Position numbers and translations under genes: made by a program. From positions 186,001 to 250,000 of the forward strand of contig JABMLG010000004.1 in assembly GCA_013204985.1 (NCBI GenBank): a stretch of 64,000 nucleotides of DNA. The letters are read 5' to 3'. The notes below the pieces were generated by a model. That model was given only the letters and a program-made list of their open reading frames with translations, was not told the origin of the DNA and searched no databases. Positions 1 to 64,000 of this stretch are shown one piece after another. This stretch comes from Microbacteriaceae bacterium VKM Ac-2855 (lineage in GTDB: Bacteria > Actinomycetota > Actinomycetes > Actinomycetales > Microbacteriaceae). How positions within the stretch are numbered: the stretch's first letter is position 1; every line of letters starts with the position of its first letter.

Positions 1-44
1 CCGCGCGCCGTGCCGATGGCGCCGGAGCCTGAGTCGCCGGACGT

Positions 45-102
45 TGAGTTGCGCATTTCGGTCGCATCGCCGGCAACGGATGCAGCCGAACCGCGCAACT
101 CA
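45..102. repeat. long imperfect inverted repeat
   Basis: Outer arms of 10 bases (45-54 and 93-102) pair perfectly. After symmetric two-base mismatches, two further 5-base stems follow (57-61/86-90 and 64-68/79-83), leaving a 10-base loop. It could be a terminator of a gene left of the window or a dispersed palindromic element. Positions 1-130 hold no gene I can support. Confidence 0.5.
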
Positions 103-131
103 GGGGGACTAGTCAGCCGATCGTCCGAGGG

Positions 132-171
132 GTCCTTGTGATTGTTTATGGCACTAAACAATCACAAGGAC
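132..171. repeat. 17-bp perfect inverted repeat (stem-loop)
   Basis: Bases 132-148 are perfectly complementary to 155-171 with a 6-base loop. The stem is AT-richer than its surroundings. Its right arm shares bases 166-171 with the adjacent terminator-like hairpin, so the two structures exclude each other in RNA. It may be a second terminator for the minus-strand cupin gene or a protein-binding site. Confidence 0.6.
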
Positions 172-188
172 GCCGTTTCAGCGTCCTT
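166..188 (-). terminator. terminator-like hairpin after the cupin gene
   Basis: An 8-base stem (166-173/181-188) with a 7-base loop lies 37 bases past the stop codon of the minus-strand cupin-like gene. There is no long T tract, as is usual in GC-rich actinobacteria. Confidence 0.55.
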
Positions 189-224
189 GAGCCCCGATAC
201 GAAACCCGCCGCGGAAGGCGCCGC

Positions 225-842
225 TCACCCGACCGCCGCCGCGCCCTCTTCCGCCAGCGCCGCGAACGCCCGGTCCTCGATCGCCGCCTTCACCAGCCCG
301 TACGTGTGAACGCACGCGCCGCCCGCATCCGTGTCGCACGAGAACGACCACTGCCCCGTCACCACGTTCACGCCCACTGTGGCGTACGCCGACCACCCCT
401 TGTGACGCTCCATCTGCGACGCGTACGAGACCTCCGCATCCCAGCGGGTCGCCTCCGGATCCTCCGCCGAGAGGACCACGCCCGCGTCGACGATTTCGGC
501 GCCGAAGATCTCGCGGAGCCGCGCGTCGCTGAGCCCGAACCGCGATTCGATCGCAGCGGCAGGGGCACCAGCGCCAGCAGCCGCACCCTTCAACTCGACG
601 ACGATCGCCCGCGCCGACCCATCGCCGACGTTCTGCACGGCACCCACATGCGCCGGTAGCCACGCGGCCTCGCCCGCAGCCAAGGCGACGCCGCCGGCCC
701 AGTGCTGCACATCCGTCAGCGCCACGACCACGCTGTTCGGATGCTCGCGCGGCTCACTCTGTGCCCCCGGCTCGGCAGCGTAGGAGAGCACTCGCACGAA
801 CTCGTTCTCCCAGAGCACGGTGAACTCGCTCGAATCGTTCAT
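225..842 (-). CDS. cupin-like domain protein
   Basis: A 205-residue soluble protein. The first 100 residues read like a single cupin beta-barrel: 'ENEFVRVLSYAAEPGAQS' leads into 'PREHPNS', a histidine-containing motif 1 region, and a later 'GEAAWLPAHVGAVQNVG' stretch resembles motif 2. The last 100 residues carry a separate domain I do not recognise, with two Cys (SCDTDAGGAC). The start at 842 is supported by a TAGGCT -10 box exactly six bases upstream, so the transcript is probably leaderless. It stands alone, followed by two overlapping hairpins. No catalytic role can be assigned; metal binding is plausible but unproven. Confidence 0.7.
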   Translation of the reverse strand: MNDSSEFTVLWENEFVRVLSYAAEPGAQSEPREHPNSVVVALTDVQHWAGGVALAAGEAAWLPAHVGAVQNVGDGSARAIVVELKGAAAGAGAPAAAIESRFGLSDARLREIFGAEIVDAGVVLSAEDPEATRWDAEVSYASQMERHKGWSAYATVGVNVVTGQWSFSCDTDAGGACVHTYGLVKAAIEDRAFAALAEEGAAAVG

Positions 843-848
843 CCGGCC

Positions 849-854
849 AGCCTA
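849..854 (-). promoter_or_regulatory. -10 box, leaderless cupin transcript
   Basis: Minus-strand TAGGCT ends six bases before the ATG at 842. This is the spacing expected for transcription starting on the start codon. Confidence 0.5.
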
Positions 855-876
855 GGGAGCCTCAAGAAACCCGAAC

Positions 877-1218
877 TCACCCCCGCAGCACCTTCTCCAT
901 CGCCTTCCCCTTCGCCAGCTCGTCGACGAGCTTGTCGAGGTAGCGGATCTTCTGCATCAGCGGGTCCTCGATGGTCTCAACGCGGATGCCGCAGATGAGC
1001 CCGGTGATCTGCGTCACGTTCGGGTTGAGTTGCGCCTGCTCGAAGAACTGCTCGAACGTCGTGCCGTCGTCGAGGTGCGCACGCAGTTCGGTCTCGTCGA
1101 AGCCGGTGAGCCAGCGGATGACCTCGTCGAGTTCGGCGACCGTGCGGCCCTTCTTCTCCACCTTCGTCACGTAATGCGGATACACGGAGGCGACGGGGAC
1201 GGTGAAGATCCTGCTCAT
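877..1218 (-). CDS. DUF2200 family protein
   Basis: A 113-residue protein matching DUF2200 from end to end: '[18 protein letters not shown]' near the start, 'EVIRWLTGF', '[17 protein letters not shown]', and the highly conserved C-terminal '[20 protein letters not shown]'. The family is small, widespread and of unknown biochemical function. I chose the ATG at 1218 because the family begins here and a TACGAT -10 box lies seven bases upstream; the reading frame stays open for 30 more codons, but those do not resemble the family. Monocistronic, with 34 bases to the divergent-side cupin start at 842. Confidence 0.88.
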
Positions 1219-1225
1219 GCCCGCG

Positions 1226-1231
1226 ATCGTA
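1226..1231 (-). promoter_or_regulatory. -10 box, leaderless DUF2200 transcript
   Basis: Minus-strand TACGAT lies seven bases before the ATG at 1218. Confidence 0.45.
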
Positions 1232-1428
1232 ACGCGCATCCGACGCGGGTGGCCTGCGCATCCGCACGCAGCCGCATCCGCCCACGCCAGCCCACCCGCC
1301 CGACTCACGCATCGACAGGACCTACCCGAAGTACAGAACCCGCAACTCTCCGCGCGCGATGGGGCACAACATCAGTACGCCCCCGAACTGGCCCTATGCG
1401 GTTTCTGAAAGGAAGAACAGTCTGGCGA

Positions 1429-1452
1429 CGCGGGGGCACCGACGCCCCCGCG
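1429..1452 (+). promoter_or_regulatory. GC hairpin in the leader of the Ig-repeat exoprotein
   Basis: A 9-base perfect stem (1429-1437/1444-1452) with a 6-base loop sits just before the ribosome-binding site (GGAG at 1461-1464). It may affect translation or transcript end processing. The remaining 1219-1428 stretch shows no gene. Confidence 0.4.
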
Positions 1453-1469
1453 AACCTGCTGGAGTGACC

Positions 1470-3542
1470 GTGTCTCGGAACATCCTGTCCATCGCTGTTG
1501 CCACGGCGCTCGCCTTCGGGGCGCTTGTCGCGCCGGCAGCGTTCGCCGACGATCCCGCCCAACTCGGCGGCGTCGCGCACACGAACGCGCGACCCGTGCC
1601 GGATCAGCGCAACAGCGCCCGCGCCCCGGCCGTCGCTCCGCCGCCCAACGATGCGTATGCGAACGCGCAGACGGTGACCACGCTGCCCTACTCGGGCGCC
1701 GTCTCTTACGCCGGCGCTACCCTGCAGCCGGGCGAGACCGGCACGTGCCGCACCACCGATCCCGACGGCACCGAGTACTTCACTGAGGCGATCAGCTCGG
1801 TCTGGTTCCGCTACACCTCGCCCGTGCGGCAGACGCTGACCTTCTCGGGCGGGGTCGACGGGCACTACTCGATCGTCGGCGCGTACAAGGATGCCCCGAT
1901 CGCCTCGCTGCAGCGCATCAGCTGCGTGGAGAGCGAGTACCGAGAGCTGAACTTCGTGCAGGCCGAGGCCGGGCAGACCTACTACTTCCAGGTCAGCGAC
2001 AGCTGGTACAGCGAGAGCCCGGTGCTGCCGGAGGAGCTCGCGAACTTCACCCTCTCGGCCAGCGCGGCCATCCCCAACACGACCTTCGGCAGCGCGACCG
2101 TCGTCAACTCGCTGCCCGCGACCATCACCGGCTCGAACACCCGGGTCGACTTCAACTGGTACGACCCTTACGCGTACTGCGGCGACGAGCGGGCGCTGAT
2201 GGGCACGCTCTGGTACAAGTTCCAGCCGTCGAGCAGCGCCTCCGTGCGGGTCGATTCGAGCGCCAGCAACTACCCGGCCGACTTCGCCGTCTACGACTCC
2301 GTCGGCGGCGTGCCCGGCGGCGACCAACGCTGCGCCGGACGCTACGACGTGTGGCCCGAGGGCGTCGTCGAGTTCTTCGCCCAAGCGGGCAAGACCTACT
2401 TCATCCAGGTCGGCAGCTCCTCGTTCCAGTCGGGTACCTTCAATCTCGCGTTGACCAGCATCAACCGCATCACCGGTTCGACGCCCACCATCTCGGGCAC
2501 CGCCGCGGTCGGCAGCGTGCTCACGGCGAACCCGGGCGCGTGGGGTCCGGCGCCGGTGACGTTCAGCTACCAGTGGCAGCGCAACGACGTGTCGATTCCC
2601 GGCGCGACCGCGAAGACGTACACCCTCACCGCGGCGGATGCGGGCGAAGGCGTCTCGGTGCTCGTCACGGGCAGCAAGACCGGCTACACGCCGGTCACGC
2701 TCGGCAGCACGAAGTCCGTGCGGCCGCCGCTACTGAACCTGCAGCCCGGCACCCCTGTTCTGACGGGAACGGTCGCGGTCGGCCAAACCGTGACCGCGAC
2801 GACGGGCACGTGGACCCCCACGCCCGATGAGTTCACCTACATCTGGCAGCGCAACGGCGTGGAGATCGCGGGCGCGTACGCGTCGACGTACGTGCCGGTC
2901 GCTGACGACCTCGGCACCTCGCTCACCGTCAGCGTGCGCGGCTACAAGGTCGGCTACAACCCAGCGGATGCGACCAGCGCCCCGAAGACCGTCGCCCCGT
3001 CGCTGCAGACTCTGACGCCGACCCCCACCATCTCGGGAACACTGAAAGTCGGGTCGACGCTCACCGCTACGCCCGGGACGTGGGATGCGGGCGTGACGCT
3101 GAGCTACCAGTGGAAGCGCAACGGCGGCAGCTACATCCTCGGAGCGACCTCGCCCACGTACGTGTTGCGTGCGAACGACGCCGGGGCGACGCTGACCGTG
3201 TCGGTGACGGGAACGAAGCCCGGCTACTCCCCCGCGACGAAGACCAGCGCGACGACCGGGATCGTGGCGAAGGGGACGCTGACGGCGCCGACACCGTCGA
3301 TCACGGGGACGCCGGCGGTCGGTAAGACGCTGACGGCGGTGACCGGCTCGTGGGGGCCGGCGCCGGTGACGCTCTCGTACCAGTGGAAGCGGAACGGCGT
3401 CGCCATTTCGGGCGCGACTGGGGGGACGTACAAGGTGGTTTCGGCGGACGTGGGGAAGCGGATCACCGTGTCGGTTACCGGAGTGAAGGCGGGGTACGAG
3501 ACGGTGACGAAGGGGAGCGCGTATCGGGTGGGGGTGCGGTAA
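1470..3542 (+). CDS. secreted protein with PPC-like domains and four Ig-like repeats
   Basis: A 690-residue exported protein. Residues 1-28 form a Sec signal peptide ending 'APAAFADD'. About residues 55-330 hold two tandem beta-sandwich domains resembling pre-peptidase C-terminal (PPC) domains, each with a 'WYKF/WFRYT' strand and a 'QAGKTYFIQV'-type strand. The rest is four Ig-like repeats of about 85-90 residues with the signature 'TPTISGT..VG..LTA.PG.W' and 'YQWKRNG'. There is no LPXTG anchor, SLH domain or catalytic motif. The GTG at 1470 is chosen because GGAG lies five bases before it and the signal peptide starts here. Three relatives lie at 25.7-33.7 kb. Probable role: cell-surface or matrix adhesion (inference). 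Confidence 0.82.
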   Translation: MSRNILSIAVATALAFGALVAPAAFADDPAQLGGVAHTNARPVPDQRNSARAPAVAPPPNDAYANAQTVTTLPYSGAVSYAGATLQPGETGTCRTTDPDGTEYFTEAISSVWFRYTSPVRQTLTFSGGVDGHYSIVGAYKDAPIASLQRISCVESEYRELNFVQAEAGQTYYFQVSDSWYSESPVLPEELANFTLSASAAIPNTTFGSATVVNSLPATITGSNTRVDFNWYDPYAYCGDERALMGTLWYKFQPSSSASVRVDSSASNYPADFAVYDSVGGVPGGDQRCAGRYDVWPEGVVEFFAQAGKTYFIQVGSSSFQSGTFNLALTSINRITGSTPTISGTAAVGSVLTANPGAWGPAPVTFSYQWQRNDVSIPGATAKTYTLTAADAGEGVSVLVTGSKTGYTPVTLGSTKSVRPPLLNLQPGTPVLTGTVAVGQTVTATTGTWTPTPDEFTYIWQRNGVEIAGAYASTYVPVADDLGTSLTVSVRGYKVGYNPADATSAPKTVAPSLQTLTPTPTISGTLKVGSTLTATPGTWDAGVTLSYQWKRNGGSYILGATSPTYVLRANDAGATLTVSVTGTKPGYSPATKTSATTGIVAKGTLTAPTPSITGTPAVGKTLTAVTGSWGPAPVTLSYQWKRNGVAISGATGGTYKVVSADVGKRITVSVTGVKAGYETVTKGSAYRVGVR

Positions 3543-3640
3543 GGGGAGGCTTCGGCTTCTTCGGGGAGCTTGCCGCGCCCGGAGCCGATCGTCTGGCGCC
3601 TGATCTCCTCAACTGCGCCGATCAGCCAGCGTGTCCTACC

Positions 3641-3646
3641 TAGCGT
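3641..3646 (+). promoter_or_regulatory. -10 box, leaderless XseA-like gene
   Basis: TAGCGT lies six bases before the GTG at 3653, and no Shine-Dalgarno sequence is present. Confidence 0.45.
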
Positions 3647-3652
3647 TAGCGA

Positions 3653-5134
3653 GTGATCGACTCGACCTCGTGGAGTACCGCCCAGAAAACCGCACTGAAC
3701 GAAGGCAGCCACGCTCTCGGGGCTACGCCCGTCGCTCCGCCCGCAGTTGCCGTCGATGCTGCTGCTCAGCGCATCGGTCAAACGCGATCGGTTGTGTTCG
3801 GCGAGTGCCGCGCGCCGCGGCTACAGGAGAGAAAAGCGCGGTTCGACCTTGCTGGTCCGGATGGACGGTTCGTCTCGGTCGAATTGAGCGGAGACAACTA
3901 CGTCAAAGTTTCCGGCTTTCTCCGCCGGTCCGGCAGTTCGCTCGAGGCTCTCCTCGTCGAGGGGAATCTGCTCACAGTGGACGGCGAACTTCGATTCGAT
4001 ACATGGTCTGGTCGGCTTGTCCTCGTCGCCCGACGCCTGTCGAAATCAGTTCATACAGAGGGCTGGGCCGCGACAGCGCGCATGGCGACGGCCAATTGGC
4101 TTCGGCAGCAGTTCCGCGCCGGTCCTCGACGGTTGGCGAGGCAGAATGCTCAGGCCCCGCATCTCGAGCGGAATGAACTCAGCTCGCTGCTCATCGACCC
4201 GTTTCACCATGTGGTCGCGATCACCGCCTCTTCGTCTCAGACAGCGAAGGAGTTCGCGTCGGGCCTCAGGAGCGCCCAGGCGAAGCGGCTTTTCAACTAT
4301 CGGGAGATCCGAGTTCCGATGGTCGGCTCGCAGGCGCCCGCCATAATCGCTCGAACACTTGCCGATCTCGCGGACACGTCTCCCGCGGGGACTCTGGTCG
4401 TGATTCATCGCGGTGGCGGCGACTGGAGTGGCCTCGACGTGTTCGACAGTCGGGCTGTCGTTGAGGCGATCGCGACCTCGCCGCTCAGGGTGCTCACGGC
4501 CATTGGACATCGGGATGACATCCACCTTGCTGACCGAGCAGCCTTCGCGTCCGCCGACACCCCGACTCGCTTGGGGACGGAGATCTCGAACGCCGCCTGG
4601 GCGATTGCGAAACGACGTGACCGGACGCCAGCCAAAGCCGCACCTGCGCGCCCGTCCGAGCTGGAACGCCTGCGAACGGAACTCCACGCCACACAACGCG
4701 CCCGAGATCAGGCGCTCGCTGGTCAGCGCAGCGCTACGAACGGGATGGCGCACCATCATCGACTTCGCATGAGTGAGGCGGAGACGCATGCGTATCGGCG
4801 GGTTGTTCTACGGGCACGGCTTGTGGCGGTGGCAGCATCGGTTCTGGCAACGATCAGCGGCATCGCGGCGCTGAACGTCGGGGTGTCGGTGCTCGTCGAG
4901 AACCGTACGCCAGACGGAGGAAAGCTGGTCGGCGCGCTCGTCGGCCTGGGAATGGGCCTCGCGCTGCTCTTCTTTGCCGCTCGCGCGCCGCGACGGGCGC
5001 GACTCCCGTTGAGCCTGCGCTACCAGCGTCGACATGAGCTCCCGGAGCGCGGATCGGAGCAGTGGTTCGCGGCGGCGGCGAAGGTAAAGACGGTGGGTCA
5101 GTTCCGAGCCGTTTTCGCGGGTCGGTTGAGTTAG
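3653..5134 (+). CDS. exonuclease VII large-subunit-like protein with two membrane helices
   Basis: A 493-residue protein. Residues about 43-130 look like the OB-fold of XseA, the exodeoxyribonuclease VII large subunit. Residues about 180-310 carry the XseA catalytic core signature: 'VVIHRGGGDWSGLDVFDS', then 'VLTAIGHRDDIHLADRAAF' and 'DTPTRLG', close to the family's RGGGS..DL and GHE.D..LAD patterns. The long coiled coil that binds XseB in true ExoVII is largely missing. Instead, two hydrophobic helices follow (about 386-410 and 425-447). No XseB small subunit is adjacent. The next gene is a modification-dependent nuclease, so a DNA-defence role at the membrane is plausible but inferred. The GTG start fits the leaderless -10. 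Confidence 0.75.
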   Translation: MIDSTSWSTAQKTALNEGSHALGATPVAPPAVAVDAAAQRIGQTRSVVFGECRAPRLQERKARFDLAGPDGRFVSVELSGDNYVKVSGFLRRSGSSLEALLVEGNLLTVDGELRFDTWSGRLVLVARRLSKSVHTEGWAATARMATANWLRQQFRAGPRRLARQNAQAPHLERNELSSLLIDPFHHVVAITASSSQTAKEFASGLRSAQAKRLFNYREIRVPMVGSQAPAIIARTLADLADTSPAGTLVVIHRGGGDWSGLDVFDSRAVVEAIATSPLRVLTAIGHRDDIHLADRAAFASADTPTRLGTEISNAAWAIAKRRDRTPAKAAPARPSELERLRTELHATQRARDQALAGQRSATNGMAHHHRLRMSEAETHAYRRVVLRARLVAVAASVLATISGIAALNVGVSVLVENRTPDGGKLVGALVGLGMGLALLFFAARAPRRARLPLSLRYQRRHELPERGSEQWFAAAAKVKTVGQFRAVFAGRLS

Positions 5135-5291
5135 CGCGACCGGCAGTGATATCTATCCTCCCGATGAGCGAACGTATTCGCATTCGACAAGCGTCGTCGC
5201 TAGCTAGTGGAGACTTTGCAGCGCAAAAGATCCCCTCCAATACATAGGTGGTAACCGGAGCGGGAGTATTCCTGACGGAGATTGCTGTCAG

Positions 5292-5297
5292 TAGTCT
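5292..5297 (+). promoter_or_regulatory. -10 box, leaderless SRA nuclease gene
   Basis: TAGTCT lies six bases before the ATG at 5304. A small inverted repeat (CTGAC at 5272-5276, GTCAG at 5287-5291) overlaps the spacer and could be an operator. Confidence 0.45.
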
Positions 5298-5303
5298 CGC
5301 GAG

Positions 5304-6401
5304 ATGCCCGCCATCACGCCTGCTGACCTCTCGCTCGAGCTCAATATCTCGCAGAAGCGGGTTCGGGACATCCTCCGCTCGATCTTCGGAACGCTGCCAC
5401 CGGGCACCACACGATGGGTGGTCACGGACGAGCAGGCGGACGCCGTTCGCGATGCCGTCCCTTCGCGCGAGCGCAACGGCCCCGCTGAATGGACGCTCGA
5501 AATCGGCGACACGGTTCGCCGTCGTGCCATCCACGACCGTTACCGCGGCCAGCAGCAAGGCGGGATTTCGACACCGAAGAGCATCCCCGACATTCTCGTT
5601 TTCAGCGCCCCCGCTCAAGGCGCGGCATTTGGTTACGACACGCACGAAGGATTCCGCGAGGACGGCTCCTACGCCTATACGGGTGAGGGCCAAATCGGGG
5701 ACATGCAGTTTGTGCGGGGCAACCTGGCGTTACGGGACGCGAACCTGAATTCTCGTCCCATTCGGCTCTTCACCACGAAGGGCACGAACGCAACATACGT
5801 CGGAGAGTTCACCACGGGCGACCCCACTTGTTGGTTCGAGACGATTGCGGATGTCAACGGCAACCCGCGCCGGGGGATCATCTTCAACTTGATCCCGGTC
5901 GACGCAGATGTGCGCTTGTTCGCCCCAGTGGGCTCGCCGACCCAGTCTGCCGCCCAGCAGTCGACGTGGACTCCACCCGACGCATCCGACGTGATCATCG
6001 TCCAGGAAGAACCGACCGTGCCGGGCGAGAGAGTGGTGTCCCGGGTCGAGTTCGACCTGCAGAGCCGCTTCGGCACCTGGCTCATCCAGCGCGGAACACC
6101 GCCGACACGGTTGCGCCTCGCGGTCGGCCCGACGACCATCGAGCCCGACTTCTACGTAGAAGGAGAGTCGTGGATCGTCGAGGCGAAAAGATCGCCCGCG
6201 CGCGGCTTCGTCCGCACCGCCATCGGTCAGGTGCTCGACTACGTCAACGTCGCTGAGCGTGCCGGCATACTAGCGAGGCCTGTTGTCTTGTTACCGGGGT
6301 TTCCGGAGGACGACCTCGTCGACTTGATGCACCGGCTGGGGATTGGGCTAGCTGTCGCGACGGCAGACGGATTCGAGCTGCTAAAGCCCGCGAGCAGCTG
6401 A
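5304..6401 (+). CDS. SRA-domain PD-(D/E)XK endonuclease, type IV restriction candidate
   Basis: A 365-residue protein. A short N-terminal helical DNA-binding-like segment (about 1-50) is followed by a ScoMcrA-type SRA domain (about 65-190). That domain shows 'RRAIHDRYRGQQQGGIS', then 'GYDTHEGFREDGSYAYTGEG' and 'GDMQFVRGN', the family hallmarks for reading modified DNA such as phosphorothioate or methylcytosine. The C-terminal part has a PD-(D/E)XK-like core, 'IEPDFYVEGESWIVEAKRS' (about 279-297), instead of the HNH domain of ScoMcrA. I therefore infer a modification-dependent endonuclease. The gene is probably leaderless, follows the XseA-like gene after 169 bases, and overlaps the end of the Nudix gene by 21 bases tail to tail. 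No partner methylase is present, as expected for type IV. Confidence 0.78.
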   Translation: MPAITPADLSLELNISQKRVRDILRSIFGTLPPGTTRWVVTDEQADAVRDAVPSRERNGPAEWTLEIGDTVRRRAIHDRYRGQQQGGISTPKSIPDILVFSAPAQGAAFGYDTHEGFREDGSYAYTGEGQIGDMQFVRGNLALRDANLNSRPIRLFTTKGTNATYVGEFTTGDPTCWFETIADVNGNPRRGIIFNLIPVDADVRLFAPVGSPTQSAAQQSTWTPPDASDVIIVQEEPTVPGERVVSRVEFDLQSRFGTWLIQRGTPPTRLRLAVGPTTIEPDFYVEGESWIVEAKRSPARGFVRTAIGQVLDYVNVAERAGILARPVVLLPGFPEDDLVDLMHRLGIGLAVATADGFELLKPASS

Positions 6402-6797
6402 CGTGAGCAGGCGAACGGCAGGGATGTCGGGAAGTGCCCAGTCCAGCGCCTTTAGTCCCTCGCGCGGGAGCCAGAGCATTGAGTCGTGGTCCGAACTGCG
6501 CGCCGGTCGATCGCCAAGCAGACGGGCCCGATAGCACTCGAGTCGAATCGCTCGCGAGTCGACGGTTGTCTCTTCCGTCGAGAGGTGCGAAACCACCTCG
6601 ATGGTGACGTCGAGCTCTTCGCGGATCTCGCGCACGAGGGCCGCCTCTGCCGTTTCACCGTCTTCGACCTTGCCCCCGGGAAACTCCCACTTGCCCGCTG
6701 ACGCGCGGCCCGGGGCCCGTCGGCAGACGAGGACGAGGTCCCCATCCTCGATGACCGCCGCAACGACGCGGAGAGGCTCAGGATGCTGATCGGACAC
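6381..6797 (-). CDS. Nudix hydrolase, MutT-like
   Basis: A 138-residue single-domain Nudix protein. The Nudix box is complete: 'GGKVEDGETAEAALVREIRE' continuing 'ELDV', matching G-x5-E-x7-REUXEE. The N-terminus 'VVAAVIEDGDLVLVCRRAPG' and 'GKWEFPGGK' is typical of (deoxy)nucleoside triphosphate pyrophosphohydrolases that cleave oxidised or non-canonical dNTPs or CTP. The GTG at 6797 has a TAGCCT -10 box six bases upstream, so it is probably leaderless. The 3' end overlaps the SRA nuclease gene convergently. Such Nudix genes often sit in defence islands, which fits the neighbours, although a housekeeping pool-cleaning role is equally possible. Confidence 0.88.
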   Translation of the reverse strand: MSDQHPEPLRVVAAVIEDGDLVLVCRRAPGRASAGKWEFPGGKVEDGETAEAALVREIREELDVTIEVVSHLSTEETTVDSRAIRLECYRARLLGDRPARSSDHDSMLWLPREGLKALDWALPDIPAVRLLTSAARGL

Positions 6798-6803
6798 GTG
6801 TAA

Positions 6804-6809
6804 AGGCTA
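6804..6809 (-). promoter_or_regulatory. -10 box, leaderless Nudix gene
   Basis: Minus-strand TAGCCT lies six bases before the GTG at 6797. Confidence 0.45.
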
Positions 6810-7320
6810 CCGACGCAGACTCCGAAGATCGCGAGAGCGGCAGGCGGGGCGGCGGCGCACTTGACACCGTCTTCCCATCGGAGACAGTCAAACCACTCCT
6901 ATCGCAGCGGCATGAGACGGGCCTGCAGTAGGGCATCGCATGCGGCAGGCCGTCCACGCTGCGAAACGGGCCGTGAACTTCGTGATCCCCGTCACCGCCC
7001 TGCCGAGGTGTCTCGTAACCAACGACGAGCACGCTGAGGCCGCCCAGGGGTTGCGCGACATAGTTACGAGAATTCACGGGCTCACGAGATCGGCGTAGAC
7101 ATGCCGATCGGCCGCGACCGGGCTCACTGGCTGTGAGATGTGACGAGACGTCTCGCATCCCAAGGGATACGAGACAGCCGTCTACATCATTACTGACTCG
7201 ATCTGGCTGCATAGCGGCTCCACCTCGGTGGGGCTTGCAGTCGCTCCGCGGGAACCGTGTGCAACCGAGTGTCGTGTTGACGTGGACCACCAGTACCTTC
7301 TTCGCTGCCGTCCGCGCTTC
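6810..7320. other. intergenic region without a supported gene
   Basis: About 510 bases upstream of both the Nudix gene and the first aldo/keto reductase. I see no coherent protein in any frame. A perfect 12-base palindrome at 7144-7155 (CGAGACGTCTCG) could be an operator. It may be eroded coding DNA, but no family is recognisable. Confidence 0.4.
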
Positions 7321-7326
7321 TAGCCT
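7321..7326 (+). promoter_or_regulatory. -10 box, leaderless aldo/keto reductase
   Basis: TAGCCT lies six bases before the ATG at 7333. A TTGACG at 7277-7282 is too far upstream to pair with it. Confidence 0.45.
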
Positions 7327-7332
7327 CGAGAC

Positions 7333-8208
7333 ATGCAAACCTTCACCCTCAACAACGGCGTCGTCATCCCGGCTCTGGGCCTCGGCGTCTTCCAGACCCC
7401 GCCCGACGAGACAACCGCCGCGGTCACTTCCGCGCTGCAGACCGGCTACCGCCACATCGACACCGCCGCCGCCTACGGCAACGAGCGCGAGGTCGGCGCT
7501 GCCATCGCCGACTCCGACATCGACCGCAGCGACGTGTTCATCGAGACGAAAATCTGGATCAGCGACTACGGCTACGACGAGACGCTGCACAGCTTCGATA
7601 AGAGCGCCGGCAAGCTGGGCATCGACCAGATCGACCTGCTCATCCTGCACCAGGCCCTGCCGAGCGCCTTCGAAAAGACCATCGGTGCGTACAAGGCGCT
7701 CGAGAAGATCCTCGCCGACGGCAAGGTGCGCGCGATCGGCGTCAGCAACTTCATGGTCGAGCACCTCACCACCCTCCTCGAGCAGACCGACATCGTGCCC
7801 GCCGTGAACCAGATCGAGGTGCACCCCTACTTCCAGCAGCGCGAGGTCGAGGCCTTCGGCGCCGAGCACGGCATCCTCACCCAGGCGTGGTCGCCGATCG
7901 GCGGGATCACCTCGTACCGCGACTCCGGCCGACGCAGCTTCGACGAGCCCGTCATCCTCGCGATCGGCGAGAAGTACGGCAAGTCCGCCGCGCAGGTGAT
8001 GCTGCGCTGGCACATCCAGGAGGGCCGCCAAGTCATCCCGAAGTCGACCAAGCCCGAGCGCATCGTCGAGAACCGCGACGTCTTCGACTTCGAACTCACC
8101 TCCGACGAACTCACGCAGATCGATGCGCTCGAGACCGGAAAGCGCGGTGGGCCCGAGCCCGAGTTCATCACGCTGGAGAACTTCGGGCGCGACATCCCAG
8201 AAGCCTGA
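7333..8208 (+). CDS. aldo/keto reductase (2,5-diketo-D-gluconate reductase type)
   Basis: A 291-residue NADPH-dependent oxidoreductase of the (beta/alpha)8 aldo/keto reductase family. Visible family motifs are 'IPALGLGVFQT', the catalytic Asp/Tyr segment 'HIDTAAAYGNEREVG', the Lys segment 'FIETKIW', the His in 'LLILHQ', 'GVSNF', and the cofactor segment 'VIPKSTKPERIVEN'. Length and motifs match the AKR5-like group often annotated as 2,5-diketo-D-gluconic acid reductase. The true substrate cannot be told from sequence. The gene has its own leaderless promoter, and a hairpin terminator separates it from the next reductase on the other strand. Confidence 0.92.
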   Translation: MQTFTLNNGVVIPALGLGVFQTPPDETTAAVTSALQTGYRHIDTAAAYGNEREVGAAIADSDIDRSDVFIETKIWISDYGYDETLHSFDKSAGKLGIDQIDLLILHQALPSAFEKTIGAYKALEKILADGKVRAIGVSNFMVEHLTTLLEQTDIVPAVNQIEVHPYFQQREVEAFGAEHGILTQAWSPIGGITSYRDSGRRSFDEPVILAIGEKYGKSAAQVMLRWHIQEGRQVIPKSTKPERIVENRDVFDFELTSDELTQIDALETGKRGGPEPEFITLENFGRDIPEA

Positions 8209-8225
8209 GCCGCGTCAGGTACCTA

Positions 8226-8260
8226 GACGGCCGCCGTCCTCGACGAGGGCGACGGCCGTC
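8226..8260. terminator. hairpin between convergent reductase genes
   Basis: An 8-base perfect outer stem (8226-8233/8253-8260) lies between the stop codons at 8208 and 8288. It can serve both strands. Confidence 0.55.
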
Positions 8261-8287
8261 CGGCATCCCGCACGACGAACGGCGCGG

Positions 8288-10468
<2,181 letters not shown>

Positions 10469-10472
<4 letters not shown>

Positions 10473-11671
10473 CGAGCGCGACCGCCGACGCCCCCCTGCA
10501 GACGAAGAGGGATCCGCTGTGGACCGGCCCCTTCGTGCTCTTACTGATCAGCGCGACCTTCATGTACCTGTCGACGTTCATGCTGACGCCGACCCTGCCC
10601 CTCTTCGCCGAGGACACCGGAGCCGGCGGCATCGAGATCGGCGGGCTGATCGTCGCCGCATACACCCTCGGCTCGCTGCTGCCGCGGCTGCTCTGGGGCC
10701 GGCTGACGGATACCTGGGGTCGGCGCCGGGTGTACCTCACCGGCGCCGCGATCATCACGATCATCTCCCCGCTGTTCGGAGTCGCGGCGATCCTGCCCCT
10801 CATCATGGCGCTGCGGTTCGTGCAGGGCGCGGGGTTCAGCGCCTCCTCCACCGCCGCGTCCACCATGGCGGCCGACCTGGTGCCAGCGACCCGGCGCTCG
10901 GAAGGTCTCGGCCTCTACGCGCTGGCGAACACCGTGGGGATGGCGATCGGACCCGAGCTCGGGCTACACATGCTGCAACAGTTCGGCCACGCGGCACTGT
11001 TCGCGACGAGTGCGGTCACCGGTGTTCTGGCGATCGGAATCGGCTTCTGGCTCAGCTACGAGCGCCGCCACGCGGTCACGGCCCCTGCAACGGCCACCGC
11101 GACCGGTTCGCGATTGATCGAGCGCAGCGCGATCCCCGCCTGCCTGTTGTTCCTGTTCATCGTGATGCCCTACGGCGCGATCACGGCCTACGTCGCGGCC
11201 TACGGCATCGATCGAGGGGTCACGAACGTCGGCCTCTACTTCACCGTGTTCGCGATCGCACTCCTCGTGGTTCGCCTCGGCGTCGGCCGGTTCGCCGACC
11301 GTCGTGGGACCGCCGCGGTGCTGCTGCCGTCCTTCGCGCTGATGTTCGCCGGTCTCATCGTCTTCTGGTGGGCCGACGGACTGCTCGTCTTCCTGGTATC
11401 CGCGGTGTTCTTCGGCCTCGGCTACGGCGCGGCGCTGCCCACTGTGCAGGCGGCCGCGTACACCCTGAGCCCGCCGGATCGCCGCGGTGCCGTCAGCGCT
11501 ACCGTGTTCGCCACTTCGGATATCGCCTACGGCATCGGAGCCATCCTGCTCGGCGCCGCGATCCCGCTCGTCGGTTACGCCGCGGCCTTCACCGCGCTGG
11601 CGGCCTTCGTCGTCGTGGCCCTCGTCCTGTACCTCGTCGTCCTCAAGCCGAGGCTTTCCTCCAGAACGTGA
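10469..11671 (+). CDS. MFS transporter, 12-TM type
   Basis: A 400-residue integral membrane protein of the major facilitator superfamily, with about twelve hydrophobic helices. The first half carries the MFS loop motif 'LLWGRLTDTWGRRRVYL' after helix 2, and the repeated motif 'GVGRFADRRGT' follows helix 8. The start at 10469 overlaps the stop of the upstream aldo/keto reductase (ATGA). Proton-driven export of a small molecule processed by that reductase is a fair inference. No further specificity can be read from sequence. Confidence 0.9.
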
Positions 11672-11971
11672 CGGTCGCGTCTCCCACCCATCTACCGAGG
11701 TAGTCGAGCGCCGTCGACCCCACCGCCGATGGCCTGGACGACCTGGAACCCTCTGTGCACCACGACGTGCGGGCGAGCATCTGCCACCAGACGATGCGAT
11801 CGCGCCAGATCGTTCTGACGCCGAACGCGAGCAGCGTCCTGGCGAGGGCGAGCGGTCCGCCGATGGCGACGTCGGTGAACGCGAAACCCGCACTGCAGTC
11901 GCCACCCTCGACACCGGAGGTCGGCTCGGCTGACGATGAGTCGGAGCGTCTCTTCGGGGGTCCCCTCATCG
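11672..11971. other. intergenic stretch, possible eroded coding DNA
   Basis: Three hundred bases between convergent genes. Open frames exist on the minus strand (a stretch reading 'GGPLALARTLLAFGVR' and 'WWQMLARTSWC'), but no start, family or ribosome site supports a gene. I leave it unassigned. Confidence 0.3.
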
Positions 11972-12655
11972 TCAGCGGGGAATGAATCCCGCCCTGGCCA
12001 CCCACTCCTCGACATCCGGCGCCGCGTCGGCGACCGTCTCTCCCTGAATGGCGAGACCCTCGCCGATCGACGCTCCGGGGGCGGCTTCGGTGTAAACCTC
12101 GACCGTTCGGCCCAGACCGCTCATGGCGTGGGTGGTCACCGGGAAAAGGGTCTTTCCGCTCCAGTCGAGGGACTCGACGAAGGTGTTCAGGATCATCGGC
12201 GGGCGAACGTTCCAGATGGGGCTGGCGACGATGATCGTGTCGTACTCGCCCGCATCGGGGATCTCGCCGGCGATCGCGGGTCGTGCGTCCTCGTTCTGCT
12301 CGCGCACGTTGCGTGCGACGGTGTCGTCGTACGAGTCGGAGTAGGGCTCGACCGCCTCGATCCGGAAGACGTCGCAGGCGACGCGTTCCCGGATCAGCCC
12401 GGCGAGGAATTCGGTGTTGCCGATGTCGAGCGTGCGGCGGTCGCCGTACCAGTAGTTCTCGCCGGCGCGGGAGAAGAAGGCGAGCAGGATGCGCGGTGCG
12501 CTGGGCATCGAGGGAGTTCCTTCCGGGGTCGGCTCGGCCGTGGTCGGCGTCGAGGTGGATGAGGCCGGGTCCGGGTCGCTCGGCGCACAGCCGGCGATCG
12601 TTCCCGCGGCGATGAATCCGGTTGTGAGCAGTGCGCGACGACTGAGGTCGTTCAT
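11972..12655 (-). CDS. exported flavodoxin with Tat-like lipoprotein signal
   Basis: A 227-residue protein. The N-terminus 'RRALLTTGFIAAGTIAGC' combines a twin-arginine-like motif with a lipobox cysteine, so export and lipid anchoring are likely. After a Thr/Pro-rich linker, the flavodoxin fold starts at 'RILLAFFSRAGENYWYGD' and continues with 'GEYDTIIVASPIWNVRPPMI' and 'MSGLGRT'. It belongs to the Flavodoxin_4-like group, FMN-binding electron carriers or quinone reductases. The ATG overlaps the stop of the upstream MFS exporter by four bases, so both are made together. An extracytoplasmic redox role is inferred. Confidence 0.85.
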   Translation of the reverse strand: MNDLSRRALLTTGFIAAGTIAGCAPSDPDPASSTSTPTTAEPTPEGTPSMPSAPRILLAFFSRAGENYWYGDRRTLDIGNTEFLAGLIRERVACDVFRIEAVEPYSDSYDDTVARNVREQNEDARPAIAGEIPDAGEYDTIIVASPIWNVRPPMILNTFVESLDWSGKTLFPVTTHAMSGLGRTVEVYTEAAPGASIGEGLAIQGETVADAAPDVEEWVARAGFIPR

Positions 12656-14070
12656 CGCGCGGGTTCCCGTCGTCGGGCACGTTCGGCGGGCAGGATCACG
12701 ATCGCGGCGGTGAGCAGGGCCACGGCGAGCATCACGACGGCGCCGTCGTAGGCGATGACGACGCGGTCGGCGAGCGTCGCAGCGCCGATGCCGAGCGCGG
12801 TCAGGATCGCGACGCCAAGGGTGCTGCCGAGCTGATGGGCGGTGTTGACCATTCCGGAGGCGGCGCCGGCATCCTCGGCCGCGGCGCCGGAGATTCCGAC
12901 GGAGGTCAACGGGCCGAAGCCGACGCCCTGGCCCAGGCCGATCAGTAGCAGCGGGCCGGCGAAGCCCGTGAGGTAGTCGGTGTCCGGCGTGATCCGGCCG
13001 AGCCAGACCATGCCGGCCAGCACCAGAACGAGGCCGACGATGACGAGAGGTGCGCTGCCGAAGCGGCGGGTGAGCCGAGCGACAGGCAGTGACGAGAGCA
13101 ATTGCAGCACGGTCATCGGCAGGAAGGCCAACCCCGCTTGCAGCGGGGTCCAGCCGTAAACGCCCTGCAAGAACTGGGTCGTGAAGAAGAAGAACGCGAT
13201 ACCGGTGCCGGCGAACAGGATGCGCGCGATCACCGCGCCGCTGCGCTCTCGGCTGCGGAACAGCCGCAGCGGCATGATCGGCTGGATCGCCCGCCATTCG
13301 TTCAACACGAACAGGGCGAGCACCAGAATCCCCACGGCCATCGGGATCACGGTGGCGAGGTCGCCCCAGCCGCGTTCGCCGGCGTTGACGATGCCGTACA
13401 CGAGCGAACCCATCCCGAGCGTGGAGGTGATCGCCCCGACCACATCGAAACGGCCGCGGTGCGCGGCGACGGAGGGGACGTATCGCAGCGCGAAGACGAT
13501 CATCACGATCGCGATCGGCACATTGATGAAGAAACCGGCACGCCAAGACACCCACTCCGCCAGCGCTCCGCCGACGACCAGCCCGAGGCTCGCACCGAGA
13601 CCTGCCGTGGTGCCGTACGCGGCGACGGCGCGGTTGCGCTCATGGCCGGGCGGGAAGGTGACGGTGACCAGAGCGAGCGACGCGGGTGCGACGACCGCCG
13701 CCCCGATTCCCTGCAGCGCCCGGGCCGCGATGAGCCACGCCTCGGATTGTGCCGTGCCGACCAGCAACGACGCGAGGCCGAACAGAGCGAGGCCGATCAC
13801 GAAGATACGGCGTCGGCCGAGTAGATCGCCGGCGCGCGCGCCGAGCAGCAGGAGCCCGCCGAAAACCAGCGTGTAGGCGTTCTGCACCCACGACAGCGCC
13901 GTGGGCGACAGGCCCATCGAGCGCTCCAACTGCGGCAGTCCTGTGAAGATGATGGAGTTGTCCAGCACGATCATGAAATAGCTCACGAGCACGATCGCGA
14001 GAATCGCCGCCGCATGCCGTGGCGGAGAAGCGGTGGGTGCCGGCGCGTCGGCCGTTCTCGTCGAGGTCAC
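12652..14070 (-). CDS. MFS transporter, DHA2 (14-TM) family
   Basis: A 472-residue drug:H+ antiporter-2 type exporter. It has about 14 hydrophobic helices, family motif C-like 'VLDNSIIFTGLP' in helix 1, 'SWVQNAYTLVFGGLLLLGAR' in helix 2, the loop 'RAGDLLGRRRIF', and 'ARALQGIGAAVVAPASLAL'. The GTG at 14070 is the first good start. The stop overlaps the flavodoxin gene (ATGA). It is divergent from an MmyB-like regulator, with a palindromic intergenic region, so control by that regulator is likely. Probable role: efflux of a drug or quinone-like compound. Confidence 0.92.
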   Translation of the reverse strand: MTSTRTADAPAPTASPPRHAAAILAIVLVSYFMIVLDNSIIFTGLPQLERSMGLSPTALSWVQNAYTLVFGGLLLLGARAGDLLGRRRIFVIGLALFGLASLLVGTAQSEAWLIAARALQGIGAAVVAPASLALVTVTFPPGHERNRAVAAYGTTAGLGASLGLVVGGALAEWVSWRAGFFINVPIAIVMIVFALRYVPSVAAHRGRFDVVGAITSTLGMGSLVYGIVNAGERGWGDLATVIPMAVGILVLALFVLNEWRAIQPIMPLRLFRSRERSGAVIARILFAGTGIAFFFFTTQFLQGVYGWTPLQAGLAFLPMTVLQLLSSLPVARLTRRFGSAPLVIVGLVLVLAGMVWLGRITPDTDYLTGFAGPLLLIGLGQGVGFGPLTSVGISGAAAEDAGAASGMVNTAHQLGSTLGVAILTALGIGAATLADRVVIAYDGAVVMLAVALLTAAIVILPAERARRREPAR

Positions 14071-14106
14071 GACACGATTCCACCGCGCGGTGCGATGGGG
14101 CGGCAG

Positions 14107-14145
14107 TGACGAGCTATCCGCGTACTGGCAGTACCTCTCTCGTCA
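14107..14145. promoter_or_regulatory. nested inverted repeats in the regulator/exporter promoter
   Basis: TGACGAG (14107-14113) pairs with CTCGTCA (14139-14145). Inside lies a second repeat, GTACT/AGTAC (14122-14126/14130-14134). The position between the divergent DHA2 exporter and the XRE regulator makes it the likely operator. Confidence 0.45.
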
Positions 14146-14158
14146 CCGGTCGCGGCCG

Positions 14159-14164
14159 TACTGT
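14159..14164 (+). promoter_or_regulatory. -10 box, leaderless regulator gene
   Basis: TACTGT lies six bases before the ATG at 14171. Confidence 0.45.
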
Positions 14165-14170
14165 TTCGGC

Positions 14171-15037
14171 ATGGACAACCAGCGCGAAGTGAGCGAGTTC
14201 CTCCGTAGTCGCCGCGACCGGATCACCCCCGAGCAAGCCGGGATCATCGGCGGCGGCCGCCGCCGGGTGCCCGGGCTGCGCCGTGAAGAGCTGGCGATGC
14301 TCGCCGGAACCAGCGTGGACTACATCGCCAAGATGGAACGCGGCCTGCTCAACGGCGTCTCTGCCGAAGTCCTCGACGCCCTCGCACGCGCTCTGCAATT
14401 GGACGAAGCCGAGACCGAGCATCTGCACGACCTCGCCCGTGCCGCCGCACCGACGCCGAGCCGTCGCCGCCCGCGACCCACTGAGGCAGCCGTCCGCCCA
14501 ACGTTGCAGCGCTTTCTCGACGCCGTCACCGGCACCCCGGTCTGGGTGCGCAACAACCGCATGGACTACATCGCCGGCAACGCACTCGGCGACGCACTCT
14601 TCTCCCCCATGCTCGAAGAGCCCAGCTGCCGCGGCAACAACGCCCTCTGGACGTTCTTCAGCCCCGCAGCCCGGCTCTACTACACCGACTGGGAACAGGG
14701 CGCAGACGGCATCGTCGCCTCACTTCGCAGCGCCGCCGGCCGCAACCCGCACGACAGGAAGCTCACCGACCTCATCGGCGAGCTCGTCACCCGCAGCGAC
14801 GACTTCCGCTTCCGCTGGGCCAAACACGACGTCCGCTTCCACCGGGGCGGCCGCAAACGCATCCATCACCCCGCCGTCGGCGACCTCGAGTTCGCCTACG
14901 AGGCGATGGAACTGCCCGACAGCCCCGGATTGACGATGTTCGCGTTCACCACCGAGGCCGGCTCACCCAGCGAGGAACGGGTGAAACTGCTCGGCAGCCT
15001 CGCCGCAGGAACCGCGCCGGCGTTGGAGCAGCGATGA
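14171..15037 (+). CDS. helix-turn-helix regulator, MmyB-like
   Basis: A 288-residue transcription factor. The N-terminal XRE helix-turn-helix reads 'RRVPGLRREELAMLAGTSVD' followed by 'YIAKMERG'. The C-terminal half is the MmyB-like ligand-binding domain (PAS-like, fatty-acid binding in known members), seen in 'VRNNRMDYIAGNALG', 'ALWTFFSPAARLYYTDWE' and 'HHPAVGDLEFAYEAMELPD'. It is divergent from the DHA2 exporter/flavodoxin operon and translationally coupled to the NTF2-like gene downstream (4-base overlap). It probably controls both directions through the palindromes between the genes. Confidence 0.9.
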   Translation: MDNQREVSEFLRSRRDRITPEQAGIIGGGRRRVPGLRREELAMLAGTSVDYIAKMERGLLNGVSAEVLDALARALQLDEAETEHLHDLARAAAPTPSRRRPRPTEAAVRPTLQRFLDAVTGTPVWVRNNRMDYIAGNALGDALFSPMLEEPSCRGNNALWTFFSPAARLYYTDWEQGADGIVASLRSAAGRNPHDRKLTDLIGELVTRSDDFRFRWAKHDVRFHRGGRKRIHHPAVGDLEFAYEAMELPDSPGLTMFAFTTEAGSPSEERVKLLGSLAAGTAPALEQR

Positions 15038-15411
15038 ACGCGATCGAGCAGGAGATCCTCACACTCTCGCGAGACAAGTGGCGGTGGATGTCCTCTCAGG
15101 ACGCGGACCGGCTGGTCGGTCTGTTCCATCCCGAAGCGGTCTTCGTACACATGGGCGGAACGTTCTCAGCCGCGGAGGAACTCGACGTCATTCGCAGCGG
15201 TCGGATCCACTACCTCGACATCGACATCACGGCGGAATCGGTGCGGATCGTCGGCGCGACCGCGTTCGTGCTGAGCACCCTGAAACTTGGGGCCGTGGTC
15301 GAGGGCAACACCGTGACCAACCCGTTCGTCGTCACCGAGGTCTATGTGGTCGACGGAGCCTGGCGGCTCGCCTCCATGGCGTTCACGCGCCGGATCGACG
15401 GCGTCGACTGA
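15034..15411 (+). CDS. NTF2-like (SnoaL-type) protein
   Basis: A 125-residue cone-shaped NTF2-like fold protein. The family pattern is visible: the N-terminal helix with 'KWRWMSSQDADRLVGLFHPE', the strand 'AVFVHMGG', 'EELDVIRSGRIHYLDIDI', and the final strands 'NPFVVTEVYVVDGAWRLASM'. Family members bind or convert small hydrophobic ligands, but no catalytic pair can be assigned here. The start overlaps the regulator's stop (ATGA). It may help handle the same compound as the neighbouring exporter and flavodoxin. Confidence 0.85.
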   Translation: MNAIEQEILTLSRDKWRWMSSQDADRLVGLFHPEAVFVHMGGTFSAAEELDVIRSGRIHYLDIDITAESVRIVGATAFVLSTLKLGAVVEGNTVTNPFVVTEVYVVDGAWRLASMAFTRRIDGVD

Positions 15412-15731
15412 CCTGGCGAACGCCGCGCGCTACGAAGCCGCTGCTCTTCGGCAACTGAACCGTCGCTCCCTCGGCTCCGACGCGATAGAACCTGTGTACA
15501 GCGAGCAGATCAGCAGGGTTGCTGTGGCCGAGCCAGCCGGCGCAGGCGCAGCCCTCGTCGAGATGACAGAGGAACACCGGCTCTGGGCTGCTCGGGACGG
15601 TCGACGTCGTTGCGGGCAGCTTCTCATGCTCCTCTACATCCCAGATCCCGGACGGCACGTCGCGGCGGTAGGGACAAGGACGCATCGAGCGTCACCCGCG
15701 GCCGGATCGGCTCAGTCTGCTCGTCAACCAT
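15383..15731 (-). pseudogene. DUF6283-like gene, frameshifted
   Basis: An ATG at 15731 shares its A with the stop codon of the upstream recombinase-like gene (TGATG coupling). It opens a frame that reads about 15 sensible residues ('MVDEQTEPIRPRVTL') and soon stops. The continuing frame, shifted near 15686, reads 'CPYRRDVPSGIWDVEEHEKL' and later 'VFLCHLDEG', 'CAGWLGHS', which I recognise as the conserved core of DUF6283. The first Cys of the usual CxxC is lost at the shift. The remnant overlaps the end of the convergent NTF2-like gene. DUF6283 has no known function. The frameshift could be real decay or a base-call error. Confidence 0.6.
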
Positions 15732-16675
15732 CACATTGTTCCTCCCGGCATACTCTGCTTCGCTTCCTGCAATCGGTCGGCACCTGGCTGTACAACGAAG
15801 GGGGAATCCATCTCGATGACGAGGTCGTGGGTGAGGACGAGTAGTGCGGTGACGCGTTCGTCGAGGTCGTCATACGCGTCAGCCACCTGCCGCAGCGACA
15901 TCGCTGGCTCCGGCGACCGCGGACGGACCTGCGGGTAGTTGTCCGCCGGGTCGATGGTCGGGTCTTGTCGGCGGGCGGTGATCGCGGAGATGCTGCGGGT
16001 GGACAGGGGGCGGTGGTTGTCGAGCCACCCGTACCGGTCGATAGCCGGCAGCAGAGTCGGTGCCGCGATCCACCCGTCGTCAAGCGGCAGCTCGCAGTCG
16101 TGCTCGTCGCTGTGGCGGGTGGGGTCCAGCGCCTCGGCGGCGCTGAAGCGCATGCCGAGCGCAGCGGGACCGAGCACGCGCAGCCACCGCGACAGCACGC
16201 ACCGCTCACAAGTCACCGCGGGTTCCGACCACTGCAGCCGAACGCCCGCGATCGTCCACTGGCGCACGTCGACGTCCGTGATCGCAACTGCGCGGATCCG
16301 GCGCCGGCTGAGCTGAAGCCGGTCCAGGAGCAAGAGGATGAACGCGTCGCGCCGACTGACGAGCCCGACCGGATATCGGGTCACCGGCATCGCCGCGATC
16401 GCCTGCGCTACGGGCGCCCACCCCTCGCCCACCCGAACCGCGGACGGCGGGGAACTGAGGGGAATCGGAAACGGAGCCGCAATGAAGGCGTGCGCGATCC
16501 GGATAGCGCGGATCCGCGCGACCGATGTGCTGAACGCAGCCGGCACCTCCCGCAAGTATGCCGCCAGCTGTTCACCCGTCGCGGGCACGGTTTCGAGATC
16601 GCGTGCGTCGCACCAATCGGCATACAACTGCCAGTGCGCCCGGCTCGACACCGGCAGCTGCTCCAGAATGCCCAT
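15731..16675 (-). CDS. degenerate tyrosine-recombinase-like protein
   Basis: A 314-residue protein encoded four bases after the integrase and seemingly its paralogue. It has an N-terminal SAM-like helical domain (about 1-90, beginning 'SSRAHWQLYADWCDARDLET'). The segment 'RDAFILLLLDRLQLSRRRIR' matches the integrase's 'RDRLLILIGWAGAFRRTELA', and 'TCERCVLSRWLRVL' matches 'TCGPCVWIRWLRVL'. The C-terminal HxxR, GH and Tyr motifs of active recombinases are absent. It may be an architectural or regulatory subunit of the integrase. Not a clear member of any named family I know. Confidence 0.7.
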   Translation of the reverse strand: MGILEQLPVSSRAHWQLYADWCDARDLETVPATGEQLAAYLREVPAAFSTSVARIRAIRIAHAFIAAPFPIPLSSPPSAVRVGEGWAPVAQAIAAMPVTRYPVGLVSRRDAFILLLLDRLQLSRRRIRAVAITDVDVRQWTIAGVRLQWSEPAVTCERCVLSRWLRVLGPAALGMRFSAAEALDPTRHSDEHDCELPLDDGWIAAPTLLPAIDRYGWLDNHRPLSTRSISAITARRQDPTIDPADNYPQVRPRSPEPAMSLRQVADAYDDLDERVTALLVLTHDLVIEMDSPFVVQPGADRLQEAKQSMPGGTM

Positions 16676-16679
16676 CGGG

Positions 16680-17798
16680 TCAAAGTCCGAGGTCGTTGAC
16701 AGCGTTGCCGGTAAGGGGGTCGCGTTCGCGGGCGTAGACCTCCACGGTCGCGGAGTTGCGATGTCCGGTCTGCCGCATCACCGCATGCGTTGACGCACCA
16801 TGCCCCAGCGCCTCGGTGACGAACCCGGCGCGCAGCGAGTGTCCGCTGTACCTCGTCGGCTCGAGCCCGACCGCGGTGACGCGGCGCTTCACGATCAGAT
16901 TCACCGACTGCGCCGTCAAACCGACGTCGGTCGGCAGCCCGGTCTTGTGCATCCGGCGTAGGAGTGGCGTTTCGGCGTCGACGGTGGGCCGGGTGCTGCG
17001 GCAGACGTGCACGCCCGGGTCATCGGTGAATAGGACCCGCATCACCGCCGCCCGTCCCTTCTCGGCCGCGGCGAGTACCCGCAGCCAGCGGATCCACACG
17101 CACGGCCCGCACGTGAGCGGTTCCCGTCCGTACGGGATCGCCTTGATCAGTCCGCGCCCATCCTGATCCGTTTTCGAGCGCCGTACCCGCAGCTGGAGCC
17201 CGTCCTCCCGATGCCGCGTCACATCCCCGATGCGCAGTTCGGCGAGTTCGGTGCGGCGGAACGCTCCGGCCCAGCCGATCAGGATCAGCAGCCGGTCTCG
17301 AATCCCGGTGACCCCGGCCGGCCAGGTGTCGACGCTGATCTTGTCGAGGATGGCCTGGACGTCGGTGAGCAGCAGCGGGTCCGCCTGCCGCGGGATCCGG
17401 ATGCGGGCGCGACGGATGCCGTTGAGGGTACGCGTGACCAGTGCGGAGTGTCCGGGGAGGGGTAGGTCGTGTTCGGCGTGGGCGGCGTTGATCGCGGAGA
17501 GCCATCGGGTCATCGTGGACGGTGCATACCGCCACTCCCCTGCCGTGGTGAGGATGCTGGCGCGGTCGGCGAGGTACTCCGCGACTGTCTCCGGTGACGC
17601 GGGCAGCCGCGACCGGCCGTGTGCCGCGCACCAGGTGACGAAGGCGCGCAGGTCGGACGCGTAGGCGCGGCGGGTGTTCGCCGCGATCGACGCTTCCCCC
17701 AGCTCGAGCACCCCCGCCGACAGTACGAGCTGCTCCCCCGCCGCCGCGAGCGGCGCCGGGCTCGTAGCGCCGATGTCGGTGCCGGCGGAGAGCGTCAT
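16680..17798 (-). CDS. tyrosine recombinase / integrase
   Basis: A 372-residue site-specific recombinase. The N-terminal SAM-like core-binding domain (about 30-130) has 'NTRRAYASDLRAFVTWCAAH'. The catalytic domain contains Arg in 'FRRTELAELRIGD' (near 183), Lys in 'RRSKTDQDG', 'SGHSLRAGFVTEA' (HxxR, near 323), 'QTGHRNSATVEVY' with the nucleophilic Tyr near 358. All catalytic residues are present, so it should be active. A CxxC insertion ('LTCGPC') is shared with the next gene. It overlaps the upstream small gene by four bases. The target site is unknown; see the inverted repeat at 18187. Confidence 0.92.
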   Translation of the reverse strand: MTLSAGTDIGATSPAPLAAAGEQLVLSAGVLELGEASIAANTRRAYASDLRAFVTWCAAHGRSRLPASPETVAEYLADRASILTTAGEWRYAPSTMTRWLSAINAAHAEHDLPLPGHSALVTRTLNGIRRARIRIPRQADPLLLTDVQAILDKISVDTWPAGVTGIRDRLLILIGWAGAFRRTELAELRIGDVTRHREDGLQLRVRRSKTDQDGRGLIKAIPYGREPLTCGPCVWIRWLRVLAAAEKGRAAVMRVLFTDDPGVHVCRSTRPTVDAETPLLRRMHKTGLPTDVGLTAQSVNLIVKRRVTAVGLEPTRYSGHSLRAGFVTEALGHGASTHAVMRQTGHRNSATVEVYARERDPLTGNAVNDLGL

Positions 17799-18127
17799 GA
17801 CGTGGGGGTGCCGAGGATTTCGCAGGCGCGGCAGTCCGGGTCGCGGACGTCGGGGCCTTCGACCTGGTCCGGGCAGGAGCCGCGATAGAGATGCTGGATG
17901 CGGCCGTCAGCGATCTGCTCGAGCCGGCGCACTCGCTCCAGCAGCTGCGGGGCCGTGGTGCGGATGACGGCTGTTGCGCGCAGCGGCACGTCCACCCGGG
18001 CGGTGCCGTCCGCGTCGACCCAGTTCAGCGCCTGCAGATCGGCGAGTTCGACGGCGATGGCATTGAGGTCGGGCGCGGTGGCGAGGATCTCGTCGAAGGG
18101 CCCGTCGAGTTGGTCCGTGTCCGTCAC
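17795..18127 (-). CDS. small Cys-containing protein of the recombinase operon
   Basis: A 110-residue protein, first gene of the recombinase operon. The GTG start at 18127 has a strong GGGAGG ribosome site five bases upstream. Residues 20-80 look helical ('ERVRRLEQIADGRIQHLYRG'), and the C-terminus has 'SCPDQVEGPDVRDPDCRACE', a possible zinc-binding Cys set. Its stop overlaps the integrase start (ATGA). No family recognised. By position it could be an excisionase-like or accessory factor, but that is only inference. Confidence 0.7.
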   Translation of the reverse strand: MTDTDQLDGPFDEILATAPDLNAIAVELADLQALNWVDADGTARVDVPLRATAVIRTTAPQLLERVRRLEQIADGRIQHLYRGSCPDQVEGPDVRDPDCRACEILGTPTS

Positions 18128-18186
18128 ATGGGCCTCCCGGTGTCGTTTCCGTCTCCAGAATGCCAGTTTCGGCCCGAATCGCCTAG

Positions 18187-18210
18187 TAGCGGTAATTCAC
18201 ATTATCGCTA
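18187..18210. repeat. palindrome upstream of the recombinase operon
   Basis: Ten-base arms (18187-18196 and 18201-18210) match at nine of ten positions around a 4-base centre, 60 bases upstream of the recombinase operon start. It is AT-richer than its surroundings. It may be an operator or a recombinase binding site. Confidence 0.45.
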
Positions 18211-18320
18211 CCCAGTGCCCGTCTATCGAATCTTCGTCCGTTGTTGTTCGCGGCGCGATCCTGTCGACTTTTAGCCACCATGCTCTCGCTCACGCCGTAA
18301 GGTCGTGACGAATCACAAAA

Positions 18321-20057
18321 CTACCGGTCCACCGCAGCCGGCAGCCGCCCGCGAAGGTGCTCTCGCAATCCCGGGTCACAGACATAGACGTAGGTCCCGC
18401 GCATTCCTCGGGTCGTCAAGACAGAGTAAATATTTCGCACATACGCCAATAGGTCATTGTCGGTGTAAACCATCCCCCGCCGGGGATTGTTCTCCTTGCC
18501 CTTCTTATCTCTGTAGTTCTCGCGATCGAACACGATCACGCCGCGTTCCGCGTCAAAACGCAAATCCGCGCCGATAATCACTCCGGCGTAGTTCAGGTCA
18601 TATCCCTGGACAGTGTGGATGGACCCGACTTGGTCAACCGCTCCGCTCGAGTTGATCCAATCGGTGTCCGTCTGGTTCCAGCGGAGCCGATACCCCTCGA
18701 CTTCGATGTCGTAGGCCGAGCGATCAGTCTTCGTCGCCCAGTCCCACGCAAAGCCGGCGACAAGTCGCGACAACCCCAACTCGGCGTCCCTCGCCCGGAT
18801 AGCGGCGTGCATGGCGCCCAGATCGTCAAAGAAGCGCAGATCGTAGTCGCCAAACGACGGCGATCCGACCGGCGAGGTTCCAGCCAGAAGGGACCGGACG
18901 AACGCGAGGTAGTCGTTCCCGCCGCTGACGCGCATCTGCGATAAGAGCGGAAAGTGGCGAGTCTGCGCCCGAGCAGAGTCGACGAGCTGACGCACATACG
19001 CCGCTGGCAAATCGGCCGGTCGTACGGCCTGCTCCTCGTCGAGCAGCAGCACCCGATGCTTGCTGCGGGCGAGTACCCAGTCGAGCTGCGTGAACTCGTC
19101 GTCATCGCGGCCAAAAAGCTGGAGGTTGATGTCGGCGAAGGCTTTGTTCTGAGCGGCTGACGGCTGGTTGGCACGGTGATTCAGCCGGTGCGCCTCGTCG
19201 ACAACGACCAAGTCGTAGACCACATCCGCCTTGCCGAGTTGCGCCGGCGAAAGCACCGGAGTTCGCTGCAGTCCGGGAGTCTTCCTGAACACTTTCTTGA
19301 TGGAGGCGCGGAGCGATTGTTGCGGGACGACCAAAGCGATGCTGAGGCCGTTCAACAGCTGCCGGTTCTCCTCTACGAAGAATTCGGAGAACATCGAATC
19401 GTGGTCGGGCTCATCGTCCTCGGTGATCGCGGCTATGTCGCGGAGCAGCTTGAGCAGGTAGATCCCGACGATCGTCTTTCCGGTCCCAGCGCTCCCCTCT
19501 ACGACGGCGGTGCTTCCGTCGAGGCTGTGGGCGAGATCATGCAGGAGGCTCTCGACGATGTTTTCCATCGCGGCAGCCTGATCCCGATTCAGGCTCTTGA
19601 AGGGAGACAGTTTGAAGAGATCACTGTTCTCGATCTCGGGGATCGAACGCGAGAACAGCTGCTCCGCCCGGAGCTGATCGAACACCTCACGAAACGTCTC
19701 GCGGTAAAGCGCGCGATCGTAGTAATCGGCGTCGATGACACCGCTGTTGCGATTGAGAACGACCCGGACTCCGTCGCCCGAGAACCAACGAATCAGGTGG
19801 GATTCCAGATCGAGGCACACCGACTTGTTGAATCGGTCGGCCAACACGACACGGACCGTCTCAAGTCCAGCTTTCGATTCGGAGTCGCGGTGCTGCTTTA
19901 TGCGAGACGCGACGTTGAGCGACTCACCGACATAGACCCGGCCGCTGTCGTTCAGAGTGTAGACAACGGGCCAGTTTGCGAAGCGGCCCGCCTCCGATGC
20001 CCAACGCCCCATGTCCTCTGGAGAGAAGGCTGCTCGCTCGATTCTAAAGTCGGTCAT
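18321..20057 (-). CDS. GIY-YIG nuclease fused to DUF2075 helicase-like ATPase
   Basis: A 578-residue protein. Residues about 28-100 carry a GIY-YIG-type nuclease domain ('PVVYTLNDSGRVYVGESLNV' then 'RIKQHRD'). From about 150 on follows a DUF2075 superfamily-1-like ATPase: 'NRDQAAAME', Walker A 'VEGSAGTGKTIVGIYLL' (near 188), Walker B 'LVVVDEAHRLNHR' (near 285), 'HRVLLLDEEQAVRPAD', and the late helicase motif 'GSIHTVQGYDLNYAGVIIG'. It overlaps the MazG-like gene by 14 bases, so both are one unit. Pairs of this kind occur in defence islands; nucleic-acid cleavage driven by ATP is inferred. Full length, with no sign of decay. Confidence 0.88.
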   Translation of the reverse strand: MTDFRIERAAFSPEDMGRWASEAGRFANWPVVYTLNDSGRVYVGESLNVASRIKQHRDSESKAGLETVRVVLADRFNKSVCLDLESHLIRWFSGDGVRVVLNRNSGVIDADYYDRALYRETFREVFDQLRAEQLFSRSIPEIENSDLFKLSPFKSLNRDQAAAMENIVESLLHDLAHSLDGSTAVVEGSAGTGKTIVGIYLLKLLRDIAAITEDDEPDHDSMFSEFFVEENRQLLNGLSIALVVPQQSLRASIKKVFRKTPGLQRTPVLSPAQLGKADVVYDLVVVDEAHRLNHRANQPSAAQNKAFADINLQLFGRDDDEFTQLDWVLARSKHRVLLLDEEQAVRPADLPAAYVRQLVDSARAQTRHFPLLSQMRVSGGNDYLAFVRSLLAGTSPVGSPSFGDYDLRFFDDLGAMHAAIRARDAELGLSRLVAGFAWDWATKTDRSAYDIEVEGYRLRWNQTDTDWINSSGAVDQVGSIHTVQGYDLNYAGVIIGADLRFDAERGVIVFDRENYRDKKGKENNPRRGMVYTDNDLLAYVRNIYSVLTTRGMRGTYVYVCDPGLREHLRGRLPAAVDR

Positions 20058-20364
20058 ATTTCTCGCTACGCCCTCTGGACGTCTCCACCGGGTACTTCTC
20101 TCGGGTTACCGCAAGTTTGGCGAGCACGATTTCTGAAGGGTCGAGTGAAAGCCGATCGGCCAGGAGCAGACAGTAGGTGAGAACGTCCGCGAGTTCGGCT
20201 TGCACGCGGTCAGTGTCAGCCTCCGCGCTCCACTGGAAGCACTCGAGAAGTTCCGCTGCCTCGATCGAGATACTTTTCACCAGGTTCTCCGGGCTGTGGA
20301 ACTGAGCCCAGTCCCGCTCGGCCACGAACGCTCGGAGCTCGCTGAGTACGCGTTCATCGGTCAC
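20044..20364 (-). CDS. MazG-like nucleotide pyrophosphohydrolase
   Basis: A 106-residue all-alpha NTP pyrophosphohydrolase of the MazG-like/RS21-C6 (dCTPase-type) group. Motifs: 'RDWAQFHSPENLVKSISIEA', the metal-binding 'EAAELLECFQW', 'ELADVLTYCLLLADRL' (second metal-binding helix), and the end 'AVTREKYPVETSRGRSEKY'. Such enzymes hydrolyse (d)NTPs to NMP and pyrophosphate. A TAGGGT -10 box lies six bases before the GTG, so the gene can be transcribed leaderlessly from inside the gap after the SIR2-like gene. It is coupled to the DUF2075 helicase by a 14-base overlap. Confidence 0.88.
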   Translation of the reverse strand: MTDERVLSELRAFVAERDWAQFHSPENLVKSISIEAAELLECFQWSAEADTDRVQAELADVLTYCLLLADRLSLDPSEIVLAKLAVTREKYPVETSRGRSEKYDRL

Positions 20365-20370
20365 GAGTTC

Positions 20371-20376
20371 ACCCTA
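20371..20376 (-). promoter_or_regulatory. -10 box, leaderless MazG-like gene
   Basis: Minus-strand TAGGGT lies six bases before the GTG at 20364, within the 24-base gap after the SIR2-like gene. Confidence 0.45.
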
Positions 20377-20388
20377 GCGAGAGCGAGT

Positions 20389-21282
20389 TCAGAGATCCGC
20401 AGGTGATCTTGTGGCGCTCAAAGGATTTCCGGTCTCCGCTTGGACCACGACACGATCGCAGTTGATTCGCTGCGCGGTATAGCCGCCGAAGCGTTCGATG
20501 AGTCGCTCGATCTCCCGCCACGCCGGCGTCTGCTTCTCGGCCGCGCTCGCATCCGCGACGAATGCGAGCAAACGCGCTCGCAGCTGCTGCTCGGCCGGCC
20601 GCAACGCTCGCTTGTGCCCGTCGGCCAACAGGTAGCCGACACCGTCGCTCGCGAAGGCGAGAAGCGCATCCAGGAACAACTCGAGTCGGCGCGCGGCCGC
20701 ACCGGCGTTGGAGCCATCGCCGAATAGTTCGAGGTCGAGCTTGCCCTTCCACAGCTCGGTCACGAGCGGATCCGCTGTGAGCGTGAGCGCCGTCGCGAGG
20801 GCCGCACCGTCGGGTGCGCTGCTAGGGAACGCGTTCACCACGTCGTGCAGGATCTCGTGGAAGTGCGGATCGGTGAAACCGAATCCGACGAACAACAGGT
20901 GCCGGGTCGCCATGGTCGAGGTGACGATCGCCAAGAGCGCGACACGGGACGCGTTGTAGCCGACGTAGTCGTTGCGGGTGAGCACGATCGTGTCGGGATC
21001 TGCGACGTCGCCGTGGAGCTTCAGGAGCCAGCGGCGACCGGCGTGCGGCGCCGAGGCCGCCTTAATGACGGCGCGCGGGGCGCCTGCATCGGCTGCCGCC
21101 GTCTCAAAGAGGGAGTCGTAGTTGAGCGTTATCGCCTGCTCGGCGGTCAGCGAGGCGAGGAGGGCGGGGGCGGGGGCGAGACCATCTGCGAGCGAAGCCA
21201 GCAACTCATTCCAGCTCGGGCCACCAGCGGACACGCTGGTGCCGGCCCCGAGGAAGGGCACCAAGCGCCCTTCGCGAGCCAA
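20389..21282 (-). CDS. SIR2-like domain protein, likely 5' frameshift
   Basis: At least 297 residues of a SIR2-like (SIR2_2) NAD-binding domain, used as an NADase in several phage-defence systems. Visible motifs: 'VPFLGAGTSVSAGGPSWNEL', 'ITLNYDSLFE', 'LLKLHGDV', and 'HLLFVGFGFTDPHFHEIL'. The helical insert normally between the first two motifs is very short. The TTG at 21282 is only the first formal start; the same frame continues upstream with protein-like sequence ('LADLTPEQLDPAHPL') but has no ATG or GTG. A good leaderless start (GTG at 21391, -10 TAATTG) lies in another frame, and a CCCC run at 21343-21346 between them could hold the frameshift. It precedes the MazG-like gene by 24 bases. 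Confidence 0.75.
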   Translation of the reverse strand: MAREGRLVPFLGAGTSVSAGGPSWNELLASLADGLAPAPALLASLTAEQAITLNYDSLFETAAADAGAPRAVIKAASAPHAGRRWLLKLHGDVADPDTIVLTRNDYVGYNASRVALLAIVTSTMATRHLLFVGFGFTDPHFHEILHDVVNAFPSSAPDGAALATALTLTADPLVTELWKGKLDLELFGDGSNAGAAARRLELFLDALLAFASDGVGYLLADGHKRALRPAEQQLRARLLAFVADASAAEKQTPAWREIERLIERFGGYTAQRINCDRVVVQAETGNPLSATRSPADL

Positions 21283-21397
21283 AGCGCAGAGTGGGTGTGC
21301 GGGATCGAGCTGCTCGGGTGTGAGATCGGCCAGAGTCCGTCGCCCCTGCGGATGCGTCCAATCCGACCGAGTTCGAAGCCTGAGACATCACATTTCA

Positions 21398-21403
21398 CAA
21401 TTA
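21398..21403 (-). promoter_or_regulatory. -10 box upstream of the SIR2-like gene
   Basis: Minus-strand TAATTG lies six bases before a GTG (21391) that is followed directly by an ATG. Both are one frame away from the SIR2 reading frame. Confidence 0.4.
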
Positions 21404-21474
21404 GCAGGTGATTGCCAGGCTCTGCCAAGCTGAGACCCTTGCTCCGATCACTAGCGCGAAGGTTCTCCGAACTC

Positions 21475-22494
21475 ATGGCACCAAGCCCGTCCGCCGATGA
21501 TCACCCGGCACGAACCGACGCGGACCTCGAGGATACGCCGATCGAGGCAGAACGATCCGACGACCCTTCGGCCACGGACCAGGAGCTAGGTGAACCCGCG
21601 CAGTCTGGCTGGCAACGAACGCTAGCGCGACCTCGAAATCTTGTCCTCGCCGGAGCTTCAGTGCTCCTCGTCGCGCTGCTCGTGGTCGGTGTAATTGGGA
21701 TCAGTTCTGCTATTCAACGTGAGAACGAGGCAAAGGTAGCGGCGGTCGCCGAGTGGAACCGACTCCAAACGAATCGTGATGCCGCTCTTCGGGACCTCGA
21801 AGAGACGATTAACGACGCCAGCGCATTGGTGCTCAGCACCAACGCCGATCAGCTGACCGACGCCGGGCTGCTGGACGGTCTCCGTGCGAGCCTCGACGCC
21901 TCGCAGGGGTCCTCTGCTGAGTGGTCCGACGCTACTCCGATCGACACGGACACCTCATCACGTCAGATTGTCGAGGACGATTTCGGTGGTCTGAAGGAGT
22001 CGCGGTCCGAGATCAACGTGAGCCGCCAGGAACTGGAAGCCGCGATCGAGTCCGTGGAATCGGACAAAGCTACAAAAAGCGAACGCCTGGCCGCCGAGAA
22101 GCGCGCCGCGGAGGCCGCAGCCCTTGCCGCCAGGCAAGCGGCCGCAAAAGCAGCAGCGCAACCGACGACTTACGAGGAGCTCTTCCGCGCAGGTGACAGC
22201 GTCACGGGCAATTACTACCGGTTCGAAGGAAAGATCATTCAAGACGCCAGCGGCGGCACCTACCGAGTCAACATGACGAAGGACCCGGGATATTCGTTGG
22301 TCTTCTGGGAGGACACAATTCTGGTGTCGATCAGCGGCACGACGTCACAGCGGCTCCTCGAAGACGACATCATCAGCTTCACCGCGGCCTCAGGCGGGAT
22401 CGAGAGTTACACCACCATCTTCGGAGCCACTGTCGAACTGCCGCTGGTCACCGCGAGCGCACAAGACGTCGCTGTCACAGGACGAGACAACTGA
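21475..22494 (+). CDS. membrane protein with coiled coil, unknown function
   Basis: A 339-residue protein. An acidic, disordered N-terminus (about 1-45) is followed by one transmembrane helix ('NLVLAGASVLLVALLVVGVI', about 55-76). Next comes a long helical, Ala/Glu-rich region (about 80-240, with 'LAAEKRAAEAAALAARQAAA') and a C-terminal beta-rich domain (about 245-339) with 'SVTGNYYRFEGKIIQD' and 'ILVSISGTTSQRLLEDDIIS', which resembles a small OB-like module. ATG 21475 is chosen because the upstream extension is not protein-like. It is divergent from the SIR2-like gene. Function unknown; extracytoplasmic localisation of the C-terminus is inferred. Confidence 0.72.
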   Translation: MAPSPSADDHPARTDADLEDTPIEAERSDDPSATDQELGEPAQSGWQRTLARPRNLVLAGASVLLVALLVVGVIGISSAIQRENEAKVAAVAEWNRLQTNRDAALRDLEETINDASALVLSTNADQLTDAGLLDGLRASLDASQGSSAEWSDATPIDTDTSSRQIVEDDFGGLKESRSEINVSRQELEAAIESVESDKATKSERLAAEKRAAEAAALAARQAAAKAAAQPTTYEELFRAGDSVTGNYYRFEGKIIQDASGGTYRVNMTKDPGYSLVFWEDTILVSISGTTSQRLLEDDIISFTAASGGIESYTTIFGATVELPLVTASAQDVAVTGRDN

Positions 22495-22681
22495 CGACTG
22501 ACCCCGCCCCTGGACGCGTTCAGGGCTGACCGGTAGCGCAACAGCGCTTTCCTGGACAGTGCACGGCGTCTTCTGCACATGAGGCGCACACGATGCGGGT
22601 ACGTACGCACCGTCGCGGATGCTGCCGCGAAGCGCCGCCGTCCTTAAAACCTGCAATCACAGCCCAACCATTAGGAGAATC

Positions 22682-23374
22682 ATGACTACCCCTCTCGACA
22701 CGCCTCCCGTCGCGACCGGCGCCAAGCAGAAGAATGGGCTCGGTCTTGCCGCACTCATCGTCGGCATCGTTGCATTCGTCTTCGGGATCATCCCCCTGCT
22801 GAGCTTCCTCGCCTGGCTGCCTGCCCTAGTGGCGATCGGCCTGGGCATCGCCGGGTTGGTCGTCAAGAACAAAAAGCGCCTCACGGCATGGATCGGCTTG
22901 GCGCTCGGCGTTCTCGCGATCATCGTGGGCATCATCGTCTCGGTTGCTTCGGTGGCGGCGGTTGCGACCGGAGTCGGCGAGGCCATCGCCTCGGCATCGA
23001 GCGCACCACTGCCGGAGGCTACGACGCCTGCCGAGAGCGCCCCCACCGAATCCGCTCCGGCTCAGTCGTCGAATACCGTCAAGCTGCAGTATGAGGTCAC
23101 CGGCGACGGCGCGGCGAGCAACATCACCTACTCCACTTTCGCCAGCGGCTCCTCCGGCACCGAGCAAGCCAACGATGCCGGTCTTCCCTTTACGAAGGAA
23201 CTTGACCTGGAGCGCGGTGGCGCATTCGATTACTCGATCTTCAGCTTGGTTGCTCTCGGATCCGCGGACACCACCACCATCAGTTGCAAGATCACTTACG
23301 ACGGAGTCGTGCTCTCGGAGCAGACGTCCACCGGCGCATACTCCGCCGTGACCTGCACGGGCTCGCCGGAGTAA
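22682..23374 (+). CDS. DUF4190-like membrane protein with MmpS-like C-terminus
   Basis: A 230-residue protein. After a short Pro/Thr N-terminus come two or three hydrophobic segments (about 18-100: 'GLAALIVGIVAFVFGIIPLL', 'GLALGVLAIIVGIIVSVASV') of the DUF4190 kind. A Ser/Ala/Pro linker leads to a C-terminal beta-sandwich (about 138-230) with 'VKLQYEVTGDGAASNITYST' and the closing 'TISCKITYDGVVLSEQTSTG', matching MmpS-type accessory domains. AGGAG precedes the ATG. In mycobacteria MmpS proteins assist MmpL exporters, but no MmpL gene is near, so this is a stand-alone member. A hairpin terminator follows. Confidence 0.8.
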   Translation: MTTPLDTPPVATGAKQKNGLGLAALIVGIVAFVFGIIPLLSFLAWLPALVAIGLGIAGLVVKNKKRLTAWIGLALGVLAIIVGIIVSVASVAAVATGVGEAIASASSAPLPEATTPAESAPTESAPAQSSNTVKLQYEVTGDGAASNITYSTFASGSSGTEQANDAGLPFTKELDLERGGAFDYSIFSLVALGSADTTTISCKITYDGVVLSEQTSTGAYSAVTCTGSPE

Positions 23375-23402
23375 CCCTTTCCTGCTGCCAGATACCAAAA
23401 GT

Positions 23403-23439
23403 AGACGGGCGAAGGCCACTGCATGGTCTTCGCCCGTCT
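23403..23439 (+). terminator. terminator after the MmpS-like gene
   Basis: A perfect 12-base stem (23403-23414/23428-23439) with a 13-base loop lies 28 bases after the stop codon. Confidence 0.7.
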
Positions 23440-23561
23440 TACATTCTGCTCGCTCGAGAACGATGCCCGAAGACGGAGTCGCATCTGCTTGTATCGCTGA
23501 CGTACTGCTTCAGACATTAGGAACGATTACGGATGCGGTGTCGTGCCCTGTGAAGCGGGTG

Positions 23562-23591
23562 ACGCCCCGCGCGTCCGTGAGCACGGGGCGT
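23562..23591 (-). terminator. terminator after the small membrane protein gene
   Basis: An 8-base stem (23562-23569/23584-23591) lies 16 bases past the minus-strand stop at 23608. Confidence 0.5.
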
Positions 23592-23607
23592 ACCGAAACA
23601 TCGAGAC

Positions 23608-23817
23608 CTACCTGCGCCGCCCCCGATAGAACAGAACTGCTGCCGATAGCAGGCACAGTAGACCGAGGGCTCCCATCGTGAACTCGGTCGCCGACATCGG
23701 TGCGACGCAGCCGCCTGCATCCGCCGTCATGCCATGCTCGTGCGCGAGTACGACGATGCAAGCGATCAGCGTGGCGCCGATTGGGGCCAGAAGTTGCGCG
23801 GTGGCTCTGGACGTCAT
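23608..23817 (-). CDS. small two-helix membrane protein
   Basis: A 69-residue protein with two hydrophobic helices ('QLLAPIGATLIACIVVLA' and 'FTMGALGLLCLLSAAVLFY') separated by a short loop containing His and Cys, and an Arg-rich C-terminus. It starts ten bases after the DUF2599 gene (or four if the GTG at 23823 is used); AGGA sits eight bases before the ATG at 23817. No family known. The tight coupling suggests it partners the DUF2599 exoprotein. Confidence 0.6.
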   Translation of the reverse strand: MTSRATAQLLAPIGATLIACIVVLAHEHGMTADAGGCVAPMSATEFTMGALGLLCLLSAAVLFYRGRRR

Positions 23818-23827
23818 CCGCACAGTC

Positions 23828-24838
23828 CTACCAGTTGCACCAATGGGATGTCGCCGACGCTCCCCAGCCCGAATTGTTCGAGCGAAACTTCTCGAGGTTC
23901 CACGATTCGCCCGGCTTCAGCAAGGCGTAGATCGCATGGCAGTCGTATTGCTGGTGCAGCGATTCCTTCGAGCGAAGCGCGGGCCAACGAGAACTCGCCT
24001 CCGCCCAGCCTGCGTTGAGGAAGATGGACTGGCTTGTGCCCGGGCTCGCACTGTTCGCAGCACCCCAGGCGCTGCGATACAGCATGTATCGGGGCTGACC
24101 TTGATCGGTCGTGGTGCTCATCCGGTCGAAGAGATTGATCCCGAGCCAGGGGTCGGCCGTAACGGGGTACGAGATGCTCGTCGCGGAGTGATCGACGACC
24201 TGAACGAGATCGACGCCGTCGACCTCGTAATGCGTCGGAACCGCAACGCCCGTCGCATCCTGCGCCCATGCCGGAGCGACGCCGGCGACGAAAGCACCCT
24301 CTCGATCTACGACCATGACGCCCCCGTCATCCGTTGGAACCAGGGCGCCACCTTCAGGGACGTCCAGGACGTATCGGTAATGCGTCGGGGCGGATTCGTC
24401 GGCGAGGATCGTGGCCATTTGGACGGATCCATCGTCTTTTACTACCGCGACGGTCGTGCTGCTATTTCCGTTATCGAACGAGACGACTCCGTCCGCGAGA
24501 GCGATCGAGTCATCTGCCTGCGAAGCAAACGGAAGGGAAATGGCGATCGGATCGACTCGTTCTGAATCAAGGGTGATCGGTCGAGACGGATCGGTAGGAA
24601 CGTCGACGTCGATCCCGGCCACCGTAGCGTCGATCGAAGAGACTCCGACCTCGTCGGTGTGAACGTTCGCGACATCGTCGAGCACGGTTTCCGACGGCGA
24701 TGCCGCCTGGTCCGTGACATCCTGCAGGACGTCGATCGTCGATTCGCCGACTGGATCCGCAGCCGCCGGAGTGCCAGCTCCGACGGCGAGGGTTATGCAG
24801 ACCATGCCCGTCACGATGGTTCGATTGAAATTGATCAT
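23828..24838 (-). CDS. secreted DUF2599-domain protein
   Basis: A 336-residue exoprotein. Residues 1-27 form a signal peptide ('GMVCITLAVGAGTPAAADP'). The middle region (about 30-220) is acidic and beta-rich, with 'VAPAWAQDATGVAVPTHYEV' and 'SISYPVTADPWLG', a pattern common in actinobacterial exoproteins of unknown role. The C-terminal 90 residues match DUF2599: 'GWAEASSRWPAL', 'KESLHQQYDCHAIYA', 'KPGESWNLEKFRSNN', with two Cys. AAGGAG precedes the ATG. First of two genes with a small membrane protein. DUF2599 has no defined activity; some members sit beside toxin-like or surface genes. Confidence 0.82.
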   Translation of the reverse strand: MINFNRTIVTGMVCITLAVGAGTPAAADPVGESTIDVLQDVTDQAASPSETVLDDVANVHTDEVGVSSIDATVAGIDVDVPTDPSRPITLDSERVDPIAISLPFASQADDSIALADGVVSFDNGNSSTTVAVVKDDGSVQMATILADESAPTHYRYVLDVPEGGALVPTDDGGVMVVDREGAFVAGVAPAWAQDATGVAVPTHYEVDGVDLVQVVDHSATSISYPVTADPWLGINLFDRMSTTTDQGQPRYMLYRSAWGAANSASPGTSQSIFLNAGWAEASSRWPALRSKESLHQQYDCHAIYALLKPGESWNLEKFRSNNSGWGASATSHWCNW

Positions 24839-25060
24839 GCTTCTCCTTGATCTCGTCGAAGACCGGCGGAGAAATGCGCGATGAACTCCCTATGAGTGCA
24901 ATACGCGTATGGCCTCTGACGTGACCCAAGCTAGCGACACGGGGGGCGTTTCGCAAGCGGAATTGTCTTTTGTTCGGTTTGACGACTGCTGGTTCTCGAA
25001 GGAGGTGTTGTTCGTCGCGTACCCAGCAGGTGATCTCGCCCGCACGCGCGCCCTGCTCGA

Positions 25061-25357
25061 ATGAATGCACCCACGTTCGCTCCAGAGGACGCGGTCTCGC
25101 GGCAGGCGATGGCCATGTTCGTCGCGCGGATGTCGGACGAGGTCATCCCTCGGGCGACCGAGCTGAGATTCACGGACGTCAGCCCCGAGAACCCGTTCGT
25201 CGACCAGATCGAATGGGTGGCCGCGGAGAAACTGACGACCGGCTACGCGGACGGAGGGTTCCATCCGCTGGAGCCGGCATCGCGGCAGGCGATGTCGGCG
25301 TTCCGGTTCGACGCGACGCGGCAGAGTCTCGGGTCGCCTGGTCACAATCTCACCTAG
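25061..25357 (+). pseudogene. S-layer homology (SLH) domain remnant
   Basis: About 98 codons, of which residues 5-90 read as one and a half SLH repeats: 'FAPEDAVSRQAMAMFVARMS', then 'RFTDVSPENPFVDQIEWVAA', 'TTGYADGGFHPLEPASRQAM'. SLH domains normally occur as three repeats at the end of a large exported protein that they attach to the cell wall. Here there is no signal peptide, no body and no third repeat, and the end ('SAFRFDATRQSLGSPGHNLT') diverges. I read it as the debris of a deleted surface protein, lying just before the three tandem Ig-repeat exoproteins. Confidence 0.6.
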
Positions 25358-25670
25358 CCTCCCATCGCGTCAGATCTCAGCGCGGACGACGGATGAGACA
25401 TGCTGTTTCATCTAGTTTCGGCTCCCAAGAGGTCATTCCCATCGCGAAACCGGCCGAAACCAGTGCCCTCCGGCCCTCGATCTCGCGGAACGACGCGGAT
25501 CCCGCACCCGCGTCAGCGAAACAGTGACGCCCCCGGCCCCCCGAAAAGGCCCTATGTGCGACCTGTGAATCTCATCAAGATGAACACGCCTTCCTCGGCC
25601 GCGCGCAACTTCGCGGACTCTGCGGGCGCAGCACCACTACCCGACCCGCCGCTCGCCCTGGAGTACTGCC
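25358..25670. other. leader region of the exoprotein cluster
   Basis: About 310 bases between the SLH remnant and the first tandem exoprotein. No gene is supported. A GGAG ribosome site lies immediately before 25671; no convincing promoter or hairpin was identified. Confidence 0.35.
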
Positions 25671-28340
25671 ATGCCCGCCTTCCCGCCTGTCCGCTCGCGA
25701 GTCCTCGGAATCGCCACCGCCATTGCCATTGGTGTCGGCCTCCTAGCAGGCCCCGCCGCACCTGCTTTCGCCGACGACCCGCAGATCTCCGTCGCCGGCG
25801 AATGGCATACCGACGATCCGAAGCCCTCTGCGCCTCCGTCCAGCAGTGCCCGCGAAGGAGCTGCCGCCGCGGCCGCGCCGGTCAATGACAACCGAGCGAG
25901 CGCCACATCGATCGCATCGCTCCCGTACTCGGTCTCGGGCGCGCAGTGGAAGGGCTCCACCCTCGAGGTCGACGAGGAAGCGGAATGCCGCACCACCGAC
26001 CCCGATAACACCGAGTACCCGACCAACGGCTACGGGACGATCTGGTACAAGTACTACTCGACCAAACGGCAGACGCTGACGCTGAACGGGGAAGTCTCCG
26101 GAATCGCTTCCTTCGCGAGCGCCTTCGTCGACGGCCCCATCACCAACGCCACGAGGATCAGCTGCTCCGAGTCCCAGTACCGCTCGCAGAACTACGTGCA
26201 GGCTGAAGCCGGAACGACCTACTACTTCCAGGTCGGCGGCGATCCTTACTGGGAGAGCGTTGAGCCCGCGATGCTGGCCTCATTCAGCCTGACGTCGAGC
26301 GCTCCGATCCCCAACACGACCTACGCAGGCGCGACCGCGATCTCGTCCCTCCCGGCGACGATCAACGGCACCAACCGCGAGGTCGACTTCAACTGGTACT
26401 ACCCCTACTCCGGCTGCGACTACAACGCCTTCATGGGGTCGCTCTGGTACAAGTTCACGGCGACCACCACGACCTCCGTGCGAGCGGACGTGGGCAAGAG
26501 TGCGATCCAAGCGAACATCGGGGTCTACAACTCCGACGGCACAACCCCCGGCGGTCTGCTCGAGTGCCTCGACCAGTCCGTCGAGTACGAGGGAGTCGGA
26601 TTCTCGCCCGATCGCGCGAACACCAGCTTCACCGCACAGGCCGGCAAGACCTACTTCATCCAGGTCTCGAGCTACGGTTTCGGCTCCGGCCCGTTCACCC
26701 TCGAGCTCGCGAAGGTCGGAACCCTGACCAGCTCCACCCCTACGATCACCGGTTCGGGAGCGGTCGGCGACACCCTGACCGCAGTGCCCGGCACCTGGGG
26801 TCCGCAGCCCGTCACCTTGGCCTATCAGTGGCTGCGCAACGGCTACCCCATGAGCGGCGAGACCGAGCCCCAGTACGTCGTCGATGCCTACGACTTCGAC
26901 AGCGGAAGCACGATCAGCGTGCAGGTCATCGGCACGAAGGTCGGCTACGCCAAGGCGATCAAGACGAGCGCCGCCGTTCCTGTCACAGAAGGCTCACTCA
27001 CCTCGTCGGCGCCGACCATCTCGGGCTCGCCGTTCGTCGGCCAGACCCTGACGGCGAATTCGGGCAACTGGGGCCCTCCTGGCGTCGACCTCGCCTACCA
27101 GTGGAAGCGCAACGGCGCCGCGATCTCCGGGGCGACGGCGAGCACCTACGTCGTCGCATCCGCCGACTCGGGAGCGTCGCTCACCGTCACCGTCACCGGT
27201 AGCAAGTACGGATACAAGACAGCCTCGCGCACCAGCTCGGCCGTGACGATCGGCCTCCCGCTGCAGACGTCGATGCCAACCCCGACGATCTCGGGATCAA
27301 CGACGGTCGGTTCGACACTGACCGCGAACCCGGGCACGTGGGACTCGGGCGTGACGCTGAGCTACCAGTGGAAGAAGAACAACGGCGTCTACATCTCTGG
27401 AGCGACGGCGAAGACGTACGTTCTCAAAGCGGCGGATGCGGGAGCCACGTTGACCGTGTCGGTCACCGGCACCAAGCCCGGTTACTCGTCGGCCACGAAA
27501 ACCAGTGCCACCACCGCGGTCGTGACCAACGGAGCCGTCATCACGGGCCCCACCCCCACGATCACCGGCACGCCCACCGTGGGCCAGAAGCTTACGGCCG
27601 TCCCGGGTAGCTGGACGCCGGCTCCGGTGACCCTCGGGTACCAATGGAAGCGCAACGGCACCGCGATCAGCGGAGCCACCGCCGCCACTTACACCCTCGT
27701 CGCCGCCGACGCCGGAACGGCGATCTCGGTGAGCGTCACCGGCTCGAAGAGCGGGTACACGAGCGCGACGAAGACCAGCGCCACCGTGACCGTCGCGGCA
27801 GCGTTGCAGACGTTGATGCCGACCCCGACAATCACCGGCACGACCAAGGTCGCGTCAACCCTGACCGCGAACCCCGGAACCTGGGACACCGGCACGACGC
27901 TCACCTACCAGTGGAAGAAGAACGGTGGCGTCTACATCAACGGCGCCACGTCGAAGACCTACGTTCTGAAGGGCTCCGACGCCGGCGCGACGATCACGGT
28001 CTCGGTCACCTCCACGAAGCCCGGATACTCGCCCGCTACGAAGACAAGCGCCACTACCGCGGCCGTCGCGAACGGCACCCTCACCGGGGCGACTCCGACG
28101 ATCTCCGGAACAGCGAAGGTCGGTCAGATCCTCACCGCCAAACCCGGCACGTGGGCACCCGACCCCGTCACGCTCACCTACCAGTGGTTCCGCGGGACGA
28201 CGGCGATCAGCGGAGCGACCGCCGCTACCTACAAGCTCGTCACCGCCGACAAGGGAGCGGCGATCTCCGTCAAGGTGACCGGCACCAAGACCGGCTACAC
28301 GACCCTGACCAAGCAGAGCGCGTCGGTCAAGCCCAGCTGA
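25671..28340 (+). CDS. secreted protein with PPC-like domains and six Ig-like repeats
   Basis: An 889-residue exoprotein. A signal peptide (to about residue 35, 'AGPAAPAFADD') is followed by two PPC-like beta-sandwich domains (about 65-350; 'GTIWYKYYSTKRQTLTLNG', 'GKTYFIQVSSYG'). Six Ig-like repeats of about 85-90 residues fill the rest. From the third on, the repeats alternate between two types, one with 'WDSGVTLSYQWKKNNGVYI' and one with 'W.PAPVTL.YQWKRNGTAIS'. GGAG lies before the ATG. It is collinear with the 890-residue protein two genes downstream, so the two are duplicates. No catalytic residues and no wall anchor. Adhesin or matrix role inferred. Confidence 0.85.
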   Translation: MPAFPPVRSRVLGIATAIAIGVGLLAGPAAPAFADDPQISVAGEWHTDDPKPSAPPSSSAREGAAAAAAPVNDNRASATSIASLPYSVSGAQWKGSTLEVDEEAECRTTDPDNTEYPTNGYGTIWYKYYSTKRQTLTLNGEVSGIASFASAFVDGPITNATRISCSESQYRSQNYVQAEAGTTYYFQVGGDPYWESVEPAMLASFSLTSSAPIPNTTYAGATAISSLPATINGTNREVDFNWYYPYSGCDYNAFMGSLWYKFTATTTTSVRADVGKSAIQANIGVYNSDGTTPGGLLECLDQSVEYEGVGFSPDRANTSFTAQAGKTYFIQVSSYGFGSGPFTLELAKVGTLTSSTPTITGSGAVGDTLTAVPGTWGPQPVTLAYQWLRNGYPMSGETEPQYVVDAYDFDSGSTISVQVIGTKVGYAKAIKTSAAVPVTEGSLTSSAPTISGSPFVGQTLTANSGNWGPPGVDLAYQWKRNGAAISGATASTYVVASADSGASLTVTVTGSKYGYKTASRTSSAVTIGLPLQTSMPTPTISGSTTVGSTLTANPGTWDSGVTLSYQWKKNNGVYISGATAKTYVLKAADAGATLTVSVTGTKPGYSSATKTSATTAVVTNGAVITGPTPTITGTPTVGQKLTAVPGSWTPAPVTLGYQWKRNGTAISGATAATYTLVAADAGTAISVSVTGSKSGYTSATKTSATVTVAAALQTLMPTPTITGTTKVASTLTANPGTWDTGTTLTYQWKKNGGVYINGATSKTYVLKGSDAGATITVSVTSTKPGYSPATKTSATTAAVANGTLTGATPTISGTAKVGQILTAKPGTWAPDPVTLTYQWFRGTTAISGATAATYKLVTADKGAAISVKVTGTKTGYTTLTKQSASVKPS

Positions 28341-28352
28341 CTCGTGCGGTGA

Positions 28353-28377
28353 GCGCGGCCGGACGACCCGGCCGCGC
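28353..28377 (+). terminator. GC hairpin after the first tandem exoprotein
   Basis: A perfect 10-base GC stem (28353-28362/28368-28377) with a 5-base loop lies 12 bases past the stop. Lack of a T tract leaves its strength open. Confidence 0.55.
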
Positions 28378-28456
28378 CCACTCTCCCATTCCGGCTGCAG
28401 TCCACGCGACCGGTGCTTCGTCCTGCCGCTTCACCCACCCGAACCAGGAGATCTTC

Positions 28457-30952
28457 GTGCGCACGATCCGTGGCGTCCTCGCCACTCTCACCGCTCTCGC
28501 CCTCGCGGCGAGCGCGACAGCTCCAGCCGCAGCAGCGGCTCCCGCCCCCACCCAGAGCTACATCGTGCAGACGCAAGCGGGAGCCGCCCGCTCCGCCATC
28601 GCCGACGCCGGGGTGTCCGCGTCCGCCGTGACGGAACGGTACTCCCGCGCCCTGACCGGCTTCGCGGCGAATCTCACGGCCGCCCAGGTGGCCGAGCTCA
28701 ACGCCGACCCGACGGTCCTCTCCGTCACGCCTGACGCTCCGACGGAGGCTGCCACGATTCAGGTGGATCCGCCGTACGGGCTCGACCGGATCGATCAGCG
28801 CGAGGTCTCCGGAGACGCCCGGTACAACTACGACACGACCGGAGCCGGAGTGACGGTGTTCGTCATCGACACCGGCATGCGGTTCACGCACTCCGAGTTC
28901 TCGGGCCGCGCGCGCAGTGGGTGGGACTTCGTCGATGACGACGCCGACGCATCCGACTGCGCAGGGCACGGGACCCACGTCGCCGGGACGATCGGAGGAG
29001 AGACCTACGGCGTCGCCAAGGACGTCGACTTCGTCTCCGTCCGGGTCTGGAACTGCAACGGCAGCGGGTACTTCAGTGACATGGTGGCAGCGATGGACTG
29101 GGTCATCGCCAACAAGCCCGCCGGACCATCCGTCGTCAACATCAGCGGCGGCGGCGGCGGCAACGAGCCTATGGACACGGCCGTGGCCAACACGGTCGCG
29201 GCTGGCATCCCTGTCGTCGTGGCGGGCGGGAATGAGAGCACGGATGCGTGCGAACGCAGCCCTGCGCGAGCACCGTCCGCGCTCACCATCGGCGCCGTCG
29301 ACCCGGTCGACCAGCGCGCCTACTTCTCGAACTACGGCAGCTGCATCGACCTCTTCGCACCGGGCGTGAACACGATCTCGTCGACGATGGACACGGACTA
29401 TTCCAGCGGCGCGATGAGCGGAACGTCCATGGCCACTCCTCACGTCGCGGGCATCGTCGCGCGTTACCAGGAACGCAATCCCACGGCCGATGTGTCGCGG
29501 ATCAACGCGGCGATCGTCTCGGATGCGACACCTAACGCGGTCATCGACCCCGTCGGATCGCCCAATCTGCTCGCCTACGTCGCGCCTCCCATACCCGTCA
29601 TCACGACGCTCACCGGCTCCACGCCCACCATCTCCGGCACCGCTCAGGTCGGCAAGACCCTCACCGCTAACCCCGGAACGTGGGCACCGCAGCCTGTGTC
29701 GCTCGCCTACCAGTGGAAGCGCGACGGATCCGTGCTCGCGGGTGCGACCGCTTCGACCTACATTCCGGTCGCTGCCGACTCCGGCACGACGCTCACCGTC
29801 ACGGTCACCGGGTCGAAGACGGGCTACACCTCGCTGTCGAAGACGAGCGCAGGAGTCTCGGTCGTGGCGGGGCTGATGACTTTGATGCCGACCCCGACCA
29901 TCTCGGGCAGTACCACCGTCGGGTCGACGCTGACCGCGAATCCGGGCACGTGGGATTCCGGCGTGACTCTGAGCTACCAGTGGAAGAAGAACAACGGCGT
30001 CTACATCGCGGGCGCCACCTCAGCGTCGTACGTGTTGAAGGCAGCGGATGCGGGCGCGACCCTGACCGTGTCGGTGTCGGGAACGAAGCCGGGCTACTCC
30101 CCGGCCACGAAGACGAGTGCGACCACCGCCGTCATCACCAACGCCGCAGCCATCACCGGGCCGACGCCGACGATCACGGGTACCGCAACAGTCGGTCAGA
30201 AGCTCACCGCGAACGCCGGCACCTGGGCACCGGCACCCGTGACGCTCACCTACCAGTGGAAGCGGAACGGGACGGCCATCACGGGAGCGACCGCGTCGAG
30301 CTACACGCTGGCCGCGGCGGACGCGAACACGTCCGTGACCGTCGCCGTTACCGGTGCGAAAAGCGGTCTCGCTTCGGTCACCAACACGAGCGCTGCCGTC
30401 GCCGTGAAGCCCGCGCTGATGACGCTGATGCCGACGCCGACCATCAGCGGAACGGCCAAGGTCGATTCCACGCTCACCGCGAATCCCGGAACCTGGGACG
30501 CGGGTACGACCCTGAGCTACCAGTGGAAGAAGAACAACGGCGTCTACATCAACGGCGCCACGTCGAAGACGTACGTGCTGAAGGGTGCGGATGCAGGCGC
30601 GCAACTGACGGTGTCGGTCACCGCGACCAAACCCGGCTACTCCCCGGCGACGAAGACCAGCGCCACCACGGCGGTCGTCGCGAAGGGCACCCTCGTCGGG
30701 CCGGTGCCGACGATCAGCGGGACGGCGAAGGTCGGGCAGGTACTGACCGCGAAGCCCGGCACCTGGACCCCGGCACCCGTGACACTGACCTACCAGTGGT
30801 ACCGCGGATCGACCGCAATCTCGGGCGCCACCGCCGCGACGTACAAGCTCGTTACGGCCGACAAGGCTGCCTCCATCACCGTTCGGGTCACCGGCGTCAA
30901 GACCGGCTACACGACGCTCGTCAAGACCAGCACGGCCGTCAAGCCGAGCTGA
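28457..30952 (+). CDS. secreted S8 subtilisin-like protease with five Ig-like repeats
   Basis: An 831-residue exported protease. The order is signal peptide (1-30), an inhibitor-I9-type propeptide (about 35-100, 'SYIVQTQAGAARSAIADAG'), a proteinase-K-like S8 catalytic domain (about 105-375), then five Ig-like repeats. The triad is complete: Asp in 'VFVIDTGMRFTHSEF', His in 'CAGHGTHVAGTI', Ser in 'SGTSMATPHVAGI'; 'VVVAGGN' supplies the oxyanion Asn. The repeats are the same types as in the flanking exoproteins, so the protease may be targeted to the same surface or matrix, or may trim it. GTG start with GGAG six bases upstream. Confidence 0.92.
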   Translation: MRTIRGVLATLTALALAASATAPAAAAAPAPTQSYIVQTQAGAARSAIADAGVSASAVTERYSRALTGFAANLTAAQVAELNADPTVLSVTPDAPTEAATIQVDPPYGLDRIDQREVSGDARYNYDTTGAGVTVFVIDTGMRFTHSEFSGRARSGWDFVDDDADASDCAGHGTHVAGTIGGETYGVAKDVDFVSVRVWNCNGSGYFSDMVAAMDWVIANKPAGPSVVNISGGGGGNEPMDTAVANTVAAGIPVVVAGGNESTDACERSPARAPSALTIGAVDPVDQRAYFSNYGSCIDLFAPGVNTISSTMDTDYSSGAMSGTSMATPHVAGIVARYQERNPTADVSRINAAIVSDATPNAVIDPVGSPNLLAYVAPPIPVITTLTGSTPTISGTAQVGKTLTANPGTWAPQPVSLAYQWKRDGSVLAGATASTYIPVAADSGTTLTVTVTGSKTGYTSLSKTSAGVSVVAGLMTLMPTPTISGSTTVGSTLTANPGTWDSGVTLSYQWKKNNGVYIAGATSASYVLKAADAGATLTVSVSGTKPGYSPATKTSATTAVITNAAAITGPTPTITGTATVGQKLTANAGTWAPAPVTLTYQWKRNGTAITGATASSYTLAAADANTSVTVAVTGAKSGLASVTNTSAAVAVKPALMTLMPTPTISGTAKVDSTLTANPGTWDAGTTLSYQWKKNNGVYINGATSKTYVLKGADAGAQLTVSVTATKPGYSPATKTSATTAVVAKGTLVGPVPTISGTAKVGQVLTAKPGTWTPAPVTLTYQWYRGSTAISGATAATYKLVTADKAASITVRVTGVKTGYTTLVKTSTAVKPS

Positions 30953-31002
30953 CCCGGCCCGCGCGTCCGCTCATGAAACCGTCTCAACGCAGGAGTACCG
31001 CC

Positions 31003-33675
31003 ATGTACCGCGCTCGTCGCCCATTCCGGGCAGTTGCACTCATCGCCGCGATCGCGGTGGGGTTGACCCTCGCGCCCGTTGGGGCGGCTTCGGCCAGTCC
31101 GGCGGATGCACGCTCCGCCACTCCCGGCGGGGCGTGGCACCCGGATACTCCGGTGGTGCGACCGCTTGCTCCGGATGCGCCCGAGAGTGCCACCGGGGAC
31201 GCGGCCACCCCACCGGTCAATGACCAGCGGACCAATGCGACGAACATAACGTCGCTGCCGTACTCGAACTACGGTGCTCCGTTCGGCGGCGCAACACTCG
31301 AGACGAATGAGGCGTCGGCGTGCCGCACCACCGACCCCGACAATACGGAGTACTTCACACCCCACGACCACTCGATCTGGTTCAAGTACACGTCGACGAA
31401 ACGTCAGACGTTGACATTCTCTGGCGACGTCCCCGGGCTGAGCTGGATCGTCAGCGCATTCGCCGATGGTCCGATCACGGAAGAAACACGGATCAGTTGC
31501 TCGGAAGAGGGATTCCGGGACGAGAATTACGTGCAGGCGGAAGCGGGCCGCACGTACTTCTTCCAGGTCAGCGCAGACTCCTACGATAGTGAGATCCCGG
31601 CTTCGGCGTCCGCGACGTTCTTTCTGTCGGCCAGTGCAGCCGTCGCAAACACCACTTACTCGACTGCAACTGTCATCCCGTCGCTGCCGACAACGATAGA
31701 AGGCTCCACATCCAAGGTCGACCTCAACTGGTACGAGCCCTACGACGGCTGCAGCTGGAACGCGTTCATGGGGTCCGTCTGGTACAAGTACAAGCCGACG
31801 AAGACCTCGACCGTACACGTCAACGTCGGGAACAGCTTCTTCCCGGTGAATGTCGGTGTCTACGACTCGGACGGAATCACTCCGGGAAAACTGCTCGAAT
31901 GCCCGGATCAGTCGTCTGAGCCAGAAGGTTATAGCTACTCGTACGACAGGGCTAATACGGATTTCATGGGTCAGGCCGGCAAGACGTACTTCATCCAAGT
32001 GTCCGGCTTCTACTTCTACTCCGGGGATTACGTTCTCGAGTTGGAGAACGTCGGCGATCTCACGGCGTCGACGCCGACCATTTCGGGTTCGACCTCGGTT
32101 GGTAACACCGTCACTGCGGTGCCCGGTTCCTGGGGTCCCCAACCGGTGTCATTTGCCTACCAATGGCTAGAAAACGGATACCCGATCGACGGAGCAACAA
32201 ATGTCTCCTACACGCTTTCGACAGATGACTTCTATCCTGGCGAATTGAGCGTTCGAGTCACAGGCACCAAACCCGGCTACGCAAAGAGTGCCCGAACAAG
32301 CGACGTGTCGACGGTCACGCCCGGCTCGCTCACCTCCAGCGTGCCAACTGTCTCAGGTACCACCGTGGTCGGCCAAACCCTCACGGTCAGTCCCGGGAAC
32401 TGGGGTCCAGCCCCAGTCGACCTTACCTATCAGTGGAAGCGAAACGGCGTCGCCATTTCGGGCGCGACGAGCTCGACCTACGTCCTGACATCCGCGGATT
32501 CGGGAACCTCCATAACAGCGGCGGTCACAGGCGCTAAATACGCATACTCGACCGCGACCCGCACGAGCGCAGCCAAGATCGTTGGCCAACCCCTGATGAC
32601 CCTGATGCCGACCCCGACCATCTCCGGATCCACCACTGTCGGCTCCACTCTCACCGCGAATCCCGGCACCTGGGACGCGGGCGTCACGCTGAGCTACCAG
32701 TGGAAGAAGAACAACGGCACCTACATCGCCGGCGCGACCGCGAAGACGTACGTGCTCAAGGCGGCGGATGCGGGCGCGACACTGACCGTATCCGTCACCG
32801 GCACCAAGCCGGGCTACTCTCCCGCCACCAAGACCAGCGCAACCACCGCCGCTGTCACCAACGGTTCCGTCATCACCGGGCCCGTTCCGACGATCACCGG
32901 CACGGCGACCGTCGGCCAGAAACTCACCGCCAACGCCGGCACCTGGGCACCCGCACCCGTCACGCTGGCGTACCAGTGGAAGCGAGGTGGAGTCGCGATC
33001 TCCGGAGCGACCGCCTCGACCTACACGCTGGTCGCAGCGGATGCGAACACTTCGGTTACCGTCTCGGTCACCGGTTCCAAGTCGGGCTTCACCTCGGTCA
33101 CCAACACCAGCGCTGCAGTGGCGGTGAAGCCCGCGTTGCTGACGCTGATGCCCACGCCCACCATTTCCGGAACCACGACCGTCGGCGCCACCCTCACCGC
33201 GAATCCGGGTACGTGGGACACCGGCACCACCCTCACTTACCAGTGGAAGAAGAACAACGGCGTCTACATCAACGGCGCCACGTCGAAGACCTATGTGCTC
33301 AAGGGAACGGATGCGGGCGCACAGCTGACCGTCTCCGTCACCGCGACCAAGCCCGGCTACTCCCCCGCCACCAAGACCAGCGCAACCACGGCGGCCGTTG
33401 CGAAGGGCACGCTGACCGCACCGACTCCCACAATCTCGGGAACCGCGAAGGTCGGCCAGACCCTGACCGCCGCGCCGGGCACGTGGGGTCCGGCACCCGT
33501 CACGCTGAGCTACCAGTGGAAGCGCGGCGGGATCGCCATCTCGGGCGCCACGGCGAGCACCTACAAGCTCGTCGCCACCGACGCTGGGAAGGTCGTCACG
33601 GTGACCGTCACCGGCGAGAAGGTCGGCTACACGACCATCGCGAAGACGAGCGCGGGCAAGACGATCGCCAAGTAG
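31003..33675 (+). CDS. secreted protein with PPC-like domains and six Ig-like repeats
   Basis: An 890-residue exoprotein, the close paralogue of the 889-residue gene upstream. Signal peptide to about residue 29 ('GLTLAPVGAASASPADA'), two PPC-like domains (about 65-350; 'HSIWFKYTSTKRQTLTFSG', 'QAGKTYFIQVSGFYFYSG'), then six Ig-like repeats in the same order and alternation as its paralogue. AGGAG precedes the ATG at 31003; an in-frame ATG at 30973 is less well placed. Only 50 bases separate it from the protease gene, so the two are probably co-transcribed. The N-terminal half uses noticeably more A/T-ending codons than the repeats. Confidence 0.85.
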   Translation: MYRARRPFRAVALIAAIAVGLTLAPVGAASASPADARSATPGGAWHPDTPVVRPLAPDAPESATGDAATPPVNDQRTNATNITSLPYSNYGAPFGGATLETNEASACRTTDPDNTEYFTPHDHSIWFKYTSTKRQTLTFSGDVPGLSWIVSAFADGPITEETRISCSEEGFRDENYVQAEAGRTYFFQVSADSYDSEIPASASATFFLSASAAVANTTYSTATVIPSLPTTIEGSTSKVDLNWYEPYDGCSWNAFMGSVWYKYKPTKTSTVHVNVGNSFFPVNVGVYDSDGITPGKLLECPDQSSEPEGYSYSYDRANTDFMGQAGKTYFIQVSGFYFYSGDYVLELENVGDLTASTPTISGSTSVGNTVTAVPGSWGPQPVSFAYQWLENGYPIDGATNVSYTLSTDDFYPGELSVRVTGTKPGYAKSARTSDVSTVTPGSLTSSVPTVSGTTVVGQTLTVSPGNWGPAPVDLTYQWKRNGVAISGATSSTYVLTSADSGTSITAAVTGAKYAYSTATRTSAAKIVGQPLMTLMPTPTISGSTTVGSTLTANPGTWDAGVTLSYQWKKNNGTYIAGATAKTYVLKAADAGATLTVSVTGTKPGYSPATKTSATTAAVTNGSVITGPVPTITGTATVGQKLTANAGTWAPAPVTLAYQWKRGGVAISGATASTYTLVAADANTSVTVSVTGSKSGFTSVTNTSAAVAVKPALLTLMPTPTISGTTTVGATLTANPGTWDTGTTLTYQWKKNNGVYINGATSKTYVLKGTDAGAQLTVSVTATKPGYSPATKTSATTAAVAKGTLTAPTPTISGTAKVGQTLTAAPGTWGPAPVTLSYQWKRGGIAISGATASTYKLVATDAGKVVTVTVTGEKVGYTTIAKTSAGKTIAK

Positions 33676-33718
33676 GTCGGCCTGTGGATAACTTCTGCGA
33701 GGAGTCGTCGACTTTGTC

Positions 33719-33724
33719 TACCGT
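33719..33724 (+). promoter_or_regulatory. -10 box, leaderless lipoprotein gene
   Basis: TACCGT lies six bases before the ATG at 33731. Confidence 0.45.
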
Positions 33725-33730
33725 ATCGGG

Positions 33731-34294
33731 ATGCCCCTCCCCCGAATCCTCGTCACTGCCGTCGCCGTCACGCTCGCGCTCTCGCTGAGCGGGTGCGTGG
33801 GGGAGGCGCGCGGTCGGTCGAGTCCCAACGCGAGCAAAACGTGGGCGTCGCCGTTCGCGAGCAAGAAGGACGCGTTGGCAGCTGCGAATCGAGCCTTGCA
33901 GGACTTTCTCGATGTCGACGCGGCCATAGCAGCCTCGCCCTCCCTTGACCTATCCGCGGTCAACGGAGTCGCTGTCGGCCAAGCGGCCGAGCAAGAGATG
34001 GCCGATACGCAGCGCTTCCGCGATCAAGGCATCTCCCAGACAGGCTCGGTCTCGTTCGACAATCAGCGTTTCGAGTCCGGTCGATCAGGCGAGGACGGCA
34101 ACGTCGTCGTCACCACCTTCGCCTGCATCGACTACAGCGACACTCGAGCAATCTCGCAATCGGGTGAAGACGTCACTCCGGCAGACCGGAACGACCGCGT
34201 CGAGATGAAATTCGAGTACACGACGCGCAACCCCGAGTCGCGAATCTTGGTACTTCAGGGGAGTGAATTGTGGTCGTACGACGGCGCCTGCTGA
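33731..34294 (+). CDS. lipoprotein of unknown function
   Basis: A 187-residue protein with a lipoprotein signal peptide ending in the lipobox 'LSLSGC' (Cys about 22). The mature part is an alpha/beta domain with an early helix ('KKDALAAANRALQDFLDVDA') and a beta-rich second half ending 'SRILVLQGSELWSYDGAC', with a Cys pair likely forming a disulfide. No family recognised. Its 3' end overlaps the start of the next gene by 25 bases, so the two exported proteins are made together. Probably leaderless. Confidence 0.75.
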   Translation: MPLPRILVTAVAVTLALSLSGCVGEARGRSSPNASKTWASPFASKKDALAAANRALQDFLDVDAAIAASPSLDLSAVNGVAVGQAAEQEMADTQRFRDQGISQTGSVSFDNQRFESGRSGEDGNVVVTTFACIDYSDTRAISQSGEDVTPADRNDRVEMKFEYTTRNPESRILVLQGSELWSYDGAC

Positions 34295-35142
34295 CCGTAT
34301 TGATTGCCGCCGGACTCATTCTCGGCACGACGGATCCCGTTGCGGCTGCCGGGTTGCGAGACGAAGCGCCGTCTGCCCAGAGCGACAATGACGGAAACGC
34401 GGTCTCGATTCGCGGCGAGTTCATCAATTCTGGGGGCTCCGGCGAAGAGCCTCCAGCGTCCGGCGCGGAAGACACCCCCGCCGACCCCGCCGACCCCGTC
34501 GACCCGGAGACGACCCCGGGCCAGCAGACCGACGACTCCGCGACCACCAACCGCCGCCACCACTACCGCTGCACTATCGGCGTCAACTGCACCACACCGA
34601 CATCGCCATCAACACCCGGCGCCACGGCCGCGCCCGCGCCGACGGTCACCATCCGCGACCTCGCGACGTTCCTCCCCGCGAGCACCACCCTCACCATGGA
34701 ACCCGCGCACTGGATGCTCCGCGACCGACCCACCAACTTCATCGCCCACGCCCAAGAACACACCGTCACCGGAACACTCCTCGGCCAACAAGCCGACGTC
34801 CGCTTCACCCCCACCAACTACACCTTCGACTACGGCGACGGCACAACCACCACAACCGAAACCGGCGGCGCCACCTGGAAAGAACTCAACCTCCCCGAAT
34901 TCAGCACCACCAAAACCAGCCACACCTACACCCAACGCGGCAACCACACCATCACCGCATCCGCCAACTACGTCGCCGCCTACCGCCTCAACGGCGGACC
35001 CTGGACCGCCGTCACCGGCACCCTCACCAGCCCCACCACCCACACCGGCCGAACCCTCACCATCAACACCGTCCTCGTCCGCGGCACCTGCACCGACTAC
35101 CCCACCGACCCCGGCTGCCCGGACTGGAACCCCGACCAATGA
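34270..35142 (+). CDS. secreted protein with PKD-like domain
   Basis: A 290-residue exported protein. The GTG start at 34270 has GGGGAG about six bases upstream and opens a signal peptide ('RRLLTVLIAAGLILGTTDPV'). An acidic, Pro-rich linker (about 45-95) follows, then a PKD-like beta-sandwich (about 115-250) with the typical 'YTFDYGDGTTTTTETGG' and 'TSHTYTQRGNHTITASANY' strands. The C-terminus holds a Cys pair. From about residue 100 onward almost every codon ends in C, unlike the first part and the neighbouring lipoprotein gene, suggesting a chimeric origin. It overlaps the lipoprotein gene by 25 bases. Function unknown. Confidence 0.78.
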   Translation: MVVRRRLLTVLIAAGLILGTTDPVAAAGLRDEAPSAQSDNDGNAVSIRGEFINSGGSGEEPPASGAEDTPADPADPVDPETTPGQQTDDSATTNRRHHYRCTIGVNCTTPTSPSTPGATAAPAPTVTIRDLATFLPASTTLTMEPAHWMLRDRPTNFIAHAQEHTVTGTLLGQQADVRFTPTNYTFDYGDGTTTTTETGGATWKELNLPEFSTTKTSHTYTQRGNHTITASANYVAAYRLNGGPWTAVTGTLTSPTTHTGRTLTINTVLVRGTCTDYPTDPGCPDWNPDQ

Positions 35143-35176
35143 GCAGGCCGCGCGAACGCGCGCACCTCGAGGATGG

Positions 35177-35196
35177 GCCGGCTGTGATCAGCCGGC
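35177..35196. terminator. hairpin after the PKD-like gene
   Basis: An 8-base stem (35177-35184/35189-35196) with a 4-base loop lies 34 bases past the stop at 35142. It could also end the minus-strand remnant that follows. Confidence 0.5.
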
Positions 35197-35198
35197 GG

Positions 35199-35400
35199 TC
35201 ACTTCAACTTCGCCAGCCGAGAAGCCACGGTCGCGGCCAGCGCCTGCGAGGCCGGGTATTCCAGGTCGCCGCCGATTCCGTCACGATGGCCACGACGTTC
35301 GCCCGCTGCAGCATCGTCGTGAACTCGTCATTTGCGCCCCTCCGCCGCGCCGCGTTTATCTGCAGTTCACGGCGGGCGCAGCGTGGGGCTGAGCCAGTAC
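35199..35400 (-). pseudogene. frameshifted gene remnant, family unknown
   Basis: On the minus strand one frame reads 'NDEFTTMLQRANVVAIVT', and one base-shift later another reads 'DGIGGDLEYPASQALAATVA' to a stop at 35199. Together they look like the C-terminus of a real protein broken by a frameshift near 35280. No family recognised and no 5' part found. Confidence 0.35.
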
Positions 35401-35663
35401 CGGTGGACGCGTGTCACTCAGCTCTGCAGCCGGTGTCGACTAGGGAACCCACATTGCGACACCATGTCTCATTATCTGGACACCCGGGGTCCGGTCGGCC
35501 AGCATGTGGTTCATAGCAACGTCGACCTCCGGAACGAGTGACCCAAAGCAAGCCATTCACCCGCGTATCGAACCGCGCTTCTGGCCCCCGATCTCATCGA
35601 CGAAACGGCCAGCTCACTCGAACACCGGCCGCAGAGCAGGCCGGCCTTGATAAAGGAGTCAAG
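35401..35663. other. intergenic region before the Tat-exported protein
   Basis: No gene is supported. It contains a GACACCATGT decamer (35458-35467) that recurs at 61415 beside the LuxR-type gene. The last 20 bases carry the AAAGGAG ribosome site of the next gene. Confidence 0.3.
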
Positions 35664-36092
35664 ATGAAGAATTCAGCCCGCCAGATCGAATCGGTTTCCA
35701 CGAAGCATTCCGCGCGGCGGGTGTCGAGGCGCAATATCCTCATCGGTACGCTGACCGCGATCTCCCTGCCATTCGTGGCGCCATCGATCGCCTACGCGAA
35801 CACCTACTACAACGCGAATTCCGGCACAGACTCCATCACCACCTCTACGACGCTGTACTTCACGAATCCGCACGGCAACTTCAACCTACGGGTCTGGGTG
35901 ACGAAGACCTCCTGGAACTCGGGGAGCGATCGCTACACGATCAGCTTCTACGACAACGCGGGTCGGAAGCTCTTCTCGGAGGGCAACCAGGGCGACCGGA
36001 CTTACGGCGTCGGCGGAAATGTCACGAAGGTCGTCATTCAGCGCGCGAACGCTGTCGCCTCGGCCGCAACGACCCACTGGCAGCGCTCGTAG
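35664..36092 (+). CDS. small Tat-exported protein, unknown function
   Basis: A 142-residue protein. The N-terminus has basic residues and 'RRVSRRNILIGTLTAISLPF', a twin-arginine-type signal, cleaved near 'SIAYAN'. The mature part (about 95 residues) is Tyr/Thr/Ser/Asn-rich and beta-sheet-like ('NFNLRVWVTKTSWNSGSDRY', 'TISFYDNAGRK', 'GVGGNVTKVVIQRANAV'). AAAGGAG precedes the ATG. It could be a small surface or antimicrobial-type protein, but no bacteriocin family fits convincingly. Stand-alone gene followed by a strong hairpin. Confidence 0.65.
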   Translation: MKNSARQIESVSTKHSARRVSRRNILIGTLTAISLPFVAPSIAYANTYYNANSGTDSITTSTTLYFTNPHGNFNLRVWVTKTSWNSGSDRYTISFYDNAGRKLFSEGNQGDRTYGVGGNVTKVVIQRANAVASAATTHWQRS

Positions 36093-36099
36093 CCGCCTC

Positions 36100-36137
36100 G
36101 CACGAACGCGATCTCCGTGAGGGGCTCGCGTTCGTGC
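36100..36137 (+). terminator. terminator after the Tat-exported protein
   Basis: A perfect 12-base stem (36100-36111/36126-36137) with a 14-base loop begins eight bases after the stop. Confidence 0.65.
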
Positions 36138-36299
36138 CCCTGGACGCGTCCGAGCCGTTCCAGGAGGCCCCCAACAAGCGAGGCGGCGCCTCGAGTGATG
36201 CAGCGACGCCCCTCCACCCCGCGGATCACGAGCAACAGCTGCGCCGATCGAGCGCGCGGATACGCGACCTACGATCTCATTGGGAACGGGACGCATCAC

Positions 36300-36742
36300 C
36301 CTCACCGGGAGCATTCCCGTCGCCGCCGCCGGCCGCTCCTCCCGCTTCGCACTCGGCGCCGCCGCCGTGCTCCGCGCCCGCCGACCGCTCCTGTCGAAAC
36401 GACGGCTCCGGCAGCTGAGGCTCCTGCCGCAGGAGGTTTCCGCGGAGTTCGAATCGGCCCTGGTGAAGGCGCCGTCATAGTCCGACCTGCTGTCGATGAA
36501 CGGCGGGCCCGTGCGACCAGTTGACGTCAGAGTATGGCGAGCAGTTCTCGCCCGAAGCGGCTCAGTACGGAGTCGACAACCTCACGGTGGACTGGAACGC
36601 GAACGCTTTCGCCAAGGCGAAGCTGTACCAGCAGACGATGTCGATGTCGCCCGCGGCCATCCAGGACCAGCTCACGAGCGAGTACGGGGAGCAGCTCCTA
36701 CCCGAGAAAGCCGACTTCGCGATCCTCCACCTGAACGACTGA
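36300..36742 (+). pseudogene. Ltp-family surface lipoprotein, broken
   Basis: Three frames together read an Ltp-type (host cell surface-exposed lipoprotein) repeat region. An Ala/Pro-rich linker ('VETTAPAAEAPAA') comes first, then 'EFESALVKAPS', a TAG at 36478-36480, 'SDLLSM', a shift, and finally 'DQLTSEYGEQFSPEAAQYGV' and 'DNLTVDWNANAFAKAKLYQQ' to the end. The stop replaces the Tyr expected in the repeat, and two frameshifts separate the parts. The last 73 codons form an open frame from 36521 but lack the signal peptide. Related intact lipoproteins occur in actinobacteria and their phages, where some block phage DNA entry. Confidence 0.65.
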
Positions 36743-36748
36743 AGCGAC

Positions 36749-36804
36749 GACCGGCGCGAGCTCCGTCTACGAGACGAGGCTTGCGCGGGGTACGCGCGCC
36801 GGTC
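36749..36804 (-). terminator. long hairpin after the T7SS operon
   Basis: A perfect 10-base stem (36749-36758/36795-36804) encloses a 36-base loop. It lies 52 bases past the last minus-strand stop of the secretion operon and also after the Ltp remnant, so it may end both. Confidence 0.5.
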
Positions 36805-36856
36805 ATCCGACTACATCGAACGACGCACGACCTGAGTCGGATCGCGGACGCGCTCG

Positions 36857-37480
36857 TCAGACCCGCCAGAGCACGGTGGAGACGATCGCGTCGTAGAGCG
36901 CCAGCAGCGCCTCCTCCAACTCGGCGAGCGCCGATGAGAATGACAGTACGACGACGCGTTCGCTGCTCGGCACCGTCAGCCAGTAGTCGACGATCACGGT
37001 CTCGCCCGCAGCGGATGCGAGGCCCTCCGCCTCGGCATCCGGCCGGGTGCGGCGAGCGCGGCGCACGACTCCAGAGCCTGCGGCCACGGCATCGGAGAAC
37101 TCAGTAGGATCCGCATTCGTCGCCTCGACCAGCGCCTCACGAAGGAGCGAGGCCGCGGCTTCGGGGCGTGCGGCGTCCTGACCAGGTACGCGGAGATCCG
37201 GCCACGCGACGACCAGCGCGCTCGGGATAGAGAGCCCCGGAATCAACTCGCCGGCGAGGTAGAGGTCGCGGCCGCCTGCCTCACGCGCCCGAGCCGCCAT
37301 CGTGGCGAAAGCCTCGCGCAGTTCGGCGCGCAGCTTCGCTCGGTCGTCGCGCGAGCCGACGGTGTCGGCGACCAGCCGGCGGACCGCTGCACGCTCGCGC
37401 TGCGGGTCATCCAGTGGGATCGCACGCCAGCTTCCCGGCAGAACGAACTCGAGGTCTGGTTGCACGTCGACGCTGGTCAT
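36857..37480 (-). CDS. T7SS-operon protein, PsbP/LpqN-like
   Basis: A 207-residue soluble protein, last gene of the secretion operon. It starts 'LEFVLPGSWRAIPLDDPQRE', has a helical first half ('DRAKLRAELREAFATMAARA') and a second half that resembles a Mog1/PsbP-like fold, ending 'VIVDYWLTVPSSERVVVLSF' and 'LEEALLALYDAIVSTVLWRV'. That layout is common for small proteins beside actinobacterial T7SS substrates. No signal peptide. The start overlaps the stop of the upstream gene (ATGA). A chaperone or immunity-like role for the neighbouring substrate is inferred, not shown. Confidence 0.75.
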   Translation of the reverse strand: MTSVDVQPDLEFVLPGSWRAIPLDDPQRERAAVRRLVADTVGSRDDRAKLRAELREAFATMAARAREAGGRDLYLAGELIPGLSIPSALVVAWPDLRVPGQDAARPEAAASLLREALVEATNADPTEFSDAVAAGSGVVRRARRTRPDAEAEGLASAAGETVIVDYWLTVPSSERVVVLSFSSALAELEEALLALYDAIVSTVLWRV

Positions 37481-37908
37481 GCGGACACTCCTTGTTCGAT
37501 GCGGACGGTTCGGGCGAGGGTTTCCGCTGCGCTGGACACGCTTTGTAGCAGGCCGAGGTCGACGCAGACCAGCTGCACTCCGATCATTCGCCCCTGGCGT
37601 TCGAACAGAACTCGGCAGCGCTCCGCGATCTGCTCGGGCTCGCCGGCATCGCCGGACGGGCCCACGCGCACCCAGTCCGCAACGGCGCGTGCTCCCGGAC
37701 CCAGCCCGCTCGGCTCGGATTCGATGGGTCGACTACCGACGACGGAGCCATCGAGCAAGCCCTCCCCCGCGGCGACGGTCGCGATGGCAAGAACGGTACC
37801 GTCCGCGTCGCGCCGCAAGAGAGTGAGGCGCCCGAGCGCATCGGCCTCGAACCCTTCCCACCCCACTGGGACGCTGCACCGGAGCGCGAGAACCATCCCG
37901 GCGGTCAC
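37477..37908 (-). CDS. T7SS-operon protein of unknown function
   Basis: A 143-residue soluble protein. The GTG at 37908 overlaps the stop of the substrate-like gene (GTGA) and is chosen for that reason. The pattern 'LALRCSVPVGWEGFEADALG' and the closing helix 'LLQSVSSAAETLARTVRIEQ' suggest the same general fold as the next gene, with a strand-rich middle. No catalytic motif. Its position right behind the putative secreted protein suggests a dedicated partner such as a chaperone. Confidence 0.72.
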   Translation of the reverse strand: MTAGMVLALRCSVPVGWEGFEADALGRLTLLRRDADGTVLAIATVAAGEGLLDGSVVGSRPIESEPSGLGPGARAVADWVRVGPSGDAGEPEQIAERCRVLFERQGRMIGVQLVCVDLGLLQSVSSAAETLARTVRIEQGVSA

Positions 37909-39179
37909 CGGCCGGCTCCGCTGGGCAACACAACGCGCTCGACCGAGATGACGATCGGCTGCGCAGTGAAGGACGCCCACTGCGGAGTCCCACTCGGTGA
38001 CGCGAGTGGCGCTCCTACGATCTCCGGTTGGGCGAAATCCATCCCGGAGATGTCTGTCACGGCGGAAGCTTCATGCGTCTTCAATGCACCGAATACAGCA
38101 TCACTGATCTCCCAGACGATGCCCGGATTCTCGATACCCCAGGCGTTCACATCGACCGAATCGCCGAATTTCGAGATCTTATAGGCAGCCATACCGCCTT
38201 TGGATATCTCCGTCCAGAGTGCGCCTTTCGAAAAGACGAAACCTCCGCCCTGCACGAAGAGACCTCCGAGGTCGCCTACCGGGCGCATGAGGGTGGAGAC
38301 GGTGCCGGCCGGAACCAGCTTGAGCGTTAACAAGGAGACGATTGCGCCGATAGCCGCGAAGATAAAGTCCTTGACCGGACGATCGCCGAGGGCGACCTGA
38401 AGCGCGACGATACCGAGTTGGATCAGTTGCGTGATCATCGCCGCCGCACCAACAAGCAGAGCGATCGGTTGTAGGCCAGGAATGAACGCGAGGATAACCG
38501 CGAGCACCCCCAGAATGATCGAGACGATCGTCAGAACCTGGTCGAGGAATGCGAGGAACGGTGACAGGTACTCTTTCGCCCACGCCCGGAATCGCTCTGC
38601 GATACCGGCCAGGTCGTCCCACATCGAATCGTTCAACTCATCGGAGCCGACGATCCCGCTGATTCGCGCCGTGGCCTCGTTGGCCGCGCGATCGCGGTCT
38701 ACAACAGCTCCTTGGTATTCGGCCTCCGCCGCGCTCGCGGCTGTCTTCTGCGCCTGCAGCTCAGTCTCGGAGCTGTTCAGCAGCATTTCGTAGTGTCGCC
38801 GATCCTCGCCCTGCACGAGAGGGTCCGCGAGAATGAGACGGTAGCTATTCACATCGCCTCTGGCTGAGCCGATGTCGGTGCGGGCATGATCCGCTATCGC
38901 ACGCAGCGCTCGATCCTGGGCTGCGTGCAGCTTGGGCGCGTAGTCGAGAAGGGCTTCGGCGGTCTCGACGTACCTGACGTGAGCTCGCATGATGCTGGCA
39001 CCGAGATCACGGGCGTCGGCACGGATCGCGTCGACAGCTTCGCTGGTGTACTCGCCGCTGTCGGCGACTCTCTTCAGTTCTTGTCCAGCCGAGCGAATGG
39101 CGTCTGCCGCGTTCAAAAGCGAACTCGCCCGCCCTGCGAGCGAGGCCGGCTCGCCCGGCAATGGCGTGAACGACGTCAT
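37905..39179 (-). CDS. putative T7SS-secreted protein with hydrophobic helices
   Basis: A 424-residue protein. The N-terminal 200 residues are helical and WXG/LXG-like ('AGRASSLLNAADAIRSAGQE', then long amphipathic helices). Three hydrophobic segments follow (about 215-310: 'LDQVLTIVSIILGVLAVILA', 'GLQPIALLVGAAAMITQLIQ', 'FIFAAIGAIVSLLTLKL'). The last 110 residues hold a Gly/Ala-rich and a beta-rich tail with no known toxin motif. It overlaps the upstream WXG100-size gene and the downstream partner by four bases each. This matches the layout of T7SS substrates and pore-forming or membrane-active effectors in other actinobacteria; activity is not known. Confidence 0.75.
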   Translation of the reverse strand: MTSFTPLPGEPASLAGRASSLLNAADAIRSAGQELKRVADSGEYTSEAVDAIRADARDLGASIMRAHVRYVETAEALLDYAPKLHAAQDRALRAIADHARTDIGSARGDVNSYRLILADPLVQGEDRRHYEMLLNSSETELQAQKTAASAAEAEYQGAVVDRDRAANEATARISGIVGSDELNDSMWDDLAGIAERFRAWAKEYLSPFLAFLDQVLTIVSIILGVLAVILAFIPGLQPIALLVGAAAMITQLIQLGIVALQVALGDRPVKDFIFAAIGAIVSLLTLKLVPAGTVSTLMRPVGDLGGLFVQGGGFVFSKGALWTEISKGGMAAYKISKFGDSVDVNAWGIENPGIVWEISDAVFGALKTHEASAVTDISGMDFAQPEIVGAPLASPSGTPQWASFTAQPIVISVERVVLPSGAGR

Positions 39180-39466
39180 GCGTTCTCACCCTCCAGGGCA
39201 TCGGCCAGGGCACGGTCGAGGGCGGTGAACTCCTCCACCACGGTATCGACGGTGCCGATCATCGCTGCCAGAGCTGTGACGATGTCGTCGCGTCGGTCGT
39301 TCCACTTCGAGGCGAACGCGCGCACCGCTGCAGCGAGGTGGTCGTGGCCGACCATATCCGCCACTTCACCCGCCAGAAGATCAGCGGCGGAGAAGTTCAC
39401 CCGAACGAGGTTCAGGTCATCGCCGAGCGTGCTCAGCGCGCTGAGCGGGATGTTCAGGTCGGGCAC
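39176..39466 (-). CDS. WXG100-size helical hairpin protein
   Basis: A 96-residue protein predicted to be two helices. Its turn region has 'FASKWNDRRDDIVTALAAMI', with a Trp where WXG proteins carry theirs, though the Gly is missing. It precedes the substrate-like gene with a 4-base overlap and follows the other WXG100 gene by 77 bases. It probably pairs with the N-terminal helical domain of the substrate, as a T7SS recognition or chaperone unit (inference). Confidence 0.8.
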   Translation of the reverse strand: MPDLNIPLSALSTLGDDLNLVRVNFSAADLLAGEVADMVGHDHLAAAVRAFASKWNDRRDDIVTALAAMIGTVDTVVEEFTALDRALADALEGENA

Positions 39467-39543
39467 GGGCGGTCCTTCGGGTCGGTGAAGAGGATGAGAT
39501 GTGGGTGGGAGGGACTGCCCGTTTCGCAGCCCCTCCCGGAGCG

Positions 39544-39840
39544 TCAGCCCTTGATCGCGCTGGCGAGTTGGCTGTCGGTCTCGCTGTAGGCGCTGGCCGC
39601 GGCATCGAGGTACTTCGCGAGGCCTTCCAGCCCTTCGACGCCCTGACGGAGGCCGGCGCTGAACTGATCGAAGGAGTCGTTATAGGCCCCGGACGCCTGG
39701 TCGGTGACGAAGCCGTCGCTGACCAGGTTGTCCACCAGAGCGCTCAGTTCCGAGAGGGTGGTGGTGAGCTGCTCCTGGCCCTGGCGCAGTCGCGCGGCGG
39801 CGTCGGTCATCGCGGAATAGGTGACGTTTACGTTCGGCAT
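39544..39840 (-). CDS. WXG100 family protein (W-less EsxA-like)
   Basis: A 98-residue helix-turn-helix protein of ESAT-6 size. The turn reads 'SDGFVTDQASGAYNDSFDQF' in place of W-x-G, a variant seen in some actinobacterial WXG100 proteins. The helices are 'YSAMTDAAARLRQGQEQLTT' and 'EGLEGLAKYLDAAASAYSET'. It sits 130 bases downstream of the EccC-type ATPase and has a possible GAAAGGACC ribosome site. It probably is the core secreted dimer of this system. Confidence 0.9.
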   Translation of the reverse strand: MPNVNVTYSAMTDAAARLRQGQEQLTTTLSELSALVDNLVSDGFVTDQASGAYNDSFDQFSAGLRQGVEGLEGLAKYLDAAASAYSETDSQLASAIKG

Positions 39841-39970
39841 GGTCGGTCCTTTCGAGAGTTCCTGCAGCGGATGCGGTGCAGGGATGGTGGGAGAAGAAGA
39901 GTCGGTGTGGGAAATCTATGCAGCGGGTGCGGCGAGGGCGATGGGGAGCACTCCCCTGGTCAGCGGTCGT

Positions 39971-42900
39971 TCATCCAACTCCGTCCGCGAGAGGGATCTG
40001 AACCCGGGTCGCCACGCCGCCGACGGCGACGTAACCGCGACCAGGAGGGAACTCGGAGCGGTTGGCGCGCGGGAATGCGGTCTTGAGGATCAGGTCGCCC
40101 TCGTGCGACTCCGGCTGCAGGAGGAAGCCGCGTCGGCTCGATTTGACCTCGGTGTTCATCGCGATGGACGAGCCCCAGGTCGCCGTCTCGGATTCGACGA
40201 GCGCGAAGCTGTCGCTCCCCTTGACCGTCTTGAACAGTTCCATCAGTGCGGCGTCCGCCGGTGTGTAGCCGTAGTCGGAGAGCGACTCCACGACGACGGC
40301 GAAGGGCGGCTCATCGGTGCCGAGCCGTGCACTGAGCTCGCGGGCGAGTGTGGCGACCTCCGTCACGCCGATCGCGGTTCCCTCCCAGCGCCCGCTCGCC
40401 GGCAGGAGCGAGCGACGATGGCCGAGATAGAAGAGATCCAGCGACGGGTTCCAGCGACGCAGAGCCGTGACGAGGGTGTGCAGAGCGTTGGAGCGGCCAC
40501 TACCCACGCCACCGCCGAGCAGGAACAATCCCGAGGGCGTGAACCCGACCGGCCGGAGCGTCTCCTCCGAGAGCCCGAGCACCGGAACGCCATCGACGGA
40601 CGCCGGGAGAGTCGACTGCAGGAACTCCTTCGGCAACGATCGGATCTCCGGCGCGACCGCGGCGGCGCCCCTTCGACTCAGTCGGACGCCCCAGGCCTTC
40701 GTGGCCGCCGTCTGTTCGGCGACGGAGCTCGTACCTCCGATGATGGCGATCTGCGTCTCCAAGCCATCCACGATCGCGCGGCCGGGCGGTGAACCGGATC
40801 CGAGCACATCGGTCGGTACATCGAGCAGGGTGTACATGGTGTCGTCGGACAGCCTCAACACGACGCGTCGCTGCACACTGGACAGAACCGAGCTGGGCAC
40901 GCTGCCGGGACGGTCGGCGGTGAGGGCCACGTGCATGCCGAGCTTCTGCCCCTCGGTGAGCAGCTGCTGGAAGATGCCGTACCACTGCGCTCGCCCCCCA
41001 ACGCCCTCGTACTCCGTGCGGAAGGTGGGATAGCCGTCGACGAGGAGGAGAACACGTGGCTCGCTCTGCGTGCCGGTCTGGCTCCGGTACTCGGTGACCG
41101 AGCCGGCTCCGGCCGCCGCATACGTCGCACTGCGGATCTCGAGCATCTCCTTCAGCATCCGGAACAGCCTCGCCACCCGCTCGCTGTCGTCACCGCGGAT
41201 TACCGAGCCGACGTTCGGAAGCGCCTCCAGCATCTGCAGACCACCGGAGGCGAAATCGAGGCCGTAAACCCACACCGGGCCTCCGTCCGGAGTGCGCGCC
41301 GCGGCGGCGGCGAGGGTCCGCAACACCACGGACTTGCCGGTGCCGCCGGTGCCGAACACGGCCAGGTGGCCGTCGAGATCCGGGCGGAAGAACACGGTCT
41401 CCATGCGTTGATGCTTCGGCGCGTCGGCGAGGCCGAGCACGAGTTCATGGTCGCTGCGCGGGTGGAAGCCGGAAAGCGCGTAGCTGCCTTCCAACTCGTC
41501 CTGCCACGGCCGCCGTGGCGCTGGAATGCCCGCCGACTCGGCCGCCGCAGCGGCGGTGGCGACGAGCCGCTTCTGGTCGTCCGGGCCCTTGGCATCCCGG
41601 CTCGCCCTGGCCGGTGCATCGGTCTTCTTCCAATCCGGCCACGCCACTTCGGTGCCGAAGCGGAGTTCGGCCACCTCGATGCTCGCGGGGACCGGTGCTT
41701 CATCCGTCCAACCGCTCGCGTAGGCGGACTGGAAAGAGGTCAACCTGCCAGGCCCGATCTTCGCCACCGCGCGCCCGGGAACGGACGGATCGAAGCCGCC
41801 GGCCACGGGGTCATCGACCACGTCGATGCTGTTCGCACCGTCGGACATCCGCAGCGCGATGCGGAGGTTGGTGTTGGCGCGGAGATTGTCCTTGATCACA
41901 CCGGCGGGCCGCTGAGTCGCCATGATCAGATGGATTCCGAGCGAGCGACCACGTTGCGCTACGTCCACGACGCCGTCGACGAACTCGGGAACATCGGTGG
42001 CCAGCGCAGCGAACTCGTCGATCACGATCACCAGCGACGGCGGGCAGTCCGGGTCACCCGATTCCTCCAGCGAAGCGAGATCCTTCATGTCCTTGTCGCG
42101 GAGCAGCTGCTCGCGGTAGGTCAGCTCGGCTCGGAGGCTGGTGAGCGCCCGCCGGACCAAGTGCGGTCGCAGGTCGGTGACGAGCCCGACGGCGTGCGGC
42201 AGCGCGACGCAGGCGGCGAATGCGGAGCCACCCTTGTAGTCGACGAAGAGGAACGTGACGCGGTCCGGGCTGTACTCAGCCGCCATGCCGAGCACCCACG
42301 CACGCAGGAACTCGCTCTTACCGGACCCGGTGGTGCCGCCAACCAGTGCGTGCGGGCCGTGAGCGCGCAGATCGAGGTGCATCGACGCCGACCCGGCCTG
42401 TCCGACGAGGGCGCGCAGCTTTCCAGGCTTTCGCTCGACGAGCGCACCGCCGGACCGGTCGTGAATCGAATCGTTCTCTCGCCACCGGCCCAGCACGGCG
42501 TTCGCGCTGCGGGCCATCTCGGCACCGATCAAGTCGAGTAGCGCGATGCTGCCGGGGAGGTCACTGGTGTCGGCGACGTACGCGCCCGCATCCACCACGG
42601 GCGCCAGGGCCAGCGCCAACCGCAACGCCTCCTCGCGAGAGACGCGTTCGACGACGACCCCGTCGGCTTGCTCGCCGGTGCGGATGAACGAAACGGTGGC
42701 GGCCGACGTGCCACGGGTGCAGTCGACGAAGGTGCGGCAGGCGGCCGGAAGTCCTGACGGGTCCGCGGCCAGCCACAGCGGGAAGATCCCCGCCTGCACG
42801 GCCCGTTCGGCGATCTGGACGAGGCGCGCGAGGTCGACGGGGGCGTCGGCGCCGACCAGCAGCAGGATGGCGGGCGAAGCGATCTCGGCGGCCGGCGAGA

Positions 42901-44488
42901 GCTCCGAGCCCATGCCGATGCGCGATGCCCTGACCGATGCCGATTCCTCGGGCGCCAGCGGACCGAGCGGCCGCGGTGGAGCTGCGGCCTCACGACCCAG
43001 CCGGAGGGCGACGAGTTCCTCGAGCGCGCTGACCAGGGCGCCGGCACTGGTCGGGCTGTCGGCGAGGTGCGCGCCCGCCAGAGGACTCTGCGGCGAACTG
43101 CTGTGCGGCAGCCACTTGAGCCATTCGAAATCTGCCGCGCTGCCTGGTCCGACCACGGCCGCGACGACCAGCTCGGACGGCGAATGCGCCAGCAGCAGTT
43201 GAGCCAGGTAGGCGCGAGCCACGTCGGCTGCGACGGGCGCGTCCGCCGCCACCCCGATCCCGCCGGCGAGCGCGAGATTCTCGAGCAGCGGAACGCCCTC
43301 GATGAGGCGGAAACGCTCCTCGAGGCCCTCCAGCTTCTTCGAAAACTCGGGAAGTCCGTCCGACCTCTCCCCGCCGGCCGCGACGCGATTGCGGGAAAGG
43401 TCCGTTCCGGTTCCCAGACGGATGCCGAGGAACGGCCAGTGCTCGGGTCGCCGACTCCACAAGCGTGCCCGCGCCCCGTGGGCGTCTCGGATCAGTTCAG
43501 CGACGGCGGGCGCCTCTCCGAGCCGGGCCTCGCGCTCCCGCGGCACCGCCTCCGCGAGGAGCTGTTCCAGCGCCGCGAGCTGGGTCTCGAAGCGACGAAC
43601 CACCTCACCCTGCCTGCGGCGACGATTCATCCGGGTGGTCAGATAGTTTCCGGCGAGCATGATCGGCGAGAGCACCGCGAAGACGAGGGAGAGCGGGTTG
43701 CGCGTCACGGCGAAGAGCGCGCCGGCCATGATCAGCGGCGCAAGCATCGTGATCCACGGGAACATCGGCTTGTCGTACTCGGAGGGCACCTCTGGTCGCG
43801 GATGCACGGTACCGGGGTAGCGAGGCTCCAGCACCGGATGCCGGACGAACCCGACGGAACCGCCGACCACGGCCGCAGACGGCTCCGTCCGCGCCTCGTA
43901 GGGCGCCGTCAGAGTGACGGTGACCGCCGTGTCGCCGATCAGCACCACCTGGTCGGGTGCGAGCACGATCTTGGCTACGAGGCCGCCGTCGACGATCAGG
44001 CCGTTGGCCGAGTTGAGGTCGGTGAGTTCGATGCGGGCGCCGATATCGACTCGCATGTGCCGCTTCGAGACCAGTGAGTCGCTGAGGACGACGTCGCAGC
44101 CGGGATCGCGGCCGACCTCGCTCAGACCCGCGCGGAGATGGTACTCCCGCCCGGAATCCGGGCCAGAGAGCACACGCAACACGGCGGCGATCTGCACGGC
44201 GCCGCCCGATCCCTGACCCCCGGCCGGCACCACCGCAACGGAGTAGCCGGAGCCGAGCGGCGACTCCACCAGGAGCCGCTCCGCGTCGAGAGTCGTCCCG
44301 CCTGCCGTGTACGGCTCGGCCACGATCAGGGTGAGGTCCTCCTCCACCTGGCGCGGCCGGCCGGCCGCGGCGTCACCCGTACGGCGGATGGTCGCCGCGA
44401 CATCCGACACCGTGGCCCGTGCGTCGGTGGTGACGACGACGTCCTTCGTGGCACCGTCGCGGCCCACGACACTCAGCTTCAAGCGCAT
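39971..44488 (-). CDS. eccC: type VII secretion ATPase EccC/EssC with ubiquitin-like and FHA domains
   Basis: A 1,505-residue membrane ATPase. Residues about 1-95 resemble a ubiquitin-like YukD/EsaB fold, and about 105-195 are an FHA domain ('EVGRDPGCDVVLSDSLVSKR' with 'TDLNSANG'). Two membrane helices lie near 245-290. Three FtsK/SpoIIIE ATPase modules follow. The first has 'VGGTTGSGKSEFL' and 'VIVIDEFAALATDVPEF'. The second has 'GTGGTGKSVVL' and a less clear acidic motif. The third has a weak P-loop 'GGVGSGRSNAL', with Arg for Lys. The single-chain layout with an N-terminal FHA is closer to Firmicute EssC than to split mycobacterial EccCa/EccCb. It drives export of the WXG100 proteins encoded just downstream. 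Confidence 0.92.
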   Translation of the reverse strand: MRLKLSVVGRDGATKDVVVTTDARATVSDVAATIRRTGDAAAGRPRQVEEDLTLIVAEPYTAGGTTLDAERLLVESPLGSGYSVAVVPAGGQGSGGAVQIAAVLRVLSGPDSGREYHLRAGLSEVGRDPGCDVVLSDSLVSKRHMRVDIGARIELTDLNSANGLIVDGGLVAKIVLAPDQVVLIGDTAVTVTLTAPYEARTEPSAAVVGGSVGFVRHPVLEPRYPGTVHPRPEVPSEYDKPMFPWITMLAPLIMAGALFAVTRNPLSLVFAVLSPIMLAGNYLTTRMNRRRRQGEVVRRFETQLAALEQLLAEAVPREREARLGEAPAVAELIRDAHGARARLWSRRPEHWPFLGIRLGTGTDLSRNRVAAGGERSDGLPEFSKKLEGLEERFRLIEGVPLLENLALAGGIGVAADAPVAADVARAYLAQLLLAHSPSELVVAAVVGPGSAADFEWLKWLPHSSSPQSPLAGAHLADSPTSAGALVSALEELVALRLGREAAAPPRPLGPLAPEESASVRASRIGMGSELSPAAEIASPAILLLVGADAPVDLARLVQIAERAVQAGIFPLWLAADPSGLPAACRTFVDCTRGTSAATVSFIRTGEQADGVVVERVSREEALRLALALAPVVDAGAYVADTSDLPGSIALLDLIGAEMARSANAVLGRWRENDSIHDRSGGALVERKPGKLRALVGQAGSASMHLDLRAHGPHALVGGTTGSGKSEFLRAWVLGMAAEYSPDRVTFLFVDYKGGSAFAACVALPHAVGLVTDLRPHLVRRALTSLRAELTYREQLLRDKDMKDLASLEESGDPDCPPSLVIVIDEFAALATDVPEFVDGVVDVAQRGRSLGIHLIMATQRPAGVIKDNLRANTNLRIALRMSDGANSIDVVDDPVAGGFDPSVPGRAVAKIGPGRLTSFQSAYASGWTDEAPVPASIEVAELRFGTEVAWPDWKKTDAPARASRDAKGPDDQKRLVATAAAAAESAGIPAPRRPWQDELEGSYALSGFHPRSDHELVLGLADAPKHQRMETVFFRPDLDGHLAVFGTGGTGKSVVLRTLAAAAARTPDGGPVWVYGLDFASGGLQMLEALPNVGSVIRGDDSERVARLFRMLKEMLEIRSATYAAAGAGSVTEYRSQTGTQSEPRVLLLVDGYPTFRTEYEGVGGRAQWYGIFQQLLTEGQKLGMHVALTADRPGSVPSSVLSSVQRRVVLRLSDDTMYTLLDVPTDVLGSGSPPGRAIVDGLETQIAIIGGTSSVAEQTAATKAWGVRLSRRGAAAVAPEIRSLPKEFLQSTLPASVDGVPVLGLSEETLRPVGFTPSGLFLLGGGVGSGRSNALHTLVTALRRWNPSLDLFYLGHRRSLLPASGRWEGTAIGVTEVATLARELSARLGTDEPPFAVVVESLSDYGYTPADAALMELFKTVKGSDSFALVESETATWGSSIAMNTEVKSSRRGFLLQPESHEGDLILKTAFPRANRSEFPPGRGYVAVGGVATRVQIPLADGVG

Positions 44489-44490
44489 CG

Positions 44491-45234
44491 TCAGTCGTCC
44501 TCATCGGTCGGGGGCTGGTCGAGCAGGGCGAGATCGCCACGGGTGACCAACTGGGTAGAGACGGCGTACTCCACGAGGCGCGCTCGGCGGTTGGTCGCGA
44601 GGGCACCCGGCCCGCCGCGCACCCCACGGACGCCGACGCGGTCGAGCTTCTCGCAGACGTTGTCGAGCTTTCGGTTGAAACGAGTGGTGAGCCAACCGAG
44701 GCGCGCGGCAGCGGATGCGGAGGAGGGGATGTCGCTGGTGCCGGTTCCATCGCGACGCAGCAACGGCTCGGCCAGCGCCACGATGAGCAGACGCTGCGAT
44801 GGGGTCAGCGCGATGCCACCCACGGTCGTGCTGCCCGTCATCGGGCGCGTCGAGGCCGTGGTCTGAAAAGCAGGCGACGCGGAGTGGATGCTCAGCTCGT
44901 ACGTCGTCGGACCGGCGGTGAAGATCACGACGGTGTAGCCGAAGACGATGGGCAGCCTGCTGCCCGGACCGAGCCAGGCCTGCACGCCGCCCGAGCCATC
45001 GGTGATCGTCGCCGTCAGGCGACTGCCGACATTGACCAGCCACCAGAGCCCGTCGCCGAACCCGACCTCGAGGAACCGGCGGTGCAGGAACGGATTGTCG
45101 TCGAGGTCGAGGTCGCCCTCACGGCCGATCACGAACGGTTCGCTGCGCGTGGGGGTGAACCACTCGCCGCAATACTCGACGCTGATCTCGTTCTCCGACG
45201 GCGACGGCAGCACGGGGAGGATCGATGTGGTCAC
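44491..45234 (-). CDS. FHA-domain protein with C-terminal helical domain
   Basis: A 247-residue cytoplasmic protein. The N-terminal part (about 15-105) is FHA-like: 'EPFVIGREGDLDLDDNPFLH' and 'RRFLEV.FGDGLWWLVNVGS', which keeps the Gly-Arg and the later Asn. The C-terminal half (about 130-240) looks winged-helix-like ('LTPSQRLLIVALAEPLLRRD', 'LGWLTTRFNRKLDNVCEKLD'), so it may bind DNA in response to phosphorylation. The GTG at 45234 overlaps the kinase stop (GTGA). It is two bases before EccC. Likely partner of the adjacent kinase. Confidence 0.82.
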   Translation of the reverse strand: MTTSILPVLPSPSENEISVEYCGEWFTPTRSEPFVIGREGDLDLDDNPFLHRRFLEVGFGDGLWWLVNVGSRLTATITDGSGGVQAWLGPGSRLPIVFGYTVVIFTAGPTTYELSIHSASPAFQTTASTRPMTGSTTVGGIALTPSQRLLIVALAEPLLRRDGTGTSDIPSSASAAARLGWLTTRFNRKLDNVCEKLDRVGVRGVRGGPGALATNRRARLVEYAVSTQLVTRGDLALLDQPPTDEDD

Positions 45235-46847
45235 GGAGCACATCCCTTCGTTGAATCGTCGGCGGAGGTCCCATCGGAGCGCACCAGCACGACTTCGATG
45301 CAGGTGGCCCCGGCGGGCTCCGCGGGGATGGTCAGCGACGTGTCGTCGACGCTGTTGAAGACCGGGTCCTGACCGGCGCGGTCGATGGACCACAGGTAGT
45401 AGTCGCCGACCGCCGGCTGCGGATTAGTCCACGTGAAGGTTGCGGTGCCCTCAGCGACCGAGCCCGTCAGGTCGGTGACCAATGGTGCGATGCCGTCGAC
45501 GAGCGGATCCGCGGGGGCGTCGGGCGCCACCGTCTCGCCGGCCGAGGAGACGGTGCCACTGGAGGAGAGCACCGCCGCTCCTACGGCGATGGAGCCGCCG
45601 ATCAGGGCGAGAGCGAGCACCGCGATCACGGCGATGCGCGCCGACGGGCGTCTCGGCACGACCGGCTCGGCGAGGTCGGGCTGCGGTCGGGGAGCGGGTC
45701 CGATGACTGTTCCAGCGTTCGACCCGCCACCGTCTCCGAGCGACACGACGCGCGGAGCGGCCCTCTCGGTGTCCAGAAGTGGAGTCGGGCGACCGACGTC
45801 GGGCGTCGACGGCGCGGGCGTGCTGGGCGTCGACGTCACAGGCGTCGACGTCACGGGAGTCGACGTCACGGGAGTCGACGTCACGGGCAAGGGCGTCACA
45901 TTTTCCGGCGATGAGTGCAGGTTGGGTCGCGTCGGGCTCGACGACGTGCCGCTCTCGTCGATCGGTGGCTGCGGGTCGGCGCGGCGGCGGACCCTCGGCT
46001 CCGTCCTCGGGAAATGCAGTTCGTGCTGCACGCGCTGCATCGCCAGGGCGAACTCGTAAGCGGTGGTGAATCGATCCTCCGGGCGCTTCGCGAGCGCCGT
46101 CGCGAGCAGTCGCGCGAGCGAAGCCGGCACTTCGCTGCGTCCGATGGGCTGCAGCGGCGACTCAATGATCCGCAGCATCTTCGAGTCTTCGTCGTTCGCG
46201 CCACCCGGCACATGGAACGGATCCCGGCCCGCGAGCAGACCGTAGATCGTCGCGCCGAGACTGTATATGTCGGCGGCATTGCCCTCGACAGCCGCCGACT
46301 CGAGCACCTCGGGCGGCGACCAGATGACCGAAAGCCCCGACACCTCGCCGGCCCGGGCCTGAGACGTCGTAGCGGAGATACCGAAATCGCTGAGGTGCGG
46401 CTCGTCCTCCTCGTCGAGCAGCACGTTCTCCGGCTTGATATCGCGGTGAACGAGCCCCGCGCGGTGCAGGGTCTCCACGGCACCCGCGAGCTTGATGCCG
46501 ATCTGCAGCACCGACTCGACCGACATCGGGCTCACTCGGAAGCGCTTCCCGAGATGCTGGTTCCGGTAGTACTCCATCACGATGTACCCACGGCCGTTCG
46601 GCGCGATGTTCGCGTCGAAGATGGTCGCCATGTTCTGGTGCCAGGAGAACTGCGCCATCATCTGCGCCTCGGCCTTGAATCGCGCGATCAGATCGGCCTC
46701 GGTCGCCGTGAGCACTTTGACCGCCACGACTCGCTTGGTCAGCGTCTGCTCATAGGTGAACACCTCGGCGAACCCGCCGGAGCCGAGATGATCGAGGAAG
46801 GTGAGGCCGGGGATCTCAGGCGGTGCCACCCGCTGCCGGCCGCTCAT
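45231..46847 (-). CDS. transmembrane Ser/Thr protein kinase
   Basis: A 538-residue PknB-type kinase. The kinase domain (about 12-280) has the Gly loop 'GSGGFAEVF', Lys in 'VVAVKVL', the catalytic loop 'LVHRDIKPENVLL', 'SDFGISATT', and the 'SPPEVLES' region. A long Pro/Thr/Ser linker with 'TPVTS' repeats leads to one membrane helix (about 405-428, 'IAVIAVLALALIGGSIAVGA') and an extracellular domain of about 105 residues, FN3-like ('TFTWTNPQPAVGDYYLWSID'), with no PASTA repeats. It overlaps both neighbouring FHA genes by four bases. It should phosphorylate Thr sites read by the FHA proteins of this operon. Confidence 0.93.
   Translation of the reverse strand: MSGRQRVAPPEIPGLTFLDHLGSGGFAEVFTYEQTLTKRVVAVKVLTATEADLIARFKAEAQMMAQFSWHQNMATIFDANIAPNGRGYIVMEYYRNQHLGKRFRVSPMSVESVLQIGIKLAGAVETLHRAGLVHRDIKPENVLLDEEDEPHLSDFGISATTSQARAGEVSGLSVIWSPPEVLESAAVEGNAADIYSLGATIYGLLAGRDPFHVPGGANDEDSKMLRIIESPLQPIGRSEVPASLARLLATALAKRPEDRFTTAYEFALAMQRVQHELHFPRTEPRVRRRADPQPPIDESGTSSSPTRPNLHSSPENVTPLPVTSTPVTSTPVTSTPVTSTPSTPAPSTPDVGRPTPLLDTERAAPRVVSLGDGGGSNAGTVIGPAPRPQPDLAEPVVPRRPSARIAVIAVLALALIGGSIAVGAAVLSSSGTVSSAGETVAPDAPADPLVDGIAPLVTDLTGSVAEGTATFTWTNPQPAVGDYYLWSIDRAGQDPVFNSVDDTSLTIPAEPAGATCIEVVLVRSDGTSADDSTKGCAP
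45826..45900. repeat. 15-bp tandem repeat in the kinase linker
   Basis: Four 15-base units (45826-45885) of the form GG(C/A)GTCGACGTCAC(A/G) and a degenerate fifth encode the TPVTS repeats. The copy number may vary between strains. Confidence 0.75.
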
Positions 46848-48442
46848 CGGATCTCCCGGAACGTGAGGCGCACACCGTCACCGATGTCGAAGGCGTCGCC
46901 GTCGATCACCGGAACGGGCACCCGGGTCGTGAGACGTTCCGGCTCGGCGCCGGCGCGATGCAGCACCGTTCCGTTGGTGCTGCCGACATCCGTGACGAGG
47001 ACGAGGCGGCCTTCGACCCGCACTTCGAGGTGGTTGCCGGACACCTCCGAGCTGGGGCTCGCTACCGTGATCAGCGTGGGCACCGCGCCGGACACGCGGG
47101 AGAGGTGCGGCTGCCGGCCGATGATCAGCGCTCCGTCGATGGTCAGGGACTCGCCCGTGGACAGGTCGATGCGTCCGAAGGTCCGCGGCGTCTCCTCCGG
47201 AGCATCCGGGGAGGTCACCGCACTCGCTCCGACGCGGGGGATGCGCGGCGGGGATGCTCGGGTGAAGCCGTCATGGTCCGGATCGCTCGCGTTCGACTCA
47301 GGCGGCGCGGCCGGTGGAGCGGATGCAGCGGGTGACGACGAGGCCGAGCGAGCGAAGCCGCGATACCCGTCGATGACGACGGCGGACGACGCTGCCGCAG
47401 CGGGCGCGGCCGGAGGAGTCGGCGCGGGCGGAGGCATCGGCGCGGGCGGAGCCGGACTCACCTCGACATCGAGAGCCGTACCAGGTGCCGGAGCCGATGC
47501 CGGAGACGGAGGGACGGGGACGGGATCCGCACGTCGAGGCGCGGCCTCCCACGGCGACACCATCTTGGTGAAGCCTGTCGAGCCTTCGTCGAAGTCGTCG
47601 TCGAGGTCGGCCCCAACGTCCGGTTCCTCCTCCCCGTCGGTCTCGACAGCGACGACGGTGAGCGAAGCGCGTCGATCATCATCGTCGATTTCGACGTATC
47701 CACGCGTCAGATCGGCGGGCTCGACGATCTCGATCTGGTCCGCGGCGAACTCGCCCAGGCCCGCCTCGACTGGGGCTGGCTCGCGCTGCACGCCGGGAAC
47801 CGGCGATCCCGAATCCGCATCTCGTCCGGGCAGTGGAGCCAACGCATCCGGATGAGCGGGCGCCCAGGAGGGTGAGGGCGGCGAGACGGGCTTGACGAGC
47901 GACGGCGAGGCGGGCTTGACGAGCGACAGCGGCGTCACAGCCGGGCGGCGCACGACGAAAGGGTCTGCGACCGCACGATCGAACGGCTCAGAACCCAGCG
48001 GAAGCGGGTCCGCCGTCGCGGCCCCGAACCGCACCGAGGCCGCGGCGACCACCCCGTCGATGATCGGCAGTGCGGATGCACGGGAGTCGAACGCACCGCC
48101 GGTCTCGATGACGGCGCCGGCCGTCGCATCGAGTACCGACTCGGTCCAGGTCGAGACACCCGAGCCATCGATGATCGTCGCTCCGCCGAGTACGCGGACG
48201 TCCCCTCGGACGACGACGCGGAGCCGTTCGCCTTCAGTCAGCACGACCGCGAACGGCGGCAGCGCCAGGATGCCTCCCGGTGTCGCCGTGTCGAGGGTCT
48301 CCAGCACGGCACCGAAACCCGCCGCCACCGACTCCCAGAGCGCCCGGACCGTCGTCGGATCCGTCGAACCGGGCACCAGCACGACGTTGCCGCCCCGCAC
48401 GGCGGCGAACCATACGCCCGGTACATAGCTCAGATCACTCAT
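46844..48442 (-). CDS. FHA-domain protein with long disordered middle
   Basis: A 532-residue protein. The first 170 residues form a beta-rich domain ('SYVPGVWFAAVRGGNVVLVP', 'LRVVVRGDVRVLGG'). A Pro/Ala/Asp-rich disordered stretch of more than 200 residues (about 180-410) follows. The C-terminal 110 residues form a canonical FHA domain with 'ALIIGRQPHLSRV', 'EVSGNHLEVRVE' and 'VTDVGSTNGTVLH'. ATG 48442 overlaps the phosphatase stop by eight bases. The disordered region holds many Thr/Ser and may be a kinase substrate, so the protein could act as a phosphorylation-dependent scaffold. Cytoplasmic by prediction. Confidence 0.85.
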   Translation of the reverse strand: MSDLSYVPGVWFAAVRGGNVVLVPGSTDPTTVRALWESVAAGFGAVLETLDTATPGGILALPPFAVVLTEGERLRVVVRGDVRVLGGATIIDGSGVSTWTESVLDATAGAVIETGGAFDSRASALPIIDGVVAAASVRFGAATADPLPLGSEPFDRAVADPFVVRRPAVTPLSLVKPASPSLVKPVSPPSPSWAPAHPDALAPLPGRDADSGSPVPGVQREPAPVEAGLGEFAADQIEIVEPADLTRGYVEIDDDDRRASLTVVAVETDGEEEPDVGADLDDDFDEGSTGFTKMVSPWEAAPRRADPVPVPPSPASAPAPGTALDVEVSPAPPAPMPPPAPTPPAAPAAAASSAVVIDGYRGFARSASSSPAASAPPAAPPESNASDPDHDGFTRASPPRIPRVGASAVTSPDAPEETPRTFGRIDLSTGESLTIDGALIIGRQPHLSRVSGAVPTLITVASPSSEVSGNHLEVRVEGRLVLVTDVGSTNGTVLHRAGAEPERLTTRVPVPVIDGDAFDIGDGVRLTFREIR

Positions 48443-49310
48443 GGGATTCCGCCTCTGCCGTCGCGCGTGGGGCCGTCGGTACCGTGTCGCCCGATCGATC
48501 ACTCGGCGCGACCCGATCAACGGTGGTGGCGGCGTCGTCGTCGCCGTCGACCTCGACCGCGTCGATCACGAGCACGGTCAGGTTGTCGTGTCCACCGGCC
48601 TCCAACGACTCGACCACAAGTCGATCCGCAGCGCTCTGCGGATCCGCCTGCGCCAACAGCACCGAAGCGATGCGCTCGTCGTCGAGCTCGCGGGTCAGCC
48701 CATCCGAGCAGATCAGCATCCGGTCGCCGCTCTCGGCCGGGATGAACCAGTAGTCGGGATCGGGCTCGTCGGTCGTTCCGACCCCGAGAGCCCGGGTGAT
48801 CACGTTCCGTTCCGGATGCGTCGCCGCGTGAGCCGCTTCGATCTCGCCCGAGTCGATGAGCTCCTGCACGACCGAATGATCGACACTGATCTGCTCCAGC
48901 CGCCCCCCTGCCATCCGGTAGGTGCGCGAATCGCCGATGTTGAAGACGAGCCAATAGCCGCGCCCGGCGATGTCGCAGATACCGAGCCCGGTGACCGTCG
49001 TGCCGGCCCGGAACTCCCCGTGCGCCACGATTCCGGCGATACCCAGCTGCGCACGGTTCAGGCTGTTTCGCACATCGTCCGCCACGATCGCCCGAAGGCC
49101 CACCAGCGGCTCGAACGAGTGAACGGCGATGCTACTGGCCACCTCGCCGGCCTCGTGTCCACCCATGCCGTCCGCGACCACGAAGACGGGCTTCTCGGCG
49201 AGGAAAGCGTCCTCATTGATACGCCGACGCTTGCCGCGGTCGGTCGCCTGACCCCAGCGCAAAGCGATCGGCGAACCGCCGTCGCTGCGCGTGATCGCCG
49301 CGCCGGTCAT
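48435..49310 (-). CDS. PP2C-type Ser/Thr phosphatase
   Basis: A 291-residue metal-dependent phosphatase. Motifs: 'RGKRRRINEDAFLAEKPVFV', 'VADGMGGHEAGEVAS', 'AGTTVTGLGI', 'FNIGDSRTYRM', 'ISVDHSVVQELIDSGEI', 'RMLICSDGLTREL' and 'GGHDNLTVLVI'. All acidic metal ligands of PPM/PstP enzymes are present. No membrane segment. It overlaps the RDD-FHA gene (4 bases) and the FHA gene (8 bases). It would reverse the phosphorylation made by the kinase encoded two genes downstream. Confidence 0.94.
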   Translation of the reverse strand: MTGAAITRSDGGSPIALRWGQATDRGKRRRINEDAFLAEKPVFVVADGMGGHEAGEVASSIAVHSFEPLVGLRAIVADDVRNSLNRAQLGIAGIVAHGEFRAGTTVTGLGICDIAGRGYWLVFNIGDSRTYRMAGGRLEQISVDHSVVQELIDSGEIEAAHAATHPERNVITRALGVGTTDEPDPDYWFIPAESGDRMLICSDGLTRELDDERIASVLLAQADPQSAADRLVVESLEAGGHDNLTVLVIDAVEVDGDDDAATTVDRVAPSDRSGDTVPTAPRATAEAESHE

Positions 49311-50395
49311 CGCGTGCCCACCGTGATCCGGCGCTCGCCGATGCAGACCGTATCGCCGGCCTGCAGCCGCAATGGAGTCTCGCCCACCGAGAGGCGCTGC
49401 TCGCCTCGGACGACGACCGTGCCATTCGTGGAACGCCTGTCGACGACACTCAGATCACCGGCGATCACGTCGAAACGGGCGTGCGTCTTGGAAAGGGACA
49501 TCGTGCGGGTGTCGTCGACGGCGTGAACCGCGGCGATCAGCTCGCCGGGGCGCGGTGCCGGATCGCGCCCCACGAGCAAAGACTCGGAGACGAGAACCAC
49601 TGAGGCGTCGTCGAAGACGAGGCGAAACGGCGTCGGCGGGGTGGCGGGGGCCGGCGCGCCCGTGGCGTAGCCGGCGAGCACCGGAGCACCGATCGGCGGA
49701 GTGGGTCGCGACTCATTGGGGCGCACGACGGTGTGCGTGACCTGAACCGGAGTCACCTCGGAGGCTGCGGGGTGAACGACGGCGGTCGACTCCGTCACGA
49801 ACGCGGCCAACGTCGAGCGAACCGCCGCCGGTGCCGACGGCTCCGGCAGTACCGGCGCCCCCGGGTTCTCCGCGACACGCGTGGCCGCGGGGGGCACCGC
49901 TCCGTTTGTCCCTGGCAGGGGGAAGCGCGCATCCAGCATCCAGGTGCCGGACGCCGCATCATGCCAGCCGCGCAGTCGACCGCTGCTGTCGAACAGCGGG
50001 GTGAAGGGTCCGATGAGGATCACTGTGGTCAGCGAGAGCACGATGTTGCGCAGGAACGCGCGGCCGAAGCCGGCCGGGCGCCCCGTCTCGAACGACACGA
50101 GCCGCAGTCGCAGCGCCCGCATCCCGAACGAGCCGAGACCGCCCTGCATCGCCACGAACACCAGGCCCCAGACGGCACTCAGAGCCGAAGAGGCGATCGC
50201 GCCGATCAGCAGCGACCCCCCGTCGGAAGTGCCGCCCGCGGTGGCGAATGCTGAGACCACCAGAACCGTACCGACCACTCCACCGATCATCGAGGCGATC
50301 AGCGCATCGATCAGGTACGCCAGGAAGCGGCGACCCAACGCGGCGGGCACGCCGGTGACGGAGGCGGTCCCTCCGCTCAGCCTGTTCTCACTCAT
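49307..50395 (-). CDS. RDD membrane protein with C-terminal FHA domain
   Basis: A 362-residue protein. The N-terminal RDD domain (about 15-165) has three or four hydrophobic helices, with 'ALGRRFLAYLIDALIASMIG' and 'GSFGMRALRLRLVSFETGRP'. A Pro/Ala linker follows, then an FHA domain (about 265-360): 'LLVGRDPAPRPGELIAAVH', 'SLSKTHARFDVIA', 'DRRSTNGTVV'. The FHA domain faces the cytoplasm, so this is a membrane dock for phosphorylated partners. Overlaps its neighbours by 4 and 8 bases. Confidence 0.9.
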   Translation of the reverse strand: MSENRLSGGTASVTGVPAALGRRFLAYLIDALIASMIGGVVGTVLVVSAFATAGGTSDGGSLLIGAIASSALSAVWGLVFVAMQGGLGSFGMRALRLRLVSFETGRPAGFGRAFLRNIVLSLTTVILIGPFTPLFDSSGRLRGWHDAASGTWMLDARFPLPGTNGAVPPAATRVAENPGAPVLPEPSAPAAVRSTLAAFVTESTAVVHPAASEVTPVQVTHTVVRPNESRPTPPIGAPVLAGYATGAPAPATPPTPFRLVFDDASVVLVSESLLVGRDPAPRPGELIAAVHAVDDTRTMSLSKTHARFDVIAGDLSVVDRRSTNGTVVVRGEQRLSVGETPLRLQAGDTVCIGERRITVGTR

Positions 50396-52796
50396 GCGAT
50401 TGCGCCTCTTTCTTCGTGACTACCGATGACGAGCCTGCGGGTGTCTTTCCGGATGCCGGGCCGGGCCCGCTCGCCTGATCCGCTGCTGATCGATGTCCGA
50501 CGGTCGAGCGCCGCGCATCGAGTGCGGCGCGCACCCATTCAGGGCGCAGCGATCGCAGCGACACCGCCGCACGCCATCGCACGGTGCGCGACACCGAACC
50601 CTTCATCTGGGTCACGATGCCGTCGACATCGACCCAGAACGCCTTCGCATCGTCGTCTTCCGGTTCGACCGGGCCGAACACGGCCGAGTCTGCCGCTCGG
50701 GCGGCTTCGATGACCTGCGCCGAGGGGAATGCCTTCTGCAGGGTCTCGGCCTCCTCGCGGCGTGTGGCACCCGCGGGGAGGACGGCACCGAGATCGGCGG
50801 CGTGATCGCGGATCTCGGACCAGCCGCCGCTAACCCGATCCGCCGCGCGTCCGGTGGCGCTCCGGCGCGTGCGACGCTTCGCCTTAACGATTGCGATCGC
50901 GATCGCCGGGCCGAGCAGAACGGCGAGACCCGCGACGGTCCAGCCGAGTGCGCCGAGCACGACGAGGATCCAGCCGAAAGCGTTACCGCCTTCTCCGGGC
51001 GGATCGTCCTCCGCGACTACATCCGGCGGCACTTCTGCGGGTTCCTGAGGCGGGGGCGGCGGCTGCAACACCTGAGCCTGCGGCTGCTTCTGCGGCTCCG
51101 GACTCTGCTGCTGCGGCACCTGCTCGACGGGCGGCGTGGGATCGAACACGACCCAACCGGCGTCGGAGAACGGGATCTCGACCCAGGCGTGCAGATCGGC
51201 ACCGGTGACAGCGACCGTGCCGTCGAGAGGAGTTCCCTCGACCGGGTAGAAGCCCATCACGACCCGCGCCGGGAGGCCGATCGATCCGGCCATCAGGGCC
51301 ATCAGCGTCGCGTACTGCTCGTCGTCGCCGATCATCTCGCCGCCCGCGGCCGCTGCCGCGAGCATCGACTGCAGGCGCCCAGAGCCGTGACCTGGGCGCG
51401 ACGGCGACTCGCCCTCGAGGCCGTGGCTGAAGAAGCCTTCCGTGTGCAGCGAGGTCTCGATCGCTCGGGCCTGCGCGTACGCACCCGTCGTATCGCCGAC
51501 GGCCTCGGTTGTCGCCGCTGCGACCGCCTCCGGCACGCTCCGTGCGGCCGGGACGGTGACCGCGGTTGCCGCGGCGCCCGCGAGGTCGGCCTCCTCCGGT
51601 GGAGGAGGGAGTACTGCCGAAATCGTGTAGGAATCGCCTGCCGCGAGCCCCGCCGTCACGACCCCGACCCCGGTCGCCGCGTTGTAGTGCATCGATGCGG
51701 CCAGGCGCGCCTGCCGGTCGCCGTCGAAGCGGATCCCCGTGAGGTAGCCCGAATCGGGCAGCCAGACGCCAGAGAGGCCCTCGATCGCCAGCGTGAGTTC
51801 CGTCGGTGTGCCGGTGCGCTCCTCCTGCACGGACTCGCCGATCCGCGCGAAGGTGCCCGAGGCGGTGCCGCCACCGGATGCGACGTCGTAGACCAGTCCT
51901 GTGTACGAGTCCATCGTCGCCAAGCGGATGCGCTGGCCGGCGGCCAGTCCGGTGACCGTGAAGAGTGTGGTCTCCTTCTGGTCGCGAACGATCTTGCGGT
52001 ACGACGCGAGCGGAGTGACGTAGTCGTGCAGGTCGAGTGGCGGCACGATCCGCTCACGCAACGCGAAACGCGCACCCGAGGAGTCGGCGACGGCCGCGGT
52101 GCCGACGACCGCAGTGGCGGCCACCAGCAGCACGACGACTGCGGATCCGAGCCGTCGAAGACGGAGCCCCGTGCCGCCCGAGGTAGTGGGCTGAATCCTC
52201 CGCCACGCGCTCCAGCCCAGCGCGACCGCGCCGAAGGCGATCGCCTGGCCGAGCGGCGCGACCGCCTCGGTCGTACCGAAAAGGATGGAGACGCCCAGGA
52301 CGACGGCAGCGGGCAGTAGCGCCCACAAGGGCCGCGCCGCGCGGAACGCCAGGCTGAAGCCGATGACTCCGCAGATGAGCACCGTGAGGTAGGGCACCAG
52401 CAAGAGTTCGGGGAATGCACCGGCGGGCGGGCGGATCGTCAGAAGACTCTTCCACCCGGTGACTGGCGCCGTGACCAGATGCTGTACCGCGGCGGGGCCA
52501 GGGAACACTCCGGCCACGGCCTCGAAGCGCAACGCGGCGGCGGTACCGGCGAGCAGGTACCCGACGACAGTGAGGAAAGCGATCATCAACACCCCGAGTC
52601 GGAATCGAGCGCCGAGCAGAGCGACGACGAGCGCCACGACCACGCCGACACAGCTCGCGACCAGGTGTTCGGCGCCCGAGAACACCCGGCCGAATCCGAC
52701 GGCGCCCGCGACCAGCAGTGCCGACATCGCCAGCGCATCGAGGGCGAGAGCGCGCGCCGGACGGGTCGGCACGGAGGTGACGCGGGCGGCGCTCAT
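50388..52796 (-). CDS. transglutaminase-like membrane protein lacking the catalytic Cys
   Basis: An 802-residue TgpA/DUF3488-type protein. Six or more membrane helices (about 15-225) are followed by an exported transglutaminase-like domain (about 260-600) and another membrane helix (about 640-670) with a cytoplasmic tail. In the core, 'GEMIGDDEQYATLMALMAGS' stands where active enzymes have G-x-C, so the nucleophilic Cys is replaced by Asp. The His ('DLHAWVEI') and Asp ('WVVFDPTPP') positions remain. It is therefore probably a non-catalytic or altered enzyme. ATG 52796 overlaps the DUF58 stop. MoxR-DUF58-transglutaminase sets occur widely in bacteria; function in secretion is inferred from the operon. 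Confidence 0.88.
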   Translation of the reverse strand: MSAARVTSVPTRPARALALDALAMSALLVAGAVGFGRVFSGAEHLVASCVGVVVALVVALLGARFRLGVLMIAFLTVVGYLLAGTAAALRFEAVAGVFPGPAAVQHLVTAPVTGWKSLLTIRPPAGAFPELLLVPYLTVLICGVIGFSLAFRAARPLWALLPAAVVLGVSILFGTTEAVAPLGQAIAFGAVALGWSAWRRIQPTTSGGTGLRLRRLGSAVVVLLVAATAVVGTAAVADSSGARFALRERIVPPLDLHDYVTPLASYRKIVRDQKETTLFTVTGLAAGQRIRLATMDSYTGLVYDVASGGGTASGTFARIGESVQEERTGTPTELTLAIEGLSGVWLPDSGYLTGIRFDGDRQARLAASMHYNAATGVGVVTAGLAAGDSYTISAVLPPPPEEADLAGAAATAVTVPAARSVPEAVAAATTEAVGDTTGAYAQARAIETSLHTEGFFSHGLEGESPSRPGHGSGRLQSMLAAAAAGGEMIGDDEQYATLMALMAGSIGLPARVVMGFYPVEGTPLDGTVAVTGADLHAWVEIPFSDAGWVVFDPTPPVEQVPQQQSPEPQKQPQAQVLQPPPPPQEPAEVPPDVVAEDDPPGEGGNAFGWILVVLGALGWTVAGLAVLLGPAIAIAIVKAKRRTRRSATGRAADRVSGGWSEIRDHAADLGAVLPAGATRREEAETLQKAFPSAQVIEAARAADSAVFGPVEPEDDDAKAFWVDVDGIVTQMKGSVSRTVRWRAAVSLRSLRPEWVRAALDARRSTVGHRSAADQASGPGPASGKTPAGSSSVVTKKEAQSHE

Positions 52797-54076
52797 CCGT
52801 CGCCCCGCTGCAGGATCCGCGGCAGCTCTTCCAAGGTGGGAACCGTGAGCACCACGATCTCGCCGAGCATCCGTCGGGATGGTTCGGCGCCGGGCGCACA
52901 CCGCAACACCAGCACGCGAGCGCCGCGCGGCAGGTGCTGAGCGGCCGCGCGCAGCTGAGCCGGCTTCGTCTGCGGACCGACCGAGAGCACCACCACGGAC
53001 GCCTCGGTGGCCCTCCGCCCCACCGCGCGGGCGAGCGCGATCACGTCACCGTCGGGAACGAGCTCGACGCCGGCGAGAGCGTCCAGCAGTTCGCGTCGTC
53101 CGCTTGAGCGGAGCACCACGTTCTGCGCGACGAGGCTGACGGCCCTGCCGTCGGCGAGCGCCTGGAGCCCGACCGAACCCGCGGCCGACACCGCCAGTTC
53201 GAAGCCGATCGCTACGGGAGCGTCCGAATCCGGATGCTCCGAGCCCGCGACCGAGATTCCGATCGCGATCTGGGTCCGTCGGGTCTCCTCGAACTGTCTC
53301 ACCATGAGGGTCCGTGTGCGGGCGTAGGTCTTCCAGTGCACGTGGCGCCGGTCGTCGCCGAGCGAGTACTCCCGAAGAGCGTGAAAGGAGACGTCGCTGT
53401 TCGAGAGTTCACGGCTCGGGTCTCCCTCGAGATCTTTCAGGAGGCCGGCCGCCGAATTAGCCAAGGCGACCGTGCGCGGATGGACGAACAGCTGTTGCGG
53501 CTCCGTCCAACGCACGACCCGGCGCAGCATTCCGAACGGGTCGCCTCGAACCGACCTCAGCGGGCCGACCGGCAGCACGCCGCGACGGTGCGTCGGGATG
53601 ATGAAGCTCGCTTCGTGCGCAGCCCCGGCTGCCAGACGAGGCAGCGCGAAGACCTCAGTAGTCCCTCCGATCGGCAGCTCGATCGTGGCCGGCAGCAGAG
53701 CATGGCCGGACGCATTCGCCACGCGGACGCGGCCCACGGCACGATGGCCGACGACGACCCGGTCTACCGCCAGATCCAGCGCGACCCTGTAGGCGGACCG
53801 ACCGATCGTGAACGCGGTGGCGACAGCCAGGGCGGCCAGGCCGAAGACGGCCAGGAGGCGCACCTCCACCCACCCGAGCGCTGCGCCGAGCAGCAGCAGG
53901 ACGACGCTGACGAACAACACACTCCACCCGAGCCGGGTCACCACGCGAGCCGCGGGGGTGACTCGCACGAGCGCCGGGCGAACCGCCGCGCCGACTACGG
54001 CCGCGACCGCGCCAGTGCGCTCGCGCAGCGCCGCAGTGCGCCGAGCCAGGGGCATCGATCCGCCCGTCGTGGTCAC
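52793..54076 (-). CDS. DUF58 family protein
   Basis: A 427-residue protein. Two membrane helices near the N-terminus (about 35-80, 'LGWSVLFVSVVLLLLGAALG') are followed by a beta-domain and the DUF58 signature, including 'SFHALREYSLGDDRRHVHWK' and 'TYARTRTLMVRQFEE', then a von-Willebrand-A-like region. DUF58 proteins pair with MoxR ATPases and are thought to bind metals and assist complex assembly. GTG 54076 overlaps the MoxR stop (GTGA); its stop overlaps the transglutaminase start. Confidence 0.88.
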   Translation of the reverse strand: MTTTGGSMPLARRTAALRERTGAVAAVVGAAVRPALVRVTPAARVVTRLGWSVLFVSVVLLLLGAALGWVEVRLLAVFGLAALAVATAFTIGRSAYRVALDLAVDRVVVGHRAVGRVRVANASGHALLPATIELPIGGTTEVFALPRLAAGAAHEASFIIPTHRRGVLPVGPLRSVRGDPFGMLRRVVRWTEPQQLFVHPRTVALANSAAGLLKDLEGDPSRELSNSDVSFHALREYSLGDDRRHVHWKTYARTRTLMVRQFEETRRTQIAIGISVAGSEHPDSDAPVAIGFELAVSAAGSVGLQALADGRAVSLVAQNVVLRSSGRRELLDALAGVELVPDGDVIALARAVGRRATEASVVVLSVGPQTKPAQLRAAAQHLPRGARVLVLRCAPGAEPSRRMLGEIVVLTVPTLEELPRILQRGDG

Positions 54077-55062
54077 GCGGCGGCTCGATCCTGCGGTGCT
54101 GGGACGGCCGCGAGCACCGCGCCGAGCACGGAGGCTGCGGTGGCGCCCGAGAACTCGGCCTCCGGATCGAGGACGAAACGGTGCAGCCACACGGGTGCGA
54201 CCAGTCGCTTCACGTCGTCCGGCAGCACGAAGGTGCGTCCGTGCGCTGCCGCCCACACCTTCGCCGCACGCACCAGGGCGAGCGCACCGCGCACGGATAT
54301 GCCGACTCGCACTTCCGGCGCCGATCGGGTTGCCTCGGCGAGCAACGCGACGTACCGCAGAACGGCCGGATCGACGTGGGTCCGCGCAGCCATCTCGGCC
54401 ATCTCGATGACCCCCGCACCCGATACCACCGGAGCGAGCGAACTCGACGGGTTGCGATCGCCGGATCCAGCGAGAATGCGTTCCGCAGCGGCCAGGTCCG
54501 GATAGCCGATCGATGTCTTGATCAGGAAGCGGTCGAGCTGCGCCTCGGGGAGGCGGTATGTACCGGCCGTCTCGATCGGGTTCTGCGTGGCGATCACCAT
54601 GAACGGGCGGGGCGCGTCGTGGGTGGTGCCGTCCACCGTCACCTTCGACTCCTCCATCACCTGCAAAAGAGCCGACTGCGTCTTGGGCGAGGCACGGTTG
54701 ATCTCGTCCGCGAGCACGATCGAGGCGAAGATCGGCCCCGGATGGAATTCGAAACGGTTCGTGCGCGGATCGGGGATCTCGGCTCCGGTGACGTCGCTGG
54801 GCAACAGGTCCGGCGTGAACTGGATGCGGTTGCTGCTCGACTGCACGGTCGCGGCGAGCGCCTTCGCGAGGCTCGTCTTACCCGTACCCGGTGCGTCTTC
54901 GAGCAGCACGTGGCCCTCGGCGATGAGCGCGACGAGCACGAGCGCCACCACCTCATCCTTACCGAGGACGGCCTGGCCGATGTTCTGCACCATCTTGCCG
55001 AAGGTGTCGGCGACCCAAGCGGCTTCGTCCGGGCCGAGCGGAGTGGACGGGTTCAGGGGCAT
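54073..55062 (-). CDS. MoxR-type AAA ATPase
   Basis: A 329-residue AAA+ chaperone-like ATPase. Motifs: Walker A 'LEDAPGTGKTSLAKALA', 'RIQFTPDLLPSDVTGAEI', Walker B 'IVLADEINRASPKTQSALLQ', sensor 1 'FMVIATQNPIETAGTYRLPE', 'AQLDRFLIK', and the C-terminal lid with 'GISVRGALALVRAAKVWAA'. MoxR proteins remodel partner complexes together with DUF58/VWA proteins. It follows the giant Ig/FN3 gene by 51 bases and overlaps the DUF58 gene by four. Confidence 0.93.
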   Translation of the reverse strand: MPLNPSTPLGPDEAAWVADTFGKMVQNIGQAVLGKDEVVALVLVALIAEGHVLLEDAPGTGKTSLAKALAATVQSSSNRIQFTPDLLPSDVTGAEIPDPRTNRFEFHPGPIFASIVLADEINRASPKTQSALLQVMEESKVTVDGTTHDAPRPFMVIATQNPIETAGTYRLPEAQLDRFLIKTSIGYPDLAAAERILAGSGDRNPSSSLAPVVSGAGVIEMAEMAARTHVDPAVLRYVALLAEATRSAPEVRVGISVRGALALVRAAKVWAAAHGRTFVLPDDVKRLVAPVWLHRFVLDPEAEFSGATAASVLGAVLAAVPAPQDRAAA

Positions 55063-55113
55063 CAGAGGGTCTCCATCGTCGTGGGTCGGTGGGGGGGGAA
55101 GGTAAGGGCGAGA

Positions 55114-58100
55114 TCACCATGCGGTGGATGACGTCGTCATGACGCCGATGATCTCGACCGAGATGTTCGCCTTGAAGCCGTAGTAGCAGCCGAGCTGCGT
55201 CGAACCATTCGCGTAGAAACGGGTACGTCCTGTCGTCGGCGGCTCTGCGAATACGGCACCGTTGGCGAGGCACTTGTACTGGTAATCGCCCTCGGGGAAA
55301 TTCTTGGTGTCGACGATCACGAAGGGACAATTGCCGGATTGGCAGGGTCCGTTCTCCGAACTCTTGCGAACGGACGCCTCTTTCGGCGGCGGATCCACCG
55401 TGCGTGCCTCGGCGTAGGACTCAGCACTGACCTGTCCGGCCGTGTCGAACGCCTTCACTCGGATCGAGTGGGTCTCGCTGTAGCCGTTGCCGGCCGAAGT
55501 CGAGCCGTTCGTCGGGTCGACGCGCTGCCAGGAGCCGTTGTCGACCATGATCTCCAAGCGGTCGAGAGGGCGCCCGTTGGCTGCGGGGGGCGCCCAACTC
55601 AAGGTCACGGACGTGCCGTTCTGCGCCGCGCGCGCCACCGGGGTCTGCACCGGACCGAAGGGGGCTAGTGGTGACGACGGCGAGCTCCACGCGCTCTCGT
55701 ACTCGTTGCCTTCGACCGTGGCGACTGCTTTCACCCGCACGGTGTAGGTGTTGTTGTTCGAGATGCCTTGTGTCAGCGTCGCGCTCGCGGGCCGGCGCGA
55801 TTCGTCTCCGTTCAGGTCGTAGACGTAACGGGTCTCCGATGCGCTCAGCCCGTTCGCGGTGCCGGGCGTCCAGGCGAAACGCACGATGGAGTTGTCGCCC
55901 TCGGCGGCGGATGTGATGACCGGGGTACCCGGCGTGCCGACCGCTCGGCGGGGCGCGGAGTCCGCGCTCCAAACGGGCGCGCTCTTGCCCGCATCCGTCG
56001 CCTTGTTCTTCGCTGTCACGGCGAAGGTGTATCCGTTCTCGGAGTTGTCCACGGTCACGGCGGCGGTGAGCGTCTTCGAGTCGGTATCAGCCGTACTCAC
56101 AACAGTGCCGCTGCGCTTCACCTGCACGGTGTAGCCGCTGAGTGCCTCGGCGTTCGGCACAGCAGGGGCCGTCCAGGTGACCGTGAGCTGCGACTGGGCA
56201 CCCACCGGCTTTGCCGGGGACACGATCGGAGTGCCGGGAGCGCTCGGTGCACCAGCCGGACTCATCGACATCGGCCCGCTCCAGTCGGATGGGTCGGGCG
56301 CCTTGTTCGACGCCCGCACCTTCAGCGTGTAATTCGAGCCGTTACTGAGACCACTGAACTGCCGAGTACGCGTTCCAGCAGCGACCGGGAACTCGCCTCC
56401 GCCCTCGCCGACGAGCTGCACGGTGTAGCCGGTCACGGCGGAGCCGGGATTCGGACCGTCCGCCCACGTGACCGTGAGCGAGCCGTCGCCGAAGTCGAGA
56501 GCAGTGATCGTCGGGGCGCCGGGACGCGCGTCCGGGCGAGCGATGGCCGAGGCGGGCGAGGGGTCGGACTCGCCGACCTCGTTACTCGCGGTGACGGTGA
56601 AGACGTACTCCACGTCGTTGGTCAGCCCGCCGATGGTGCAGGTGGTCGCCGGGCAGCCCTGGCTGCCGCCGGACCATCGCACCGTGTGCCCGGTGATCTC
56701 GGCGCCGTTGTTCGGGCCATCGGGCCAACTGAGCACAACCGTGCGGTCCTGCACGGAGCTCACAGAGGGCGTCCCGGGCGCGGCCGGCTTGCCCTGCACG
56801 GTGACCAGCACCGAGCCGTACACGTACCGATCAGGGTCCTCGGTCGCATCCGCCACTCGATAACGCACCGTCATCGTGCCGACGAAACTCGCCGCAGGCG
56901 TGATCACGAGGCTTCGACCCGACGCCTGAACGTCGCCCGCCCCCGGTGTCGTGACCTCGGGCTGGCCGACGAACTCGAGCGGGGACTCGGGGTACGGGTT
57001 CACGTCGTTCGAGAGCACGTCCACCGTGACAGCGCGGCCCTGCGGCGCCTTGGCCACGACATCGTCATTGGCAACCGTCAGAGGGCGCGTGGATGCAGTG
57101 ACGGCGACGACGACGGAGGCGGTGACCGCCGGGTTCGTCCCGTCGGTCAGGGTGATCGTCAGCGTCTCAGTGGTGCCCTTGGAGACGTCCTCCTCCGCGG
57201 AGACGGAGAGGACGGAGCCGTTGACCGCGGCGGTGAAGCCATCGGGCGCCGCGGAGACCTGATAACTGAGTTTCTCCAGGTCGCCGGGATCCGGATCGGC
57301 GGAGAGGGCACGAAGGTCGAGGGTCGCCGCGGCCTCACCCGGAGCCACCTGCATCGCCCCGTCGGTCATCGTCGGAGGCTGGTTGCTGGCCGGGAGGACG
57401 GTGATCGGCAGCACGATGGTCGCCTTGGCGCCCGCCGGGTCGTCCGGCCCTTCTCCGTCCGTCACCTCGAAACTCAGCGCATCCGGGCCGAAGTAGCCTG
57501 CCGCGGGCGTGTAGACCAGCGTGCCCTCGTCCTGCACGAATGCGGCATCGGCGGCGTGCGTCGCCGAAACCTTGTCGGCCTGCGTGATCCGCAGCGGTTT
57601 GCCCGACGGCGAGTCGACGTAGTCCGCGATCAGGATCGTCACCGTCTCGCCAGAGGTGACCTCGACCGCGTCCACGTCGTCCTTCAACGACGGTACGAGG
57701 TCGGCCAGGCCGGGTACGCGGATGAAGGCCGAGCCGGTCAATCCGTCTGGATCCGTGACGGTGTAGCGGATGATCTGCGCGGTCTCGGCGAGCTCCACGG
57801 TCACGGCGGAGTCCGAGACGCTCGCAGCCGCGGCTTCCACCGTGATCGTCAGTTCGGCCGCAACGCCGTCCCGATCCTCGTCGTTCTTCAGCACCGCCAC
57901 ATCTACCGTCGTCGTATCGTCCGTAGCGGCCACGGTGACGACATCGTCCCGAGCGATGGGCGGTTGCAGCGGGGCGTCGGCCGAGACCGTGACGAGGAGG
58001 CTGCCGACGGCGGTCGCGCCTCGGGCGTCCGTCACGGTGTATTGCAGGGTGTAGTCGCCCTCCGTCTCCGGCGCGGTGACCAGCACGCGACCGCCGGCGA

Positions 58101-61100
58101 TCTCAGCGGTGATGCCCTCGTCGAGGACGAGGCCGTCCGTGGCCAGGCTGAGCGTGTCGCCGTCCGGATCGGTGTCGTTGCCGAGCACGTCGACCGCGAT
58201 CCGGCGCCCTGGTAGCGCGATCACCGTGTCCTTCACGGCGTTCGGGGTCTGGTTCTGCAGAGAGGCGGGTGCCACTCCGACGCGGATCGTGGCCGTGTTC
58301 TCGGCGCCCAAGCTGTCGCGCACACGGTAGGTGAAGGTGTCGGTACCAGCGGAGTCGGCGTAGGCCTCGTACGAGAGGAAGCCGTCTCCGACCTCGTCGA
58401 TGCGACCGAGCTTCGGCGCTTCGGCCTGTCCGACGAGGGTGACGCTGTCGCCGTCCTGATCGATGCCGGTGAGCGGCACCGGGATCCGAATGGTCGTACC
58501 TGCGAGCGCGCGCGCATCCAGGTCCTGGGGCCGCGGCGGCGTGTTCCCTGCATCGGCAGGAAGGATCTGGATGGAGACGTAGCCGGCGTCCTTCTGACCC
58601 AGCGGATCGATCGCCTCGTAGGTGAGGTAGACCGTCTTCGGCTCCGGGCCGGCGAGGAAGCGCACCCGATCCTCGGAGATGAAGGCCTGACCGTCTGCCT
58701 CCGCTGGTACCGGCTCCACGAGATCGGCGGCGACGTGCAACGTCGCCCCGCTGGGAGACGAGTCGTTGGCGAGCACATCGAGTGTCACGACGTCGCCCGC
58801 TCGGACGACAGCTGTGTCGTCGACGGCGACGGGAGGCCCGGCCGACGGCGGTGCTGGTACCGGGATCACCAGCACCTCGCCCGGTGCCGTGGCGGTGCCG
58901 TTCGAGACGGTGTACGAGAAGGTCACCGGCTCGGTGATGCCCGGCTGGTCCGTGATTCGCAACACCGCATGATCAAGAACGGCGACGGCGACTCCGAGTG
59001 TCGGCGAGACGGTGACCTCCTGCACGACGAGCACGCCGCCTGCCGGATCCGAATCGTTCTGAAGTACATCAACCAGCACGTCTCCACCGACAGGCAGCAG
59101 CGCTACGTCGCGCACTGCGACCGGCTCCGCGGCGGTGGCGTCGCCGGGCAGAACGTCGATGCGCACCAGACCCACCGCGACGCGCGGCCCGTCGTTGACT
59201 CGGTATTGCGCGTAGTAGCTTCCCTCGGCGGCAGCCGTGAACGTGAAGGTCCCCGCGGTGTAGTCCGGTACGACTGTCGCGCCCGACACGTCGTCCACGT
59301 CGGTCAACGTCAGAGGGACCCCGCTCGGACTCAGATCGTTGGTGAGCGGAGCGACGATGACCGGCTGATCCACCACCGTGATCACGTGATCGGCATTGGC
59401 GATCGGATCGTTCACTCCGGGCGCTCGGACGTCCACACGCAGCACTCCGTCCACCGGCTCGGTGCCGTCGGAGACCGAGAGCAGAACGTCCTTGCGACCC
59501 TGCTGGGCGCCGACCGCGTCGAAGGTGACCAGCCCGTCCGGGCGCGAACGCACCTGATCATCAGTGGTGGGGGCGGCCGACTCGAGGTAGAGGTCGTCGC
59601 CGTCCGGATCCGTGAAATCGGGGAGCACGTTGTACGAGAGGGAGGCACCCTGCTCGACCACGATCGTCGCCTCCCGCTTCTGCACCGGAGGACTATTGCG
59701 CTCCGGCGGCACGACGCTCAGCGTGACAGTGGCTTCCGCGACACCTTGGCGACCGTCGGCCACGGCGTAGCGGAAGATCGCGGACCCGACAGCCTCCGGG
59801 TCGACTCTGATCTGTAGGGCGGCTCCGCCGGAGATCGACACGATCTCGCCGATCGCAGGATCGTCCCCCACACGCTCTGCGGTCAGCACGTCGCCATCGG
59901 GATCGGAGTCGTTGTCGAGGACGGGCAGGATGATCGTGCGACCGGCGCGCACCCCGAGCTCGTCGTCAACAGCGACGGGAAGCCGGTTGTCCGCCGTGCG
60001 CTCCGGGATCGTCGTCTCGACCCGCTGCTCGCTGCTCTCCTGGTCCTCGTCATCGGTCGTCTCGTCGTCCGAGGGCGTGATGTCATCCCAGTTCTGCAGC
60101 TCCTTCATGTCCTGGTCGACCAGCCAGACTTTCCCCGTCCCGAGCTCATTGAGGACCACGGCCGCTCTGTTCACGCGAAAGACGGCGCGCGCGTCGCCCA
60201 GCAGACTGGCCACATCTCGGGCATCATCGTCGACAGTTCCAGCGCAGTCGCGCAGATATTTTCCGGATCCAGTCCAGGCCGCATAGCTGCATCCACCGAC
60301 CACGACCGGCGCAACAGCGGTTCCCGCGCCCTCCGACGAGATCCGGGTGGGAGCCGAGCCGTCCAGGGGCTGCAGCACCAGCGCGGTGTCGTCGGAGTAG
60401 GAGAGCGAGCCGGCGGCCGGACCAGGGCTCTGCAGACGAATGGCCCCGGGATCACCCGCGACATCCGCGGGAAGGGGCTGTGCCTCTCTGGCGTCGATCG
60501 ACAGCGCCCCGGACGCCGAATCGTAGACGACAGGCACGGCGCCGACCGCCGTGACGTTGAGCTCCGCCGACGCGCCGAACCCGCCCAGCGCCTTACTGCT
60601 CACGGTCCCGTCCGGAGCGATCGTGACCAGGGAGGCCTGTTCGCGCGAGGCGGCGAACACTGTGCCGTCCCCCGCGACCGTCATTGCCGCCCCCGCGCCG
60701 AGCGTCGCGACCGGCTCGGTCGATGCCACATCGAACGACTCGACCGACTCGGCCGTGGTGGCCCATAGCCGGCCGCTCTCGCGGTCGAGAAGGGCGAGGA
60801 CGTCTCCGCCCAGGGTGACCGTGCTCAAGCCCGGCACAGCAACCTCCGCGCCGAGAGCGACGTTCGCCGTGTCGACCACCGATACCGTCGCGTTGATCTC
60901 GTCGTGCACGACCACGGTGTCGGCAACCTGATCGATGTCGAACTCGGCGGCTTTCGTGCGCAACCCGGCGTCGAAGACTTGCGACGGGTAGTTCACCCGA
61001 CCGGCCAGCAGACCTGCGGGCTTGGTCACCCACACTCCGCCGTCGTTCAGGTCGACGTCGGCGGTCGTCACTCCCTGGTACAGCACTGCCATCGTCGAGA

Positions 61101-61176
61101 CCACGATCGACACAGCTGCGAGCGTCGCTACGGAGGCGATCGTCCGTGGTCGTCGCGAGACTCGCGTGAATGCCAT
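55114..61176 (-). CDS. giant membrane-anchored Ig-like/FN3 protein
   Basis: A 2,020-residue protein and first gene of the secretion operon. One membrane helix lies near the N-terminus ('IASVATLAAVSIVVSTMAVL', about 15-35) with a short cytoplasmic tail. A propeller-like region (about 45-370) is followed by an acidic linker. About ten cadherin/Ig-like repeats come next, with 'VLDNDSDPDGD'-type calcium-binding motifs, then five FN3 domains (for example 'APTITALDFGDGSLTVTW', 'QTPVARAAQNGTSVTLSW') and a Cys-containing cap (about 1930-2020). ATG 61176 is chosen because the membrane signal begins here; the frame extends 30 codons further but without protein character. Probable surface fibre or cell-envelope spacer working with the T7SS. 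Confidence 0.88.
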   Translation of the reverse strand: MAFTRVSRRPRTIASVATLAAVSIVVSTMAVLYQGVTTADVDLNDGGVWVTKPAGLLAGRVNYPSQVFDAGLRTKAAEFDIDQVADTVVVHDEINATVSVVDTANVALGAEVAVPGLSTVTLGGDVLALLDRESGRLWATTAESVESFDVASTEPVATLGAGAAMTVAGDGTVFAASREQASLVTIAPDGTVSSKALGGFGASAELNVTAVGAVPVVYDSASGALSIDAREAQPLPADVAGDPGAIRLQSPGPAAGSLSYSDDTALVLQPLDGSAPTRISSEGAGTAVAPVVVGGCSYAAWTGSGKYLRDCAGTVDDDARDVASLLGDARAVFRVNRAAVVLNELGTGKVWLVDQDMKELQNWDDITPSDDETTDDEDQESSEQRVETTIPERTADNRLPVAVDDELGVRAGRTIILPVLDNDSDPDGDVLTAERVGDDPAIGEIVSISGGAALQIRVDPEAVGSAIFRYAVADGRQGVAEATVTLSVVPPERNSPPVQKREATIVVEQGASLSYNVLPDFTDPDGDDLYLESAAPTTDDQVRSRPDGLVTFDAVGAQQGRKDVLLSVSDGTEPVDGVLRVDVRAPGVNDPIANADHVITVVDQPVIVAPLTNDLSPSGVPLTLTDVDDVSGATVVPDYTAGTFTFTAAAEGSYYAQYRVNDGPRVAVGLVRIDVLPGDATAAEPVAVRDVALLPVGGDVLVDVLQNDSDPAGGVLVVQEVTVSPTLGVAVAVLDHAVLRITDQPGITEPVTFSYTVSNGTATAPGEVLVIPVPAPPSAGPPVAVDDTAVVRAGDVVTLDVLANDSSPSGATLHVAADLVEPVPAEADGQAFISEDRVRFLAGPEPKTVYLTYEAIDPLGQKDAGYVSIQILPADAGNTPPRPQDLDARALAGTTIRIPVPLTGIDQDGDSVTLVGQAEAPKLGRIDEVGDGFLSYEAYADSAGTDTFTYRVRDSLGAENTATIRVGVAPASLQNQTPNAVKDTVIALPGRRIAVDVLGNDTDPDGDTLSLATDGLVLDEGITAEIAGGRVLVTAPETEGDYTLQYTVTDARGATAVGSLLVTVSADAPLQPPIARDDVVTVAATDDTTTVDVAVLKNDEDRDGVAAELTITVEAAAASVSDSAVTVELAETAQIIRYTVTDPDGLTGSAFIRVPGLADLVPSLKDDVDAVEVTSGETVTILIADYVDSPSGKPLRITQADKVSATHAADAAFVQDEGTLVYTPAAGYFGPDALSFEVTDGEGPDDPAGAKATIVLPITVLPASNQPPTMTDGAMQVAPGEAAATLDLRALSADPDPGDLEKLSYQVSAAPDGFTAAVNGSVLSVSAEEDVSKGTTETLTITLTDGTNPAVTASVVVAVTASTRPLTVANDDVVAKAPQGRAVTVDVLSNDVNPYPESPLEFVGQPEVTTPGAGDVQASGRSLVITPAASFVGTMTVRYRVADATEDPDRYVYGSVLVTVQGKPAAPGTPSVSSVQDRTVVLSWPDGPNNGAEITGHTVRWSGGSQGCPATTCTIGGLTNDVEYVFTVTASNEVGESDPSPASAIARPDARPGAPTITALDFGDGSLTVTWADGPNPGSAVTGYTVQLVGEGGGEFPVAAGTRTRQFSGLSNGSNYTLKVRASNKAPDPSDWSGPMSMSPAGAPSAPGTPIVSPAKPVGAQSQLTVTWTAPAVPNAEALSGYTVQVKRSGTVVSTADTDSKTLTAAVTVDNSENGYTFAVTAKNKATDAGKSAPVWSADSAPRRAVGTPGTPVITSAAEGDNSIVRFAWTPGTANGLSASETRYVYDLNGDESRRPASATLTQGISNNNTYTVRVKAVATVEGNEYESAWSSPSSPLAPFGPVQTPVARAAQNGTSVTLSWAPPAANGRPLDRLEIMVDNGSWQRVDPTNGSTSAGNGYSETHSIRVKAFDTAGQVSAESYAEARTVDPPPKEASVRKSSENGPCQSGNCPFVIVDTKNFPEGDYQYKCLANGAVFAEPPTTGRTRFYANGSTQLGCYYGFKANISVEIIGVMTTSSTAW

Positions 61177-61522
61177 GGTGTTCCCGTCGTCGGAGGCGGC
61201 GTCGTTCGTCGCCACCGCCGACGCTATGGAAGCGACTACACGGGGACCATGGGGAGTGGTCCCCATCGACGAAGGGCGTACGGGGGCGGAGAGTGATGTC
61301 GAGGAGGTGTGCCTGTGCGGCGGTATCGAGAGGTGAGCCTCATCGTCGCGGGCGCCGACGGGGTCGGGTACCCGTCATTTGTCGCGGCACTCACTCAGGT
61401 GTGACCAACAATGGGACACCATGTTGATACCTGATGTCCCAAATCATCGAACTCTGTTGCCTGTCGGGATCGCAGTGAGCAGAATGACGACGAAACGCTC
61501 ACTCCGACCCGAGAGGACCGCC
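61177..61522. promoter_or_regulatory. divergent promoter region between the T7SS operon and LuxR-type gene
   Basis: About 346 bases without a gene. Two notable palindromes lie in it. At 61242-61264 an 8-base stem (61242-61249/61257-61264) overlaps an alternative 7-base stem (61249-61255/61260-61266), about 70 bases upstream of the giant gene. At 61412-61441, TGGGACA and TGTCCCA are separated by 16 bases, about 80 bases before the regulator. Both suit operators or leader structures. Confidence 0.5.
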
Positions 61523-62170
61523 GTGACCCAGGCCGGCCCGCAGGCGATCGCCGTGCCGTTCGCGATCGGTGTCGTCGATGGCCGCGCGATCGTGCGTACC
61601 GGCATCGCCGCGATCCTCGGCGTCACGCCGGATCTTCGCGTCACCCGAACCGCAGCCAACGTCGCGGAACTCGGAGCCCACGAGCTCGACCTCGTGATGC
61701 TTGATTCGAACCTCGGTGATGGCAGCGACCTTGCCGACAACGTCGTGCGACTTCGTCGTAGCGGCGCTCTCGTCATCCTGCTCACCGACGGACAGCACGA
61801 CGCGTCGGTCGATGCCGACGGCCGCTTACACGCCACATCGGGCGCCGACTCCGTGATCGGGACGATCCGCACCGCTCTCGCGGGCCGGAACGGCTCCACC
61901 GGATCCACTGCCGGACGCGCCAGCGCTGATCCGATCGCGGTACCGGCCGACCCCCGCCTCAGCGCGCGCGAGCGTGAAGTGCTCGCTCTGTACGCTTCGG
62001 GTGAGAAGGCACAGCATGTCGCCTTCATCACCGGGCTGTCCCGCGATACGGTCACCCACTACGTGAGCCGGATCCGGGCGAAGTACGCGCGAGTCGGGAG
62101 GCACGCCGATACGAAGATCGATCTATATCGCCGCGCTATCGAGGACGGATACCTGTCGGTTCCGAACTAG
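61523..62170 (+). CDS. LuxR-type response regulator-like protein
   Basis: A 215-residue regulator. The N-terminal receiver-like domain (about 8-115) has 'AIGVVDGRAIVRTGIAAIL' and 'LDLVMLDSNLGDGSD' with a likely phosphoacceptor Asp, but one of the two acidic residues at the N-terminal end is missing. The C-terminal LuxR helix-turn-helix is clear: 'RLSAREREVLALYASGEKAQ', 'FITGLSRDTVTHYVSRIRAK'. GTG 61523 is chosen because AGAGGA lies just upstream; ATG 61484 is possible but has no ribosome site. No sensor kinase is adjacent. Divergent from the T7SS operon, which it may control. Confidence 0.85.
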   Translation: MTQAGPQAIAVPFAIGVVDGRAIVRTGIAAILGVTPDLRVTRTAANVAELGAHELDLVMLDSNLGDGSDLADNVVRLRRSGALVILLTDGQHDASVDADGRLHATSGADSVIGTIRTALAGRNGSTGSTAGRASADPIAVPADPRLSAREREVLALYASGEKAQHVAFITGLSRDTVTHYVSRIRAKYARVGRHADTKIDLYRRAIEDGYLSVPN

Positions 62171-62579
62171 CCGGTCATCGCTCCTCGGCAAGACCCTGGA
62201 AATGTACTCGAGCGGCGAGGAAAATGGCCCCGATGGAGAACCAGACCTCGTGACGCGAAGACCTCCGGCCAGGCGCACTCGAGCGGAAGCGGCCGCTTCT
62301 CCGGGATGATTCGGCGTCGGCCGGAATCCGATCATTCGGGTCGCGAACCGAGCTCGGAGAAATTCCTGTCCGGGCATCGGAGACATCGGCGAACGACATC
62401 GGCACAGACGAACCCGCCCGAAGAGACATTACGTTCCATCGCCGCGCTCCGAGACGTCTTTCGAGCACCCAGTACGGGGCACAAAGCGCCGCTTCCCGCG
62501 GATCCCTGTTCTCGGCACTCGGTATGGTCCAGACGGTCCGCCCCGTCTTCGCGGACCGTCCGTCTCACCGAGAGCACCC
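62171..62579. other. intergenic region with a leader hairpin
   Basis: About 410 bases without a supported gene. A perfect 10-base stem (62532-62541/62551-62560, 9-base loop) ends 19 bases before the next start codon and could act on its expression or end upstream transcripts. Confidence 0.45.
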
Positions 62580-64000
62580 ATGACTCATCCGCCACTCCCG
62601 CCGGCCGCCTGGTACCCCGACCCCGCCGATCCGACCCGCGAACGATGGTGGGACGGCGAACGATGGGCCGGGAGCAGTCGCACCCCGATCGCGATTCCGG
62701 CCGGAAAGCGTCGGCTGCCGCTGCTCACCGTGATCGTCGGCGGCATTGTGGCGGTCTTGGCCCTGACCGTCTCAATCTCGAGTGGCATCGGCGGAGTTCT
62801 CGCGTTGCTCGGACTGGCGGTTCTCATCACGGGGCTCTACGCGCTCGTGACTCGACGCCCCACTTGGCTTCGACTCCGGCGCTCCCGCAAGCTCGGCGCG
62901 GCGATCACGGCCGGAGGTCTGGTCGCGATCGTGCTCGGCGCGGGACTCAGCGGCGGATCGACCGGATCCGATGCGAGAGAGAAGCCGACCGTCGCGTCCG
63001 CGACGCCGATGGCAACAGCGTCAACGGCAGCGGCGACACCGGCAGCGGCGACACCGGCCGAACCGATGGATCCGGACACATCGGTGACGCCGCCGATCGT
63101 CGCCAGCGTCGTGATCGCCGACAGCGCTGCCACCAGCTCGATCACCGTAGCCGCACTTCTCGACACCCTGCCGGTGAAGGGCAAGGCGCCGAAGACCGGT
63201 TACGAACGGACCGATGATTTCGGCGCGGCGTGGCTCGATGTCGATCGCAACGGTTGCGACACCCGCAACGACATCCTTGCCCGCGATCTGACGAATCCAG
63301 CGAGATCCGGTGTCTGCCGCGTCGTCTCGGGAACCCTCGTGAGCCCTTACACCGGTGACGAGATCGACTTCGTGCGTGGTAACACGACCTCCCAGGAGGT
63401 GGCGATCGACCACGTCGTTCCGCTGCTCAACGCCTGGATCACGGGAGCCCAGCAGCTCACTCTCGCGCAGAGGGTGAGTCTCGCCAACGACCCGATCAAT
63501 CTCCTGGCTGTCGATCGATCGTCGAACTCGCAGAAGTCGGCTGGTGACGCCGCGACATGGCTGCCGGCCGACAAGGCCTATCGTTGCGACTACGTCGCGC
63601 GCCAGGTGTCCGTGAAAGCGACGTACGGCTTGTGGGTGACGGAGGCTGAGAAGACCTCCATCTCCAGAGTCCTTTCGACGTGTCCCGAGCAACTCGCCCT
63701 CACTTCTCCGTTCGCTCCCGCGCCGATCGTCGTCGAGCCGGCCGCGGAACCCGAAGTCGCGGCGCCTGTGGTCGCGCCCGAACCCATCACCATCGAGGCT
63801 CCGGCGCCCGCTGTCGTCGAAGCTCCGGCGCCCGCTGTCGTCGAAGCGCCGGCGCCGGCGGAGCCGAGCGTCATCTCCGGCGTCAGCCCTGGTGGCTATT
63901 GCGGAGCATTCGGTGCGATCGGTGTCGCCGACAATGGCAAGTCCTACCAGTGCGGAGGTAAGGGCGCTGACGCGAACGGGAAGTACCACTGGAACGCGAT
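62580..64000 (+). CDS. DUF2510 / DUF1524-type HNH nuclease, cut by the window end
   Basis: At least 473 residues; the stop lies outside the window. The N-terminus is a DUF2510 motif ('AAWYPDPADPTRERWWDGER'). Two or three membrane helices follow (about 40-125), then a Ser/Thr/Ala linker and a GmrSD/DUF1524-like HNH domain (about 185-360) with 'RNGCDTRNDILARDL', 'VAIDHVVPLLNAWITGAQ', 'LANDPINLLAVDRSSNSQKS'. The His and Asn residues of the HNH core are present. A Pro/Ala/Val repeat linker leads to a Cys-containing C-terminal module ('GGYCGAFGAIGVADNGKSYQ'). Probably a surface-exposed nuclease for extracellular DNA. The start ATG is at 62580. Confidence 0.85.
   Translation, partial: MTHPPLPPAAWYPDPADPTRERWWDGERWAGSSRTPIAIPAGKRRLPLLTVIVGGIVAVLALTVSISSGIGGVLALLGLAVLITGLYALVTRRPTWLRLRRSRKLGAAITAGGLVAIVLGAGLSGGSTGSDAREKPTVASATPMATASTAAATPAAATPAEPMDPDTSVTPPIVASVVIADSAATSSITVAALLDTLPVKGKAPKTGYERTDDFGAAWLDVDRNGCDTRNDILARDLTNPARSGVCRVVSGTLVSPYTGDEIDFVRGNTTSQEVAIDHVVPLLNAWITGAQQLTLAQRVSLANDPINLLAVDRSSNSQKSAGDAATWLPADKAYRCDYVARQVSVKATYGLWVTEAEKTSISRVLSTCPEQLALTSPFAPAPIVVEPAAEPEVAAPVVAPEPITIEAPAPAVVEAPAPAVVEAPAPAEPSVISGVSPGGYCGAFGAIGVADNGKSYQCGGKGADANGKYHWNA
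63795..63866. repeat. 24-bp tandem repeat in the nuclease linker
   Basis: Three 24-base units (63795-63818, 63819-63842, 63843-63866, the last diverged) encode EAPAPAVV-type repeats between the nuclease domain and the C-terminal module. Confidence 0.7.

Follow-up and report, generated by a model that had tools for sequence, protein, structure and literature searches.

Fifteen genes are tightly packed on the minus strand between positions 36857 and 61266 of the window (the whole stretch of DNA analysed, 64,000 nucleotides). All fifteen open reading frames were found, with Pfam domains as described in an initial annotation of the locus. The order begins with the genes for an Ig/FN3 giant, MoxR, DUF58, TgpA, RDD-FHA, PP2C, FHA, kinase and degenerate FHA proteins, passes into that for an EccC/EssC-type ATPase, and continues with WXG100, a partner, a T7SS_signal substrate and two small proteins. 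A number of starts were set by hand on the translations (giant 61176, DUF58 54076, TgpA 52796, FHA 48442, FHA-like 45243 and small protein 37896). The inner starts set in this way shorten several of the reading frames, so that 9 of the 14 junctions overlap by 4–13 bases and the other five are gaps of 2–130 bases. The initial annotation had given overlaps of mostly 4–8 bases. The genes are:

55114..61176, minus strand: giant Ig/cadherin-like/FN3 protein, 2,020 aa (Big_9 ×10, Cadherin_5, fn3 ×3)
54073..55062, minus strand: MoxR AAA+ ATPase (AAA_3, 204.6 bits)
52793..54076, minus strand: DUF58 protein with two hydrophobic segments (PF01882; hand-set start; overlap with MoxR of 4 bases)
50388..52796, minus strand: TgpA-like multi-pass protein with a transglutaminase domain (Transglut_core and TgpA_N)
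49307..50395, minus strand: RDD membrane domain with C-terminal FHA (RDD 61 bits, FHA 30.5 bits)
48435..49310, minus strand: PP2C/PPM phosphatase (PP2C_2, 34.5 bits)
46844..48442, minus strand: FHA protein with a long proline-/alanine-rich linker (FHA, 27 bits)
45231..46847, minus strand: membrane Ser/Thr kinase (Pkinase, 142 bits) with one hydrophobic segment at 405–423 (from hydrophobicity)
44491..45243, minus strand: FHA-like protein without the phosphothreonine motif (no Pfam match)
39971..44488, minus strand: EccC/EssC-type ATPase, 1505 aa (FHA and two FtsK_SpoIIIE stretches)
39544..39840, minus strand: WXG100 protein (PF06013, 59.9 bits; DGF replaces W-x-G)
39176..39466, minus strand: 96-aa partner protein (no Pfam match; family members at 55 of 80 loci)
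37905..39179, minus strand: T7SS_signal substrate-like protein (PF21725, 35.8 bits; hydrophobic segments between 215 and 290)
37477..37896, minus strand: 139-aa small protein (no Pfam match for the 167-aa frame, no NCBIfam match; phmmer finds relatives at 0 of 80 loci)
36857..37480, minus strand: 207-aa protein of predicted Mog1/PsbP/Eag fold, candidate substrate chaperone

The initial annotation also counted two WXG100-sized proteins and two further FHA proteins, and one of each pair is recognized by Pfam. For the FHA protein at 46844..48442, 27 of 30 relatives show a pattern of the G-R, S, H, N-G type. The second small protein (39176–39466) has no Pfam match, nor is the protein ending at 44491 matched by Pfam FHA; its motif is degenerate, five clean relatives having D[D/E]NxxLHR[R/H]F and N[V/I]G in its place.

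The secretion ATPase

The ATPase comprises a candidate ubiquitin-like domain (residues 1–90), an FHA domain (105–189), two hydrophobic segments (243–284) and then the ATPase domains. Compared with the PDB, its profile matches the solved EccC5, YukB and EccC3 stalk. It scores below the NCBIfam cut-offs for EssC (448.5, with a cut-off of 778.4) and for both EccCa and EccCb. The FHA domain was placed inside the ATPase from the outset, and this is borne out. It is matched by Pfam, the FHA fold is predicted by models, and the G-R, S, H and N-G residues are invariant in all 36 rows of an N-terminal alignment (the window and 35 of the 80 loci).

In T7SSb systems the ubiquitin-like protein is separate (EsaB/YukD), and in T7SSa it is a portion of EccD. 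Residues 1–90 of the window ATPase have the element order strand–strand–helix–strand–strand. The list returned by fold comparison of residues 1–215 is filled by FHA domains. Direct profile comparison of the N-terminus with YukD/EccD gave a probability of 1.1%, which is not significant, and Pfam YukD matches 3 of the 36 rows (best E 0.019). A stepwise comparison, in which the segment ends were picked by eye, connects the window-type to other ATPases at 97.6%, and these in turn to YukD/EccD at 67.8%; with all of them pooled the value was 9.9%, and an FHA control gave 0.3%. The ATPase probably starts with a fused ubiquitin-like domain, the identity being suggested only by way of the more distant ATPases.

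Phosphorylation, envelope and substrate genes

The VAVK, HRDxKPxN and DFG motifs of the kinase are kept in 28 of 29 relatives. By hydrophobicity the giant protein has a segment at residues 13–31, and none that is C-terminal. In 8 of the 11 relatives with room, MoxR has an Ig-type reading frame as its direct upstream neighbour; the three without it have only ~1.5 kb of upstream sequence. On alignment to the solved chain 6g49, the TgpA-like protein has Asp at the expected position of the catalytic Cys. Its motif G-[D/N]-x-E-Q-[Y/F] is present in all 36 relatives. Comparison of the TgpA stretch with solved structures by sequence gave no match.

At E 0.1, PF21725 matches no protein of the genome other than the T7SS_signal protein. 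Models of the 207-aa protein predict a fold of the Mog1/PsbP/Eag-chaperone type, and genes of substrates with hydrophobic helices are close by. Against SciW and EagT6 the identity is 7%, with rmsd 3.9–4.7. Among 33 members of the 207-aa family DUF1795 has no match at E 1, and PsbP matches one at E 0.15. Pfam matches of the family are scattered singletons at the level of chance and were rejected. The fold leaves the function unfixed, because it is also that of LpqN, PsbP and Tsi3, an immunity protein of T6SS. The alignments used for hydrophobicity comprised the window with 32 of 42 length-filtered candidates for the 207-aa protein, and with 26 of 47 for the substrate. Seven long WXG-headed reading frames of the chosen relatives (see below) were scanned, giving three alpha/beta-hydrolase matches and one glycine-zipper match, all under the Pfam cut-offs.

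Recurrence of the cluster and partners of the ATPase

An orthologous ATPase (>700 bits) is present in 55 of the 198 genomes of the order, spread over 12 families. Of the 80 named loci, 52 have long flanks (28 were dropped for <9 kb on one side). RDD-FHA, kinase or TgpA/DUF58/MoxR neighbours are found in 50 of these 52, and WXG100, partner or substrate genes in 45. Seven have no WXG-type gene by the models used; one of them (L127) has WXG100-like genes under the Pfam cut-off. Judged from the ATPase across 12 families and the like neighbours in the 80 named loci, the recurrence appears to be more than chance.

The RDD-FHA gene is present in 38 of the 52 loci, and lies immediately upstream of the ATPase in 37 of the 69 loci with room (11 of the 80 were dropped as having no upstream room). 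The kinase is detected at 32 of the 80 loci, upstream of the ATPase in 26 and downstream in six (L053, L054, L063, L070, L103 and L109). Since it lies upstream at some loci and downstream at others, the link between kinase and ATPase survives rearrangement. It is within 10 kb of the ATPase in just 24 of the 52 long-flank loci. Kinase and FHA genes are recurrent companions of the ATPase across the named loci; the term 'minimal' applied to the system misleads, the ATPase being accompanied by a large and conserved module of envelope and phospho genes.

The cluster itself contains no EccB, EccD or EssB, and no known channel protein. Twelve genomes were chosen for having one ATPase match each; 11 are from one family, so that little beyond one lineage is covered. 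Each has exactly three FtsK_SpoIIIE matches, and as these are fully accounted for by FtsK and the two domains of the window-type ATPase, the latter is the sole EccC-type protein in all 12. EssB is found in none. EccB over the cut-off is found neither in the 12 nor in the genome of the window (the positive control gave 61 of 197 genomes). EccD over the cut-off is likewise found in none of the 12, and the best score in the window's own genome is 16.3 bits against a cut-off of 30; the same search is positive in G298, G017 and G111. Below the cut-offs there are matches to EccB in one of the 12 (13.8 bits) and to EccD in four (12.6–13.8 bits). WXG100 occurs in 10 of the 12 at E 0.01 (8 over the cut-off), always <1 kb from the ATPase; the other two, G062 and G090, have none at this E value. 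In G116 the ATPase match starts at residue 183 of a 1357-aa frame, without the FHA part. Because all 12 have the window-type ATPase alone, without EssB and without EccB or EccD above cut-off, the cluster does not need a second T7SS. The part of the original proposal that makes this an actinobacterial T7SS variant is supported, for a system without EccB, EccD and EssB.

The initial annotation reported EccB and EccD as not visible, which holds for the cluster and, over cut-off, for the genome. The genome has in addition a separate T7SSb-type system outside the cluster, on contigs C20 and C2, with YukC (201.8 bits, the only match of the genome, on C20), an EssC-type ATPase, YukD (26.9 bits, cut-off 27), WXG100 (62.5 bits) and LXG (28.3 bits). 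A complete separate ESX machinery, together with a cluster that is not co-conserved, had been named as what would refute the proposal. Half of this applies: the genome does have a second T7SS, of the T7SSb type, but the cluster is co-conserved and occurs alone elsewhere.

Relationship to known systems

The cluster is probably a self-sufficient T7SS subtype, of which the papers we found give no description, and we infer for it export, phospho-gating, chaperoning and an envelope conduit. The gene content, the recurrence and the independence from EccB, EccD and EssB are established at the level of sequence. The ATPase would be the motor, its N-terminus joining the ubiquitin-like domain to an FHA domain competent for phosphothreonine, and the substrates would be the WXG100 pair and the T7SS_signal protein. 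The 207-aa Eag-fold protein may retain the hydrophobic helices of the substrate in the cytosol prior to export. Together, the membrane kinase and PP2C would determine how far a partner is phosphorylated, the likeliest candidates being the RDD-FHA protein and the juxtamembrane region of the kinase itself; docking of the ATPase FHA on this phosphorylated partner would lead the machine to assemble or open. The RDD-FHA, DUF58, TgpA-like and Ig/FN3 proteins may span membrane and wall in place of EccB/D/E or EsaA/EssB.

A different account is that the phospho, Ig, MoxR, DUF58 and TgpA genes are an independent envelope-sensing operon lying merely beside a secretion ATPase. Its model is the PFNA operon, which is described as restricted to bifidobacteria (Bifidobacterium), with the order fn3, aaa-atp, duf58, tgm and then prpC, and with pkb2 as the first gene; FtsK, type VII and WXG do not appear in the main text of the paper on it (PMC8430577). 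The window shares with PFNA the kinase, FN3 giant, AAA ATPase, DUF58, transglutaminase, PP2C and FHA genes, and the identical order fn3–aaa–duf58–tgm, as compared at the level of gene kinds and order. It differs in that the kinase is its eighth gene, and in EccC and WXG100, which are not in the PFNA gene list of that paper. In 16 of the 52 long-flank loci there is neither kinase nor TgpA/DUF58/MoxR within 10 kb, as separate operons would allow. RDD-FHA nevertheless remains in 14 of these 16, adjoins the ATPase in the loci counted above, and the linkage of phospho and envelope genes to the ATPase recurs in differing gene orders. We regard this account as rather unlikely.

It is less likely again that the cluster is simply the published T7SSd with extra genes. 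The paper on T7SSd gives five parts, namely WXG100, an FHA-bearing ATPase with an intact phosphothreonine motif, a membrane kinase, TsdH and the Ig-like giant TsdI, which has a signal peptide and a C-terminal hydrophobic helix (Garrett, Higginson and Palmer 2024, PMC11217815). The window shares the WXG100, the ATPase FHA with its intact motif, the membrane Ser/Thr kinase and the large Ig-like protein. Unlike TsdI, however, the window giant has no C-terminal hydrophobic segment along with its Ig domains. In addition to the shared parts the window has PP2C, a further three FHA or FHA-like proteins, RDD, MoxR, DUF58 and TgpA; none of PP2C, RDD-FHA, DUF58, MoxR and TgpA is among the five. The main text of PMC11217815 mentions neither Microbacterium, Cellulomonas and Micrococcales nor RDD, MoxR and transglutaminase. 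In the ATPase tree the 20 window-type rows form a single clade (SH-aLRT 100), and L165 and L166, with T7SSd-like neighbours, fall in another; these two rows are T7SSd-like, not verified TsdC, and L165 has no Pfam FHA match. L169 was omitted from the tree, having no ATPase under the ORF rule used. We read the cluster as a subtype allied to T7SSd yet separate, with the PFNA gene order attached.

The T7SSb set consists of EssC, EssB, EsaA, EssA, EsaB and LXG. The cluster has in common with it an EssC-type ATPase with N-terminal FHA and small helical partners, but EssB is absent and the EssC equivalog cut-off is missed. That it is a substrate and regulator set served by the T7SSb-type machine of the same genome is very improbable, because the 12 chosen relatives have neither EssB nor a second EccC, and a full-length ATPase is encoded within the cluster itself. 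With T7SSa/ESX it shares an EccC-type motor matching the EccC3 and EccC5 profiles, and WXG100; T7SSa identity was rejected, EccB and EccD being missing over cut-off and the EccCa/EccCb cut-offs missed.

A fuller scheme is offered tentatively. The cluster may represent a further actinobacterial T7SS lineage without any known membrane subunit, in which the kinase, PP2C and docking of RDD-FHA switch an ATPase that bears ubiquitin-like and FHA domains of its own, the PFNA set (Ig/FN3–MoxR–DUF58–TgpA) builds the conduit, and Eag-type chaperones hold substrates with TM helices, as they do in T6SS. This N-terminal fusion might also account for the ubiquitin-like protein that is missing from T7SSd, none being reported for it in PMC11217815; the window ATPase differs in having the candidate fused domain. 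If true, a widespread T7SS subtype would be added that, without EccB, EccD and EssB, poses the channel question afresh; the orphan PFNA operon would be tied to secretion, and the question of the ubiquitin-like protein missing from T7SSd given a possible answer. Genomes with the cluster alone offer a clean setting for genetic tests.

New here are the probable ubiquitin-like fusion on the ATPase and, for the 207-aa protein encoded next to substrates with hydrophobic helices, the predicted Mog1/PsbP/Eag fold. This fold is shared with the Eag (DUF1795) chaperones of T6SS effectors (SciW, EagT6), whereas the 207-aa protein lies outside the DUF1795 sequence family and is linked to T7SS; Eag-type chaperones would thereby be suggested for T7SS as well as T6SS. 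In a relative outside the window clade, the T7SS_signal domain is fused to an Rhs protein, with a member of the 207-aa family and a WXG100 protein encoded next to it.

Gene order and recurrence of the cluster

The genome holding the window comprises 4.7 Mb in 26 contigs, with the window located at C21:186001-250000. The best ATPase matches among those listed suggest that it belongs to Microbacteriaceae. Closely packed minus-strand open reading frames run from 61266 down to 36857 and encode the named domains, bearing out the gene cluster claimed in the initial annotation. The majority of the genes do overlap as claimed (9 of the 14 junctions, once inner start codons are chosen manually from the translated frames), although by 4–13 bases and not by 4–8. 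In order of transcription they are:

1–5, minus strand: Ig/cadherin/FN3 giant protein; MoxR; DUF58; TgpA-like protein (50388-52796); RDD-FHA protein
6–9, minus strand: PP2C phosphatase; FHA protein; Ser/Thr kinase; FHA-like protein
10–12, minus strand: 1505-aa ATPase; WXG100 protein; 96-aa partner
13–15, minus strand: T7SS_signal protein; 139-aa protein; 207-aa protein

Elsewhere in the window, the minus strand at 18324-20057 encodes a Schlafen group 3 helicase protein whose start resembles GIY-YIG, with a score under the cut-off; short genes adjoin it at 15731-18127.

At 1e-30 the ATPase is matched in 187 of the 198 genomes of the order, a number that includes FtsK-level scores. Matches above 700 bits occur in 55 of the 198 (own genome included) across 12 families, and the next listed match below this group scores 451 bits. 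A scan of genome contigs gave at least 80 named ATPase loci; the matches listed include Microbacterium, Agromyces, Promicromonospora, Nocardioides, Aeromicrobium, Arthrobacter and Pseudarthrobacter. Neighborhoods were counted at the 52 loci with at least 9 kb on each side among the matches listed, where the ATPase has nearby an RDD-FHA gene (38 loci), the kinase (24), TgpA/DUF58/MoxR genes (29) or a WXG100, partner or substrate gene (45). Of these 52 listed matches only L060 and L077 lack all three of the RDD-FHA gene, the kinase and the TgpA-type genes; the other 50 have at least one of them. The substrate cassette occurs in repeated copies. Among the matches listed, one T7SS_signal gene lies within 10 kb of the ATPase in 24 loci, two in 12, three in two and none in 14.

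Membrane subunits and a second secretion system

Twelve relatives, 11 of them from one family, were chosen for showing one match each of the window type. In each, FtsK_SpoIIIE at 1e-8 has exactly three matches, corresponding to FtsK and the two domains of the window-type ATPase. None of the 12 has EssB, EccB over cut-off (one match below it, 13.8 bits) or EccD over cut-off (four below it, 12.6–13.8 bits). As a positive control, a class-wide EccB search was positive in 61 of 197 genomes, and genomes G298, G017 and G111 were positive for EccD in the search that covered the 12. WXG100 is present at E 0.01 in 10 of the 12, always <1 kb from the ATPase. The chosen relatives also have scattered long open reading frames starting with a WXG100-like domain. 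Seven were scanned, giving weak matches below Pfam cut-offs to alpha/beta-hydrolase in three and glycine-zipper in one; the WXG100 matches at their heads are also below the cut-offs. These are candidate effectors, in genomes that offer only one EccC-type motor. Loci L161-L163 come from genomes G111 and G017, of which one is in the same family and the other in the same order; they contain EccB and EccD with an EccC, and look like classical ESX systems.

The source genome itself contains a separate T7SSb-type system in addition to the cluster, typed by EssB/YukC, EssC-type ATPase, YukD and LXG. C20:372-9701 encodes EssB/YukC, the EssC-type ATPase, two DUF4176 proteins and an LXG protein, while the end of C2 encodes WXG100 and YukD (26.9 bits against a cut-off of 27); the set is probably split by a contig break. 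The initial interpretation is supported in part: the T7SS variant is real and recurrent, and stands alone in some relatives (the 12 chosen, 11 of one family), but not in its own genome. The T7SSb-type system (L011, C20:1-16000, and the end of L012, on C2) sits in an actinobacterium; excerpts of PMC11217815 assign T7SSb to Bacillota.

The same genome has a second FHA/PP2C/short EccC-like locus (L014, G000:C12:732000-748000) with a 916-aa ATPase. An insert of ~4 kb there encodes a radical SAM protein, with a SPASM match that falls just short of the cut-off, and also gives a weak match to M50 peptidases. The insert lies between two identical direct repeats of 861 bases (1028-1888 and 5941-6801), in which part of the FHA gene and the beginning of the ATPase gene are duplicated.

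Comparison with T7SSd and the PFNA operon

Garrett and colleagues defined T7SSc to T7SSj (PMC11217815); excerpts of that paper mention kinases and phosphatases as well as FHA motifs that are intact, and place T7SSd in Actinomycetota, without a ubiquitin-like protein. Four of the five T7SSd parts described there are also found in the window system, in kind only. The window-type ATPases form a clade (SH-aLRT 100 in a quick tree of 38 rows, with T7SSa and T7SSb rows on long branches) apart from two loci with T7SSd-like neighbors. Of these, L165 encodes WXG100, a kinase, a 1798-aa Ig protein and the ATPase, and L166 was read from the giant onward only; from their neighbors both are candidate T7SSd. 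The N-terminus of the L165 ATPase resembles the EccD/YukD pattern, which would explain the missing ubiquitin-like protein of T7SSd.

In excerpts of PMC8430577 the PFNA operon of Bifidobacterium runs fn3-aaa-duf58-tgm and is described as a feature of bifidobacteria alone. The order in the cluster is identical, and by order and domains the PFNA-type gene set recurs here beside a T7SS motor. No description of the combined cluster was found among the titles and abstract openings listed in searches of open-licence papers.

Phospho module and proposed mechanism

Among relatives, 28 of 29 retain the catalytic motifs of the kinase; for PP2C, 24 of 28 retain those of the metal site, and for the FHA protein 27 of 30 retain the binding motif. 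In the FHA-like protein adjoining the ATPase the motif is lost in the window copy and in the five relatives listed. All 36 TgpA-like relatives contain G-[D/N]-x-E-Q-[Y/F], and have Asp, Gln or Glu at the position expected, from TgpA, to carry the catalytic Cys; the His and Asp regions are retained in the window protein. If that position is right, this points to a conserved pseudo-transglutaminase, probably structural.

Phospho-control of the T7SS variant is plausible. In the most economical reading of these sequences the kinase, with a short outer part that by eye seems rich in beta structure, would be an envelope sensor that phosphorylates a partner in the membrane; on this the FHA domain of the ATPase would dock, and PP2C would undo the phosphorylation. 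Among candidates for that partner the RDD-FHA protein ranks first: it sits in the membrane, contains an FHA domain of its own, and is encoded by the gene immediately upstream of the ATPase in 37 of 69 loci among the matches listed. For the route through the wall, the candidates would be the Ig/FN3 giant and the TgpA-like protein. At L180 (genome G038, 17548-20000) a window-type kinase (855 bits to the kinase model) is encoded, with an FHA gene, close to an EccC from another clade, so that the phospho module may pass between T7SS types.
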